Source: Sinohyriopsis cumingii (taxonomy: Eukaryota; Mollusca; Bivalvia; Unionida; Unionidae). From it: a stretch of DNA of 64,000 bases. Positions 1-64,000 of the stretch are shown here, one piece after another. Position numbers and translations under genes: made by a program. The notes under the pieces are model-generated. The model ran no database searches and was not told the DNA's origin. It saw nothing but the letters and a program-made list of their open reading frames with translations. The stretch spans positions 49,362,355 through 49,426,354 of the forward strand of contig CM068830.1 of assembly GCA_028554795.2 (NCBI GenBank), in the 5' to 3' direction. Every line of letters starts with the position of its first letter. Position 1 is the first letter of the stretch.

Positions 1-963
1 TAAACAAACAATGGATGCAGACGCCAGCACTCTTGATTTGTAAACAAATCATCTACACTCGCGTAGTAGGCACTTTACGTTTTGGTTGATGAAATTTGTT
101 TCTGAATGAACTAAAGCAGATGTTTCGTGAACTGCCACATAGCAGCTGCTTTGGCACATTCCGCGTTAACTTTCTTGATACAATGTTTCGGATTTAGGCT
201 AGCTATACAGTAAACGCCAGACAGGGTCCTTACAAATACCATGCAAGTGACAAGGCATAAGCTTGTCTTCTTTAGCTGGTAATAATAATGGCAAAAAATA
301 TACTTACAGTTTTACATCCTGAATTTCCTCAAAATGTACTTTCTTAGTTCAGCAAATCCGAATTACATGAGGCATGTCATGCGTTCTCACGCTTAATTAT
401 ACATTTCGAAATTGTACTGTAATTACGACTATATTCCAAGTGCAATTACACCCTCCTTACTGCACTCAAAATTAAATAAACATTAAATTGAATAGCGTCT
501 TGACAGTCAGTGACAGAACAAACACACTTGCAGATGTCAACACGTTTCGCCCGCGCTACTTCAATCCGATGTATTTCATATACAATCTGCACAGATGAAT
601 CCAGTCTATAATCATGAAATTTCGTAGAATCGACACAAATACCAAAATCTATTCATTCCAGATCAAATAGAAAACTTTTTCCAATGCGCATTCATTAACA
701 ATATGACTCCAAATTTCAATTTTAAATCGACAAAAACACCATTGTCTTTCGAAACTTATGTCTAGTGCGCGACAAGTTCAAATTTATCTGATCGGAGTTA
801 TCTGCGCATTAATAATGTTGTTGCGTAATGATGAATCTGCGCTTGTGTATTTAGTTTGGGATACGGCATAGATTCATTTACTTTGTTTCTTATAGTGCAT
901 TTTGTTTATGTAATTAACCCTTAGGTAGAATAAGAAAATGAGCATATAATAAAATGGTTACTA
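1..963. other. AT-rich DNA without genes
   Basis: No open reading frame of recognisable type, no RNA gene and no clear repeat is visible here. The sequence is AT-rich and looks like ordinary intergenic DNA. Confidence 0.6.
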
Positions 964-1073
964 TATTTGTATGGAAAAAATATGAACTCGCTTTGTCGGA
1001 TGGATATACTGCACTCCCAATTTCTTGCAGTATTCCATCCAAAAACTCGTTCATATTTTCCCATATAAATGTA
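964..1073. repeat. foldback (hairpin) repeat of about 110 bp
   Basis: The left arm (TATTTGTATGG, TATGAACTCG, GGATGGATATACTGCA) is followed after a short loop by its approximate reverse complement (TGCAGTATTCCATCC, CTCGTTCATA, CCATATAAA). The whole segment can fold on itself. A small foldback MITE is likely, but no target duplication was identified. Confidence 0.6.
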
Positions 1074-1205
1074 GGAACGTATAATTCCAAATTTTTAAAG
1101 AAAGGATGAGAAATATATAGAATATGCTACTATCGGAACACCTTTATCTATGCTAATCCTGAGCTGGTAATCCCTATAATCCTTTGATATTAGCTCCTGC
1201 TCATA

Positions 1206-3470
1206 GTGTCTTCTCCGAATGACATGTCCCAGCCACCAAGTGCAGAGTATCAATTCAAAAGTGTTCTCCATGGTATAGCAGTGTTAGAGACCAGCTTCGC
1301 ACTGCTAAAAGAGACCGCCGTAAAGCTCAGAGGCTTTGGCTTTCCATCAGACTCACTATTCATAAGCAAATCTATGAAGCCGCTAAAAAGAATGTCACAA
1401 ATATAGTCCATACAGCGAAATCAGCCCACTTCACTACTAAGATCATGGAATGTTCCAGCTGCAAAGAGCTCTTCGAGATTACTAACAAGCTAATGTCAAG
1501 GAACAAATCTACACCACTTCCAACTACCTTCTCTCCAGTCGACCTTCCGGACATGTTTGTAAATTTCTTCCATGACAAAGTACAAACCATTTGAGATAAG
1601 CTTCACACAATTTCAATTGACTCGTCATCGCCGTACAGTTGGGATACAGAATTTGAGCGGCAACCATTAGCAGCATTTGAACCTGTCTGTATATATTTCG
1701 TACGTGCAATGCTGATGAAGAGTGCACCAAAGTCGTGAACTTGATCCAATTCCAACATCACTGTTGCTTGAGTGCTTAGATCCAGTATTGCCTTCACTAA
1801 CCGATGTTATTAATAATTCTCTCTCATCCGGGGAATTCCCATTATTTTTCAAAATTGCCATTTAAAGGCCTCTGCTGAAGAAGCCAACACTAGATCATAA
1901 CGATTTCAAGAACTACCGCCCAGTTTCTAATCTCCCATTCATATAAAAAATCTCAGAAAAGGTTGTTCTATCCCAGCTTGTATTTCATCTGAATTCAAAG
2001 TCTTTTTCGCAATGTACAAACTGCATATCGCCCTTGCCACAGTACTGAAACTACTCTTCTAAAAGTAGTTAATGGCATTCTCTCTGCTTTGGATAGCGGA
2101 AAGATTACAGTCCTCACCCTCCTTGATTTGTCTGCAGCATTTGACACAACAGACCATGATATATTACTTCACCGTCTCCAGCATGTATTTGGCATTCATG
2201 ATACAGCCTTACTGTGGTTCAAATCTTACTTGGTCAACAGGACATAAATTGTGTCCGCAAATGGAATACACTCCAGCCCAGTTAATCTATGTTGTGGTGT
2301 TCCACAAGGGTCTGTTCTTGGACATGTTCTCTTCATTCTGTACACTCAGCCACTCTCAGATGTCATAGATCATCATCCAGTGTCTCACCAATTGTACGCT
2401 GATGACACTCAAATATACAAATCTAGCCACCCTACTGAATTTGATGCTACCATCCAAGGTGTAGAGAGGTGCATTTCTGATGTGAAATCATGGATGACAT
2501 GTAACAAGCTGCAGATGAATGATGATAAAACTGAGACCATTCTGATCACAAAACAAAGACTTTCTCATTCACATCCTTTACCTCAAACAATAAATATCAG
2601 CAACACCAACATTAAATTCATACAATCAGTACGAAATCTAGGTGTTACTCTGGACAGTACTCTCACATTGCATCAGCATGTGATGAACATATGCAAGGCT
2701 GCATATCTTGAGCTGAGGCGCATCAGCTCCGTTCGCAAATATCTTTCAGTTGATGCCACTAAAACACTTGTGTGTTCATTAGTACTTTCAAGACTGGACT
2801 ATTGTAACTCAATTATGTCTGGTTCATCTCAATATCTGCTCCAGAAACTTAAAAAAAGTTCAAAACACAGCTGCTCGGATCATACTTAGAGTACCACGAT
2901 CAGAGCATACCTCCCCGCTGCTCTGTACCCTACACTGGCTATCCATTCGATTCAGAATCAAACACAGAATTTGTTCTCTGTGCTACGTTTCACTGACGGA
3001 CTTCAGTCCAACATACCTATCCGACCTCACCCATGTGTACACACCAGCAAGATACTTACGCTCCTGTTCTGACAATCGTATACTCATTATTCCCACTATG
3101 AAAACAAAGTCATATGGACAGCGTTCTTTTGCATACCAGGGCCCAGCAACATGGAATGAATTGCCCACTGAACTTGACACAAAGATACAGTGATCCCATT
3201 CAAGAGTGGTCTTACAACTCACTTATTTCGACTGCAAGAACAAACTTAAAGATTTAATAATGTTTCCTACCTTAAATATTTTCAGCATGTTTTTTATGTT
3301 TTCTAAATTTATGGTGTTTGTTTTTACAATCATAGCATTATATATGTTTTTTATGTTATAGGTGTTGTCTAATGTTGTAAAGCGCTTAGAGCTTCTAAAG
3401 ATTAGGCGCTATACAAAGTCCTCATTATTATTATTATTAGTAGTAGTAGTAGTATTATTAATTATGTAAC
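1206..3470 (+). mobile_element. decayed CR1/L2-group non-LTR retrotransposon, 5' truncated
   Basis: Across several frames the plus strand encodes the C-terminal half of a LINE ORF2. A linker region lies near 1260-1610. Reverse transcriptase blocks follow: NYRPVSNLPF near 1915, a degraded TLLDLSAAFDTTDHD near 2118, PQGSVLG near 2297 and YADDTQIY near 2395. It ends in the thumb and C-terminal region to about 3190. The 3' end, with AGCGCTTAGAGC, GGCGCTATA and a run of TTA/TAG triplets (3390-3460), is the tail typical of this LINE group in aquatic invertebrates. Multiple stops and frameshifts make it inactive. The endonuclease and ORF1 are absent. Assignment between CR1, Crack and L2 subgroups is uncertain. 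Confidence 0.8.
2251..2889 (+). pseudogene. reverse transcriptase C-terminal fragment (LINE ORF2)
   Basis: This is the longest intact stretch of the LINE, 212 residues. It holds the PQGSVLG motif (residues 18-24), the catalytic YADD box (residues 49-52) and the downstream NLGVTLDSTL and LVLSRLDYCNS blocks that mark the RT palm and thumb of CR1-group elements. The upstream palm (AAFD block) lies in another frame near 2135, and the C-terminal tail continues in further frames to about 3190, so the gene is broken on both sides. Confidence 0.8.
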
Positions 3471-4268
3471 AATCTATGCATCAGTTGCATATGGTGAACG
3501 ATTACTTTACTTCTAGTTAACAGAGCAACTGCATTTATCGTTGCATTACATGACGTGATTCTTGTGCAGTATTGTTATTCATTTCTATGTAATCAGTTAA
3601 ACATCATAATAAGTACAAATACAAGTCTAGTGCCGCTTTTGGCAAACGTTAATGTCCAATAAAGTTTATGCGGCTGATAGCACAAATCATATTATATACA
3701 GGATTGTTAGATCGGCGTTCTTAACGTTAACTTTTAAATTTAATTTGAAAATATTTAAAACTCAGAGCATCAACTTGAATTCTGTATAGGAAGTCGATAG
3801 TTATATAGGAGTAAATGATATGCTTTCAGGTAGACGATACAAAAAAATCATTACAAGACAAATATTGTTACCACCAATGAAACATTCATGTCATAATTTT
3901 ATATAAAGACCATCCATAGCTTGCTTTATGTTTTAGGAGTTTAATTTCGAGTCCGATATCGTCATAGACTTGAATTATTTTCACAACTGTATGTTTCGGA
4001 AAATCAATTCTACATTGCCTTTCGTATCTTGAACTTGAATTCATGATACGTTTGACATATATGAGGAAGAAATCTAAAGGGATATCAAATAAAATTAAAG
4101 CACTGCCACAATATTAAAAGCGGTACATGCACACACTATCAAAAGTGGTACAGGCACAGTTATATCACATATGGAACTAATTTGTCAATCATTTCATTAG
4201 GAAACAGCTTATGAATAAATCTCTCTCCCTCCATTTCTATTTCTGTCTCTCTCCCTCCCTCCCTCCCT

Positions 4269-4326
<58 letters not shown>

Positions 4327-5376
4327 GTTCATGAATGTGTATGTTAGCCGTCACTATTGTGCGCACTTACATAACAGACGTCTTTGGGAAAATGTAAGAT
4401 ATTCAGGAACAAAGCCAGCAATCTCAGCCTCAGAGAATGTGATCACAAAATTCCCAAGACTTTACTGTTGTTCTAAACCAGGACTTGGTTGATGGAGAAA
4501 AATTATAGCCGTAAGGTTAATGAGATGTTACTGCAAATACTATACAAACGTATTATAAAATAAATACACTTTTGATGGGAGAGTCACATCCTTTTGACAA
4601 CGCCTTAATTGTTTAGTTTAGTTAATTAGTTTTTAACATTTCAAACGTTTACGCAGACGGAAAGATTTATAGTTTATTTAATTATTTTTTAACATTTCAA
4701 ACGTTTATGCAGACGGAAAGATTTCCTTATGTAGATGAACCTAGACAGGATTATAAGCAAATTTCAGAAAACGTGCTTTATTAAGGAAAAGAGTCAAGCT
4801 ATAATGTGATGAATGTGTGTGCTGAATCGATCTCCTTTCTCACGGTTAATATCAATATTTCTGGCGACACAACTATTGCCTTTCGCATTGTTTCTGAAAG
4901 GCGTGTGACACATTGCCTTTACATGAAATACTTCAGAATTTATACATTTTTAATAATTTTGCAACAATTACTATTATATTTAAAAGAATTCTTAAGATAT
5001 AAATTTTTCTTTAATCTGTCCATAATTTATTCATGGTTGATGGAGCTATGATTTGTATTAAAACAAGATAGTCGTGTAAATATATTTACCTCCTCTAACC
5101 GCGACCTGGTATCAATACAGTTCGATACATGAAATAAATTTAGACTTCCCTATCAACCGATTTGGTAACAGACCAAAACTCCTAAGAAGTCCTTGGATGC
5201 GAAATTGATTCGAAGATTTCTCCTTGCCTAAAACGAGCTAATATGTATACATCTAATGTTAGTAAAGATGTCAGTTGTTGTGTCTTCATGAGAATTACTG
5301 GACGATATAGAATTATTGCATACACGTAAATGCTTGTTATACTCCTATATCCTTAAGATCATATAGCAATATAAAT
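3471..5376. other. AT-rich spacer with two simple repeats, no gene
   Basis: No gene is visible. The segment holds a CTCC/CT microsatellite (see separate entry). It also holds a direct duplication of about 60 bp at roughly 4611-4670 and 4671-4727, where both copies contain AACATTTCAAACGTTTA and GCAGACGGAAAGATTT. The short open frames here show no family signature. Confidence 0.55.
4245..4323. repeat. (CTCC)n/(CT)n microsatellite
   Basis: A pure CTCC tract runs directly into a long CT dinucleotide tract. The open frame across it (Ser/Leu/Pro repeats) is an artefact of the repeat. Confidence 0.95.
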
Positions 5377-5595
5377 ATGAAGTTCTATTTTCATACAAAC
5401 ATAAAGTCCTATATCCATACAAGCAGGAAGTCTTATATCCATCCAGACACGAAGTCCTATATCCATCCAGACATAAAGCCCTATATCCATACAAGCAGGA
5501 AGTCTTATATCCATCCAGACACAAAGTCTTATATCCATCCAGACACGAAGTCCTATATCCATCCAGACAGGAAGTCCTATATCCATACAAACATA
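5377..5595. repeat. 24-bp minisatellite, left flank of the Polinton
   Basis: About nine copies of a roughly 24-bp unit of the form AAGTCCTATATCCATCCAGA plus ACACG or ACATA variants. The array is interrupted at 5596 by the Polinton, and related AACATAAAGTC-type sequence resumes at 23836. It was therefore the insertion target. Both strands are open in several frames only because the unit length is a multiple of three. Confidence 0.9.
5590..5595. other. target-site duplication AACATA, left copy
   Basis: AACATA directly precedes the terminal AGTAGTG of the element and recurs directly after the terminal CACTACT at 23836-23841. Six base pairs is the duplication length made by Polinton integrases. 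Confidence 0.93.
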
Positions 5596-5610
5596 AGTAG
5601 TGAAAGGGGT

Positions 5611-5832
5611 GAGATTAGCGTCAATGGGAATTAGCATTACAAACACCCCCTGGGCGAGATTAGCGTCAATGGAAATTTAACATTAACCACCCTGGGCGAA
5701 ATTAGCGTCAATGGAAATTTAACATGGGCAAAAAACCCTGGGTAAGATTAGCGTCAATGGAATTTAACATTGGAGAAAGAAAAAAAAAGGAAATATTGAG
5801 ATTAGCGTCAAAGGCATTCGAACAATGGAAAA
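5611..5832. repeat. subterminal array 1: GATTAGCGTCAATGG motif, five copies
   Basis: The 15-bp motif recurs at about 5613, 5658, 5700, 5746 and 5800 with 42-54 bp spacing; the first three units carry GGGCGA or CCCTGGG around them. The same array is present inverted in the right repeat (about 23600-23823). Regular spacing in the terminus suggests binding sites for a replication or transposition protein, but that is inference. Confidence 0.8.
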
Positions 5833-5845
5833 AAAAATATCTATT

Positions 5846-6008
5846 CTAGGGACAAAGGCAATTGAACATGGGGAATAGAGTTTGGGTCTGTCTAGGGACA
5901 AGGGGAATTGAACATGGGAATAGAGTTTGGGTTTGTCTAGGGACAAAGGGGAATTGAACATGTTAAAAAAAAAAAACTACTTTAGGGACAAGGAGAATTG
6001 AACATGGG
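5846..6008. repeat. subterminal array 2: GGGACAAGGGGAATTGAACA motif, four copies
   Basis: Units begin near 5848, 5894, 5939 and 5985. They are preceded by CTAGG or TTTAGG and separated by AATAGAGTTTGGGT or poly-A spacers. The mirror array lies at about 23425-23590. Same interpretation as array 1: possible protein-binding iterons. Confidence 0.75.
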
Positions 6009-6084
6009 ATTTTTTTTTTTTTAAAAAATTTTTTATAAAGGGGTAGGCAATTGAAAAGTCATTCTCTTTTCGAGAAATATGGCT

Positions 6085-6100
6085 GGCCCTGAAAAGGGCC
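6085..6100 (-). terminator. histone-type mRNA 3' stem-loop 1 (left inverted repeat)
   Basis: On the minus strand this reads GGCCCTTTTCAGGGCC: a perfect 6-bp stem with a TTTC loop, preceded by CCAAA and followed by AGCCA and then CTCGAAAAGAGAATGA. This is the layout of metazoan replication-dependent histone mRNA ends: stem-loop for SLBP, cleavage site, purine-rich element for U7 snRNA. It lies 29 nt after the stop of the leftmost coiled-coil gene. Confidence 0.85.
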
Positions 6101-6129
6101 TTTGGTTTCTTCTTCTTCTTCTTCTGCTT

Positions 6130-6510
6130 CTAATTTCTTCTTTTTCTCCACCAACTTCTTATTTTCTCACCTACACTCTTTTTCTTCTTTTTTTTCTCCT
6201 CCTCTTCTTTCTTCTCTTCCTCCTCCTCTTCTTTCTTCCTCTTCTCATTTTCTTCTTCTTTTTCAATTTTTTCATTCCATTTTCGTATTCTAATCCTTTC
6301 CTCTTCATCCTCCTTCTCCTCCTTTATTTCCTTCACCGCACCACTTATCATGTCCTTTGCTTTTCTTAAGTTGTTAATCTCCATTTTTACTCTATGCGGA
6401 CTATAAGAATAGTGGTCTTCATTGAGTCGTACTAGCATTTGTTCTATCATGCCCAAATTGTCAAGGACGTCTTGCAATGTTTGAAATTTATCGAGGTGGT
6501 TCGAAGCCAT
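6130..6510 (-). CDS. small charged coiled-coil protein 1 with histone-type mRNA end
   Basis: 126 residues from an ATG. Residues 1-60 are a mixed helical region containing LDKFQTLQDVLDNLG. Residues 60-112 are almost entirely Glu, Lys and Arg and should form a long charged helix or coiled coil. The last 14 residues are basic with two tryptophans (IRSWWRKRRN). The N-terminus resembles those of the next two genes to the right (LAKL followed by leucine heptads), so the three look like tandem paralogues. Upstream lie a TTATAAG box (6552-6558) and two copies of a shared promoter motif (6567, 6636). The stop is followed after 29 nt by a histone-type stem-loop. I do not recognise a function. The Glu/Lys tract is low complexity and could shrink or expand by slippage. 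Confidence 0.7.
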   Translation of the reverse strand: MASNHLDKFQTLQDVLDNLGMIEQMLVRLNEDHYSYSPHRVKMEINNLRKAKDMISGAVKEIKEEKEDEEERIRIRKWNEKIEKEEENEKRKKEEEEEEKKEEEEKKKKKKSVGEKIRSWWRKRRN

Positions 6511-6566
6511 CTTCTCTGTAGAATGGTTTGAACGACGAATACTGTGGGTTCTTATAAGAAAAGCGT

Positions 6567-6657
6567 GGACGTGAAGGAAAACATCCCCCTAAAACATAAA
6601 ATTGATATTACCTAGATCATGACCTAACATCGTGAGGACGTGAAAGAAAACATCCCC
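6567..6657 (-). promoter_or_regulatory. shared promoter motif, two copies, upstream of coiled-coil gene 1
   Basis: On the plus strand the motif GGACGTGAAGGAAAACATCC runs from 6567. A second copy with one change (GTGAAAG) runs from 6636. The gene it precedes reads leftwards, 57 nt from the first copy to the ATG, with a TTATAAG box in between. The same motif precedes the next two genes of the trio. The ACGTGA core resembles CRE/ATF or E-box-like sites. Confidence 0.65.
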
Positions 6658-6971
6658 TACTTTTCTCATTTCATATAATATACTATCCACATAAGTGAAG
6701 CAACAATAAACAAACCCCAAATCTACTATTTACACACGCAAATCATTAAAACAAAATCCATAATCTACTATCCACACAATCGTACGTGAGCGGTTACAAA
6801 ACCCAAACTATACTCTTCACATACGCTAAGAAACAATAAAGAAACCCATAATCTACCATTCACACAAACTTACGTGAGCAGTTACAAACACAAACACACA
6901 AACACATACCCTCGCACTATGAAAAAAGAGTTAGTGTTTATATTCACACTACTCTACCTACACACACACAG

Positions 6972-7003
<32 letters not shown>

Positions 7004-7058
7004 ACACACACACACACATTGGCAAATTGATGGTTATTTCTTTTCTAGAGTATTGGGT
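6658..7058. repeat. spacer between tandem gene units, with (CA)n tract
   Basis: No gene. The spacer contains repeated CTACTATCCACA/CTACTATTCACA-type sequence and a CA microsatellite at 6961-7018. The block ACAAACACACAAACACATAC ... GAGTTAGTGTTTATATTCAC ... CTACCTACACACA ... TTGGCAAATTGA recurs almost unchanged at 7850-7950. This shows that whole units of promoter, gene, stem-loop and spacer were duplicated in tandem. Confidence 0.75.
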
Positions 7059-7074
7059 AGCCCTGAAAAGGGCT
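7059..7074 (-). terminator. histone-type mRNA 3' stem-loop 2
   Basis: The minus strand reads AGCCCTTTTCAGGGCT, a perfect 6-bp stem with a TTTC loop. It is followed by ACCCA and then CTCTAGAAAAGAAATAAC as the downstream element. It lies 29 nt after the stop codon of coiled-coil gene 2. Confidence 0.85.
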
Positions 7075-7103
7075 GTTTTCTTTTTAACTTCATGGACACC
7101 TGG

Positions 7104-7502
7104 TTAATGGTGGCACTTTCCAGGCCTGGCGCCACATACACATCTTGTTCCCCAGTTGCTTTTTACTTTTTTGGGGGAGAGAGCAGAGGCAGGATATGTG
7201 GCTTCAGAATCCCAATTTTCGGTTTCTGGGATTGTGAAATTTCTTCTTCTTTTCTCCTTTTCCTCCTCCTCTTCTTTGTATCTTCTCTCCTCCTCTTCTT
7301 TGTATCTTCTCTCCTCTTCTTTGTATCGTCTTTCCTCCTCTTCTTTGTATCTTCTCTCCTCCTCTTCTTTATTTCTTCTTTCCTCCTCCTCTCTCATCCT
7401 TCCTTCTTCCACAATGGCCTCCGCGGTCAGTTCGTTCAACAGGCGCCTGGCATATTCCAGATGCACATGAAGTTCCAACAGTTTCGCCAGTCTCGTGTTC
7501 AT
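7104..7502 (-). CDS. small coiled-coil protein 2 with histone-type mRNA end
   Basis: 132 residues starting at the ATG at 7502; the frame is open five codons further, to a TTG that follows a stop. The N-terminus RLAKLLELHVHLEYARRLL aligns with KLAKLNEAYVNLHRVRHSL of the next gene. This is followed by seven imperfect repeats of RRYKEEEE (residues about 35-85), which predict a continuous charged helix. The tail is short and Cys/His-bearing (CVCGARPGKCHH) and could bind metal. A TATA-like AGTATAAATTG (7551-7561) and the shared motif (7570) lie upstream; a histone-type stem-loop follows. Function unknown. The repeat codons (GAAGAGG type) are prone to length change. Confidence 0.72.
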   Translation of the reverse strand: MNTRLAKLLELHVHLEYARRLLNELTAEAIVEEGRMREEEERRNKEEEERRYKEEEERRYKEEERRYKEEEERRYKEEEEEKEKRRRNFTIPETENWDSEATYPASALSPKKVKSNWGTRCVCGARPGKCHH

Positions 7503-7550
7503 TCTGGTGTTGATCAATCAACAAGGGTAGCTGGACTGCCGAACGAGTTT

Positions 7551-7591
7551 CAATTTATACTAAAACTGCGGACGTGAAGGAAAACATCCCC
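7551..7591 (-). promoter_or_regulatory. TATA-like box plus shared motif, coiled-coil gene 2
   Basis: The plus strand shows CAATTTATACT (TATA on the minus strand) directly followed by CTGC and GGACGTGAAGGAAAACATCC (from 7570). The ATG lies 68 nt from the motif start, and the same arrangement precedes the sister genes. A degenerate extra copy (GGACCTAAAAGAAACA) is at 7644. Confidence 0.65.
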
Positions 7592-7973
7592 CTAAAAAAC
7601 ATAAAATTGATCTTACCTAGATCATGACCAAAAAACAACGCGCGGACCTAAAAGAAACACTCACTCACTTTTTTATACTACCCATTCCTATTCTAAAATT
7701 TTTTTTCATTAATCACTCCAATATACTATTCACATACGCAAAGCAATCCAATCAAACCCTCCAAATCTACTCTCCACACACCTCAAACAGCCAAAAAAAC
7801 AAACATCATCTTAATCTATTATCCATACTAACGTACGTGAGCACTTACAAACACACAAACACACAAACACATACCCTCACACTATTTAAAAAAGAGTTAG
7901 TGTTTATATTCACACTACTCTACCTACACACATTGGCAAATGGATCGTTATTTCTTTTCTAGAGTATTGGGGT
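7592..7973. repeat. second tandem-unit spacer
   Basis: No gene. It corresponds to the 6589-7058 spacer, with shared blocks such as CATAAAATTGAT, TTACCTAGATCATGACC, TACGTGAGC and GAGTTAGTGTTTATATTCAC. It differs by losing most of the CA tract. Confidence 0.7.
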
Positions 7974-7989
7974 AGCCCTGAAAAGGGCT
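7974..7989 (-). terminator. histone-type mRNA 3' stem-loop 3
   Basis: The minus strand reads AGCCCTTTTCAGGGCT followed by ACCCCA and CTCTAGAAAAGAAATAAC. It sits 28 nt after the stop codon of coiled-coil gene 3. Confidence 0.85.
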
Positions 7990-8017
7990 GTTTTTTTGTT
8001 TGCTATGGCAATCTTTT

Positions 8018-8395
8018 TTAGTTTCTAAGAATGCGATGTCCTCTGAGGATGGACTTTCTGGCGATAGGTCTGCTTCTTCGGAAAGAGAAGAAGAACTCTT
8101 TGGTCTCGATACGACAATCGACAAAGCCTCTGTCAGGTTCAGGTTGCTGCTGCTGTTGCTGTTGTTGTTGTTGTTGTTGCTGCTGCTGTTGCTGCTGCTG
8201 TCTCTGAAGTCTGTACTTCTCTGTCCATTCTTCTTTTTCCCTGTTCACTTCTTCTCTGAAGAGCTCTTCTATCAGGTCTTCAGTGACTTTTAGCATTCTC
8301 ACATTCTCTATTTCTTCTGGCTTCGGTATCAGACTATGTCTGACCCTATGCAAATTCACGTAGGCTTCGTTGAGCTTAGCTAGTTTGGAGCACAT
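8018..8395 (-). CDS. small polyglutamine coiled-coil protein 3 with histone-type mRNA end
   Basis: 125 residues from an ATG. Residues 1-75 are helical (KLAKLNEAYVNLHRVRHSL, then LKVTEDLIEELFREEV). A run of about 19 glutamines follows, encoded by mixed CAG/CAA. The C-terminal part contains DRGFVDCRIETKEFFFSF and an Arg-rich end. The N-terminus is clearly related to gene 2, so this is the third member of the tandem family, with polyQ in place of the Glu-rich helix. The shared motif lies at 8465 and a histone-type stem-loop follows. No known family recognised. Confidence 0.7.
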   Translation of the reverse strand: MCSKLAKLNEAYVNLHRVRHSLIPKPEEIENVRMLKVTEDLIEELFREEVNREKEEWTEKYRLQRQQQQQQQQQQQQQQQQQQQPEPDRGFVDCRIETKEFFFSFRRSRPIARKSILRGHRILRN

Positions 8396-8464
8396 CTTCG
8401 TAGGAGGATGAGTCGACAGTGGATGGTTAGACTGGAAACAACCCGGTTCTTAAAGTCAAAGCGC

Positions 8465-8486
8465 GGACGTGAAGGAAAACATCCCC
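8465..8486 (-). promoter_or_regulatory. shared promoter motif, coiled-coil gene 3
   Basis: GGACGTGAAGGAAAACATCC on the plus strand, identical in its first 20 bases to the copies at 6567 and 7570. It lies 70 nt before the ATG. The TATA position (CTTTAAGAAC on the minus strand) is degenerate here. Confidence 0.65.
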
Positions 8487-8615
8487 TTCACGGTTTTCGA
8501 GTCGCAACGTTCAATGAGTGTCATGAGAGGGATAGTAAGAAATGAAAGAGCATCAATCAAACAGTCTTATAGCTAAACAAACCACAAAGGCATTTTTTTT
8601 CAAAACACAACATTT

Positions 8616-8621
8616 TTTATT
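8616..8621 (-). terminator. poly(A) signal AATAAA for the structural gene cluster
   Basis: AATAAA on the minus strand, about 95 nt after the protease stop. I found no other minus-strand AATAAA between here and 16.1 kb by eye, so it may serve the whole 16.9-8.7 kb cluster. The protease lacks a histone-type stem-loop. Confidence 0.6.
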
Positions 8622-8714
8622 CAAAAATCACTTAACACTAACCAACAACAACTCTAACATATTTTAAACAATAATCCAACATTATAACATCAAACATTTT
8701 TCTTCAAATACAGT

Positions 8715-9272
8715 CTACTTTAAACAGGGCTGACAACGTTGTGAATGAAATTGTGATTTCCACTGTTGGAAATCATTAGGCCATTGATGGACACTACGTT
8801 TCCTAGCTTGAGACAAAAGATGAGCATAATGGTCACAAAACCTATCTACTTTCACATCATTTCTAGAAGAAGAACGAGGATCAAAATGAGTCACTAAATG
8901 TTCTAAGGAATAGCCCAGGCTGCGATGATGCAGAAAATACACACAGTACTGTCCACACACCAAGGAATCTGTGCCTTGTAATTTCACATTATTGAATCGG
9001 GTGGTCTGAGCATTTCTTCTCATAAAGTCAATGATATCGTCTTCCAAAGGGGGCAATCCGTACGAATCGAAATATTCCACACATCTTTCTTGAGGAAAGT
9101 AGACGGCTACCCAGTGGGTTCCTGGGAGATGACTGTCGTCCGTGTTGATCACGTAAGCTAGATGGTCTTTAGGTTTGCGATGAGGAAGTTCATCTTTAGC
9201 ACAGACAACAGGATTCCAAGAAGCCGTATACGAACTGTGGTTCAAAAGGTAATAAAGTTCCCAGGTATCCAT
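8715..9272 (-). CDS. PRO: adenain-like cysteine protease (C5 family)
   Basis: 185 residues from an ATG, close to the roughly 200 of adenovirus proteases. The catalytic signature is complete: His53 in GTHWVAVYF, Asp69 in YFDSYG, the oxyanion Gln99 in LQGTDS and the nucleophile Cys106 in VCGQYC, with the Gln-to-Cys spacing of seven seen in adenain. In this family the enzyme cleaves capsid and core precursors at (M/L/I)XGX-G-type sites during virion maturation. It is the last gene of the leftward structural cluster. A gap of 19 nt separates it from the Cys/His protein gene upstream, and an AATAAA follows. The gene appears intact. Confidence 0.95.
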   Translation of the reverse strand: MDTWELYYLLNHSSYTASWNPVVCAKDELPHRKPKDHLAYVINTDDSHLPGTHWVAVYFPQERCVEYFDSYGLPPLEDDIIDFMRRNAQTTRFNNVKLQGTDSLVCGQYCVYFLHHRSLGYSLEHLVTHFDPRSSSRNDVKVDRFCDHYAHLLSQARKRSVHQWPNDFQQWKSQFHSQRCQPCLK

Positions 9273-9291
9273 TTGTGTGTTGTTTTCTTCT

Positions 9292-9753
9292 TCACAGATA
9301 ATAATAAGTCGTCAATTCGATCCTGACTTTTTGCTTGAAAATGTCTGACAAATAACCGTTTCTTCGTTTCGTCTCCTCACTCTGATTCAGGAGAGCTTCG
9401 ATACGATGGATCTCTTGAGTGGTTAATGGTGGACAAGAATGTTCACGCAAGTCTTTATACCACTGATGCAACACGTCTTCGTCCGAGATGAGACTCCAAG
9501 CATCGTCCAGATACTCGTCCAATTTTTCTTCTTGACTCAACATCAGGCATTTATCGTGTTGAATTTGACTGGGATGAGCGTTTTGACATCCATAGCAATT
9601 TTTCTTGATCAATTCCGTCATTTTTTCGACCAAGTGTTTGGCAAAACAGGAGACTAAATGGGCTTCTTGTTCTGGCCATCTTGACTTCATCATGACAACT
9701 TCTTCGTCTTTGTCTTGAGATTCTTCTCCTTCCACGGTCTCCTCACATTCCAT
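9292..9753 (-). CDS. conserved Polinton Cys/His protein of unknown function
   Basis: 153 residues from an ATG. The N-terminal 25 residues are acidic. A central block KKNCYGCQNAHPSQIQHDKC (residues about 50-70) has a CxxC plus His, His and Cys pattern that could hold zinc. The C-terminal half is helical. From general knowledge, proteins with a CYGC...HPSQ...H block recur beside Polinton capsid and protease genes in many animals, with no assigned role. It lies between the major capsid and protease genes with short gaps (48 and 19 nt), which suggests a late or virion role. Intact. Confidence 0.75.
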   Translation of the reverse strand: MECEETVEGEESQDKDEEVVMMKSRWPEQEAHLVSCFAKHLVEKMTELIKKNCYGCQNAHPSQIQHDKCLMLSQEEKLDEYLDDAWSLISDEDVLHQWYKDLREHSCPPLTTQEIHRIEALLNQSEETKRRNGYLSDIFKQKVRIELTTYYYL

Positions 9754-9801
9754 CTTTAAAGTTTCTCCACTAGGTAAAGAGGGATAAGTCTTCCATGGCT
9801 T

Positions 9802-11115
9802 CTAATAATCTAGAATGACTTCTCTCAAACTGTTGATTTCTATGGTATTATCGAATTCTGCATACAGGATGACGTTCACTGTCTCGTCCAGTGGCTTTGC
9901 AAACTGAAGTTCCACACGAATCTGGCCAGATTTTATAGGGTGGAAATGTCCCTCGTCGCTGCCTTGGTCTGGAGTGAAATCGAAAGCCCACAAAGCGTAG
10001 CCTTCTGCATAATCCTCGTACGTAATGCCGTGACTGGTGTTGGTTCCTAACTGTCCCGTGGCTTCGTACAGCGACCAGTACGACCTCAAGTAATTCTTCT
10101 TGTCAAAGTTAGGTTCGAAAGGTCGGGTACACAAGGTCTTGCCATGGCGACTGACTTCGATCTTGGACACGTCAAAGTGTTGAAAGCAGAAAGGATTTTT
10201 AGCGATAGCTCCGTTGAAGGCTGTATTCTCGACCATACCAACGATTAAACGTTTGGGTAACTGTCCTTGGAACAGATGATCTTCGATCATGGATCGCTGT
10301 CCCCTAGGAATGGTGAAGGTTTTCACTTCTACGCGTCGGATCGGATACTTGGCGGTCGTTCTGCTCAACGTCTGACTGATGTCGTTTCCCACTTTAGGTA
10401 ACACTTCCACACGGCGTACGTAGAGTCTGGCTTCTTGGATTTTGGTTTTGTAATTATCGTCACTATCAGCTATTAAATGGAAAGCGGCACTGCTGCGATT
10501 CAGTCTCAGGCGGACATCCACTCCGTTTAGCAAATATTTCTCTTGCAACCACATGTCCAAATGCAAACGATCCATCAGTTCTAAACTCTTTTCATCTTTG
10601 ATTCTGTCTCTTCGTTCTACAAATCCATCATTGTTGTCTTTGGTTGTATTAGTTTCGAATGTTTCAAATTTGCCTGCTTCGTCAGCTTCCCATACCACAC
10701 AGGCATTGAGATGAGTGTTCTTGGCGTCTATTCCGTACGTCAAGAGATTTTCCAGGTAGGCACGGTAAGGGTAAGTATCCATGCTGCTGCTAACCAGTTT
10801 GTTGTTCAAGTACAAGTCCACTGAGCTGAACAAGGAATGCATGAAATTGTTGACGGGAGCTACTGGCTCAGTGTCTATAGCATTTCCATCCTTATCTAGA
10901 ACTTTGACTTTCAGGTACAAGCAACTGCTATTCAGATCGATGTAATCTTCGGGCTGTCCCTTGATTTCAAACTCGATGGGAGCGGAATCGGTCAATGAGG
11001 AGACGGGATGAAATTCCACCCATTGGGATTCTTGCATGGTCATCATGGGGGGGGGGGGCATGGCAAACAGATCCAGTTCCGTCTTGGAACAGGCGCAAGA
11101 CTCTCGGTGCATCAT
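9802..11115 (-). CDS. MCP: major capsid protein, double jelly-roll type
   Basis: 437 residues from the ATG at 11115. Reading can be extended to a TTG at 11136, but the stop of the upstream gene is at 11133, so the ATG is preferred. The N-terminal block VEFHPVSSLTD, FEIKGQPEDYIDLNSSCLYL and the NNFMHSLFSSVDLYLNN block are typical of Polinton hexon-like proteins (PY class), which form the trimeric capsomers of the predicted icosahedral particle. Later blocks RRVEVKTFTIPRG and GQIRVELQFAKPL fit the second jelly roll. The ORF is intact. A G10 run (11049-11058) near the N-terminus encodes Pro-Pro-Pro and is a slippage risk. Confidence 0.93.
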   Translation of the reverse strand: MMHRESCACSKTELDLFAMPPPPMMTMQESQWVEFHPVSSLTDSAPIEFEIKGQPEDYIDLNSSCLYLKVKVLDKDGNAIDTEPVAPVNNFMHSLFSSVDLYLNNKLVSSSMDTYPYRAYLENLLTYGIDAKNTHLNACVVWEADEAGKFETFETNTTKDNNDGFVERRDRIKDEKSLELMDRLHLDMWLQEKYLLNGVDVRLRLNRSSAAFHLIADSDDNYKTKIQEARLYVRRVEVLPKVGNDISQTLSRTTAKYPIRRVEVKTFTIPRGQRSMIEDHLFQGQLPKRLIVGMVENTAFNGAIAKNPFCFQHFDVSKIEVSRHGKTLCTRPFEPNFDKKNYLRSYWSLYEATGQLGTNTSHGITYEDYAEGYALWAFDFTPDQGSDEGHFHPIKSGQIRVELQFAKPLDETVNVILYAEFDNTIEINSLREVILDY

Positions 11116-11132
11116 TTTTTTGTTGCAGTGTC

Positions 11133-11549
11133 TCAATAATCGAAAACGTCTAAGTCTCGAACGGTTCTTCTTTTCTTGGCCTTTCTAGCTTGAAGTCTGG
11201 TGAAAGGGTGTTTTCTTCGTCGTCTCTTTCTGCCTTGTCCTTGCTGAATGCTTGACTCGGTAGCGTGCAGGGCATTTATAGGTGTGTCTTGTCGGCCCAA
11301 AAGGTCTTTACCCGTTTGCAGCAAGACATTTTTGCCTGCCCTCATGAAGGCTTCTTTAGGGTTTTGTTTGTCGATGATGACATTTTGGAGAAATTCTTTG
11401 CCTTGTGTCAGTGCCGCATCTTTCAAGGCGTGCAATCCGCGTGTCACCATCGGTTTCAACACCGGGGCCACCGAACGAAAGGCCGATTTTAACATATCTC
11501 CTAAACCGTGTCCTCGCTGTCGAGCAACCCCTCGATACACTGGATACAT
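11133..11549 (-). CDS. small basic virion protein (adenovirus core/pVI-like)
   Basis: 138 residues from an ATG. Residues 12-60 (RGHGLGDMLKSAFRSVAPVL and following) form an amphipathic helical segment beginning with a Gly-rich stretch like those of adenovirus-type minor capsid precursors. Residues 105-130 are strongly basic (KRRRRKHPF, RKAKKRR) and suit nucleic-acid contact or nuclear import. It lies between penton-like (3-nt gap upstream) and major capsid genes, the usual Polinton neighbourhood for a capsid-lining protein. GHG-L near residue 14 could be a protease site, an inference only. Intact. Confidence 0.8.
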   Translation of the reverse strand: MYPVYRGVARQRGHGLGDMLKSAFRSVAPVLKPMVTRGLHALKDAALTQGKEFLQNVIIDKQNPKEAFMRAGKNVLLQTGKDLLGRQDTPINALHATESSIQQGQGRKRRRRKHPFTRLQARKAKKRRTVRDLDVFDY

Positions 11550-11552
11550 GAC

Positions 11553-12467
11553 TTACGAGTCGTGAGAGAACCGTTTTCGAAAATGGAGTTTCACCGTGAT
11601 TTTTCCTTTGGTGAATGGAATATTTTGTCCCAAATCTCCTTTTATAGCAATGTTGACCGTGTCCAAATACGACTTGCTGACAGGCAAATAATGAGGATGC
11701 ACAAATTCCCGGTGGACGTGATAGGTGTTTCCACCTTCCTGGTCACTGGTCGTGGTACTATCCACTTTGAAAGGAATGACACGCAGTAACGGTACAGAGG
11801 TGTGTCCCACCACGTTATACTCCACCACATCGGAGAACATGAACATCAAATTCAGTACTTGGTTCAGTTCTACAGGGAATCGAAAAAACTTGTAAAATTC
11901 CGTATTGCTGTTGATCTTCGGTTTAAAATTTGGAGCCATTTTTGTGTCTCCACCTAAAATATCAAACAAGTCACGATTAAAACTGATGGACAACGTTTGG
12001 GTATCCTGAAATTTCATCAGTAAGCGACGAGCCACTTTATGGTACTCCAGGGTGACACTTTTTTTGACTCTGTTCAGGGCTTTGCCAAAGGCGAACTCGA
12101 ACCTGGAAGTAATGGTGTCCACCAAATGTTGGCCACTAAAATAAAACCCTGCCGGAATTTTCAAGGTGTAGATATTGAAGGGTGAATTGTTGGATGGTCT
12201 TGTGTCCCCTGAAAACCCGATGTCATTCATGGCTTCTTGTAATTGTTGGTTCAGGATTACGACCTCAAAAGTGTTTTGCTTTTCGGTGATGTTTTGGATT
12301 TGTGTAGGGCGAATCATTTCTACTAAAGAAACTTCCCAATGGGCTTCGTGATCTAACTCGATGGCTTGAGGTAATTTAGCCGTGTAACAGCACAACGTGT
12401 TGTGGGGAAACACCTCCGTGGAACTGTCACTGGGTAAGGTTAAGTAAAATTGGTTTTGGTGACTCAT
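11553..12467 (-). CDS. penton-like minor capsid protein (PX class)
   Basis: 304 residues from an ATG. The start FYLTLPSDSSTEVFPHNTL and the block HWEVSLVEMIRP are highly characteristic of the conserved Polinton minor capsid protein, modelled in the literature as a single jelly roll at the vertices. IYTLKIPAGFYFSGQHLVDTI follows at residues 84-105. The ATG overlaps the stop of the upstream membrane-protein gene as ATGA, so independent initiation or termination-reinitiation is needed. Intact. Confidence 0.9.
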   Translation of the reverse strand: MSHQNQFYLTLPSDSSTEVFPHNTLCCYTAKLPQAIELDHEAHWEVSLVEMIRPTQIQNITEKQNTFEVVILNQQLQEAMNDIGFSGDTRPSNNSPFNIYTLKIPAGFYFSGQHLVDTITSRFEFAFGKALNRVKKSVTLEYHKVARRLLMKFQDTQTLSISFNRDLFDILGGDTKMAPNFKPKINSNTEFYKFFRFPVELNQVLNLMFMFSDVVEYNVVGHTSVPLLRVIPFKVDSTTTSDQEGGNTYHVHREFVHPHYLPVSKSYLDTVNIAIKGDLGQNIPFTKGKITVKLHFRKRFSHDS

Positions 12468-12883
12468 AATTCCAGAGTTCTGTGGCTGTCCGAGGGGTTA
12501 GTGGATGTCAGAGGCGTGTCCCCGCCCAAAATGGGGTTCTGGTTGTGGTTGTTGTTGGAGTGGTGACTGGCACTGGCACTGGATACAAGGTTCCCGTGGT
12601 TCCCGTTCGAGGAGAATTTCAGGGAGGGATTGGGAAGCAGGTAACCGATGCAACTGCTCAATAAAATGGTCCACAATTGTTTGTGTCCTTGTTGCAAACT
12701 CAAATTGGCAATGGCTGCCCCGATGACACAATACACCACGAAGATTTGGCAGAAAAAGACGATTTGCGTTTTAGGCACACGTTCTCCACACCACACCCAC
12801 AAGGGTTGTTTTTGTAAATCTTGCACAGAAGAACTAGGTGAAGGAGGAGTGGTCGACGTAGCTGCGTCTGTGTGAAAGGGCAT
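12464..12883 (-). CDS. small Polinton membrane protein, two transmembrane segments
   Basis: 139 residues from the ATG at 12883; a GTG three codons upstream is an unlikely start. A Ser/Thr/Pro-rich N-terminus is followed by two hydrophobic segments, IVFFCQIFVVYCVIGAAIANL (split here as IVFFCQIFVV and YCVIGAAIANL) and WTILLSSCIGYLLPNPSL. The tail is polar and Asn/Ser-rich. Proteins with a LSLxxG...LWxxLLSSxxGYLLPNP pattern recur between integrase and penton genes of Polintons, with role unknown; membrane remodelling or an internal membrane are possibilities. The integrase stop lies 5 nt upstream, and its own stop overlaps the penton-like ATG. Confidence 0.82.
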   Translation of the reverse strand: MPFHTDAATSTTPPSPSSSVQDLQKQPLWVWCGERVPKTQIVFFCQIFVVYCVIGAAIANLSLQQGHKQLWTILLSSCIGYLLPNPSLKFSSNGNHGNLVSSASASHHSNNNHNQNPILGGDTPLTSTNPSDSHRTLEL

Positions 12884-12888
12884 GATGG

Positions 12889-13996
12889 TCACTTCTTTTT
12901 ATAGTCGATGACTTGCGAAGCGTCGATCCAAGAATCAAAACTGGGTGGATATCCTTTCCAACGTACTTTGACTTCTTTGACACGTCGTTTGCCCACTTTA
13001 CGGGTTCTGCGTTCGAGAATGCTTTCGATGTCGTACACGTCGTCTTCTTTTTTGGTGACACGTTGTAACTCGGGCAAATAAAACGTTCCTTTGAGCACTT
13101 CTCCGTTCATGTCTTCCAATTTATAGACGGCAGGATGACGGCCATGCACTCGTCCAGTGACGCGAAACAATTCGGTCGTCCAGTTAGGTAAGTAACCTTT
13201 GTCGAAAGTGCGTTTGGTTTTGCCAATGCGCACCCAATCTCCTACGGCCAACTCTCCACTTTTCTTGGGACAGCCCTCGTCGGGGACGTACCGAACAGAC
13301 GCTCAAACACCAACACTTCGTTGTCGGGAGTCACGTCTTGCGGGGCACGTCCGATGCTTCGATGGTAAGATTGGTTGTACGCTTGCACCAGGTGCGGTAA
13401 GATGTCGATGTACTTCAGAGTGTGGTGATGCGTAAAATATTTCCACATGCGTTCTTTCAAAGTGCGATGAAAACGTTCCACGATGCTGGCTTTGGTTTCG
13501 GGATTCTCGGTGGTAAAAAAATGAATGTCACGTTTCTTTAATTCTTTTTGGAAAGCTTGGTTCAGAAATTCGGTGCATTTGTCCGTTTGCCATCGAAGAG
13601 GGTGACGACCGCATTGTTTCAATACCCGTTGCAGGGCTCGCACTAACTCGCTGCTTGATTTGGAAGTCAAGGGCACGACCCAGGCAAATTTGGAAAAGAC
13701 GTCGATGACACAAAACAAATATTGTAGCCACGATTGTAGCTGGCCAAATGAGAGACATCGGCTAAATCGGCTTGCCATTGATGATCGATGCCTTCCACTC
13801 GGGTGCGACTTCTGGCAAACTTGCGTCGAATGGGTTTGTGTAAAGTGTAGGTAGCTTGTTCTTGTAACCATCGTTGCACTTGAGGTAAACGGAGACTTTT
13901 CAATCGCGTTTTGGCAACACGATACAATTTTTGAACTCCTGCGTAACCTGCAGGATGCGAGGGATCGTAGTAAATGCTGGCTAAGACTTTTTCCAT
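12889..13996 (-). CDS. INT: retrovirus-type integrase with C-terminal chromodomain, two frameshifts
   Basis: Starts at ATG 13996 (MEKVLASIYYDPSHPAGYAG). The N-terminal domain leads into the catalytic core: first Asp in WQADLADVS, second Asp in RWQTDKCTEF, Glu in ASIVERFHRTLKERM. The usual Gly after Lys in the second motif is Cys here. The C-terminal chromodomain (VKVRWKGYPPSFDSWIDA) may guide insertion to marked chromatin. In Polintons this enzyme inserts the linear DNA and makes 6-bp duplications, as seen here. The frame breaks twice: near 13720-13724 and at a T4 run at 13260-13263. Two missing bases would make the total length an exact multiple of three. Both may be assembly errors or real lesions. 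Confidence 0.93.
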
Positions 13997-14016
13997 TTTT
14001 TGTGTTGGTTGGTGTG

Positions 14017-14655
14017 TTAATAAGGCACCCACTCTTGGAAGATGCTACTCTTTTTCTCTTGGGGTACTTTCTTGGATTGCAATGCTTTGCGTGTGCGACC
14101 AGCAATAGGTGTTGAAGAGGAGGATATCTGAGCGGGGGATATCGGTTCTTGTTTCACTTCTGTCTTCACTTCTGTCTTCACTTTCTTTTTCTCTTGTGAT
14201 GAAGAAAGGGTGGCCATCATCTTTTTAATCCATCCAATTCTGGAGGTAGGTGGTGTTGTTAACTTGCGTACTTTTTCTGGTGGAGTTTGAAACCCTTCTT
14301 CTTCTTCTTCTCCTTTTTCTGTCTTAGTCACTGGTAGTGGTGGTACTGGTACTGGTATTGGTGATGGTGCTGGACTTTTCATCAAGGTCTTAAAATCTTT
14401 CAGAGTGGGTAGAGCTGTTTCGTCTAAAGCTTTCTGGTGAAAGAGTTGCAGTCGTTGCAAGAGTTGACCGTACTTTTGCGATTTTTCTGTTTCGGACAAA
14501 TCTTGGCGATCCATTAAGGACTGCAATTCGTGTTGTAACTGGGACATCTCGCTCAAATGGTGATTGGGAGGTAAATGCGGGGTGAGTTGTTCTTGCCACC
14601 GATGGTATTCCATCCATCGTTTGTAAGGCACTAAAGCTAGTTTTCGTCCTTCCAT
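14017..14655 (-). CDS. Polinton LVPY protein, unknown function
   Basis: 212 residues from the ATG at 14655; an upstream TTG is less likely. The N-terminus KLALVPYKRWMEY matches the (K)xxLVPYxxY/W start of a protein often found next to integrase in animal Polintons. A helical region follows to about residue 95, then a low-complexity Pro-rich linker (SPIPVPVPPLPV) and a Lys/Glu/Ser/Thr-rich tail with a repeated VKTEVK. It ends 20 nt before the integrase ATG. A core or scaffold role is possible, but nothing in the sequence proves it. Intact. Confidence 0.72.
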   Translation of the reverse strand: MEGRKLALVPYKRWMEYHRWQEQLTPHLPPNHHLSEMSQLQHELQSLMDRQDLSETEKSQKYGQLLQRLQLFHQKALDETALPTLKDFKTLMKSPAPSPIPVPVPPLPVTKTEKGEEEEEGFQTPPEKVRKLTTPPTSRIGWIKKMMATLSSSQEKKKVKTEVKTEVKQEPISPAQISSSSTPIAGRTRKALQSKKVPQEKKSSIFQEWVPY

Positions 14656-14704
14656 AGGGTTGTCAGGGGTCAATTCTGAGATCTTGGGACTTCCGAGGGC
14701 CTTT

Positions 14705-15091
14705 TTATCTTGCTCCCACCAGTCCTCCCAGCATGGTTCCCAAGACTCCTTTCAGTATGGGGCCTAACAAGAGAGGCAAAATGCCTCCACGTTGGACCAA
14801 CATCTTCTTCTTTTGACGAATGGGAATTTTCTTTCGAACCATTTGGCGAAGGACGTGAAGATGTTTGCTTAAGCATTGTTTCTGGTGTTTGGACAAAGGG
14901 ATCGTGCCTTTCAAAACGTTCAAACAACATTCGCACACGGTATCGATGACCTCTTTGGAGGCCGATTGAATGAGTTTTTTTCGTAGAGGTGAAGAAGCTT
15001 TGGACAGGACAGATAACATGTACCCATGTTTGACTAAACGTGGTGGTAGTCCTTTTCTTTTCTTTCCTTGGGGTTTTCTGGAGGGTGACAT
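14705..15091 (-). CDS. small Polinton virion-type protein with hydrophobic Gly-rich C-terminus
   Basis: 128 residues from an ATG. Basic N-terminus, helical middle (CECCLNVLKGTIPLSKHQK), then a LRQMVRKKIPIRQKKKMLVQ block, a GG pair and a hydrophobic Leu/Gly tail (ILPLLLGPILKGVLGTMLGG). This combination is widespread in Polintons and resembles adenoviral small core peptides. The MLGG-L near the end fits an adenain-type cleavage motif. Residues 35-102 align without gaps to the N-terminal part of the next gene upstream (15153-16073), so the two are tandem paralogues. A TATA box (15148-15159) lies about 60 nt before the ATG. Confidence 0.82.
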   Translation of the reverse strand: MSPSRKPQGKKRKGLPPRLVKHGYMLSVLSKASSPLRKKLIQSASKEVIDTVCECCLNVLKGTIPLSKHQKQCLSKHLHVLRQMVRKKIPIRQKKKMLVQRGGILPLLLGPILKGVLGTMLGGLVGAR

Positions 15092-15147
15092 CTTTGAGTC
15101 TTCAGGAGCACCAAAAAAACACTGATACCCCCGACTTGGTCACAGGT

Positions 15148-15159
15148 CTTTTTTATACT
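15148..15159 (-). promoter_or_regulatory. TATA box, small hydrophobic virion gene
   Basis: Minus strand AGTATAAAAAAG. It overlaps the very end of the upstream reading frame (TAA at 15153-15155), so promoter and coding end share bases. Confidence 0.6.
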
Positions 15160-16073
15160 GGAACGCGTCTCCACTGATTGTCTTTACGGCGTATCAGTTT
15201 GAGGACAGGCATGACACGTCGTGGAGGGGTACGCAACGGACTAAATCGAGCCAGTTCTTCCTGGACAAATCCAGTAAACTTTGTAACATACCCGATCTTT
15301 CATGGACTTTGATTTTGGGAGAAGGTACTTTGTGAGCAGCAGCCACTGCCACTAAATTGGAGGGTCCTGCCACTGGGGAAGTTCTTTTTGGGGTCATCAA
15401 CGGAGAAGTTCTTGGTGTGATCAACGTCTCCAAGTACTCTTCAGTTCTTGGTGTCATCAACGGAGAAGTGGATGAACGTGAGGCTGCCGGAGATGCGGTC
15501 ACCGCCGTGGCAGGTCGTGGTTTGCGGGTGTAAGGTTGCGTCCTGGCCGAAGTGCCTCTCTTGCGACTAGTTTTCTTCTGTGGACTTTTCTTTTTCTGGG
15601 GGCTTCTTTTCTTTTCCCGGGGTGGTGTCTGGTAAGAGGACGGGTCCCGCCACTGGAGAAGTTCTTCTTGGGGACCTGGTCTTTTTCTTCTTCTTGGGGC
15701 TTCGTTGGACTTTTTTCTTGGGGATAACTTTGGGGGCATTAGGATCCCATCTTAAGAGTGAGCGAATGATGACCCCTCCTAGAGTACCACTCCCTCCAGG
15801 TTTCAAAATGATTTGTTTTTTGGTTTGAGTGTCGATGCGGGGATCGGCCAGTTGGACCAAAGCGACTTTGTTTCGATCGAAAAAGCGTTTGGTTTGATGA
15901 GGAATCTGAATGATTCCTTGGAGTATTTGACGTGCCGTCACCGTGAACCATCGTAAGACTTCTTTGAGACTAGCTTCTAAGACACGAGCTCGTATTTGTG
16001 GATTTTTTTCTCGACTGATGCCATACAAGGCACGAATCAATTTGACGGGAAGATGCGACTGAAGGGACGTCAT
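15153..16073 (-). CDS. Lys/Pro/Ser-rich minor virion protein, interrupted by two compensating indels
   Basis: The ATG is at 16073. Residues 1-110 are a helical domain ending in LADPRIDTQTKKQIILKPGG, paralogous to the small hydrophobic protein downstream. Then comes a long basic tail with KSP/RSP and TPR repeats. The first frame stops at 15567, but coding-like sequence continues in a second frame. The motif TSPVAGP occurs once in each frame, so both are real parts of one gene. From about 15294 it returns to the first frame (FVQEELARFSPLRTPPRR and on) to a TAA at 15153. One extra base between about 15665 and 15480 and one missing base at a G run near 15294 explain this. Overlapping genes are the less likely alternative. 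Probably a core protein. Confidence 0.72.
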
Positions 16074-16111
16074 GTTCGCACTGTGAGTGAGACAGACGAA
16101 AAAGAGTCTGA

Positions 16112-16123
16112 GGTTTTTATAGA
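16112..16123 (-). promoter_or_regulatory. TATA box, minor virion gene
   Basis: Minus strand TCTATAAAAACC, about 40 nt before the ATG at 16073 and just after the ATPase stop at 16129. Confidence 0.6.
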
Positions 16124-16128
16124 TTTTT

Positions 16129-16872
16129 TTATGTGGAGTGAAATGAAGTCGAGGACGTAGACGTGTACAGGACAGGCCCTCCGTCTTGGCACCAGTGGTG
16201 AAACAAGTGGGTACGAAATCTCAAATCCTCGGGGGTCGTAGGTTTCAAATCGACGAGTAAATAGGCGTGTGGAGTTTGAGTGGCATCGTCGTATGCCTGA
16301 GTCAGCCAAGGCGTTCCTAACTGTTTGGCTAAGACTTGCACTTGCGATTTATCTCGAGGGCTTTTAAACAAGACCACGTAATGCGCATTGAGACTGATGG
16401 TGCGATGGGCTTTACTTTGTTGAAACAAATTTTGGGTGATGTAAACGACACTGGCATTACGGTGATGCCCTTTGCGCGTAAACCACAGTTTAATTTCTTC
16501 TTCGTCTTCTCCTAACATGTCGTCGAAAATGACCAAATGGGTTTGACGGGAGTCATATACGATGCCGTCGGCTTCTTTAGGAATGCCTTCCACAAACACG
16601 ATGGAATCGCCTTGACTTTCTCGCAAGAGGCTGTACGCCGATTGCCACTCTTTGTAACACCACACGATCCGCTGAGGTGGTCGATCGATCAAATGATGTT
16701 TATGTTCGATCAAACGTTTGACAAATTCGGTTTTGCCTGAACCGCTAGGTCCAGCAATGAGCATGTTAAAGGGATGGCGAAGATACAAAGCCTCCCAACT
16801 GGCACGATCTAAGTGTTCGTCGATGACTTTGACAGTGGAGGAAGAGGGAGCAGAGACAGCAGAGTTAGCCAT
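16129..16872 (-). CDS. ATP: FtsK/A32-type genome packaging ATPase
   Basis: 247 residues from an ATG. Walker A is GPSGSGKT at residues 41-48, Walker B is THLVIFDD with Asp117-Asp118, and a sensor-like VVYITQN sits at 142-148. Length and motifs match the Polinton packaging ATPase of the HerA/FtsK superfamily, which drives DNA into preformed capsids. It is the first gene of the leftward structural cluster. A TATA box at 16918-16927 lies about 45 nt upstream. The C-terminus ends in a Ser/Thr-rich stretch. Intact. Confidence 0.95.
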   Translation of the reverse strand: MANSAVSAPSSSTVKVIDEHLDRASWEALYLRHPFNMLIAGPSGSGKTEFVKRLIEHKHHLIDRPPQRIVWCYKEWQSAYSLLRESQGDSIVFVEGIPKEADGIVYDSRQTHLVIFDDMLGEDEEEIKLWFTRKGHHRNASVVYITQNLFQQSKAHRTISLNAHYVVLFKSPRDKSQVQVLAKQLGTPWLTQAYDDATQTPHAYLLVDLKPTTPEDLRFRTHLFHHWCQDGGPVLYTSTSSTSFHST

Positions 16873-16917
16873 AGTGTGAGAAATGTCACTTGTGACACGA
16901 AAACAATCAAGACAAGA

Positions 16918-16927
16918 GTTTATATAC
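16918..16927 (-). promoter_or_regulatory. TATA box, packaging ATPase
   Basis: Minus strand GTATATAAAC, about 45 nt from the ATG at 16872. The start of the structural cluster is thus well marked. Confidence 0.7.
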
Positions 16928-16943
16928 TTTTTTTCAGAACACG

Positions 16944-16949
16944 TTTATT
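16944..16949 (-). terminator. poly(A) signal AATAAA after the polymerase/small Cys gene
   Basis: Minus strand AATAAA, 65 nt after the last stop of the small Cys-rich frame and about 390 nt after the polymerase stop. It lies just before the ATPase TATA box, so one transcription unit ends and the next begins within 30 bp. Confidence 0.6.
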
Positions 16950-17013
16950 GAATGTTTCAAACATGAATACGAAAGACAAAAATACGTAAAAGTCAAAGGC
17001 TTAAGTATAAGGA

Positions 17014-17305
17014 TTAAAGGCACATGATAACCATCAACGTGGAATAAACACAAGTGTCTGTACAACATGTTTTGGGTAATGTTCTAACCAGTTCTATAGT
17101 AGGGGGTAAGGTCACACAAGTGTCCTCCCGAAAGGGTCTTTCAGGCCTGTCCACGACAGTCCCGTCCTGGGTGACGGGTTCTTCTAGCACCGTCACTAAC
17201 ACAGGTTGAAAAGTCGCAAGGCTCACAATCGCATTCCACTTCAGAAGCCCCACACTTGAATTGTGCCTGTCTAAACTTGTTTTGTGTCTCTCTGAAAGTA
17301 TTCAT
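17014..17305 (-). CDS. possible small Cys-rich protein between polymerase and ATPase, one frame break
   Basis: A TATA box (17361-17370) inside the polymerase 3' end and an AATAAA at 16944 bracket this segment, so a short transcript is plausible. From the ATG at 17305 one frame gives a 56-residue peptide with CGASEVECDCEPC. A second frame continues to 17014 with TCCTDTC and a hydrophobic end (YSTLMVIMCL). A one-base difference at the four-base A run 17209-17212 would connect them. The product would be rich in Cys and could be disulfide-bonded or metal-binding. It may also be non-coding; I recognise no family. Confidence 0.35.
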
Positions 17306-17337
17306 CTTGCTCGCTCGGTCTTGGTAGTCACAATGAA

Positions 17338-20300
17338 CTATCGATCTTGCCTATGGTTCCTTTTTATATACAGACCAATACCGACGTGTCCATACGGTAA
17401 GGTGAAATGATTGGAAAGTCGCACTCGATTCTGGTACACGATTTGATAGACTTTTTCCAAGGGTCGACTGACGATGTGGTGAGTAGTTAAACGTACAATT
17501 TTGTTCGGTTGATAGGTGGTCACTTTAAACTTTGCATCCTCTCCCGATTGCAAGGCTTCTTTCAATACCCCAAAGTTCACCACACGACTGGTACGATAAT
17601 TCAGAGTCAATCCTTTCACTTTACACGTCGTGTGCAATTCTCCTTGTGGGTCCTGGTATTCGTAGCCGTAATTTTTGGGACCACCACTGACGAAACGTAG
17701 AATCTTGTCGTCGGGATGCTCGTCTGTCCAGGCTCCTAAACGGTCTCCTTCGATGTCAGGGTGCTGTTGACTCGGGTGATGGATGTAAATGCAACTGTCC
17801 GTGTCAAAGTACAGGACACGTTCCCCTAACAGTTCTAAAGCTTCGTACAATTTTAAGCGAGCATGAGCTGTCACGTAAGCCGCAATGATGACATTTCCAA
17901 AGGGGTCGTCTTGTACAAAGTCCAGATCTTCTTCGTAATTGACCAAGATCAAATCCTCTCGAACGACGTCCACGTGTTTCATGTATTTGGTTTTGTCGTG
18001 AATCATCTGAAAGTAGCGGGAAGGTTCTGTCAAATATTCCGTCTTGGGTAAACACGGTCGTTGTGCCATTTTACCCCACAAGCAATTTAACATCACTTTG
18101 GCAAACGACCGCCTGCCTTCGTTTTTCTCGATGTGGTCTAAAGAGATGCCTTCTTGTTCATAGTATTTCTCTTTGAATGTCTTTTCGTCTTCGGAAGTGT
18201 GACACCAGGAAGGATAGCCGCTGGCTTCTTGCTTCAGTTTCAAAAAGGCATCCACGTAGTCGGCGAAAATGCCTTTCTGACTGGGGTCACCCTTGTGGTA
18301 TTGTTGTGTCTTGGGAAAGTGGCAAATTTCGTACACTTCTAACAGTTGGTATCCCATGTCCAGAGCTTTGAACAATTCTACGCTGACCCAGGTTCCCGTC
18401 AAGGCCCGTTCTTCCTGGGTGTGCTGACAAGGTTGGTCTTGGTTACACGTTTCGGCACAAGTACGACACAATGGAAACATCAGTTTGCCTTGACAATGGT
18501 GAGGTAAGACGGGATGGTATAGGTTCGTGGGAGGCAAAACTTTATACTTGATCAAGCCTTCGTATTGTCGAATGTTGACCAGGTCGATGTGTTCCGTGAA
18601 CAATTGTGGGTGCCCTGCAGGAAAGGGACAATATTTGCACACGTAAGGATACAACGAACACACGTCCAAGTATTTGATTTCTTCTCCTTTCTCTTCGTCG
18701 GCTTGGTACAGCAAACAGGTGGCATTGGTCCTTCCTCCGTACAAACTATCCCTCGGGTTTAGGGGGTCCATCAGCTTGTAACTTTCCACGGCACGTTTAA
18801 ACTCGGGATCGCTTTTCATACGGTGATCGTACTCGTGTTCCCACATTTCCACCACTTGGTATCCTTGCTGTTCTAACTTTAAGCGTCGCTGACAAGTGTC
18901 CTGGTACAAGTCTTCCATGGTTCGTTGTAAAAACTGATTTTTAGTGCTACGATCAGGGTAACAGACGGGACATCCGTGAAATAAGCAACCGTTAAACTCG
19001 TACACGATCTTGGGGTTTTCTAAGTCCCAGCCATCGACCGAATACGTTCCGATGGTCTTTTCACCCCCTCCGTTGCGGGCATGCTGAATCCACTTGTCTT
19101 CCTTGTCGCACAAGTAATGTAACCAACGTAGGGCTTTGACCGAGTATTGACGTTTGACATAGTGGGTCGTTTGAGGACTGATGACAGCCACGGTGTTTTC
19201 AGGCATGAATCGTTGTCGATACACTAAGGAACACGCTTTGGCAATGGTGCAATCTTCTTTCAAAGGATCGACCCCTCCGTGTTCCATGAACAGTTCTCGA
19301 AATTTTCCACAGCAACGCCGTAAAATGTCCACGTCGGAACGACAATACTTTAGCATTTCTTCCTGAAAGTCGAAAGGGTCGGAGACGTGAGTCTGGTACC
19401 AAGCGTAGAAAGCTTCTCGTTGTTCGGTACGCATGTTGTCGGGGTCGTAATAGTGAGCCTCAGGCAAATGGGGTAGAACGGCGTGTTGATTGGCTTCCGT
19501 ATTGAAAAAGTGTGGAAAGTACCCTTTAGCCATTTCTGTCATTCCAAACGTTTTAGGCATTCGACTCAAAGGCATGGCCAAATAGCTCATCGAATCTTTA
19601 AACTGCACTTGTCCCACTTGCATGAAAATGATTTTGGCTCCGTTGAAAGTGACTTTAGGACGTTCGGTGCCTTGTTCCGTATAGTATCTGAGAAGAAACT
19701 GTCCATCGTATCCGGAGAAATTGTGAGCCATCACTGTGGCATGACGATGACAATCTCCGTAACGTTCGATGTCCTCTTGGCTCCACGTCTTGTCGATGGG
19801 ATCTAAGACCCATTGGGCAAAATCGGCTAACGTGTTCGGTGCTCGAAAGATTTTTTCACGCCCTCCGGGAATCTTGCTGCAGTGAGGGCAATGACTGAAG
19901 ATAGGTTCTTGAATGCACTTCTCGCACGCTCGATGAGCCACGCAGAAATTAGGAATGTGAATGCCAGTCTCTTGCATGCATTCGAAATCGAAAAAGATGA
20001 AATTGCCTTTCTTCTTGTGACCGTCCTCTTTCTCTGGTGGGGGTTGGTATTTTTGCACGTAGCATTCGTGTTTCAAGTCCACGATGTGGTGACAAATGTG
20101 ACATTTTTCTTTCCTGAACATACGTGTGCCTTGGCATTATTGGTACGTAGGCCTTGTCGACACGTAGGGCACAGTCTCAGCAGCTGACAAGCACATTTCT
20201 GCTGTGAACCTTGCGTCTTCAGATGTTGTTGGTAACAGGCAGGGCTGACAAACGTGCGCAGACAAGCAGGACAATGTACTCTTTCTTGTCCTTCGCTCAG

Positions 20301-21410
20301 ACAGGGTGGAGAGGCCAAACATCCTGGGCATTTCCATCCGCAATGTTTGTGTTGCTCTCGATTGTTATAGCCATAGTCACATTTCTCACAGTAATAACTG
20401 TATCCCAGGAATCCAGTGATAGTGGTAATGGTATCGAAATGGTCATCGTGATAATAGACATGAATGTATTTTCCGTCCTTAAAGTCGTTCCCTCGAAACA
20501 ACAGAGGCCCAGGCACTTCTTGAGGGTGCACTTTCAAGGTGTAGCGTGGAGCTAGGACATCTTGCAATTTTTGCATTTCAGGAATGCCACAGGGTGTGTC
20601 TTTGGACAGGCCAGCTTGTTTCAACAGGAGTTCTGCTTCGTTTCGTTGTTTGGCTCGGTCCGATTGTTGAATAGTTTTCCATGTTCTTTTCCATTCTGCC
20701 GTGTCGTTCTTGTTGGCATAGGTTCGTCCCACCACGATGGCTCGGGCTAAACACATCTGGTCTTGAGGGTTGTTAATTTGGACGAGACTCTTTTTGGTGC
20801 TGCGAAGGTCGTTCACCAATAACACCTTATTGCGTTGTCCGGTCCCTTGAGGAGGAGAGACGTGGGCCATTTTCAGTGTGGCTTTACCATCGGTGATGTC
20901 AAACTGGTCATTAGATTGTTGTACGTGTTGAATCTTGTCCATGACTTTGGAAGGGGTTAGTTCTGCGGGTCTGCTAAACTCGATCCAAACAGGGGATTTC
21001 AAGCTGTCGTGATCTATGGATAGTGTCAAGCGATCGTCTTCTTTGGGTTGACATTGTCACTTGAGTGCGGTGAGCAAAGAATCCCACATCTCGGTGATAA
21101 ACCCTTCTGCTTTCTCCAATGGTACGTCGGACTTGAAATCTTTAAACTTCACTGTGTAGGTGTAAGCCGTGGTTCTAAATTTTCTAGAGGAGCGCTTTTC
21201 CGTCTCTGGAATGGAATAGTACTTTTCAGGGTTAACTAAGGGTGGTGAACTTTGTTTAGAGGGTTCGGATTCTGGTTCACTCATGTCCTCTTCAAAATCA
21301 CTGGCATGAATTTGTGCCAAGACTTCAGCTCTGGTACGAGGCGATAGATCACGTTTCTGCCTCTTACTTTCTTCTTCTTCTTTCTTCTCGAATGAATAGG
21401 ATCGTTTCAT
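17338..21410 (-). CDS. POLB: protein-primed family B DNA polymerase, interrupted by one TGA and one frameshift
   Basis: Starts at ATG 21410. The N-terminal part (to 21060) has the FKDFKSDVPLEKAEGF block usual for Polinton polymerases. An in-frame TGA at 21057-21059 follows, then the same frame continues through KSLVQINNPQDQMCLARAIV and Cys/His clusters. A missing base in the T5 run 20104-20108 shifts the frame. Next come exonuclease motifs (FFDFEC, HNFSGYDG, YCRSDVD) and polymerase motifs LDVCSLYP, KVMLNCLWGK, YFDTDS and KGLTLNY. All catalytic residues are present. One added base gives a length divisible by three, about 1,357 residues. In the family it copies the linear genome by protein priming at the termini. 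Confidence 0.95.
17361..17370 (-). promoter_or_regulatory. TATA-like box inside the polymerase 3' end
   Basis: Minus strand TATATAAAAA, about 65 nt before the ATG of the possible small Cys-rich gene. It lies within coding sequence, so it could be chance. Confidence 0.4.
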
Positions 21411-21545
21411 CTTGAGTGCAAAACGTCAAATGACTCAAGTTTAAACACCATAGACTAATTTATAGTCATGACAAACCAGCGTATATAAAAAGGGTGTGTG
21501 TCTTGTCCTTTCACTATTCATTTCACTCTCAAACCGAGCACAACG
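21411..21545. promoter_or_regulatory. divergent promoter: polymerase (left) and zinc-knuckle gene (right)
   Basis: CTATAAATT on the minus strand (21457-21465) lies about 47 nt before the polymerase ATG. GTATATAAAAAGGG on the plus strand (21481-21494) lies about 52 nt before the ATG at 21546. The two TATA boxes are only about 16 bp apart, so the two genes are probably expressed together. Confidence 0.7.
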
Positions 21546-21997
21546 ATGGAAGAGACTACCCAGATGGAACGTTTCATCAGAGCTTTGCGAGGGGTCATTA
21601 GAAAATTCTCTTCAGACCAGCCGACGGACTACTCTCCTTCCTTTCGAGATAAAAGTCAAGATACTTGCTATATCTGTCAGAAGAAAGGGCATTGGTCTTC
21701 AGAGTGTCCAGACCGTCAAAAAAGAAAAAAAAAACAGGGGCTAGAAAAGACAAAAGTCAAGATACCTGTTATTATTGTCAAGAAAAAGGACATTGGTCTC
21801 AAGATTGCCCAAAAAAGAAACAAGAGGAGTCGGAAGAAAAGAGGGATTCTTCAGAAGAAGAGAGAGATTCTTCAGAGGAAGAAAGCAGCCAGGTGAAGAA
21901 AAAGAAACAGGAGAAGAAAAGAAGAAGGGAAGAAAGTGAGGAGGAAGAGGAGGAAAAGACTGTGCCGGTGAAGAAATTGAAAAAAAAGAGAGAGTAA
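21546..21997 (+). CDS. two-CCHC zinc-knuckle protein, one frameshift in an A10 run
   Basis: Starts at ATG 21546 (MEETTQMERFIRAL); an earlier GTG is unlikely. The first knuckle CYICQKKGHWSSEC and the second CYYCQEKGHWSQDC (both CX2CX4HX4C, each preceded by KSQDT) lie in different frames. The switch is in the A10 run 21725-21734. One missing base there makes the length an exact multiple of three, about 150 residues. The rest is a Glu/Ser/Lys-rich tail with a tandem DSSEEE repeat and a basic end. CCHC knuckles bind single-stranded nucleic acid. This is one of two rightward genes in the element and could be a nucleocapsid-like or replication-associated protein. Confidence 0.75.
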
Positions 21998-22260
21998 AAA
22001 AGAAAGAAACAGAAGAAGTGAATGCGATTTATAAAGTGTTCTGTTGTGAATTGTGAATTGGATTGTAACTATGGAGAAAAGAATACATTAATTATATAAG
22101 GTAAGTGTCTTTGAGTTTTGATTTTAAAATAAGAAGCTACACTCACGCACTCATACACAGACATGTACTATAAGGGTAAAATGTTTTTGTTTTTTTTTTT
22201 GTTGTTGATTTTTGAGTTATTGGCAAATTGAAAGGCTATCTCTTTTCGAGAGAAGTGGGT
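21998..22260. other. convergent spacer
   Basis: No gene. Between the rightward zinc-knuckle gene and the leftward gene at 22303. No clear plus-strand AATAAA; an AATACA variant is near 22081. A T-rich tract and a TTGGCAAATTGAAAGGCTATC block related to the inverted repeat inner end occur near 22220. Confidence 0.5.
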
Positions 22261-22276
22261 GGCCCTGAAAAGGGCC
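22261..22276 (-). terminator. histone-type mRNA 3' stem-loop 4
   Basis: Minus strand GGCCCTTTTCAGGGCC followed by ACCCA and CTCTCGAAAAGAGATAGCC. It is 26 nt after the stop of the Gln-rich coiled-coil gene, and the flanks match those of the right inverted repeat copy almost exactly. Confidence 0.88.
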
Positions 22277-22302
22277 TTTTTATTTTGGTGTAGGGGGTGA
22301 GT

Positions 22303-22854
22303 TTAAGCAATCAACTTTAACTGCCTTAATCCTTTGCCACGGCCGAGGCCTACTTCTGATGATTGGATTGAAATCACTAAGGGTGGTACGATAGGCTTAG
22401 TCACAGGGTTGGCATGTTTAGCTCGGGAAGGTCGTATTCTCTTCGGTCGTGATAAAGAAGTCTGATACATTTGTTTCAGACTTCTTAACTCCGCTAAAAT
22501 GTCCAACAGTACCGTAGCCGTTTGATTTTCACCCTCTTGTTTCTTTGCTGCTACTTCTTCTTCTTCTTGTTTTTTTCTTACCTCTTCTTGTTGCTGTTGC
22601 TGTTGCTGTAGGAGAAAAGCTTGTTCCGCTTCCTTTTGTCGTTGCATAAATTTCTCCAATTCTTCTTTCTGTCTCTGTCTAAAATTCTCCACTTGCGGTA
22701 ATGAAGAATGAGACGAAGGTTCCGGAACAAATTCTTGCGAGGTAAGAAAATCCACAAAATCCCAATGTACCTCTTCTGAAAGTAAGTCCGGGTTCCCTTG
22801 GGTGGTCTCCACTGCTGGTGCACCCCAATGGATCGTTTTCTGAGTTTCCGTCAT
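22303..22854 (-). CDS. Gln/Glu-rich coiled-coil protein with histone-type mRNA end
   Basis: 183 residues from an ATG. Residues 1-50 are acidic and aromatic (HWDFVDFLTSQEF). Residues 55-115 are a predicted coiled coil (RQRQKEELEKFMQRQKEAEQ, a Q7 run, then Glu/Lys-rich). TATVLLDILAELRSLKQMY is a further helix. The tail is basic and Pro-rich (RPKRIRPSRAKHA). A TATTAAG box lies near 22902. It shares a 219-bp divergent promoter with the gene to its right, and its stop is followed by a histone-type stem-loop. It is not a histone by sequence. It may be a DNA- or core-associated protein; no family recognised. Confidence 0.7.
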   Translation of the reverse strand: MTETQKTIHWGAPAVETTQGNPDLLSEEVHWDFVDFLTSQEFVPEPSSHSSLPQVENFRQRQKEELEKFMQRQKEAEQAFLLQQQQQQQEEVRKKQEEEEVAAKKQEGENQTATVLLDILAELRSLKQMYQTSLSRPKRIRPSRAKHANPVTKPIVPPLVISIQSSEVGLGRGKGLRQLKLIA

Positions 22855-23073
22855 GTTGAATCACTGTCGCATAGATTGACAGCACACAGGCGCTAGCGAA
22901 TCTTAATAGACCACATGACGTCACAGACTGCTCTCTTCGGATTGGATGCGGACTGACTGAATTTTGTAACGCGTGTTCGGATTGGTGAATGGACTCAATC
23001 CGTTTCAATCCTTCCTCTACCTATAAATAAGCGCAGTTCACTGCATTGATTCACCTGTTCTCGTCGCCTCACG
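22855..23073. promoter_or_regulatory. divergent promoter with CRE, two CCAAT-type boxes and TATA boxes
   Basis: Contains a perfect CRE palindrome TGACGTCA (22916-22923), two identical TTCGGATTGG boxes (22936-22945 and 22976-22985; ATTGG is CCAAT reversed), CTATAAATAA (23021-23030) for the rightward gene and TATTAAG (minus strand, near 22902) for the leftward gene. The arrangement recalls divergent H2A-H2B histone promoters. Confidence 0.7.
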
Positions 23074-23307
23074 ATGTGGACCACAGTTGAATCATCCACC
23101 CTTGTATCTTCCATGATGTTTAGGACGGACATGCTCATGTATGTCCGGTCCAAGTGGACTGTTGTTGATAGGACAGATACTAGTCTATGGATGAGAAGAG
23201 TTTACATTGAAAGACAAGGATGCCTCAAGAGGGTACTTGTGTATGGACCTGCAGTTAGAAGGAGTTTAAGAAGAAGAAGAAGATGTGACAGATGCCGTCT
23301 ATGTTAA
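23074..23307 (+). CDS. small Arg-rich protein with histone-type mRNA end
   Basis: 77 residues from an ATG about 45 nt after a TATA box, giving a short leader as in histone mRNAs. The C-terminus RRSLRRRRRCDRCRLC is strongly basic with a CxxC-like pair, suggesting nucleic-acid binding. The rest contains Met/Ser/Thr-rich and WTVVDRTDTSLWMRRVYIE segments of no known type. Stop at 23305-23307, then an AT palindrome and a histone-type stem-loop 24 nt on, inside the right inverted repeat. No family recognised. The signals on both sides make it more credible than its length alone. Confidence 0.6.
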   Translation: MWTTVESSTLVSSMMFRTDMLMYVRSKWTVVDRTDTSLWMRRVYIERQGCLKRVLVYGPAVRRSLRRRRRCDRCRLC

Positions 23308-23322
23308 TATTAATATTAACAT
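23303..23322. repeat. 20-bp AT palindrome at the end of the Arg-rich gene
   Basis: TGTTAATATTAATATTAACA is a perfect palindrome. It overlaps the stop codon (TAA at 23305) and lies just outside the right inverted repeat. Role unknown. Confidence 0.8.
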
Positions 23323-23328
23323 AAATCC

Positions 23329-23835
23329 AAAGGGCCTTTTCAGGGCCACCCACATTTCTCGAAAAGAGATAGCCTTTCGATTGCCTACCCCTTTATAAAA
23401 ATTTTTTTTTTTTAAAAATCCCATATTCAATTCCCCTTGTCCCTAAAGTAGTTTTTTTTTTTTTCTAACATGTTCAATTCCCCTTTGTCCCTAGACAAAC
23501 CCAAACTCTATTCCCATGTTCAATTCCCCTTGTCCCTAGACAGACCCAAACTCTATTCCCCATGTTCAATTGCCTTTGTCCCTAGAATCGATATTTTTTT
23601 TCCATTGTTCGAATGCCTTTGACGCTAATCTCAATATTTCCTTTTTTTTTCCTTTCTCCCATGTTAAATTCCATTGACGCTAATCTTACCCAGGGTTTTT
23701 TGCCCATGTTAAATTTCCATTGACGCTAATCTCGCCCAGGGTGGTTAATGTTAAATTTCCATTGACGCTAATCTCGCCCAGGGGGTGTTTGTAATGCTAA
23801 TTCCCACTGACGCTAATCTCACCCCTTTCACTACT
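23329..23835. repeat. right terminal inverted repeat of the Polinton
   Basis: Reverse complement of 5596-6103 over about 507 bp with few differences. Ends ...CTTTCACTACT. It carries the same subterminal arrays in inverted order and a histone-type stem-loop at its inner edge, here on the plus strand. Confidence 0.95.
23332..23347 (+). terminator. histone-type mRNA 3' stem-loop 5 (right inverted repeat)
   Basis: Plus strand GGGCCTTTTCAGGGCC, preceded by CCAAA and followed by ACCCA and CTCGAAAAGAGATAGCC. One stem pair (third) is G-G instead of C-G compared with the left copy, so this stem is slightly weaker. It ends the rightward Arg-rich gene. Confidence 0.85.
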
Positions 23836-23841
23836 AACATA
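23836..23841. other. target-site duplication AACATA, right copy
   Basis: Identical to 5590-5595. It proves that both element ends are intact and belong to one insertion. Confidence 0.93.
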
Positions 23842-24020
23842 AAGCCTTACATCTAAACAAACATAAAGTCGTATAAACATCCAGACAAAACGTCCGATAT
23901 TCATCAAAATACAAAGTCATATATCAATAGAAACATAAAATCTTTCATCCACATAAATTTATATATGTATACAAACATAACTTCTTACATCCATGCAAAC
24001 ATAACTTCATTCATCCAAAC
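23836..24020. repeat. degenerate minisatellite, right flank of the Polinton
   Basis: AACATAAAGYC units of about 24 bp (ATCCAGACA, ATCCATGCAAACATAACTTC and variants) continue the array cut by the element at 5595. This part of the array is more diverged than the left part. Confidence 0.75.
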
Positions 24021-24234
24021 AAACTTGATGTCTGTTAACCTTGAAACTTGTAGTTTGTTATTCTGGAAACATCAGTTAACTTTTATCAATCTGAAGTGGA
24101 ACTAATTTTGTGCGCAGGTACACATAGCACGGCAGAACATGTACGGTAAACAGCTGACATTACCGTAAGAAATCTGCTAATTCGTTGTGTCACAAACTTT
24201 AGATAACCAACGTATGTGAGCATAAAATAAAAAG

Positions 24235-24377
24235 AATATTTGCTTGAAACGCGTGAATAATTCTCGTGGGTGAAAAACTCTAGTATTTTCACTTGTGGCT
24301 TCGCCACTCGTGAAAATACTGAGTTTTTCATCCACTCGATGAAATATATCCGTTATCCACTCGTTTCAAGCAAATAT

Positions 24378-24378
<1 letters not shown>
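24235..24378. repeat. foldback repeat of about 144 bp
   Basis: AATATTTGCTTGAAACG at the left is the reverse complement of CGTTTCAAGCAAATAT at the right. The inner arms GTGAAAAACTCTAGTATTTTCAC and GTGAAAATACTGAGTTTTTCATCC (each quoted in part) flank a GTGGCTTCGCCAC loop. Typical of short foldback MITEs in marine invertebrates. Confidence 0.75.

Positions 24379-24411
<33 letters not shown>
24379..24411. repeat. (AT)n microsatellite
   Basis: Uninterrupted TA dinucleotides directly after the foldback repeat. Confidence 0.95.
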
Positions 24412-24413
<2 letters not shown>

Positions 24414-25287
24414 ACAGCCAATTTTTAAAGATGCTTAAACGTCTATCTGGAACGAAAGTGCAATAAACTTCTACTTGTTTTCTTTTGATGCGATTTTTCA
24501 TACGAAACCTCATGGCTTAGTGACCGGATGTTTTACTTCTCCGACAATTAAAAAAAAGAAAAACTATTTTACTGTTTTATAGCTACCTTGCAATTCTAAA
24601 CTTGCATTTAGGGCGTGTTCACCAGACCTTTTAACCCTATGAGATTATAACATAAGGTTTCACCCTCTAAAATCATAGCTTCATCATATATTAGCAGGTG
24701 ACCATTAAGATAGTATTTAAAATTGTTACTGTCGCATATTCCTCCATCAAAAGTCCATTTATAAGCCATCTATCGCTCTCGCAGACTATGTTGACGGTAT
24801 AGGTATTTTTGTTTTTATATTTACTGATAAAACCACTCTCGAGAATTAAGGAGTCTAACTCCCAAAAGCCTAATAAAGATACTGACTGAATTATCTCCCT
24901 TGAATATCTAAGGCAAACGAATTTCCACTAACTGCCACCTCACTATTACGGAATCAGAATATTACATGCCATCGGACGTCGAAGAAGACTACGATTGAAC
25001 AAGAGGAATTGAACATGCTACTCGTAATAAACCAAACTTGCTGATGATCGATAAACTTTGTCCCAGTAATGTTCTTTCCGACGTTGAACGCCTAGAAATT
25101 CTGATTGGCTGAAGACGAGCCGGCAATAATTCTCCATAAATCATTAATAAAGCAGTTGCTATTTGTCAGAGATTATTTACAGGAGGTATCATGGACATTA
25201 ATGTTTATCGGTCCCTCATTGATGCAATCGTTGATGATTACCACAGTATTTGAGGGTATGTAATGAAATCGGTGACAAGAAAATTAG
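24412..25287. other. AT-rich DNA without genes
   Basis: No gene, RNA or clear repeat recognised. GAATTGAACATG near 25007 resembles a motif of the Polinton inverted repeat, but only over a few bases. Confidence 0.5.
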
Positions 25288-25737
25288 ATGATCATACATA
25301 ATGCTCAACGTGGACCTGTAATGGTCAGGGTGATAAATTCGCGATTACCAACATACAAAGTGGTCTACGGAGGTAGACTCGGTGATGTTGTTAATGGTCT
25401 TTTTAGAATAATAGCCCCAAAAGCAATACCGATCGCAAAGCAACTGGGAATGAAAGCTATTGACGTTGTTCGTAATAAAGATATTGGTGCTGCTGGTGAT
25501 GTTGCCAGCAAAGCATTCTCAGCAATCAAGGACAGACTAGCACGATTAATACGACAAAAACCACAGCCAGTAATATCAACCAGCACTGAAGTTATACCTG
25601 CAAATGTCAGTAAAATAATAAATCAGGCTGCAAATGAACGGTTGAAAGAATTTACAGGTGACGAAGCTCGGAATATAACTGCAAATCTGGTATCGGGTAG
25701 TGGGTTATCTCATCGCAATCATTTTAGACAGCAGTAA
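25288..25737 (+). CDS. small virion-type protein of a second, decayed Polinton-like virus
   Basis: 149 residues from an ATG. VYGGRLGDVVNGLFRIIAPK followed by amphipathic helices (IAKQLGMKAIDVV, AGDVASKAFSAIKDRLARLI) resembles the minor capsid/pVI-like proteins of Polinton-like viruses, which begin with a Gly-rich GGxxGD segment. It is not a paralogue of the gene at 11133-11549 at any obvious level. The frame is intact although its neighbour is broken. It lies 3' to no other recognisable gene and 5' to a capsid-like remnant in the same orientation, the expected gene order for a virion module. Confidence 0.6.
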   Translation: MIIHNAQRGPVMVRVINSRLPTYKVVYGGRLGDVVNGLFRIIAPKAIPIAKQLGMKAIDVVRNKDIGAAGDVASKAFSAIKDRLARLIRQKPQPVISTSTEVIPANVSKIINQAANERLKEFTGDEARNITANLVSGSGLSHRNHFRQQ

Positions 25738-25746
25738 ATATAAATA

Positions 25747-26400
25747 ATGTTTAAACGTGCATCCTATCCAGCATTTGACATGGACGCACCAGTACTGAAG
25801 GATGTGTATGTACGTTATTATCAATAATATTCATATGAAGCACGAGAATCAAACTAACGTGGTCGAATCGAACTACAAGTTCAATATACAAGCAGATATT
25901 TCTTGCCCGTCGATTCGTTCGTTGAAGTTCAGGGTAGACTTGTAAAAAGCGATGTTAATCCTTATGGTGATGAGCAGGGTGGGTTTGTAAATAACGGAAT
26001 TATGCCATCATTTAACAGTGCACGATATATTATTGACGGTCAGGAAATTGAGATTTGTCATAATGACGTTGACGTTGCCACGACGATATTGAGGCTATGC
26101 TGATACGGCGATGATTATTCACAGTCTGGTGGTTCGTCAATGATGTTTGCAAACGATACCACTGAAGACCGTTTCGACGGCAAAAATAACAAGAGTAACT
26201 ATGGACTAAACATGTTTAATAGATACTTCAAGTAAAGGGACGTCCTTTGGTATTTTAGGAAGCATATTTCCAGTCACTGACCGAGTAACCAATATCTTCT
26301 CGCTCTTTTAGATTAAGCAATAAGATACCCAAAAGCCATATAACTACTATCTACTGAAACTGATCGTGTGACTCAGGCACTTGTTGACATGTTCATCTGT
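25747..26400 (+). pseudogene. capsid-like remnant following the virion-type ORF
   Basis: Starts with ATG 25747 (MFKRASYPAFDMDAPVLKDVYV). Coding-like sequence continues in other frames, with FNIQADISLPVDSFVEVQGRL (quoted as parts), GGFVNNGIMPSFNSARYIIDGQEIE and further pieces to about 26400. The pattern fits the N-terminal jelly roll of a Polinton-like virus major capsid protein. There are several frameshifts and stops. It may be cut by the MITE at 26428; a homologous continuation beyond it was not identified with confidence. Confidence 0.5.
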
Positions 26401-26427
26401 ATAAGGGCGCCAGCGGAGATTCTAAAA

Positions 26428-26748
26428 CAGAGGTGGGCAAACCTTCCAGTGCAAGTGCCGCATACACAAATTTACACCTTGTCACGGGCTGCATAGTTCA
26501 TTAAGTAAAATAATTAATATTTGAAATAGCAAAAACAAAAGGTTTTTCTAAATAATATCTAATTAATTTTATTTGTTAATATGTTGTTAATATTTGAAAA
26601 CTTAAACTTAAACTTCAAAAGAAGCACATTTATTTGATAAACAGAGTAACATAAACAGAGTCAGTGCGAATGATGACTTGTTCCTAGGCCGCATGAAAGC
26701 CCTTGGCGGGCTGCATGTGGCCCTCGAGCCGTAGTTTGCCCACCCCTG
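26428..26748. mobile_element. hAT-type MITE of about 321 bp
   Basis: Termini CAGAGGTGGGCAAAC and GTTTGCCCACCCCTG form an inverted repeat. The interior has the GGCCGCATG, GGGCTGCATGTGGCCCTCGAG and GCCGTAGTTTGCCCA blocks shared by a widespread class of non-autonomous hAT elements. Flanks TTCTAAAA and ATCTAACA may be a worn 8-bp duplication. No transposase. Confidence 0.8.
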
Positions 26749-27221
26749 GAATCTAACAGAATATTGAGCCCAATTTACTTCAGAATTTATAGTGGAAATT
26801 AGTAGTTTTCTATTAATTAGGTTGCTGAAGACAACACTGTATCACCTCACGTGGAACAGTTTGGTGCAGGAATTTAGACAAATGTACAAACGTATGCTGC
26901 TACGTCAGATGATGCAAGGAGATATCGCGAGATTAGAACCGATATTCCAATACGGGTTTGTTCGTGTATCGAGTAGTACTCACGAAAGCTTAGGATCTGT
27001 GACCGTTCGAGTTATTACACAATAGGACAATATGTGGTCCGATGTGATTTCTGCGAAACTATGGTCGAATGATATCTCATGCGAGGTATTCGAGTTATTA
27101 CATACCAATACGTTGTCGACCTTCACGAACGATACTGGTTACATAAATGATGGCATACGACGAGCTCGCGACATATTACAACGTGGGGATGTGAAATATT
27201 TAATTCGAAGTTGCTGATCGA
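26749..27221. other. unassigned, possibly virus- or retroelement-derived
   Basis: Short open frames of 60-80 residues follow each other on the plus strand, broken by stops. They match nothing I recognise with confidence. Composition is less AT-rich than the flanks, which suggests former coding DNA. Confidence 0.35.
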
Positions 27222-27540
27222 GTGTTGATGCTTCTCTCTATTAGTAGGAATAAACTATTGATCTACTGGAAAGGGCCTTGTGAAGTCAAGCAGGTTAAGA
27301 ACAAAAGGGACTACAGAATAAATATGGAGGGTAGGCTAAAAATATTTCATGCCAGTATGGTTAAACGATATGCAGAGAGATTCGAGGAAATGATAGAAAC
27401 TTACTGCGGTCATCGACGACGAGTTGGATGGCTAACTAAAGGAAGATCCGAGTACGAAAATTCAACTAGATTGCTCTATTGGGGAAAGCAAAGAAGGAGT
27501 ACCTGAAGGGAGCGTTGGAAAATCCTAGAGATTTTTAATA
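27222..27540 (+). pseudogene. Gypsy-type integrase C-terminal (GPY/F) remnant
   Basis: KLLIYWKGPCEVKQVKNKRDYRINMEGRLKIFHASMVKRYAERFEE (given here as the spans LLIYWKGP and IFHASMVKRY) is the GPY/F module at the end of many Gypsy-type integrases. Continuing acidic sequence after it is typical of elements where another pol domain follows, as in Gmr1-like order. No LTRs or other domains were found nearby. Confidence 0.65.
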
Positions 27541-28330
27541 GGTAACCAGGCGTGTTTACAGACAATGTCATACTGAATTAATGAAGCGTGAAATAAGTTT
27601 ACGTACAACGGAGCCAGTTAGAATTAAAGATATCAGTACATTTTAGGGCACGTGATTCTATAAGCGATTACATATTTAAAACGCAGGATATGGTTGTGAC
27701 TGTACCACATACTTTCCGTATTCTTCCTTTATGATGTTGGTCAGAAAGATCAAACAACCGTTTCAATGCAGAACCAATATCATATATCAAGTTTTTTTTT
27801 AGACTGCCAATATCTCAGCTAAGGTATTAAAAGGTGACACGCTGGTGATACCCCTGCGTTAACGGCATTCGTGTTCCGCAAATGTCTATATCAGTTTATA
27901 TCTATATCGTTGTTGATACAATATTCGCTCACGGAATAACCCTCACAGGAGAAACTTCGTCGATAGCAAATTCAGTGAAACATTAGCGTGTTATTATTTC
28001 ATATCAAGATTGCTTCATACTCAATTTTAGCGCCTAACGGTTCGCTCCCTTCACACTGAAACTTGTATTTATAGTAGAGAGACAGAGAAAGCCAGGAGTA
28101 GTGGAAGTTCTTAAGAGGATGTTCCCAGTGTAGGAGGCTTAGTTAATTTATAAAGGCAAGACATTTCATTCATTCCAATCTATAAACTCATATTCTTGAA
28201 TCGTTTCAATACTGATGTTGGCCTAGTTGTTTATGTACACTTTTAGAGCTCTTGTTTTCCTCAATGAGCAAACGTATAGCTGTATATAAATAAGGATAAT
28301 TTGAATTAATGTTTATATGAAGTTTGTCAA
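27541..28330. other. AT-rich DNA without genes
   Basis: Nothing recognised. Confidence 0.5.
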
Positions 28331-28337
28331 AATAACG

Positions 28338-28770
28338 TTACATTTTGTTGGTGCAGCAGTAGTGTTTCGCAACGATAAAATTTACCGTTGCAATTATATT
28401 TTTTTTAAAAATCTGACGCGATTGCAACGGCACTTGTTGATGCTGCCACCTTTTTATCGCTCCAACGGTAAAAATATAAATTTAGCATTGAAACAATGGC
28501 GATTACTGGTACAACACTGTATCAATATTACCGTCCAAAGATGATATATACCATTACAACCACTAATTCCTTTACCCGGGTATTTGAATATCCTTACAGC
28601 AGTTGAAGAATGTCATTTCAACAGGGAATGAATACCAATGAAACGTCACCAGTTTGAAAAGACAATTGTAACGGCAAGTTTCCTTGCTGCAACGGCAGAG
28701 GTAATCTTTGTACAGGCAACATTTGGCATTGTAACAATAATTTGATACCGTTGCAACTGCACCTTTTGTT
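28338..28770. repeat. cluster of TTGCAACGG-type motifs
   Basis: Variants of (C/A)GTTGCAA, TTGCAACGGCA and ATTGTAAC recur on both strands about ten times, for example near 28370, 28395, 28431, 28665, 28690, 28752. It may be a worn tandem or foldback repeat. The open frames on the minus strand here are by-products. Confidence 0.45.
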
Positions 28771-31539
28771 TTGGAACTTTTTGAACCAAAGACAAAATGC
28801 ACACAATTCTTGCATTAGATGCCGGAAGATAACCTACCACTGATGTTGCAGAAGTTGATAAACAGTAGGGAGATTTGACAATTATTCCACACTGAAAGTT
28901 GTATCAATCGACGTGAGGTATCTCAGATAAATCCAGATGTGAATAGCTTGTATAATGCCTAAACTTTAACATGAACTTAATTGTTTGCTATAATTATTAT
29001 GAATATTTTTGAAAACGCTAAGATTATATTATTTCCTGAAAACTGGACACCAAAATTTTAATAGCGCTATATGGAAACAACAAGAATGTATTAACCGTTA
29101 AAAAGTGTGTTGAACATATAAATTGAATAAACTTGAAACTAAAACCAGAAAAGAAGAAATAACGAAACAAAGGTCCATTTTACATTATTTACATTGATTG
29201 GTCCAATTTTCCTAAAGGCTTTGTACGTGCATTACATGTGGAGCTTTGAAATGAGGCTTGTTCCGGTTCATCATACCCTCTACAGATGTATGCTAAAGAT
29301 TTTAGTGTACTCTTATAACCTTAATGCTGAGTGACAGCAAGGCATGTCTCTGCTTACTTTAAAAAGAACACTTCACAATTCAGTATTTATTTTGTATTTT
29401 GTCAAGAGAGTGCCTTCAACTAAACACGCACAAATACATATAAATATGAAATAATAAAATATTTTATTAGGATAGGTATCCGTGGTGGTTAGCTTCCAAA
29501 AACAAATTTGAATGAATACCTTTGGAATGATAAATACAATATTTGGGGGGGGGGGTTCAAAACCAACTTTCTCCTGTCACCATCATCCCATCCCCTTTTC
29601 CTTAACATCTGGGATCCGTAAACATTTATGAGAAGCTCTTTAGTGAGATAAATATTTAAGAATGGCATCTAAACAGAAGAAAAATGATTCATTGAGGGTT
29701 TTAAACACTACTAGTTTCGACTGCCAGCCTACACGAGTCAAGTCGTACAAGGAATTTAGATAAAACGCAATATGCAGTTTACGTTTAACATTGTAAATGA
29801 TGAAGAAACATTACATGGTATAAAGATTCACATTTAACATTATATCCGATTTATTTCGTAACGAACACCGGCAACATAGACAAGATATTCAGGAGCTTCT
29901 ATTCGAACGATGACCTCCTTCTTATGCGTCAGGGTGCAGGAATAGCTTTGATCTACAACAGATTGAACATAAATCAAGAAAACATGCAGGTTCATCGTGT
30001 ATTAGCATCACAATCATCGTTGACTTGTACAAAGAATTACCCACTAACATGAGAAAACGGTACTAGCCAAATAAAATGAAACGGACTATATATTACGACG
30101 GAAAAGACAATCGTAAATAACATAGTTTGTAAATTTCTTCACAGTATTTTTTTTTTCTCTTCCTTTTATTGGTTAGCACCATGGGTTGAATAATGTTAAA
30201 ATAACTGCTCTGATATTTTTAAAAAGGTCGAACAATTTCGGGAAAAAAGTTATTCCAAATCATTTCTTCGATTAAAAGCACGTGTTCTTGTGTTAAGTTA
30301 CTTTTTGCTAGGAAAGCTATACTTTGTAAGAAACAAGAATCGAAGCTTTCATATAACTCGAACCGAACCTTGGAAGACTATCGAACCCGAAGCTCATTGT
30401 TCTCTCCCAAATTAAAAATGTAGTTCACGTGTTTAGAATGGTGCAAAGTGCGTCTAAACCAAACAAAAATTACAAATACTGTAAGTAAAAATTGCAGCAA
30501 AAGATCGTATTATTTGCCTTCAACTATTTATGTTAGATATATTTTCAGACTTTCTTCGAATTATCATCCCTATGTTCATAAATAAAACTGTGCGCTGAGG
30601 AGAATGGTTATTTTTTTATTAGTATTAGGCCTTTAAACATGACGAAGTTGCAACTGATTTGTAAACCCATGTCGATGGTGCATCAGTCTTACATACCAAC
30701 CCTCTCCTGAATATCTACTTTCGACACCTGTATCCCTTTGCAACCAAGACCTGAGCTGCTGTCAAATTTCACATTGAATGTTTTTCGATTATCAAATTAT
30801 CTACGTAATGAAGAACGTTGTTACGAGGAATGCGGACAGTAAACGTCTTGGTATATGCATGTTTTGTTAATCAATCCCCTTTGTCTGGTGATTTTCTACT
30901 GCCGTTTCCGATAATACATAAGAAATTCTAAATTAATGATAGTTCATAACAATTACCCAAAATAGTAACAGCAATTCTCGACAAGAAATCCTTATTAAAA
31001 TCTCGATTTCTGAATGGTTGATGAAACGGGGATTGTCATATGAACAATATAGTGTTTATAATAAACTTACCCTTCATAGGCGCCAGCTTATATTCAATAC
31101 CGTTATAAACATCAAAGAACGTTAGGGCGTTCCCTATCAACCAATTGGAGAAACAGACAGAGAAAACCGAGAAGTCTCTGGATACGAAATGAATTAGAAC
31201 ATTTCCTCTAGGGTAATCCCAGCGTATAGTTCCATTTATACAGCTGTTGTTAGCATAGATGACAGTTCTGTTTTCATCAGACATGCTGTAAGACACAAAG
31301 TCAATACATGAAAGTAAATACGTGTTATCGTCCTATATCAATCCAGCCATGTAATGAGGTATTGAAAGCATCTATCTATTATCCATCCGTCCACCCGATT
31401 TCAGTCCATTCGTACGTTTATATCATATATGCATACACGCTTTATTCGATCAGTTTTTTTATGACAATCTTATGCATTCATGTATCTATCCATACCTGTA
31501 ATACATTCTTGCATATATATCTATGCAAGATTGTATTAC
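28771..31539. other. AT-rich DNA without genes
   Basis: No gene recognised on either strand. A G10 tract lies near 29546. The 86-residue minus-strand frame at 31036-31296 has no family signature and is treated as chance. Confidence 0.5.
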
Positions 31540-31546
31540 ACACACA

Positions 31547-31614
<68 letters not shown>

Positions 31615-31615
31615 C
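31540..31615. repeat. (CA)n(TA)n compound microsatellite
   Basis: A long CA tract, with one TA step, runs straight into a TA tract. Confidence 0.95.
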
Positions 31616-31679
31616 TATTATTTAAGGTGGGTCGTGGGCAGTTTTGTCGTCCTCAGACGGTTTCGTGGGCAGATAAAAG

Positions 31680-31709
31680 TTCGTGGGCAGATTTCCATCT
31701 GCCCACGAA
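31680..31709. repeat. perfect 13-bp-arm hairpin
   Basis: TTCGTGGGCAGAT and ATCTGCCCACGAA are perfect reverse complements around a TTCC loop. Two more copies of CGTGGGCAG precede it at 31633 and 31663, and AACTGCCCGGG at 32118 is a possible distant partner. This may be part of a larger MITE. Confidence 0.7.
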
Positions 31710-31979
31710 GCACGTCGTCCTTTTCTGCACTCTTGCCACAAATATCAATAAAATAAATGCATATTTATGCTGCTGAATGTTAAATATTCGATAAATATTC
31801 ATCTGCAAAATAAATAATTGCCTTTTTACCTATTTATTTCCATTTTTTCATTAATGAATTGAATTGAATAGCACAACTTGAGTTACCTCCCATTATGTAC
31901 TAGTATATATTGCACCTTAAAAATAGATTGACCCGGAAGTAGTATGTTTCAAATTTACTGCCCATGATGACAGGGGGTC

Positions 31980-32080
31980 GTTACAAAGAAAATCAAGGGA
32001 TGGGGTTCTAACCTGTAACAATATAATATGTTAATAGTGTTACAGGTTAGAACCCAAATCTGTTGATTTTCTTTGTAACG
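31980..32080. repeat. 100-bp foldback repeat
   Basis: GTTACAAAGAAAATCAAGG ... GGTTCTAACCTGTAACA pairs with TGTTACAGGTTAGAACC ... TTGATTTTCTTTGTAAC over about 41 bp arms with few mismatches and an 18-bp loop. Confidence 0.85.
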
Positions 32081-32135
32081 AGCCACTATGCCCGTGATTA
32101 GTATTGTGAGAGATCAAAACTGCCCGGGAACCAGG

Positions 32136-33411
32136 ATGTGGAGTGAATAATCTGCCAATGTCGCCAACAAGCACCATACATATATACTATTTATTTTGAT
32201 CTCTAAGAAGTTTTCAATAATGCTAATTAGTAACATTATAATGAGTGAGCTGTTATATGTCTTTCGAAATACCTCTATTCACTATTGCTGGTCTTGAGCC
32301 CAAACTAAGAGGATTGTGGCTGTCATTAGAAATACAAGTGATACCATTTATTTAAATCCAGGCTTAGTAAGTTCATAACTTCACTTAAGTTCATATTATA
32401 TGCTGCTGCATTTTCTTCTCTCAGTCTACCATTAACAACGACAACAAAAGAAAAATGGTGTTTACTCAGAATTTGTTCCTATATTTATCAAAAAATTTGT
32501 TTTGGAACAGATATTTTGTTGGAAAAGCTGAAAGAATAAAATTGGGGGAAAATCATGATGGTATAATAATACAATTGTTTACTTATGATAAAAGAATACT
32601 GGATTTAGTGTACAACATCCTTGCAATAATTAAATGGCATTGTGAATATGCAGAACCCCAATTCTTTAATGTACATGTACTGTTTAAGGTACAAAACTGT
32701 TTTGCATACTTCATAACTTATTTCTCTAATAGTGCAAATAATAGGAGACAGAAGACATTTAGAAAGAATTAATTTGTCAAAATAAGTTAAATATCAAGAT
32801 TAGTTTAATGGACGTTTGAAAATTTACTATTAAAGTAAAATTGCCTATTTTTGAGAGAAACATCCTAATAGTAATACACGTAATTTTATTTAAATTAGCA
32901 GTAATGTAGAGGATGCTGATTTATTTATGAAATATACCATAAACGTGTGTTTCATGTTCATTACTCCAAAGTAAAATACCCAAGAACCACCTCAGAAAAT
33001 CAGTAATGACATATTCACGTAAAACACAAAACACAATTCTAAAAAGGTGATGGAGATGCAGTTATCAGCTGTGAGTCACATAGCTAACACATGTTGAGTA
33101 GCAGACTGGATGATTGGTATGGAACGAATTGTATTTGCCTTGTCAGAATAGTTGGTAAAGATTTTAAGAGGACTTCCTGGTTGGAAAAAAGTGAATTGGA
33201 GAAATGTATTATTTTTTTCATCGTATGTGTCCTTGTTTCACTTCATTAATAATAATGATATGACTTTTGACAAATCTTTTTGTCCGAGTGACTCAATGCT
33301 GATAAGTGTAAAAAAATGTCGAGGCTGCGACAGATGTGTCCTCTGTAGAAATGGGTGTTTATTAAACTAGGTCAAAATTAGGTAGTGTAAAAATAGGAAG
33401 TGGAACAATAC
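32136..33411. other. AT-rich DNA without recognised genes
   Basis: The 105-residue plus-strand frame at 32455-32772 begins with an ATG but shows no domain or known family, and its codon content is that of the surrounding AT-rich DNA. I do not support it as a gene. Confidence 0.45.
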
Positions 33412-35095
33412 ACAATATGGAAAACGCTCGCTGTGAAAGACATTGGGCGGACATACAGACACATCAAGATGTATTTAATAAGATTCATACACATATTATA
33501 TACTGTTGTATAGCTCTCCTTGTATGCTTCAGATTTATACTACAAACATTGAAGTGTGTGATACCGAGACAAACGGCAATGGAAGATGCACGTATCAAGG
33601 TTATGAAGATTGTTAAATTCACAAGCGATACAGAGTCAAATATACCAAAACTTTCATATTGCATTTTCTTACATTTCTACTATCACAGATCGATTTAGAC
33701 TGATGCGAAACGTATCAATTTATATCAAATTTGTCAAAATCGTTTTTTTTTTACTATTGTTATGAGTTATTCACCTGTATGGAAAACGATCGTATAGGAA
33801 GACATTAGGCGAAATGACAGACAAAGGAAGATATACTTAATAAGATACATACACATACTATTTACAGTTGTACGGCTTTAATTATATGCTTTAGATATAT
33901 AGCAATAGCATCGAAATATGTAGTACGATCGCAAAACGGCAATGGTAGATTCACGTAGCAAGGATATGCAGATCGGTAAAGTCGCACCCGATATTCAGTA
34001 AAAAGAACAAAACCTTCTATTTTGCATTTTCACACATGTCTATTGGCACAGATCGATTTAGTATGATTAGAAACATATCAATTAAAATCAAATTTGTCAT
34101 CTGATATCAAATGTGTCAAAACCGTTGTTTTTGCGATTGTTATGACTTATTCGCCCATATGAAAAACTTTCGTATAGGTCGGATCTAGGCGCACGGACAG
34201 ACAAATAAAGACGTGCTTATTAAGATATATACACACATTTTATAATATTGTATAGTTTTAATTCTATACTTCAGATCTCTAATATTAGCATCGAAGTATG
34301 TGCTACAATCACAAAACGGGAAAGGTGTATTAAAGTAGCAAGCATATGAAGATCGGTAAAGTCGCACCCGATATTCCGTAAAAAGTGGAACTTTTTTATT
34401 TTGTATTTTCACACACGTCTATTGGCACAAATCGATTTAGGCAGATGAGAACCTATATATTAATATGAAATTTGTCAAAAGCTGTGTTTGTTTACTATTG
34501 GTATAAATTATTCACCTATATGGAAACCGTTCGGATAGGAAGGCATCGGGTGCACAAACAGACATATGAAACCGTACTTAATAAGATACATACACATATT
34601 ATTTAATGTTGTACATCTTAAATTATATGCTTCAAATCTATAGTATTAGCATCCAAGTATGTGCTACTATCGCAAAACGGGAAGGGTAGATGCACATATC
34701 ATGGATATGAAGATCGGTAAAGTCGCAAGCAATAATGAGTCATAAATACCAACTTTTTTATTATTAATTTTCTCGACTTTTTTTGGCACAGATCGATTTA
34801 AACTGATGAGGAACCTATACATTGATATTATATATGTCGAAATATATGGTTGTTTAAGATTGGTACAACTAATTTACCTATATGGAAAATCTTTGTGTTG
34901 GAAGGTATTTGGCGCACGGAAAGACAAATGAAGACGTACTTAATAATATATGTAAACATGTTATATGCTGTTGTTTAGCTTTAATTTTATGCTTGAAATC
35001 AGTAGTATTAGCATCGAAGTATGTTGTAACCCCCCTCCCCTTAGTACGCTACTGCAAGCAGACTTTGTTAAATGCTAAGAGACACTAATTGCTCG
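33412..35095 (+). repeat. tandem array 1, about 360-bp unit, five copies
   Basis: Units can be anchored on TATGGAAAAC-like sequence at about 33416, 33778, 34157, 34518 and 34880. Each contains GACATACAGAC/GACAGACAAAT, AATAAGATACATACACATA, GTTGTACAGC, AAGGATATGAAGATCGGTAAAGTCGCA, CATTTTCACACAT and CAGATCGATTTAGACTGATGAGAAACC (long ones approximate). Some units have open frames, but these are broken in others, so this is non-coding. Monomer order matches the last part of array 2. Confidence 0.85.
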
Positions 35096-35149
35096 AAAAT
35101 TATAATTTAAAAATATTTATGTATTTATGGACTCGTATATTATAACCTT

Positions 35150-35450
35150 ATAATGCGCCTTCATTTTCCATCAGGTAGGTCTCCAGGTCGAGTTGTCATG
35201 AAAAACAGGAACCAGTATCGTACATTCTTTACTAAGCGACTTCTCCGATGGTGCAATGTGTCTATAGAGCGTCCGCCTCGGATGCGAGGGGTCGCGTATT
35301 CAAACCCCGGCCGAATCATACTAAAGGCATAAAAATGGTACTAGCAGCTGCCTCTTTTGGTGCCGATCATTAAGAGGTTAGTGTTCGGATTAGTCGGCCT
35401 GGTGTCAGGATAGTGTGACTGGGTGGGACAAGTTTGTCTTATGTCCGCTA
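35150..35450 (+). mobile_element. tRNA-derived SINE, copy 1
   Basis: A tRNA-like head: GGTGCAATGTGTCTATAGAGCGTCCGCC, with the B box in GGTCGCGTATTCAAACCCC. A body follows with CTAGCAGCTGCCTC and a tail GTGTCAGGATAGTGTGACTGGGTGGGA (long strings given in parts). It matches 47830-48090 closely and forms the end of the duplicated block. Confidence 0.7.
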
Positions 35451-38374
35451 AAATGCAAAAGCCTACTGAACCAAGTCGAACAGGTTACGTATTATACAAC
35501 TTATTTTCGAGGTTTCAGCGCCCCCCCCCCCCCCTTAAATGCGTACATATATTATCAGTATACCTCCATGCTCAAGCCTATGCATTTGGGTTACCCCCCA
35601 CCCCACCCCTCTATGCGTACATACTAAATGGACGGCCCCTAACCATTCATGAGATGGTATTGATTCAAATTTACGAGTGCGATTGTGATGTACGCATTTC
35701 CCTACACAAACACGGGATGGTATTATTCAACCGTACATGTCCACAAAACTATATATATTTATAGATATATGTATACAACCATGGTACATCAATTAGGTAT
35801 CTAATTACATAATGACAGTGTAGTGGTTAGCAAATTTGAGAAATATACTTTTTTATTCAGACACCATGCCAAAAGGAAAGAACTAACTTACAGTTTACGC
35901 TGAACTAAATTAAATTTACTATTTTTGTTTCAAGCATGGTCGGAATATGTTTACATGTTTCATATTAGGAAACAATTTGCATTATGGCTAAGTATATCTA
36001 AGAAGGAAATAAGATGTTCTTACAAACTCTTATTTTGTTGGTGTATTGGTTACCTCTCAACATATGAACCATTCTTTGCCATCTCACGATTATAATCCGT
36101 ATGTACTTAAGCGTTGTCTCATTTGTAGTGTTAATTTTTAAATGTATACTTTGCTTGTAAAATGATCCCACTTTATATAAATGTACAAACACCGCAATCG
36201 TGATGTGCTTACAGGAATACATTCTTCTGAGTTCTACTGAAGTCAGTTATTCAGTATAATTTGTAAAACGATATGGACTGATTGATAAAAGTGACTGTTT
36301 TCTTTACTTTGGTTTGTCGCAATATTTTTCTAACACAGTACTAATATACACTGGTCACACATGACGCCCCAAAGAAGCAGTTGTAGTTAATTCTTTTTTA
36401 CCTGTAGTAATGGGATTTTTACAATATATGGCTGTGGCAGATGTACGTCGATTATCAGACAATGGTCGGCTTTTGCACTATTCGCTTATTTCCCTACTTC
36501 GAGTGCGGACTGATTGACCGTTAAGCAAAATCTCAATTAATCTCTGCGATTTATGTGCAACGTACGATATTGTCCCGATTGTTTATTTAATTCCATCATC
36601 GTTTAACAAAACTTCTTTTCTTATCCTCTCTAAATCAACTTTTGTTGACCAAAGACAATACATTTTATAAGCAAGGCAGAACGCAAAATCACATTACCCA
36701 TCCACGAGTACAATGAAAATATGTAAACAAAAATAGTTAATAAAATTCCAAGGTATGTATAATATTGTAATATATTTTGGAGTATGCGCATTTGTTTACC
36801 GCTCTCCATTTTAAGGATTCCTTATATACTTGCTTGAATATGGGAAGTCGGTGCTGGGATTATAGTCTTTAGACCAAAATAATTAGCCAATTACTAGGGG
36901 CAAACGTTACGGAGTGAAGTGTAAGTGAGTTTCAAGATGACATGGTTTACTTTTGGTGAATTCAGGTAAGAGCCGCATGAGTATCCCTGTCACTCAGTAG
37001 TCCCTATTCAAATCTAATTGGGTGAATTGATCGTGTGACTCCAGGTGCAGTATTTATGACTGGAGATTGGTAAATTATACAATGGAATCAACAGAAAAGG
37101 ACTGTTCCGCCGTCGGCGCGCGCCATTTATTGTTGCTGTGGTGGTAAATATGTTACAAAGTTACAGGCGAAATGAAGCTAAAAATCATGATTTAAAAGGC
37201 CTAAGGTGGCGTAGTAAAAACGGTTCCCTGTATTAGGTTGTTGAGTTGTATAGTTTCACGGCGTGAAATACTGGCGGTAAGTTACGGAAAGTTAACGAAG
37301 AGAAGCTTTGCAGTTGTGACATTGACATACAATTGGGAAGTTGGGATTTGTGGTCATGTATTAATTAGAGTAACATTACTGATAGATTGGACGCGTTGGA
37401 CTTTCCAGTTTGCAGAAGTAGTTGTACAGGATTCCTTTGAATCGGGGAAACCTATGACTCGTAGCGGGATTCGCGCAAGGGCTTGACATCGCTCGGTCAA
37501 GAAACCCATTTGGTTGATACAATATTTCTTGCGTGAGCATAATGCAAATGTGTATATTGGCTTGCACTGTTTGCAGCTATGATGTACGATGTTAAGATCT
37601 CAGTCGGTCAGGATATTCTTTAACAACGGTATCTTTTATCCTAACACGTCTTTCAATACGGTACCATTTACCCCTTGCAATAAAGTATATCAGTTGGAGG
37701 TTGAGGATGAACTAATCGATAATGAATTTCTCTAAGTACTGTTTGGTCAATGTTCGGATCTCATTATCTTGTTATTGCAAAAAATATATATTGGTTATAA
37801 TCAATTACACCTTTAGTTTTATGATTATTTAGACATTCTATATAAATCCAGCATGGTATCAGTTAATATTTCGACGATATTGTTATATGTGACCAGTACA
37901 TTTGAACATGTATGATTATAAACAGTAAAATTAGGCATTTAAACTGTAGGAAAAAAAATTCTACTGAAAAATGTTTCATCAGCATAAAAAACTAAGGCTT
38001 GTCAAATCCGAGACTAGCAATATTTTATAGTACCTATATTTGCTCTTTTCAGGCCAAGTTCTCACGTAATGGCTTGTTTTAGTAAATTGCTTGTTTTTGT
38101 GTGGGGTTTTTTTTGGTGCTCCCACACAAAATGCGCATGCGCGGAATTTATTTTCCGTTGCCATGACGTATAAAAGTTACCGGCCATGCACCAACATTTT
38201 TCTTTATACATCAGATTTGCATAACATGATTAAAAGTAGTTATACTTGAACAAAAAGAACCAAAAAAAACCTATAAAGTGTACAGAAAAAATAATTTAAT
38301 TTCTCGAAATAAAAGTATACATCACTGTTACTTAGATACGATTTTCCACCTATAGAGGACGCCAGCAGGAAATG
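35451..38374. other. AT-rich DNA without genes
   Basis: No gene recognised. A C14 tract at about 35521 and C-rich segments at 35595-35610 are the only notable features. Open frames of 60-110 residues here lack any family signature. Confidence 0.5.
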
Positions 38375-38560
38375 ACGTACATTTATCCCCACAAGACGAA
38401 GTACTGGGGGGGGGGGGGGGCCGGCACCAGACAGACCCCCCACCCCACTTTTCCCAAAAATTATAGTGTTTTATGTGTATTTATCCCCCCCCCCCATGTG
38501 TTGTATGTTTTATATTATGCAAAAGAATTTAGGTCAAAAAAATTTAATTCTCCTTTTTAA
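38375..38560 (-). repeat. end of a dispersed repeat family (reverse copy) with G14 tract
   Basis: Reverse complement resembles 53430-53545 and 40830-40905: GGGGG-bounded CATCTGTCTGGTGCC-like segment beside a long homopolymer, then AAATACACATAAAACAC. Three copies of one family in the window share this C/G-tract end. Confidence 0.55.
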
Positions 38561-38639
38561 CGGGGTATTTCTTTTAAAACCTAGTTTTATCTATAGGGTT
38601 GTTTTTCCGAATAGGTTTCCATCTTTCCATCACCTGACT

Positions 38640-39084
38640 TGAAATCCCTTCCCTATACTCTTGGTTGACCTTGGCTAGAGGTCGCCTATATCCCGTGTGT
38701 GCTATATATATATATGCTATAGTTTGTGTATGCTATATTTTGCTTCCATGTTGGGATAGCCTTTATTTTTTCCCAAATCTCCCCAGTAATCTTAGGACCT
38801 TATAATCGGATCAAGAAAAGGTTTATTTTTATTTATTTAATATATTTTTGAATTTTGGCTAAGTAACGGTGTATTATAATTTAATTAAGAAAAAAAAAAC
38901 TTAATGTGTTCTGTGTGCAAATATATTGTGTCATTATTCACATATTGGATTTGTAAATTGAAATCCGCTGTACTCGAGTTGGAGTCCATACACTTTTTTA
39001 TTTGCTTGTATTTCTCCCACCTAGAGTTAGGCCGTCTCAAATTATTTATTGGATTTCTGCCAAAATCTCTAAAAATGGTTGTTC

Positions 39085-39121
<37 letters not shown>

Positions 39122-40200
39122 ACACACAGTGGGGATTTACCGTGCAGTGCGAGAGCTGCACATTTTGAGCAAATAGAATTAGAAGAGAGACTTATTAGAT
39201 CCTTTGTTTTCGTGTATGTATGTAAAGTTTCCTATATGAGGTGTTTTTCCCGACTCTTTCATAGCCCCATGACGTCATTATCTCGTTCTTTTCCCATATA
39301 GTTTCTCTGTCCCGATAATTAGGATTTGTGATAGTTTACGTAATATAATTAAAGTCTATTTAATTATTTAATTTTAATTGTAATGGATAATAAAAAGAAA
39401 CTGAAGCTGTTTAGGAAAATTTATAAGAATCTAAAAGGGTGGCGGCTACAGCAGATTCCAATCCGGGGTGGGGGTATGAGGGCAAGGGTTCACTTTGTGA
39501 TGGTCCCCTTTAAGGGGAGATTATCCATTGCCCCATCTCCCTCCCCTTCTTTTCACCCTTTGCAGCCCCGTCCCTCCCATTCACAAATCTTCCTAGAAGT
39601 TCTTTTTTCTAATTAATTTGAAAGGATTACAAAAAAATTTGCCTATTCATTTTTTTTATGTTTATGACTTGGTCACACGCCATCATGGTTTTAGTTATGT
39701 TATCTGTTATTTTTCCTATTAAAGTTTTGTTAAAGTTGCCGTCTTGATATAAAACTTGGTTTCTTCTGTATTTTTATTTCTTGGATATCTCCATAATTAA
39801 TTGTATCCTGTCTTGTTTCCTAAACTCGCACTGTGCCATCGCATGATATTTTGTGAAGTTCGCACATTTGCACATGAGATAATTTACATGTATGCATATG
39901 TCGTGTAGATATTTGAATATCAAGCTTTGTATTTTTGGAGAGCCGATGTTGGTCCAGTACCTCTAAGGTCTGTCCCAATTAACCGAGATATTTCCTCCTC
40001 TACTTTATTTTTAATTTTAGAGGTTAAATTTTCCCTTATCCAATTATATGTTTCCTTAGTTTCAATTCCCCAAAGTTCCTCATTTTCCCTATATTTACAT
40101 AAAAGTTCCTTTATACTTCTAAAGGTCCTTGTTGTTTCTAGTCTTTTTACCAGTTTATTATTTTTGTAGATGTCACTTATGTTTTTCATGCTAAAACCAA
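38640..40200 (-). mobile_element. Tx1/L1-type LINE 3' fragment (reverse orientation)
   Basis: The minus-strand frame 39920-40189 ends LIGTDLRGTGPTSALQKYKA after a charged helical stretch with WGIETKETYNWIRENL, resembling a non-LTR ORF fragment. The 3'-side sequence (around 39240-39310) contains ATGACGTCATGGGGCTA, also seen as ATGACATCATGGGGCTA after the Tx1 element at 52700. Both are presumably the same 3' UTR. A CA microsatellite (39087-39128) interrupts it. Confidence 0.45.
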
Positions 40201-40269
40201 ACCAGTAAATGTATAAAGCTTCCTAAGGGGTTTTGGGTTGGATATTTACTTCTTTTACATTATAAATTA

Positions 40270-40910
40270 AATACTAGAGAGGAGGCCTAACTCGAATCGG
40301 GAGAAACACAAATAAATAAAGAAAGAAAGTGCGGACCCTGACTCGAATACAGCCTACCTCATTTTGAAAATAGACTTTAATGTGAGAAACACCACACCAT
40401 AGTCAATCACATAAAACAAAAGGTTTTATTTTAATTTCAAATGGTAGTATACCGTTCATCTCGCCGGAATTCTAAATTGCAAATTAATTCAAAAGCAACT
40501 AAATTTATACCAGGACAAACAAATAAATTTGAAAAGTCCATAGAAAAATATATATTAAGACAACAGAGACAAATTTGACATAGTATTGCTGTCCCTACAC
40601 ACAGACTATATAGCATACACACACCATAGCATTGATACACATAGCATACACGGAACATAGAAAATTCTTGACAAAGATCACTAAAAATCAAGGATATGAA
40701 ATCTGAAAATGGGAATAAGACCCATGTTTCAGACTACTACCCTTTAGAAAACACTAGGACTAATTATAAACTAAAAGTTTGATCAAAATTCCTTTTTTAA
40801 ACTTTAAACAAGCACACACATCTTGGGGTATACAAGAGTACATGAAAACACTTTATTTTTTATGTGGTGGGGGTCATCTGTCTGGTGCCCCCCCCCCATG
40901 ATACTTTCGT
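40270..40910 (+). repeat. dispersed repeat, copy A
   Basis: Shares GGAGGCCTAAC, GAAACACA, AATAAAGAA, GCATACACACA, CCCTTTAGA and a final GGGGGTCATCTGTCTGGTGCC plus C10 tract with 52935-53545. About 640 bp. It follows a Tx1-like fragment in both places, although in opposite relative orientation. Identity of the family unknown. Confidence 0.6.
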
Positions 40911-43360
40911 AACTCATACCTGCGAAAGATTATCATTTGCACTCACATTGTATGTTCTTTAAAATAATGATTTTTTTTTTATTTGCGAGATATCGTCGTA
41001 TAGTTAACCTGGATACAATATAATCTTGGTCCGTTTGCACCTTGAAACTTATCATGCGTGAATGGCAGGCGCCTTCAAGCAATCTGGTGATATTTTCGTC
41101 TCTTTTGCGGTATTTTTTTTATCTGACATTAGCGATACACACACAGTAAGGATGCATACGCATGCCGGCATCCGCTACATTTACGGAGTTCGTTGATATA
41201 TTTTGTTCTGTAAATTTCGCATGATGAAAAAAGAAGGAATACATTATAACAATGCAAGGTTAGTTTCTTTTATTTTATTTTCAATCAAGTGTTTGTTTAT
41301 TGTACCGTGCCGGGGCGGGGTGGGAGGGGGGGGGGGGCACAAATTCAACACAAAATTAGTTCCTTTCTTATCTGCATGGAATAATGGAGCAAATATGATT
41401 GACGATATTGACTGGTAATAACAAGCTTTCAATTTACGCGCGCACACACGAAGACAACTTGAAAAATAGAAACAAACAATAAAATTAACTGGTAACTTCG
41501 CACTTGCTCAAGGCTTTGTAGTTACAATGGGGGGGGGGGTCTGTGCTATTATCTGGTTAGGCATGACTATTTCGCAGAAATACAAACAAATCTTTTGAGA
41601 TGAGCATAAAATACAATTATTTCTTTTCCTCCATACATTTACGATGCTCTCAAAGGACCCACATATTTAGGTAAAAGTATGACCGTTACCAGGCGTTACC
41701 GAGTTGAAAATATGCCGAGTAAACTTACGAATTACGCCACGTACAATGTATAAACAACACTTGGCAACTTTTAATGATAAAAGATGGTGTTTTTATTGAT
41801 TTACTTATTTATTTAGTTATCAGAACTCTTTCAGAATAACAATGTAACTGCCGATTATACAGCTCGCCTCTAAGAAGATTTTCGTAGTTTCCAACTGCCA
41901 TGCATAAAATAAGTTTATGCCAAAGTGATCGTGACCTACAAAATGTTGGCCATTGTCACAGGGCATAAAATTCATAAAACAATAAAGAACATTCCTTTTT
42001 GTTCTACCAAAGCAGCGGAACCATAATGAGTTGATAAAACACAAGGATATTTGTTGTTATTTTGCAAACCATTGCTAATAAAATCAGCTTCAGAAACTAT
42101 TATTATTGTCCGCCCTAGAGGAAAGATTTTACAAGGTGGAAATCACTGACTGTCAGTATCCCTGGAATGACAACCAGTATGACAACTATAACTAGTTTGT
42201 GCATCAGTAAATAATCTTGAGTAGCCACTGCACCTGAAATGCGTGCAGTCCATTCATCGAATACCTCCTATTCATTCATTGTATAATACACATTTTACTT
42301 ACTAAGAATACCCTATCACAGTATAAATGTTTAGTCATAAATCGGGAAAGTTTACAACTGTATATGCATATTTATTTCTATTTTAACCGTACTGTCATAA
42401 AGGTACTTCTGTGGAGGCTAGTGTGTATATGTCATGATGAAAGCTTATGTCATTAATAGTTTTCTTTCTTTGCTCTTTACAAAAAATCAAAATAATAAGA
42501 CTTTCGTTATCTTTTGTCAGATTTCATATTTTCTTGAGAATTTTTTTAAAAATGTATCTGGAAAGTAAACATAAAAAATACGATAATTTAAAAAATGAAA
42601 GTTGGGTCTCCATCTAAAGAATTTATATATTCTTAGTTACTACTCAGTAATTTTTAATTATTCATAAATGATTGTAAGATAAATTAGTTTTACAGTGTAA
42701 AAGTGCGAGTTTGCTCCATTTACAGAAGGGTTTACTTGCTATTCTCTTTGTATAATTCTCCCAGCTTTAAACTACAGATACAGAACATTACATAAGACAG
42801 CGAATTTCAGTCTTAACCTAAAGCTCGAGGCTGGAGAAGAGGTCACTAAATTACCGTTTCCATAGTTACACACTGGTCAGATAGAGCAGTCTCCCGCAGG
42901 TATCATTCCCTATAGATGAATTAGAGGCCAAGTAAACTGCCTTCATTTCATGAGCTATACTAGTGTAGTATAGATGAAATAAGTTTTAAATTGCAAAAGT
43001 TGTCTCTTTTGTAACCAAAGTGCAAATCAATAAAGAAATATAATGACATGTAAAATTACATGAACAGCAATGAAGGATCTTTTCACGAGAGTCGCAAAAG
43101 ATTGAAACTATTTAACGAATTTCATAAATTTCATTTTAAATAAACTTAAATGTAAGATTATGTTATGTGCATCACATGACAGAAATGATATTCAATAAAA
43201 AGCATAAAAATAGGTTACATAATTGACTTTAAATTGCATTCGTCATTACACCTTCAATTCATATGTCGTTATGCCGGCATTTGCTGAGTTACTGGGTGTT
43301 ATTAAACGTATCATATAGTTACGTATGATACTGGAAAATATCATATGGGTATATTAATCT
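40911..43360. other. AT-rich DNA without genes
   Basis: No gene recognised. G-rich homopolymers at about 41324-41337 and 41530-41539. Confidence 0.5.
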
Positions 43361-43364
43361 TAAG

Positions 43365-43440
43365 AGGAGCAACATTGGCTCAGTGGTTAGCGTCTCAGAC
43401 CTGCGACCGAAAGGATGCAGGTTCAACCCCTGCCATCGGA
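43365..43440 (+). mobile_element. tRNA-like SINE head
   Basis: A box TGGCTCAGTGG (43376-43386) and B box GGTTCAACCCC (43420-43430) at tRNA spacing, with GACCTGCGACCGAAAGGATGC between them. No matching acceptor stem closes the structure, so I call it a SINE promoter region and not a tRNA gene. Confidence 0.6.
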
Positions 43441-43639
43441 TCAAATCCTCAACCTTATTGGAAAATAATGAGATAACAAGTACATTCTACAAAGACATGG
43501 AACCTATTACCTCCACTGAAACGTACGAAATGATCATCTAAATTTGCAACAAGTGATCAGGAGAAGTGCGACCTGTTGAACTCGGAAGTTTGATATGTTA
43601 CACGTTTAAAAAATTATGATAAACAGTTACCGCATTTTG

Positions 43640-44400
43640 AAGTTAGAAATGAAACTTTTATTTCTGCCATCATTATATATAAACAAGAAATTATAGATGT
43701 AGTAACTAGTCTTGACCTAAACAAAACCGCTGGAACCAATCCAATAAGTAATAAACTTGTACAAGTATAGTTGAAGAAATGTATGTTCCATTGCAAATAC
43801 ATTTAAATAAATCACTCCCAGCCAGCGTGTTCCTAACACAGTGCAAGCTAGCGTATGACATACCGATGTATAAGAAAGGAGATAAAACACTACCGTCTAA
43901 ATGCAGACTAATTGTTGACTTCAGCTAAATTATATACACTATTCATAAGTCCAACCTTAGAATATACTTCTGGAGTCTGGGATAATTGTTCTATTGAAGA
44001 TTCGGAAAGATCAGAATAAAGGGGGGAAAATCAGATGGAAGATGCACGGATCGTTCCAGATCTATACCCATTAATTCTTCTAGATAGTCTCTTTATGCGG
44101 AAACTGCTTGGTTTGCACAACGAAGGAAAAGGAAGAGATTATGCATTATGTATTCGATTATAAATACTCAAGTACCTAACTATTTAAACGAACTTCTTCC
44201 ACAAAGGAGATATGAGGCATCTAATTATCGTCTACGTTACTCTCAAAGTATCACACCAATCTCAACCAAACTTTATATTTTCACACGACCTTTTACCATA
44301 TACGATTCGTCTTTAGAACTCTCTGCCTGATGATATCCGAAATCCTCCAAATCTTTCTATTTTTAAGAAACGTTTCTCTAATTTAACTAACGGGTCATCA
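43640..44400 (+). pseudogene. LINE reverse transcriptase remnant
   Basis: Translated pieces include EIIDVVTSLDLNKTAGTNPISNKL, a palm-start block, YKKGDK near 43873, SPTLEYTSGVWDN, and a C-terminal VPNYLNELLPQRRYEASNYRLRYSQSITPI followed by SLPDDIRNPPNLSIFKKRF (parts). The order is that of jockey/RTE/CR1-like ORF2. Many stops and frameshifts. Confidence 0.65.
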
Positions 44401-44419
44401 CACAAGCAGAAAGACATCT

Positions 44420-44755
44420 TATTGTAGGTGAGTAGTCACGTCACTTTTCAATGATAAATCTAGACTTAACCAAGAAGTGTATTGAAAGGTAAAGCGAAAG
44501 AGCTGGGATCTTTGGCATTAGGTAAGGGGCAATAGACAAAGTGTTCAACTTCTTCATTATCATAAGCACATGCACACGTGAAAGAGTTAACTAAATTCAC
44601 CATGTAAAGGTCGGATTTCAGGAGACTACCTGCTTGTCTAAGTTTAGTATGTAGGATATTAAGGTGACATTTGTCAGTAGCGTAATTTTAGCGTGATGAC
44701 CCGTTAGTTGAATTAGAAAAACGTTTCTTAAAAACAGAAAGATTTGGAGGATGAG
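44420..44755 (-). pseudogene. inverted 3' part of the same LINE
   Basis: The minus strand encodes KCHLNILHTKLRQAGSLLKSDL and CACAYDNEEVEHFVYCPL, a typical C-terminal Cys/His region of LINE ORF2. Its end CCTCCAAATCTTTCTGTTTTTAAG repeats the end of the plus-strand copy at 44344-44395. The fragment is therefore inverted next to its relative. Confidence 0.6.
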
Positions 44756-47420
44756 AAACCTATAAACTAATATCAAATGTGTTAACATCGGTGGTTCTTT
44801 ACAATTGGCATGACTTATTTGGTTATATACAAACCATCAAAAAACGGCAAGGGTAGAAGCGGGTAGCAAAGATATGAAGATCGGTAAGTCGCAAGCAATA
44901 CCGAGACAAAAAAGGCAACTTTCAAGGTAGCATTTTCACACATTTATATTGACACGGGTCGTTTTAGACTAATGAGAAACCAATGACTGGATATCAAATA
45001 GGTCCAAATCTTTGTAGCTTTTTTTACGATTAACATGACATATTTAGCCTTATAGAAAACGATCATGTTGCAAGGATATAGGCGCACGGACAGAGAAATG
45101 AAGATGTACTTAATAAGATACATACACATAATTTTTACTGTTTTATTGCTTAAGTATATGCTTCATATCACTAGTATCAGCATCGAGGTATGTGATACCA
45201 TCGCAAAACAGCAATACTAGAGGCACGTAACAAGGATATGAAGATTGGTAATGGTAAAGTCGCAAAGGATACTGGGTAAAATATATAAACTTTTCTAGGT
45301 TGCATTTTCACACATTTCTGTAGGCATAGATCAATTTAGACTGATGAGAATCCTACCAAATACTACCAGATTTGTCAAAATCTGTGTGTGCTTACGATTG
45401 GTATGACTTATTCGACTCTAAGATAAACGTTCGTGTTGTAAAGATCTAGGAACACTAACATTCAAATGATTATCATCGAATTATATGGTACCATCTCAAA
45501 GCGGCAAGGGTAGAGGCACGTAGGTAGAATATAGAATATGATGATCCGTTGATGATCCGTAATATCGCAAGCGACACCAAGTAAAAAATATCAACTTTTT
45601 TACTTGCATTTTCACACATTTATATATTTCACAGATCAATTTAGACTGATGAGAAACCTATCAATTGATATCAAATTCGTCTAAATCGCGTTTTTAAAAA
45701 ATTACTAATGTTATAACTTATTTGCCTATATGGAAAACGCTCATTGAGGAAGACATTGAGCGGACATACAGACACACAAAGATGTACTTTATAAGATGCA
45801 TACACATATTATATATTGTTGTATAGCTTTCCTTATATGTTTGAGATCTATAATATTAAAATTGAAATATGTGGTACCGTGGCAAACTGCAATGGTAGAG
45901 GCACGTATAAGTCGCAACCGATATCGAGTCAAAAATACAAACTATTTTATTTTCATTTTCACACATTTCTGTTGGCACATATCGATTTAGACTGACGAGA
46001 AACCTAACAATTGATATCAAATTTTGCTAAATCGGTGTTTATTACTATTGTAATGACTTATTCACCTGTTTGTTAAACGATCGTATAGAAGACATTAGGA
46101 GAAAAGACAGACAAATGAAGACGTACTTAATAAGATACACACACATATTATTTACTGTTGTACAGCTTTAATTATATTCTTCAAATTTGTAGTATTAGGA
46201 TCGAAATATGTGGTACAATCGCAAAACGGCAATGGTAGTTTCACGTACCAAGGATATGAAGATCGGTAATGTCGCACCCGATATTCAGTAAAAAGAACAA
46301 TCTTTTTTATTTTGCATTTTCACACATGTCTATTGGCAGAGATCGACTTAGAATCATGAGAAACGTATCAATTGATATCAAACTTGTCAACATCGTTGGT
46401 TGTTTGCGATTGGTATGACTTATTCGCCTATATGGAAACTATTCGGTTAGGAAGGCACTAAACGCAAGGACGTACAAATGAAGACGTACTTCATAAGACG
46501 CATACACATTATTTACCGTTGAACAGCTTTTATTACATGTGTCAGGTTTATAGAATTAGCATCGAAAAAATGTGATACGATCGCAAAACGGGATCGGCAG
46601 ATGGACGTAGCAAGGATACGATGATCGGTAACGTTGCAAGCGATACTGAGTGAAAAATACCAACTTTTCTATTTTGCATTTTCACCCATTTATATTGGCA
46701 CAGATCTATTTAGACTGATAAAAATTTATCAACTGATATCAAACGTGTCAAAATCGTTCTTTGCGATTGGTATGACTTATTCGCCCATATGGAAAACTTT
46801 CGTATAGGTCAGATGTAGGCACACGGAAAGACAGATAAAGACGTGCTTAATAAGATACATACACATATTTTATAATTATGTACAGCTTTAATTCTATGCT
46901 TCAGATCTATAGTATTAGCATGGACGTATGTGCTACCATCGCAGAACGGGAACGGTATATGAACGTAGCAAGGATATGAAGATCAGTAAAGTCGAACCCA
47001 ATATTCAGTAAAAAGTACACTTTTTTGTATTCTGCATGTTCACACATGTCTGTTGGCACAGATCGAGTTAGACAGATGAGAAACCTATATATTAATATGA
47101 AATTTGTCAAAATCGGTGTTTATTTACTATTGGTATGACTTATTCGTGTATATCGAAACCGTTCGTAGAGGAAGGCATTGGGCGCACGAACATACATTAT
47201 GAAGACGTACTTAATAAGAAGATACATAAACATATTATTTACTGTTGTACAGCTTTAATTATATGCTTCAAATCTATAGTATTAGCATCCAAGTAGGTGC
47301 TACCATCCCTAAACGGGAAGGATGGAAGCATCAAGGATACAAAGATCGGTAAAGTCGCAAGCGACAATGAGTCGCAAATAGCAACTTTTTTATTATTCAT
47401 TTTCACACATTTTTTTTAAT

Positions 47421-47454
<34 letters not shown>

Positions 47455-47700
47455 ACAGATCGATTTAAACTGATGAGAAACCTATAAATTGATATCATAT
47501 ATGTCGAAATCGGTGGTTGTTTACGATTGGTAAAACTTATTTACCTATATGGAACATGTTCGTGTAGGAAGGCATTTTGGCGCACGGAAAGACAAATGAA
47601 GACGTATTTAATAAGATATATAAACATGTTATGCTGTTGTTTAGTTTTAATTTTATGCTTCAAATCAGTAGTCAGCATCGAAGTATGTTGTAAACTCCCC
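44756..47700 (+). repeat. tandem array 2, about 360-bp unit, about eight to nine copies
   Basis: Anchors at about 44823, 45052, 45420, 45728, 46072, 46430, 46789, 47150 and 47549. Same monomer family as array 1, and the monomers from 45728 on match those of array 1 one by one, except that the 46430 monomer has no partner. A poly-T tract (47427-47452) extends one unit. Confidence 0.85.
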
Positions 47701-48095
47701 CTCCCCTTAGTATGCAACTGCAAGCACACTTTGTCAAATGCTAAAAGGCACTAACTTTCTTGAAAATTATAATAATCAAAAAAAATTCCGGATTCGTATA
47801 TTATAACGTTATAATGCGCTTTCATTTTCCGTCAGGTGGGTCTCCAGGTCGAGTTGTTATGAACAACAGGAAACAGTATCGTACATTCTTTGCTAAGCGA
47901 TCGCTCAGGTGGTGCAGTGTCTGTACAGAGCGTCCGCCTTGGATGCGAGAGGTCGCGGATTCAAACCCCTGCCGAATCACACTAAAGACATAAAAATGGT
48001 ACTAGCAGCTGCCTCTTTTGGCGCCCATCATTAAGATATTGGTGTGAGGATAATGTGACTGGGTGGGACAAAATGCTGTATGTTTGTGGCATGAT
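47701..48095 (+). mobile_element. tRNA-derived SINE, copy 2, with shared leader
   Basis: The CTCCCCCTCCCCTTAGTATGC leader (in parts) matches 35029-35050. The head GGTGCAGTGTCTGTACAGAGCG and the B box in GGTCGCGGATTCAAACCCC match copy 1, as does the TGTGACTGGGTGGGACAA tail. Confidence 0.72.
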
Positions 48096-48181
48096 GCCAC
48101 ATTGCTAGACATCATTATAAACTGTCACAATGCAGACATGGTAGCGATATGATTGCATTTTTTTTTAAAGCTACGTTAAAA

Positions 48182-48186
<5 letters not shown>

Positions 48187-48222
<36 letters not shown>
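48187..48222. repeat. (AC)n microsatellite
   Basis: Pure dinucleotide tract. Confidence 0.95.
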
Positions 48223-48224
<2 letters not shown>

Positions 48225-48920
48225 TGCTTAGTTATTTGCTATTTGAAGAGATGGAATATTGTTCATATTTCAACCGCTTTTTATTAATGATCATCGATGT
48301 GACCAACATATACGATAATAATACTCCCGATGATGATGATGATGGTTGTTGTTCTGATTTCTGTATTACTACTGCTCCATGGGTATATTATATATCGAAC
48401 TTGAAAACAGAAGCACTACCAGCAATAAAGCAGCTTTGAAAACAAATCGCACTTAATCGATATCAATATATATTGACATCAAAATGAACGTCAAATGCTC
48501 TGTGCAACTGTATCGAAATGAACTATTACATGCTGGGTTTTTTTTCTTTTTTTGGGGGGACAGTTTTAGACCGAAAAAAGTAGTACTTCAAGGCTCTGTC
48601 TATGGTATAAATATGTTCATGTACACTTTTCCATTGTAACTTTAAGTGTATAGACTGCAAATACGATGAAGCACAAATCGAGGACGTCGAGTGTTAGCAT
48701 TGGAACAATGTTACTACTTCGGTCGAGAAGGATAACGACCTATATATGTATTCCTGCCCACTACCATGTAGGATGTATCAAACTGTATATTACTCAAGCG
48801 CTCTTTGTCGAGCGTGCTGGTGTGTGTGTACAAAAACAAATGGAATATAATAACTTTAACTGAAATATATACAATTAAATTCTATATAAAAGTGATGCGG
48901 CACCTGGGAGTAAAGCAAAA
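48223..48920. other. AT-rich DNA without genes
   Basis: No gene recognised; a T-rich/G7 tract lies near 48539-48558. Confidence 0.5.
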
Positions 48921-49172
48921 ATGGAAGAAACAAATTTCCGGATCGCTACTATCAACAGCAATGGGATAGACAAAGCGAAAGCAGACAAAGTAGCCAAAGA
49001 AACAAACTTTGGTGTAATAATGATACAAGAAACACACTATAGAATTAAGCCAGAGTTCGAAATTTTAGTAGAAGACAAACTTAACGCAATAAAGATATGC
49101 AACAATTTTGCAAATAATGATATTAGAGTTGGTTGCAACAATAATATTTTTAAAAAGCTGGGAAAGGTTTGA
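48921..49172 (+). pseudogene. LINE endonuclease N-terminal fragment
   Basis: 83 residues with TINSNGI and MIQETHY, the first two conserved blocks of the AP-type endonuclease of LINEs. The rest of the domain follows out of frame (GGDFNW). Confidence 0.65.
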
Positions 49173-50091
49173 GGAGGGGGGAATTTTTTAAGGGACGGTT
49201 GCTACGTGTTAAAATGTTTAATTGGCATATTATAAATGTGTACATGCCAGCTAATAGAAATAAGAAACTAATTTTAAAGAAAACTTATACACCTACCTAC
49301 AACAATATTCGATGGAAAATCTAATCATAGGGGGAGATTTCAACTGGGTAACTATAAATTAAACCAGTCTAGCAGGATTGATAAATTTTACGGAAATTTG
49401 TATGATCCATTAATATATATTAATACTGCAATAACCAACCAAAAGCTATCAGACCATTTCATGCTCACTATTGACCTAAAAATGAAAAAAATAGAAAAAT
49501 GTGGGTCAGGACTATGGAAACTAAATAATAAGATTTTAAATGACAAAGAATATGTCGAAATAATAATTAAAAAAAGAAATTGAAACCGTCAAAAATGAAG
49601 AAAATATTAATATAATAATTGATTGGGATGTTTTAAAAAACAAAATAAAAGGAATAAATATTCAGTACTCAAATAGAGGGCGGAAAAACCCCAGAAAAAA
49701 AAGACAAACACGAACTCAAATTAGAACTAAGCAAAACAACAAACGACGATGGAGAAAGAAAAAAAAAACGATTGACAGACAAAATTAAAATCGTTGAAGA
49801 AGACGAAAATCAGGGGAGAATAATAAGGGCGGGAAAATTTACAGAGATCTACAACGAAGCAAAAAACGTATATAAGCGAGAAGAATTTAGAAAAGGGGGT
49901 GATACAATTTTAAACAATATCAAAATAAACAATGTAACCCATACTGTAAAAGAAGATATCCTAAATAATATTTCCAAATATTATAAAGAACTATACACCA
50001 CACACCACACAGAACATATACTTCAGCACAATCGACAGCTACTTAAAAAATGTCGACTGTGAGATGACATCAGCAGTACATAGAGACCAAT

Positions 50092-50469
50092 GTGATGATG
50101 TCATCTCAGATGAAGAAATCACAAAAAGTATATCAACACTCACAAAAGTCACCAGGGAAAGATGGACTCATCGTGGAATTCTACCAAAAGTTCCACGGTG
50201 AACTGACGCCGATCTTAAACGCTTTGTATAATAATATAGTTTTAAGTAAAAATAAAATGACTAAATCTATGAGGGAGGGAGTTATCACAATTATATACAA
50301 AGGGAAAGGGAATAGAGACGAGATTAAAAACTGGAGGCCTATATCACTTTTAAACACGGACTATAAGATTTTAAGTAGGATTTTAACAAATACAGTAAAG
50401 GGTAGGATAAACAAGATAATTAATGTAAATCAAACTTGTGGGGAAGGGATATACAAAACAATATTTTAA
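50092..50469 (+). pseudogene. LINE reverse transcriptase fingers/palm fragment
   Basis: 125 residues with SPGKDGLIVEFYQKF, EGVITIIYKGKGNR and NWRPISLLNTDYKILSRIL, motifs 1 and 2 of the RT domain. It ends before the catalytic box. Confidence 0.75.
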
Positions 50470-50779
50470 ACATTAAAACTATAATTAACTACATAAATGA
50501 AACTGGTATGATGAGTGCTATGGTACTCTTCGACCAGGAGAAAGCTTTCGACTGATTTGAACAAAACTGTATAAAGAATGTTTTTAAAAAATTTGGTTTC
50601 GGACCCAATTTCCAAAATGGACCAAAATCCTACACACTGGGATAATTAAACGGGAAATGCACGAAAGAATTTGAAATACAACGATCAGTGATACAAGGAT
50701 GTCCACTATCAATGCTAGAATACGTAATGGCAATATAAATCCTACGTCACACGATAAGAAACAACCCAGATGTGCAAGC

Positions 50780-51051
50780 AGGGGCGTATTAACCATTAAG
50801 CAGACTAAGCACGTGCATAGGACACCAGGGCCAAAGGGGGCACCACAAAGTTGAGAAAAGGGTGAAAAGAAAGAAAGAAAAAAGAATGAAGATTTGTAAA
50901 AAAACTGATACAACTAGTGCAAATTGATCATGATGTTCTGTTTCTTGATCATGGTACACCCTAGGGTTATCTTCTCAGGTGTACGTGGAAAAGAGGGGCG
51001 CGCCAAGATTTGTCAGTGCTTAGGGCACCAGTGAGCCTTAATCCGCCCCTG
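50780..51051. mobile_element. MITE nested in the Tx1-type LINE, about 272 bp
   Basis: Termini CAGGGGCGTATTAA and TTAATCCGCCCCTG are inverted repeats with one mismatch. The inner parts TAAGCACGTGC and CAGTGCTTAGGGCACCAGTGAG relate to each other less strictly. Flanks TGTGCAAG and TATACAAG may be a worn duplication. hAT-like or similar; no transposase. Confidence 0.65.
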
Positions 51052-51375
51052 ATTATACAAGGCATACAAATACCAAACCTAAAAAAGAATTAAAAAATGC
51101 TCTAACATGCATATGATTGCAACATCTTTATAAGAGAGGGGAAATGCTATAAGCGTCGGGTTCCAAAATAAACCACAACAAGCACGAAATCTTAAAAATA
51201 GTTAACTGGAGGGGCAACCACCCTGGATTATCGCCCCCCCCCCCCCCACACACACACACACTTACTGAGAGACACTGTAAAGGCTCTAGGGGTTTACTTT
51301 GGCAATAAAAAAAGAAGCTGTAGAAAATTATGAACATATTATCAATAAAATAAGAGAAAATGTGAAAATCTGGCC

Positions 51376-51606
51376 ATGGCGCCATTACCTATCATGGAGC
51401 GGGCCCAAGTGGCCAAGACTTATTTATACTCAAATATTAACTACATAATTAAATCCATAGATATGGATAATACAATTTTAAACAAAACAGACAACGAAAT
51501 AATAGATTATATATGGAATCATAAAATGCATCATGTAAAAAAAGAGACATTATATAGGGCCAAAAGTAGAGGGGGCTTGGGGTTGCCGAGCCCTCTACTA
51601 CTATAA
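51376..51606 (+). pseudogene. LINE ORF2 fragment after the RT domain
   Basis: 76 residues: APLPIMERAQVAKTYLYSN, YIWNHKMHHVKKETLYRAKSRGGLGLPS. This is the conserved region between RT and the C-terminal Cys/His box in Tx1/L1 elements. Confidence 0.6.
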
Positions 51607-51903
51607 TTAACTAACATAATCAATAGATTAAAAAAAAAATGCACTCAGACCCGGCTACAGTGTGAGAAGCACCGTACATCTACTGGTTCGGCTTCACCTT
51701 GAGAAACCGACCAGAGATATACAAAAATAACAAATTAATATAAAAAAATCGAAGTGCCACGCAAACATATGAGAACTAATTTTAAAATATAGAGACAAAA
51801 CAGATTTATGCAAAATTTAATAAGTAAAAGTCACGCTTGGATTAGGGAGGAGGTAACCAAAAATATAAAATGTAGAGTAGAGCAGGACAACTGAGGGGGT
51901 AAA

Positions 51904-52272
51904 TTGGACAAAAAATTGGAAAAATTGGGGAAAATAAGATCTGTCAAAACACAAAGTATAATTTTTAAATACCTGCACAACACCTGGCTAACAGGCGAAG
52001 AAACAATCAAACATCGTATGCTGAGGATAATGCCGAAATGCCCTTTATGTAAAACAGCGAACTTCACCAAACTACATACGATTGTCCAATGTGATAAATC
52101 TAAACATAATAGGATAAAGTTAATAATGAAAATTTGCAAAAAATATAAGTATAACAAAAATAACATTTTATTCATAGATTTAGACTACGAAAACAAAATC
52201 GTTCTAAAATGTATAGACTATATAGTAACTACGATGATATCATGTGGACAGGTGATAAAGATTTTTAAATAA
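51904..52272 (+). pseudogene. LINE ORF2 C-terminal Cys/His region
   Basis: 122 residues. KYLHNTWLTGEETIKHRMLRIMPKCPLCKTANFTKLHTIVQC (in parts) carries the CxxC...H...C pattern of the ORF2 C-terminus. Confidence 0.6.
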
Positions 52273-52934
52273 GATACGTGGTAAAAATAAGAATATTAAC
52301 CACAACAAGAACTCAGTACGTCTTACGACGAATAGATACTTACCGTCAGGTTGATATAACGCAATTGATGTTGGAATTGGGGGAGAGAGGGGGAGGGAGG
52401 AATAGGTATTACAGACCGAAGGGTCGCGTAGCGCAATTGCGAGCTGATGCCATACCCATACCCCCTCCTCGCACCCCACAACAGCCATATTTCAAAGAAA
52501 ATTTCAAATTCTATTTCAAATATTTCAAAGAAACCCATATAACTTTTCTTTTTAAAAGAGAAAAGGGAAGAAAGGAAGAAAGAAAAAAATAAAAGAATTT
52601 TGTAATTTAATTTTTTTTCTTCTTTCTCTGAAAGAAAATTCTAAAGACATATATAGGAAGGGATACAGGGAAAATATAAGGGGGAAGTAAATGGCGATGA
52701 CATCATGGGGCTAAGTCACAGGGCTCAGTGAAGTGCATAGGCCCATCATGAGTCTTTGAAAACACCCAATGTAGAACATAAACAGACAAAATAAAGACAC
52801 AAATACATACTGTATAACACTTAGTTTAAAACCCTACTAACTTCTCCCGCACTGCATGGTTGACCACTATAGAATAATGTGGTCTCATAAATACGTTTGG
52901 ATCTTTCAATAAAGCATAATCAGATAAACTAAAT

Positions 52935-53545
52935 AAAGGAGGCCTAACGCGACCCAGGAAAAACACATAGAAAATAAAGAAGCGTGAACCTTGGATCGAG
53001 CGTAACCTACCTATCAACATCTTTAAAGACTATTATGAGGAACGACACATATTATCACTCGAATAATAAAATAGGAAATTATTTTTTTTAAACAAAGTCT
53101 AAATAGTACACCATTCCATCGTCAAAATTAGAAAACCATAAAACAAATTAAAAGATACAATATAACATCATAAAGGAAGAAATACAACTGGGAAAGATAT
53201 TTGATCTATACTTGCTGTCTCAAACATAAAGAAAATATAGCATACACACAATATAACACCATTACATATAGCAAACACTGAGACCTAAGCGACATATAGC
53301 AAAGGTTACAAAACATTTCAAGGGAATGAACTTCGAGCAAGGTGAGGGAAACCAGACTCGGACGAACAACCCTTTAGATAACACTATGGAAACATAAATA
53401 CCCCATCAAAAATTCTAAAAACTAAATTTTTTATATAAAATTTTGTTTTAATAAAACGTAGAACACATCTGAGGGGGAAATACACAAATATAAAATACTT
53501 TTTATTTTTTTTGGGAAATGGGGGCATCTGTCCGTTGCCCCCCCC
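52935..53545 (+). repeat. dispersed repeat, copy B
   Basis: Same family as 40270-40910 (see blocks there). It ends GGGGGCATCTGTCCGTTGCC followed by a C11 tract, and a GT tract follows at 53560. Confidence 0.6.
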
Positions 53546-53745
53546 CCCACTCCCAAAAAAGTGTGTGTGTGTGTGTGTGTTATTATACCCATTACATTAC
53601 TTGCAAAATATATATGGTGCTGACATTTTCGGCAAGAGGGAGACCTACCGATATTCTGCATATAATTATTTTAATGTTTTTCAGAGCGAGAGTATTGGGG
53701 CCTGATCTGTTCAATATATTTCTCAACTGATACAGCAGGTATAAT

Positions 53746-53953
53746 CAGAGGCGTAGCGGGGGGGGGGGGGGGGGAAGGGGAGTACATATGTCCCCGGGCG
53801 CCAAGGTACAGGGGCGCCAAAATGAGGCTTACAACGTTACATTATAATAAGTTAACAAGGGTAATATTCAAAAATGTGATTAAACGGGGAGGGGGCTGGG
53901 GCGCCAATTTTATAGTTCGTCCCCGGGCGCAAAATATCATAGCTACGCCTCTG
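53746..53953. mobile_element. hAT-type MITE, 208 bp, perfect 8-bp target duplication
   Basis: Termini CAGAGGCGTAGC and GCTACGCCTCTG are perfect inverted repeats. The flanking 8 bp are identical: GGTATAAT at 53738-53745 and at 53954-53961. It contains a G15 tract and two CCCCGGGCGC segments. Non-autonomous. Confidence 0.93.
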
Positions 53954-53961
53954 GGTATAAT

Positions 53962-56900
53962 AGAGACACCCCCCCCCCCCCCGAGTTTGCCACAGAGCGC
54001 TCGTGTAATATACGGTTTAATACAAAATACATGATTATGGGCAGGAATATACAAAATTTGGTCGATATACATGATCGTTGGTATCTATTCAAACGAGGGC
54101 CATGAAATACATTAGCAAATTCCTACAGTATTTTAAGGCAGGCGATTACGAATTATTTAAACCACGTTTTTGATCTGTCACAGATTTTATAATCATTTTG
54201 AAGTGGCTGCTTTATCTCGAGGAAAACGAGCGGTAAGTGTTATACAAAACAAAATCTTAATAGCAATTTGATCACTTTTGCGTCATTTGACAGTAAGAAT
54301 AGTAATAAATAGAGGATAATTTCTTTTCCTACGTTAGGCCTAATACCTGGTATGTTTTTTAGTGTGGTACACACACAAAAAACAACCCCAAAACAACACT
54401 AACAACATTTTAAAAAACCCACAAAAACGAGTGCCGTGCCGAAGCCACGGGCTAAAATGCTTTATTATCATTTTTTTTTATTTATAGCATCAATCACAAA
54501 TTGAAATATATACAGTATTAGCGTTGGAAAAGAAAGTTTTCTTTTTGTTATATTTTTTTTTCTCACCCTAGCGAAACACTTTCTGCAAATGACCTTAATA
54601 AAGAAAAATAATAAATTAACCTAAACCACTTTGAATGTCGACCGTATCTTTTATTTACACGGCATCATGCGCGGAAGAAAATACCAACTGAACCGGGATT
54701 TCAGACAGCAGATGAATTGAAGTTGATTCATTGAACATCATTAGCAATTGTACAATCAAACAGATGCAACAATGAAAAGTGGAACTATGAAAAATCGAGA
54801 ATGTTAGATTTGCGAAGGATTTATTCCGAATCATTGTCTGCTAATAGAGAATTCATGTCAGTTGCTGTGTCGGCGATGCCCACACAGCGCGCCGTCCAAA
54901 TGTGAAGTTGCGTTTTGCTGACAGACATAACACTGTGCCATAATTTATCTGATGGCATGTAAAGAAGCTGCTTAAATTATAGTTTTTAAAAGTTTCTTCA
55001 TTTTGTAAGAGCTCAAGAAATTAATTCTGGTTTGAAAGACAAGATGACGGTAAAACTCAGAAGACGTAGCTGTACAGTACCGTTGGTGTTGGAGACGTCA
55101 TAATAAAGGTAACTGCGTTAACTTCGCTTTTTGTTTGGTAATTTGTTGGATATTATCTTTTGCTGATCTTCTTTGAGCTTGGAGTAAATTTTACATTCTG
55201 AACATTTTTATTTGCACTTATCTGCTTAATATGTATTGCTGGGATATCATATAGAATATGAAGTCAGTATAATGGTACTATATTACATATTTGAATGATA
55301 AAAGACTGGTAAATGATATAATGATAAACTACAAAATAAATAATTTGCCCAATATCCCAAATATGTTAATTAAAACAAACATTGAATGTAAATTCAGATA
55401 TAATGAGCAGTTGTAAGAAGTAAGAAATAACATTTTATCCATTGAACCTGTTATGTGTTATCATCATCAGTTTTAAAATAAACACATGGAGACAAGTTTG
55501 CTTAAATTCTAAAATTAACACACACACACACACACATATGGTATTTTAATCTAATACAGAAATGGTGACATTGATATATGCAGACCAATAGTTTTTTTCT
55601 TCTACAGATATAAATTAAAAAGCCTAATTCTGAGAGTTTCACCTACAACATTCATGATGGGAAAGGGCCACTAATTAAGAGCTGACATATGTGGAAGAAA
55701 AATACCATCCATGTTGAAAAGGGCTAGAGGTAATGTGAGAAAACATAATTTATCAATCTTATTTAACATTATTGTTGATATTTTATCTCAACTGGTCAAA
55801 AGGCTAAGTGGGTTTATGTAATGGTCCAGAGTGTGTTATTTATTTCACATCCCCTTCTGTCTTTCAACAGTAAGAAATTAGCTACTTTGGAGTCCATAGT
55901 TCTGATCAATTTGTTTATATAAAACTTGGTTTTGGGCTTAAATCAACATCTTGGATAAATCTAATAATGAGCAAAATCCAAGTATATACATGTGATCATG
56001 TATAAGATTAGTTGAGTTTTTTAACCAGCCTAAAAGCCATACTTCCACAATATAGGCTAAAATCATTAAGTTGTCCTTGAAGTTTGATGAGTGTTAACCA
56101 TTAATAATAATAAGGTGATCTTTCATCTGAGTATGTTACCACCGCATGCAATATTTATACATGTAGTACAGTTTTTACTAAACGTAGAATACATGCTTAT
56201 ATAAATGAGATCTAGATTGAAGAAGTGAAGATGCATACAAATACATGAGGTTATAACCACTACTGCTGATTCAAGTTTGATCATGCTTGGCCATTGGGCT
56301 TATAGAGTCAAGTTTCACAATGATGCTTATTATGAGTGTGATAAAGGTATGGTAGTGAAGTGACCTTGCATCTGATTGGCAGAGTTTCTTATGATTTGCA
56401 CAACAGTGTTTATGATCCAATTTAGATCTGACTTGTTTAATTATTTGCTTGTATGTCTGAGGCTATAAGCAAAATCTATGCATATAATGTGGTGGTTCTA
56501 CATCTCACTAGCCATTCTTGCTACTGCTCTTAAAACTATTTCTCATTAATTTCATCAGACTTGGTGGATAGATTTATCTCATCAAGATATAGCAAAAGAG
56601 CAATTTTGTAAAAAAAATATTCATTCATATTAAACTCAAATTCTGCATCTGATTGGTTGACCTTGCAAATACTATAAGGGCTCTATTTCTGACAAAAAGA
56701 TTATTTTGATCTAATGTAGCAGAAATGCTTATATGATCAAAACATTGAACATATTTGATGACAAATAAGAAATAGTTTTTCATGCAAATTTGATAAACAT
56801 TGATAAATCGGTTCATATCATTAAAAGCTTGGAAGAGTTTGATTACATGTGAGACCATCACATATTAATCATTCTTTATTTAGAGAATTATTTTTGTCAG

Positions 56901-57740
56901 GATTTAGTAAAATATGTAAAATCAATATGGACTGGTTTTGTTATGTACAGCAACACTAGTTGTTTACTGAGTACTGAGGGAATTGGAGTAAGGCAAGGGT
57001 ACATTGCAGTAGGTAACCTGGTTGACTTGATAACAGGATTTTAACACAAACATTTTTATCAGGAGTCTAGCATACTAACCATTGATTCACTGCAGATCCT
57101 GCCCCCATTAGTTACCTTTTAATACATAAAGCATTTGGGTTTTTTATGTCACAAATCCCATAGGGATTAAAATTAACATCATAGGTCTCACTGGATAGTT
57201 TCGTATTTTGACATCCCTCTAATTTTTAAGGTAGAAGGCATGAACCTAATTATCACAAGCCTAGCATTTATAAATTTACACATAAGCTAAATCTATAATG
57301 TGGTTCAGATTTACTTTGAGTTAGGCATGGAAATAGGTTGGCTTGTTGGTGACTGCCTGTCACAGTTAGATGAGCATTGGAGATCATATGCGTAACTTAG
57401 TCTGCAAATGAGCTGCCGACTTTTATTTGTGTCTGCTACAGAGGTAAATATAAAAAAATCTTGATGGTAGAGGGGTGATGAAAAGTATGCTAATTTGTTA
57501 TAGTACTAGTGAACTTTATTCATGCATAAGGCACATACTGATTCTTTTAGTTGCCTTGTCACAGAAAAATATTGAAAATAGCTATTTCTAGTAAAAAATG
57601 AATGTAAAATGTACCTGCATCCTTTGACCCTACCAGAACCAAACTAAAAGCTCAAATTTGTGCAGCTGCTTTTGCTCATCACAAACATAATTGGGAGTAT
57701 AACTGCTAACCCTACCCTCTAGCACACATTTCATTCATTC
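53962..57740. other. AT-rich DNA without genes
   Basis: No gene, RNA or clear mobile element recognised in about 3.8 kb. A C14 tract at 53970 and a short CA tract at 55518 occur. Confidence 0.5.
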
Positions 57741-58929
57741 ATTGGATTAAAGTCACGTGCACCTTTCGGTATGTGCGACTGTTTAGTTTGTACACGTTTG
57801 TGTACTTTTTGAATTTAGCGATTAACTTATACAATGCCCCCAAGCAAGCAAGCCGAAGCCCAGGTGCCCCAAAAGGTCCCGCCCAGGCTCTCATCGCTGC
57901 AACCTTCTCCATCGTTGTACTCCGTTGGTGGTCTGTTTCTGCATCCTGCATCTCCTTCCTCTCTCATTTCAGGCAGTAACCGAAGCACACCAGCAGCAGT
58001 ATTATGAAATTTTCGTTGCAATCAATGCCCAGTTCCCTATATTTATTGGGCTATTCCTGTACTATCTTGCCAAACATGTGATTGTCACATACGCTTCAGA
58101 TATTCCTGAGTTGTGAATTTTCCTATCTTTTTTAAGGTCTATTAAATTTTGTGTACTTTGCGTACTTGAATTTTCCGAAAATTTTTTCACATCTAGTAGG
58201 CTTTTAGTAGCCCTTTATTTTGTTTTGGAGATCTCAATTTGGTTAAGTATTTCGTACGTGTGGCTTTAAACCAATCAGTGTGTTTCAGGGCCAGTAAGTT
58301 GTTGGTCAAAAGAGGGCTTTCGTGGGTCAGAATGAAAGCTCTATGTGGTAAAATTTGTTTGTAAAAAAGAAGAAAAAAAAAGAAAAGAAAAGAAAAAAAA
58401 GGTGGGTAGGGAGTGTGTATGCTATATTTGTGTGATGGCTATAGACATTTTTGTTCGTTTTTCTGCTTTTCCCACATATCCCGACAACACACATTCACGC
58501 TCACTTTCTCATTCACACTTATAAGTAGATGTGGGGGGGGGTGGCCTTATTTCTTTTGTTTGATTTCGGGAAGGCAATTCTTTTCATACTGGGGGGTGGG
58601 GGTGGTTTGATTATTTGAGGCATACTCTTTTCATTGTTTCTGCCTTCATTCCCCAAGGTCTGCAAGTGTCCTGTTCTTTCTTCTTTTACTGCCTTAGGAC
58701 GTTTAACTTCATCCTGTGCCTTTTCCTGCTCTTCTTTATTTCAGCTCTTTCTGCCTTATCCCGTGTCCGTTTCTATTTTGGTCTTCTCGTCCTTTTGATA
58801 CTGCCATGTTCGCCGTGAGATGTTTTCTTCAAGGGAGGTGGTTTGATTGCCTTTGTTTCCCTTCGCTTTGATCACTTGGCTATTTACCTGTTATTTTTGT
58901 TTAGCTTAGCTATTTGTGATTTATTTTAA
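57741..58929. other. less AT-rich segment, unassigned
   Basis: Short frames such as MPPSKQAEAQVPQKVPPRLS (plus, from 57834) and CNQC...CQTCDC downstream hint at former coding or untranslated sequence of a retroelement. They are not long or continuous enough to call. A G9 tract at 58534 and GA-rich stretch near 58370. Confidence 0.3.
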
Positions 58930-59480
58930 TGTATATTTTTTTTATTTTTATTTTTTTATATTTTTTTTATTTTTTTTTGATCCTACGGGACCTAGCATGC
59001 CGTTATAATTCCGAAACAGTGATTTTGTAATATTTTGTCCTTATCTGGTTTTTATTGTTCGGGTTATGATCGGCTGTGCCAGTCTGTGAACCCACGATAC
59101 CGAGCCGGCCGTCACAATTCCCAAACAGTGATTTGTAATATTTTGACTGGTCTTTGATTTACTTTTTAATATTTTTTTTTTTGTTTTTTGTTTTTTTTTT
59201 TTTTTTTCCTTTTTTTCTTTTTTTTTTTCTTTTTTTGAACCTACGGGGCCTAGCATGCCATTATAATTCCAAAACAGTGATTTTGTAATATTCGTCCTTA
59301 TCTGGTTTTTATTGTTCGGGTTATGAGCGGCGGTGTCAGTCTGTGAACCCACTAGCCCGAGCCGGCCGTCACAATTCCCAAACAGTGATTTGTAATATTT
59401 TGATTGGTTTTTTTCTTTTTTGGTTCGATCTTTTAGGTTTATTGGTTTTAATTTCTTTACATGGTCTCTCTTTATACCCA
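58930..59480 (-). repeat. tandem 3' UTR repeats of the I/Nimb-type LINE
   Basis: A unit of about 270 bp containing CCTACGGGRCCTAGCATGCC, CAAACAGTGATTTGTAATATTTTG and CTTATCTGGTTTTTATTGTTCGGGTTATGA (long ones in parts) occurs about twice, separated by T-rich tracts. The frame across it on the minus strand is repetitive and Lys-rich and is not a gene. Confidence 0.7.
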
Positions 59481-59494
59481 ACCCTTCATTCGGT

Positions 59495-62400
59495 TTAGAT
59501 TTGTCCCCTTTTGCCTATTTTGTTAATGAATGTCATGATGTTATTATAGGTCATTCCTATGTTATTGTTTTTTGCCACAAGTAACTCCGGGTATGTCCAC
59601 CGTTCTCCTATTTGTTCCTGTTGAGATTTTAGTTCGGCCCTTTCCTGGTTGTATTTGGGGCATATATTTATTAAGTGTGCGATTGTTTCTGGAGTTGGGC
59701 AGTAGGGGCAGTTTTCGGTTGGTCCCCTTTTTATGTGTTTCCCTGCGCATCCTGCCAATAGTGTTTTACCTGTTCTTATTCTATTTATTATTGTTATATC
59801 GTATGGATTTTTGAAGGTCGGACTTTCGACTTTTCTACTTACTTTTTTCATCATCGTGTGTATTAGACTGTTTGCATCCGATTTTTCCCATAGCTCTTGC
59901 CACATGTCATTGATCTTGTCCCATGTTATTGATTTCAGTGACGCTGTATGCTATATTTTGGGCTTTTGGTTCGTTTGTGGCGTTTTTTGCTTCTGCATCT
60001 GCTTTGTCATTGCCTGGGATTATGGATGTGAGAGGGTATCCATACGAATTCAACGTGTTTGTTGTTTTTTTCAATCTCTTTAAGTAGCGATCTTGCATGA
60101 TTAATCATATTAGGTCTGCTCTTGGATTGGTCTGTTGCTAACGATTGTAGTACACTGTAAGAGTCGCTTAGAATGACTGCCTTAGTTGTGGGGTATGTTT
60201 TGACGTATGTTAATGCCATTAGTATTGCCATGAATTCTACCGTGTATATAGCGCATTGGTCTGGGAGTCTTTTTCCAACGGCGACATCTAATTTTGGGAT
60301 CACTATCCCTGCTGCAGTTTTATTTGGATTTTTGGTTTTTGATCCATCTGCGAAGATTTGCGTGTATGTCTCGTATTTGTTGTCAATGTACGTTAGTATT
60401 GATGCTCTTAGTCCTATCGGGTCATTTTGTTTTTGTCCTAGTTTACGTAAGCTAAGATCTATTTGTGGTGTGGGACAGGTCCACGGGGGGTCTGGGTAGT
60501 ACCTTATTTTTTCTGGGTTGATATTTGCGATTTGAAATTTCCTTTTTAATTCTGTAATTATTTTCCCACTAGGTATTTTTTTATTTTTTCCTTTTGTATC
60601 GAATGGTTTGTCGCATGCTAAGAGGGCTTGTAGCGTGAGGTGGTTGGGTTGGTGTATTGATATTCGAGTCGAGTATCGCAGCATCAATTCCTTCCGCCTT
60701 AGGTCTAGCGGGGGTTCTCCTACTATTATTAAGATATCTTGTGTGGGGGTACCATTTAGGACGCCGGTGCATACCCATAGCGCTTTTGATTGGACTGTGT
60801 CTAGTTTCTTTAGTAACGTGGCGTTCGCCGCTCCATATACCTGGCAACCGTAGTCCAATTTTGCTCTTATAAGTGCTCTATATAGGGTAACGAGTGTTTT
60901 TTGATCAACCCCCCAATTCACCCCTCTGAGGTTTCTGTGGAGGTTGATGTCTCGTTTGCACTTCGTTACGAGTTCTTGGATATGAGCTGCCCACGTGAGT
61001 TCGTGGTCGAATACCATACCTAGGAGTGTTGCTTGTTTTTCGAATTTGATGGGTACCCCCTTTAGGGTTAAGTTTGGAGTGGGTGGGGGGTGGCCACCTC
61101 CCGGATTGAAAACTATGCCTACTGTTTTTAGAGGTGACAATTTAAATCCCCATTTATCTGTCCAATTTCCTATATCATTTAGTCCTTTTTGTAAGTGCTT
61201 GGTCGTTTCTCTGCTGGCTGGGTTGCCAGTTTTCCATACGGCGCTGTCATCGGCGAATTGGGATAAGTCAAGGTGGTTGGGTTTTACCACTGTTTCCAGG
61301 TCGTTTATCATTATATTAAATAAAGTTGGGCTGATTACGCTTCATTGTGGCATGCCATTTTCCAGTTTGTATCGTTCGGAGTAGTCTTGTCATAGTCTGA
61401 CTTGTATCTTTCTATCAGTTAGGAAGTTAGCAATAAATTTGTATATATTGCCAGTTATTCCGTATGGTTTAAGTTTACTTATCAGTCCCTTAGTCCACAT
61501 TAGATCATATGCTTTTTCCATGTCTAAGAAGATGGCTGTAACATATCTGGATTTTTAAAATTTTTCTCTAGATGCTAATTTGACAGCGGTTTCTAGTCTC
61601 ATGAGTTGGTCTATTGTGCTTCGGTAGTTGCGAAACCCGCTCTGTGTATTAGCTAGTAGTCCTTTGCTTTCTAAATGGTATTTCAGCCTGTTGTTTACCA
61701 TAGTTTCCATTATTTTACATATATTGTCTGTTAGTGATATGGGCCTGTATGATTTTATATCGCTTGAGGGTTTTCCAGGCTTAAGAATCGGGACCACTAC
61801 TGCCTTTTTCCATCTTATAGGTATGGTACCGGTTTCCCATATTTTATTAATGAGGTTAAGTGCAATTGTGACAAGTTTTTTGGGTAGGTTCTTGTACATT
61901 TCATACCCCAAAGTATCCTCCCCGGGGGATGTGGTCTTTTTGCCGGCGAGGGCCTTTCTCCATTCGGCTTCTGTAAACGGAAGGTTTAGTGGGCCGTCAT
62001 TATTTCCTGCTTCCTTTATGTTGTCAGAGTTGCTTTCCTCAAATTGCCTTTTATGATTTTTAAACTTATCCTCTAAGTTGGTATTGCTACACATGTTGGC
62101 GAAATAGTTTGCGAATAATTCTGCCTTATGTTTGTTGTTTTGTCCAGGTATGTTGGGGGTTATTGATTTAGTTTTGCCTCTCATTTTTTTAATTCTTTGC
62201 CACACCTCCTTCGATTTTGTGTTAATATCTAGTTTTGAGCAGAATTCTCTCCATGAGTTTTGTTTAGCTATCATAATAGTTTGTTTGGCAGTTTTTTCCT
62301 TTTCCTTGTAGTAGTTAAAGTCCCTATTATTTTTAGTTCTTTTGAATTTGTTTAGAGCTCTTTTTTTCTCTTTAATTGCTATTTTACATTCATTATTCCA

Positions 62401-63318
62401 CCAGGGCACCGTGGGTTTGGGTGCTACTCCTTTAGTTTTAGGAATTGTTTCTTGGGCCATTGTGTTAATGGTTTCTATTAATTTGTCATTAAAGGTGTCA
62501 ATGTCCCGGTGATATATGGTTTCTGGGTCGATTGAGTCACCTATCTGTTTGAACCTAATCCAGTTGGCCTGTTCGTATTTCCATCTTGGTGTGAAGGACG
62601 CTTTATTTTGAGGTATTCTAATTTGTATTTCTATATTTATAAGGTAATGGTCACTTCCCATAGGGTCGCTTTCATCAACTTGCCAATCAGAAATGCCTGT
62701 TAATCTTGGTGTGCATAGAGATAGGTCTATTGCTGATGTGTGGCCTGTTCTGTCATCTATCCGGGTGTGCATTCCGTTGTTTAGAAAAACTAAGTTGCAT
62801 TTTTGTGCCCATTTTTCTACAATTTTTCCTTTAATGTCCGTCTTTTGACTCCCCCATAGTTCATTGTGCGCATTGAAGTCCCCACATATTACCACCCATT
62901 CTCCACAGTCTTTAATCATTTTGATTGTTTCGTCTGCACTTAAATTGCACTGCTCATTTGTTTCATAGAGGTTAACGATTAGTACCTGCTTAGTTTGAGC
63001 GGTTATTTTGACTATCTGTATTTCGAAGTCATTGGGCGGTCTACTATCTGTTAATTTATGCATTTCTGATGTAATTCCATCTCTAACAAAGGTTGCTAAC
63101 CCCCCTCCTCTTGCTGTGGGGGATCGATGCTTTAGGTATTTGGTGTTGTAGCCTATGATGTTTGGGATACGTGAGGTATCATTTAGGTGGGTTTCCTGTA
63201 TGCATATAACATCTGGTTTTCTTTCCTGTTCAAGTATTTTGTTATTTAGTTGGTCAGCGTGGGCCCTAAGGCCGCGTGCATTCCATTGCCATATTTTGAT
63301 TTCTGCTCTGGAATCCAT
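59495..63318 (-). pseudogene. ORF2 of the I/Nimb-type LINE (endonuclease, RT, RNase H)
   Basis: From ATG 63318 the frame is open to 61555 with the full endonuclease (IKIWQWNARGL, ICIQETHL, CGDFNAHNELWG, GSDHYLI) and RT start (SYRPISLTDNICKIMETMV). In-frame stops lie at 61555 (TAA), about 61391 (TGA) and about 61342 (TGA, in the GMPQ-SVISP block). The same frame continues through the FADD catalytic box to RNase H (IFADGSKT, TVEFMAILMAL, ILSDSYSV, FVWIPSH). Frameshifts near 60030 and 59920 break the end, where CPYCPTPETIAHLINIC gives the C-terminal Cys/His box. Confidence 0.88.
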
Positions 63319-63405
63319 CTCTAGTGCAAAAAGTCTTAATAGTTTGTTTAATTTACTGTTGTTTTCGTTTTATGCGTGTTTCCTACCAGTGAGGGTGCTA
63401 CCTAT

Positions 63406-63990
63406 TTATTTTGTTTTTGGTATCCTGATTTTTGTTTTGGCCTGCTTATAGTTTACCCCATGGGAGATCATATATTCGACTATTAGGGCTTCTCTAAGAG
63501 CCCTGGGGCATTCTGCGTGGTTTGGTTTGTGGTTACCACTACAGTTAGCGCAGTGCTGATTGGTGGCGCTACATGTTTTCCGGTCTGGGTGGTGAAGACC
63601 ACATTGATTGCACCGGAATAGGTTTCCGCAACTCTTAGAGTAATGCCCCCAATTTTTGCAGTTGCCACAGAACCGTGGTTTGTTTTTGAAAGCAAAAATT
63701 TTTTTAGCCTCGAGTTTTTCGGCTATTTTGATAGTTTCTGGGGTGGCGCCCTTAAAAAAGAGTACCACTGCAGTGCTATCCTTTCCCCTTCTTGTTTTTA
63801 GGCGGATTGCTTTCTCTACTTCCTGTCCTTTACTCCTTATGTAGTCTACTATTTCATTGGTTTTATTTTGAGTTGATACGTATATGACTCCTTTGTTGTG
63901 TGTTTTTGGTGGGTTTGGGTCTATGTGTTGTTTTGTTCTGTTGTGTCTAGTGACCTGAACATTTATTTGGTCTATTCTTTCAATTTCCAT
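63406..63990 (-). CDS. ORF1 (gag-like) of the I/Nimb-type LINE, possibly partial at the 5' end
   Basis: 194 residues to the window edge region. Residues 35-110 could form an RNA-binding domain (GVIYVSTQNKTNEIVDYI ... STAVVLFFKG). Then three Cys/His knuckles: CGNCKNWGHYSKSC, CNQCGLHHPDRKTC and CANCSGNHKPNHAEC. This is the nucleic-acid chaperone of I-type elements. The first Met at 63990 may not be the real start, since only 10 bp remain in the window upstream. Confidence 0.8.
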   Translation of the reverse strand: MEIERIDQINVQVTRHNRTKQHIDPNPPKTHNKGVIYVSTQNKTNEIVDYIRSKGQEVEKAIRLKTRRGKDSTAVVLFFKGATPETIKIAEKLEAKKIFAFKNKPRFCGNCKNWGHYSKSCGNLFRCNQCGLHHPDRKTCSATNQHCANCSGNHKPNHAECPRALREALIVEYMISHGVNYKQAKTKIRIPKTK

Positions 63991-64000
63991 ATATTTGGCA

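Follow-up and report, generated by a model that had tools for sequence, protein, structure and literature searches.

Each of five accessory genes of an 18.2-kb Polinton in Sinohyriopsis cumingii is followed, on its sense strand, by a module closely resembling the 3' ends of the histone genes of the same host. The element spans positions 5596-23835 of the window, by which we mean the whole 64,000-nt stretch of DNA analysed. A histone-type 3' signal is otherwise the way in which animals end histone messages. Judging by how closely they match the host histone ends in sequence, by where and on which strand they lie, and by their conservation across copies, we consider it probable (about 0.87) that all five modules are functional copies of the host replication-dependent histone 3' end, which would yield non-polyadenylated accessory mRNAs under the histone programme.

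The element and its accessory genes

The element carries the hallmarks of a Polinton, that is, terminal inverted repeats, AGT ends and a 6-bp target duplication, and it was inserted inside a 24-nt minisatellite. An AGT-type end motif and a 6-bp duplication are given as Maverick features in PMC8097293. The outer pieces of the terminal repeats are 96-98% identical, and positions 6014-6108 are 74% identical.

5590..5595 and 23836-23841: target site duplication AACATA (6 bp), flanking the Polinton
5596..6108, plus strand: left terminal inverted repeat, beginning AGTAGT, with site 1 at its inner end
8616..8621, minus strand: AATAAA, 94 nt past the stop of the last core gene (protease-like)
8715..20942, minus strand: core Polinton block (protease-like, capsid protein, chromodomain, integrase, A32-type ATPase, type-B PolB)
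23324..23835, minus strand: right terminal inverted repeat, with site 5 at its inner end

PolB (Pfam DNA_pol_B_2, E 4.4e-41) appears to be a type-B polymerase of the protein-primed kind, and the packaging ATPase matched Pox_A32 (E 8.2e-8). The integrase (rve, E 4.8e-10) and the chromodomain (Chromo, E 1.1e-8) lie in adjacent ORFs, the integrase frame being interrupted and split over two frames. The protein that we take to be the capsid protein had no Pfam match and 830 homologues at E <= 0.001, 120 of these listed. The protease-like gene matched Peptidase_C5 at E 0.017 only, below the cut-off. Neither Rfam nor covariance-model scans found a histone-type module in the core block. The accessory genes lie on both sides of it:

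6130..6510, minus strand: gene 1, 126 aa, highly charged; homologues upstream of stem-loops elsewhere in the genome
7104..7502, minus strand: gene 2, 132 aa, N-terminus related
8018..8395, minus strand: gene 3, 125 aa, N-terminus related
6567..6588, 7570-7591 and 8465-8486, minus strand: 22-nt motif upstream of genes 1, 2 and 3, common to all three
22303..22854, minus strand: gene 4, 183 aa, conserved, with a basic PKRxRPSRAK stretch; 20 homologues
22855..23073: promoter region between the divergent genes 4 and 5, with TGACGTCA at 22916, two ATTGG boxes and TATAAA at 23022 (plus strand)
23074..23307, plus strand: gene 5, 77 aa, basic (pI 11.2), C-terminus arginine-rich; 2 homologues

Because the 22-nt motif lies upstream of each of genes 1, 2 and 3, each seems to have a promoter-like region of its own. 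Gene 3 had no genome homologue among the loci fetched. The structure model of the gene 4 product is one long helix (pLDDT 68.9, pTM 0.27), possibly a coiled coil. The sequence between genes 4 and 5 suggests a bidirectional promoter with CCAAT and CRE boxes, as if promoter timing had been copied too.

The five 3' modules

The modules are as follows:

6057..6108, minus strand: site 1, CCAAA, stem-loop 6085-6100, AGCCA, GAAAAGAGA; RF00032 33.9 bits
7031..7082, minus strand: site 2, stem-loop 7059-7074 with an outer A-U pair, ACCCA, GAAAAGAAA; RF00032 31.0 bits
7945..7997, minus strand: site 3, stem-loop 7974-7989 with an outer A-U pair, ACCCC, GAAAAGAAA; RF00032 29.3 bits
22233..22284, minus strand: site 4, stem-loop 22261-22276, ACCCA, GAAAAGAGA; RF00032 38.4 bits
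23324..23375, plus strand: site 5, stem-loop 23332-23347 with one G.G mismatch, ACCCA, GAAAAGAGA; RF00032 30.9 bits

When 4227 Rfam families were scanned against both strands of the window, the five best matches were the five sites, all to RF00032 (E 1e-7 to 2.7e-4), and the next match had an E value of 0.0071; the curated RF00032 cut-off of 34 bits was passed by site 4 alone. Positions and strands agree with those given by the sequence-only reading, which had also placed each stem 24-29 nt past a stop codon in the sense orientation. This was borne out at five of five sites, with gaps of 29, 29, 28, 26 and 24 nt. The 6-bp stem that it described is present at sites 1-4 and is broken at site 5 by a G.G mismatch in the third pair. 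It had further described ACCCA or a close variant followed by a purine block, and both elements were found at all five sites with fixed spacing; the region between stem and HDE reads ACCCA at sites 2, 4 and 5 and ACCCC at site 3, and the description needs correction at site 1, which has AGCCA. The distance from the stem to the start of the purine core AAAGA is 16 nt at four sites and 17 nt at one, and the core is extended to AAAGAG in three sites and to AAAGAA in two. AAAGAG is also the HDE core of mouse histone genes, where ACCCA precedes the cut (PMC7026596).

Conservation between the sites ends at the module edges, with an ungapped identity of 4-8 of 22 positions upstream of position -8. 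At a tolerance of 3 mismatches the core pattern matched the window 11 times, where shuffles predict 2.77. The sites account for five of these matches, four without a mismatch and one with a single mismatch; the remaining six have 2-3 mismatches. Stem covariation was weak, one pair being changed on both sides, a result equalled by 280 of 500 shuffles. A chance estimate based on the positions of the sites was set aside, since it takes them as independent and duplicates are not. A covariance model of six sites detected nothing further above 16.8 bits in the window or in the four Polinton contigs L002-L005 described below.

Host histone genes, genome copies and other Polintons

Comparison with the host histone genes, which the sequence-only reading had proposed, revealed the same stem, loop type, GAAAAG block and spacing in H3, H4, H2B, H2A and H1. 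All five genes of the host histone unit (L148) carry RF00032 (35.0-39.4 bits), with stop-to-stem gaps of 27-38 nt and AAAAG 15-16 nt past the stem. Moreover, the 16-mer of host H2B, GGCCCTTTTCAGGGCC, is that of sites 1 and 4, with GAAAAG equally distant. The counterparts of ACCCA in the histone genes are ACACA, ACAAA, ATACA, ACACA and ACTTT. Over the 50 nt past the stem, each of the five sites outscored 500 of 500 shuffles when aligned with one or more host histone ends, in a set of 25 uncorrected comparisons of which the weakest was equalled by 70 of 500 shuffles. A TTGYC word after the purine block was considered as element-specific and was dropped, similar words being present in host H4, H2A and H1. 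The SLBP profile PF15247 matched none of 14 candidates, and none in control genomes either; introns may split the domain.

Genome-wide, 75 of 589,472 first-look candidates were scored; they were chosen by stem-loop match, a score-biased set uninformative on the relative frequency of histone and Polinton signals. All 75 passed the RF00032 cut-off and 69 had identical 16-mers, in a list chosen by match. None of the 75 had histone signatures upstream, and 65 adjoin homologues of window genes 1, 2, 4 or 5. In 63 copies the stem comes 7-43 nt after the end of a sense ATG-ORF of 50 aa or more, 12 have no nearby ATG-ORF of 50 aa, and the purine block was lost in one. When 200 nt to either side were considered and no start codon was required, an open sense frame ended at most 45 nt before the stem in 65 of 75 copies, as opposed to 0 of 75 in the antisense direction. 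The gene 4 stem-loop, a site outside the selection, was kept in 26 of 26 testable copies, which were picked for a good gene 5 module and so are biased toward well-preserved copies; the 16-mer was exact in 17, had one change in seven and two in two (7.2-8.0 in shuffles). Random orientation of the motif in related elements, named beforehand as a finding that would speak against a histone-type signal, did not occur. On the whole, the original observation holds and is stronger than first claimed.

The comparison with relatives rests on the host genome and four Polinton contigs from bacterial MAGs (L002-L005), because viral and phage collections gave no close relatives: IMG/VR, searched with the capsid protein, integrase and PolB, returned none, and the phage collection gave three distant polymerase matches only. 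The search for the module in other Polintons succeeded in L005 and gave nothing in L002, L003 and L004, with filters off included, L002 consisting of core genes only, L003 having broken frames and L004 being partial, so that outer genes possibly lie outside these contigs. The capsid protein of L005, which is probably from another animal, is 33% identical, and its RF00032 module (35.8 bits) has its stem-loop 28 nt past the stop codon of a zinc-finger ORF of 89 aa and AAAGAG 16 nt past the stem. Since so distant an element has the module, histone-type ends may be old or may have arisen more than once. A single IMG/VR match to GGCYCTTTTHAGRGCCACC was rejected, as a partial match of 21.3 bits inside a 784-aa ORF of a phage-like contig. 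Ten matches to a wider pattern were also set aside, with AAAAG within 44 nt past the stem in 0 of 10; RF00032 at E <= 1 was found in none of the seven of them scanned (L008, L009 and L015 left out).

Alternative explanations, mechanism and known systems

The location of sites 1 and 5 at the inner ends of the terminal repeats would fit a palindrome acting in DNA, as a part of the repeat that serves replication, packaging or integration. We find this scarcely credible: sites 2, 3 and 4 lie outside the repeats, each of the five comes after a stop codon in sense orientation, the antisense control was 0 of 75, and the purine block, which does not belong to the palindrome, is conserved together with its spacing and recurs in the host histone genes. 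Virophages are relatives of Polintons, a kinship that lends some weight to hairpin polyadenylation of the mimivirus and Sputnik type, where the mRNA is terminated at a palindrome, whatever its sequence, and then receives a poly(A) tail. Such ends are documented in Mimivirus and in 16 Sputnik genes (PMC4402537, PMC6723459). As PMC4402537 describes them, however, these palindromes are not conserved in sequence and depend on viral genes for an RNase III-like enzyme and a poly(A) polymerase. The present modules show sequence conservation in stem, loop, ACCCA and purine block and agree with the host histone genes, the 16-mers are far from free (69 of 75 identical in the match-chosen list, 17 of 26 for gene 4), and a Pfam scan of the ten core proteins revealed neither enzyme, all of which makes this explanation very unlikely.

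The modules could also be the relic of a captured histone 3' end, inherited unused, with the mRNAs ending at downstream poly(A) sites. The element modules are all alike and could stem from one capture, 12 of the 75 scored copies have no intact frame, and AATAAA or ATTAAA occurs within 300 nt downstream of the stem in four of eight genome copies examined. Yet conservation is limited to the module, the flanks having drifted to chance similarity between sites; the gene 4 module was kept in 26 of 26 copies of a set that favours well-preserved ones; no AATAAA or ATTAAA lies within 300 nt past the stop of genes 1, 2, 3 and 5; and a Polinton with 33% capsid identity bears the module behind a different gene. 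We therefore regard an unused relic as improbable. The same poly(A) signals in four of eight copies, together with AATAAA at 22279-22284 directly before the gene 4 stem, would fit dual ends, that is, histone-type processing in dividing cells and downstream poly(A) sites in non-dividing cells, S-phase binding not being strict. Host H4 and H2B have AATAAA or ATTAAA within 400 nt of the stop, and C. elegans histone genes are reported to have both signals and to end mostly at the hairpin (PMC1924863). Against this stands the lack of such signals within 300 nt at genes 1, 2, 3 and 5. Dual ends seem to us a possible but rather doubtful refinement, one whose probability overlaps with that of the histone-end reading, the two being compatible.

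Counted against working histone-type ends are the AATAAA before the gene 4 stem, the mismatch at site 5, the changed ACCCA at site 1, the three of four Polinton contigs without the module, the weak covariation, the one copy of 75 without the purine block and the 12 without a nearby ATG-ORF. With these included, processing of the 3' ends by the histone pathway is strongly supported by the sequence comparisons; we infer cleavage and the absence of poly(A) at the five modules, and S-phase coupling of the accessory mRNAs. Host SLBP would bind the element stem-loop, host U7 snRNP would pair with the GAAAAGA block, and the pre-mRNA would be cut after ACCCA. The five accessory genes would in this way give short, intronless, non-polyadenylated mRNAs, made and stable mainly during cell DNA replication, and the capsid, integrase, ATPase and polymerase genes would use ordinary ends. 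This suggests that the element ties its accessory genes to the DNA-replication programme of the host. At about even odds, an animal Polinton lineage has joined the histone regulon of its host, so that the histone machinery, perhaps in histone locus bodies, transcribes its accessory genes and cuts the transcripts, and their expression is confined to host DNA replication.

In the openly licensed PMC papers searched, we found no account of Polinton or other viral genes with histone-type 3' ends, and the words "histone", "stem-loop", "hairpin" and "polyadenyl" do not occur in the main-text portion of the Maverick phylogenomics paper (PMC8097293). If the proposal is true, the histone 3'-end pathway is open to takeover by a parasite, a virus-like DNA element using it in several genes. 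It would also provide a handle on the timing of Polinton expression (S phase; dividing cells and germ cells) and account for accessory genes that transcriptomes made by poly(A) selection may overlook.

With known Polinton/Maverick (adintovirus-like) elements this one shares PolB, an rve integrase, a chromodomain, an A32-type ATPase, a capsid protein, terminal inverted repeats, AGTAGT ends and the 6-bp duplication; it differs in its five accessory genes with histone-type ends. Like animal histone 3' ends (RF00032 with a U7 HDE), the modules have a 6-bp stem, a UUUC-type loop, ACCCA and a purine HDE at fixed spacing, lie about 25-40 nt past the stop of an uninterrupted ORF, and are near-identical to those of five host histone genes. 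The genes that they follow, however, are not histones but charged, long-helix and basic accessory genes of a mobile DNA element. As in Sputnik and Mimivirus, a parasite would have taken its 3'-end signal from the system by which it is expressed (PMC6723459). The hairpins there are free in sequence and are followed by poly(A) (PMC4402537), whereas the signal of this element appears to be the sequence-specific histone signal of its animal host.

The five modules and the element that carries them

The sequence-only reading had placed histone-type 3' processing signals at five positions in the Polinton, and the coordinates of all five were borne out in the sequence. Each module follows the stop codon of a small gene on the sense strand of that gene (five of five), with 29, 29, 28, 26 and 24 nt between stop and stem at sites 1 to 5. 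When both strands of the 64-kb window were compared with 4227 Rfam families, the top five matches were these sites, all to the histone 3' stem-loop family RF00032 (E values from 1e-7 to 2.7e-4), and the best-ranked match elsewhere in the window had an E of 0.0071. One of the five sites passed the curated RF00032 cut-off and a second fell 0.1 bit short. The six-pair stem of the earlier description holds except at site 5, which has a G.G mismatch at the third pair; the ACCCA-like region is likewise present overall, site 1 carrying AGCCA instead. The purine core AAAGA begins 16, 16, 17, 16 and 16 nt past the stem at sites 1 to 5. The outer stem pair is A-U in sites 2 and 3 and G-C in sites 1 and 4, and among six sequences the count of covarying pairs was no higher than in shuffles. 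The sites resemble one another within the module and not beyond it, with 4-8 of 22 identical upstream of position -8, the chance level. At 34 or 35 nt past all five stems, 3' of the purine block, a further word, TTGYC, was seen.

Features of the modules and of genes 1-3 (window coordinates, strand, feature)
6085-6100, minus, stem-loop of site 1
6046-6050, minus, TTGYC after site 1
7059-7074, minus, stem-loop of site 2
7021-7025, minus, TTGYC after site 2
7974-7989, minus, stem-loop of site 3
7935-7939, minus, TTGYC after site 3
22261-22276, minus, stem-loop of site 4
22222-22226, minus, TTGYC after site 4
23332-23347, plus, stem-loop of site 5
23381-23385, plus, TTGYC after site 5
6567-6588, 7570-7591 and 8465-8486, minus, 22-nt motif, in identical form ahead of genes 1-3

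The Polinton is 18,240 bp long (5596-23835), has AGTAGT ends, terminal inverted repeats and a 6-bp target duplication (AACATA), and is inserted inside a 24-nt minisatellite. Its core products are a type-B polymerase, an rve integrase over two frames, a chromodomain protein and an A32-type ATPase; one protein gave a weak match to adenovirus protease, below the cut-off. Another, which we take to be the capsid protein, has 830 homologues at E ≤ 0.001; among the 120 listed, most of them without an organism name, those with a name are from bivalves (Mercenaria, oysters) except one labeled as a bacterial symbiont MAG, which points to a bivalve as the probable host. None of the module-bearing genes is part of the long core block. 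Genes 1-3 occupy one end, and at the other, genes 4 and 5 form a divergent pair with one common promoter region. The 22-nt motif upstream of genes 1-3 is likely a promoter element. Neither the Rfam scan nor a search with a covariance model built from the sites found a histone-type module in the core block, and the last core gene has an AATAAA 94 nt past its stop. Within the Polinton, a CCHC zinc-knuckle ORF (21546-21896, plus strand) is flanked by minus-strand genes, and a gag-like insert or a gene are the candidate readings. To the eye, a 149-aa ORF at 25288-25737 (plus strand) is similar to the Polinton ORF of 138 aa at 11133-11549 and is perhaps the remnant of a second Polinton adjoining the first.

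Several observations bear on genes 1-5 as genes. Gene 4 has 20 homologues at 57-85% identity, with many invariant positions among the 17 aligned, and gene 5 has two at 78-79%. Homologues of genes 1 and 5 with open frames precede stem-loops elsewhere in the host genome. A common N-terminus and the common upstream motif support genes 2 and 3; for gene 2 only, there are two host-genome matches (44-45 aa, ~80% identity) ~1.1 kb ahead of a stem-loop. The database protein P0131, a relative of gene 4, runs on as WPISGPPTSLEKRY, the untranslated region of gene 4 in the window being PFSGPPTSLEKR, and P0142, a relative of gene 5, runs on as KPFSGPLTLLENIY. Judged from the protein letters alone, both appear to have lost the stop, with translation running on into the module.

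Host histone genes and the predicted processing of element mRNAs

The comparison with host histone genes that the earlier reading had proposed revealed the same type of signal after H3, H4, H2B, H2A and H1. A PF00125 search of the 2.9-Gb host genome (150 matches scored among 662 candidates) located tandem histone repeats of ~8.3 kb (about 8.27 kb), many on short contigs (C531, C14, C801 and others). In the unit that was read, L148, the genes H3, H4, H2B, H2A and H1 are all on one strand, and each of them has an RF00032 match (35.0-39.4 bits) after it; two other units (L149 and L150) have the same H3, H4, H2B and H2A stem-loops, as read by pattern.

Stem-loops of the host histone genes
H3 and H4, GGCCCTTTTTAGGGCC
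H2B, GGCCCTTTTCAGGGCC
H2A, GGCCCTTTTAAGGGCC
H1, GGTCCTTTTCAGGACC

The 16-mer of sites 1 and 4 is identical to that of host H2B. In the histone genes the gap from stop to stem is 27-38 nt, and AAAAG begins 15-16 nt past the stem, inside TAGAAAAGA or CGAAAAGG. The purine block is CTAGAAAAGA in the histone genes and CTCGAAAAGA in the element, and the element blocks TAGAAAAGAAA and TCGAAAAGAGA belong to the host type. When the stem was omitted, each of the five sites beat all 500 shuffles against at least one host histone end (25 comparisons, uncorrected); the remaining comparisons were matched by 0 to 70 of 500 shuffles, H1 being the weakest overall. TTGYC lies 34-36 nt past the stem in host H4, H2A and H1 and is absent there from H3 and H2B; the word may be a second downstream element in these genes.

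The established account of the histone 3' reaction, which passages of PMC7026596 support, involves a stem-loop bound by SLBP, a histone downstream element paired with the U7 snRNP (mouse core AAAGAG) and a CPSF73 cut between the two, after ACCCA. Every cis element of this reaction is present at the element sites, with host-like letters and spacing, which argues that the element modules would undergo host histone-type processing; we put the probability of this at nearly nine in ten. Host SLBP and U7 snRNP would then act on the modules, with a cut after ACCCA, so that the mRNAs would lack poly(A). Against this reading stands an AATAAA immediately ahead of the stem of gene 4; for genes 1, 2, 3 and 5, neither AATAAA nor ATTAAA was found within 300 nt. 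An SLBP profile search of the host genome, which gave no match, may also count against it, although the control genomes likewise gave none. Restriction of the mRNAs to S phase would be a step beyond host histone-type processing, since later poly(A) sites could be used in other cells.

Related copies in the host genome and other Polintons

RF00032 has at least 75 scored matches in the host genome, spread over contigs C1-C18 and six more, and all of them exceed the cut-off. The figure is a minimum, not every one of the 589,472 first-look candidates having been scored, and includes neither the five sites nor the histone repeats. Histone signatures were sought upstream and found at none of the 75 loci. 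Window-gene matches occur at 65 (gene 4 in sense at 23, gene 4 in antisense, that is, the gene-5 position, at 28, gene 1 at 11, gene 2 at 2 and gene 5 at 1), and the other 10 have none at E ≤ 1e-4. In 63 of the 75 the stem is preceded, at 7-43 nt, by the end of a sense ATG-ORF of 50 aa or more (at 15-27 nt in 60 of those 63); the other 12 lack such an ORF. A random orientation in related copies, raised earlier as a point against the signal, was not seen: when an equal 200 nt on each side was scored for a stop no more than 45 nt from the stem after 50 stop-free codons, 65 of 75 loci had one in sense and 0 of 75 in antisense. TTGYC falls within 60 nt past the stem in 73 of the 75 copies, at 33-36 nt in 71.

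The stem-loop itself had served to select these loci, so a control was run on the gene-4 site, which played no part in the selection, in 30 gene-5-type loci (27 with longer flanks plus three; 4 not testable). The gene-4 module was found in 26 of 26 testable copies (17 exact, 7 with one change, 2 with two), a sample that leans to better-preserved copies and does not amount to 26 independent events because some copies are near-identical. In the shuffle comparison the mean best was 7.2-8.0 changes.

A capsid search of prokaryote assemblies yielded four Polinton contigs (L002-L005), probably animal contaminants in MAGs. They come from public bacterial MAGs (tubeworm and mussel symbionts, Breoghania, Bacteroidia), and a further probable case is the capsid homologue P0041, named Candidatus Thiodiazotropha. 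In L005, whose capsid is 33% identical, RF00032 matched at 35.8 bits, which exceeds the cut-off. A C2H2 zinc-finger ORF of 89 aa has its stop 28 nt ahead of this stem-loop, and AAAGAG lies 16 nt past the stem; TTGYC is absent. A single U-to-A change separates the L005 loop from the loops of the window sites. According to an extract of PMC1924863, four C. elegans H2B genes likewise carry a single U-to-A substitution in the loop, though the loop context is a different one (CTTA for CTTT). No module was found in L002 (core genes only), L003 (broken frames) or L004 (partial). Since nothing in any result relates the zinc-finger gene of L005 to genes 1-5, the module either passes from gene to gene or was gained more than once. 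The region upstream of this gene in L005, with three TGACGTCA boxes (925-1010) and one CCAAT box, is reminiscent of the gene 4/5 promoter. CRE/ATF boxes of this kind, within or close to promoter regions of the outer genes of Polintons, were also seen at window position 22916 (one, gene 4/5 region) and at the end of L004 (three, 8189-8346).

In agreement with the sequence-only reading, no description of histone-type 3' ends in Polintons was found in the literature searched (openly licensed PMC papers). The histone 3'-end pathway and the Polinton element type are both already known. What appears to be new is the joining of the two, in an element whose accessory and core genes appear to be set apart by the type of 3' end.
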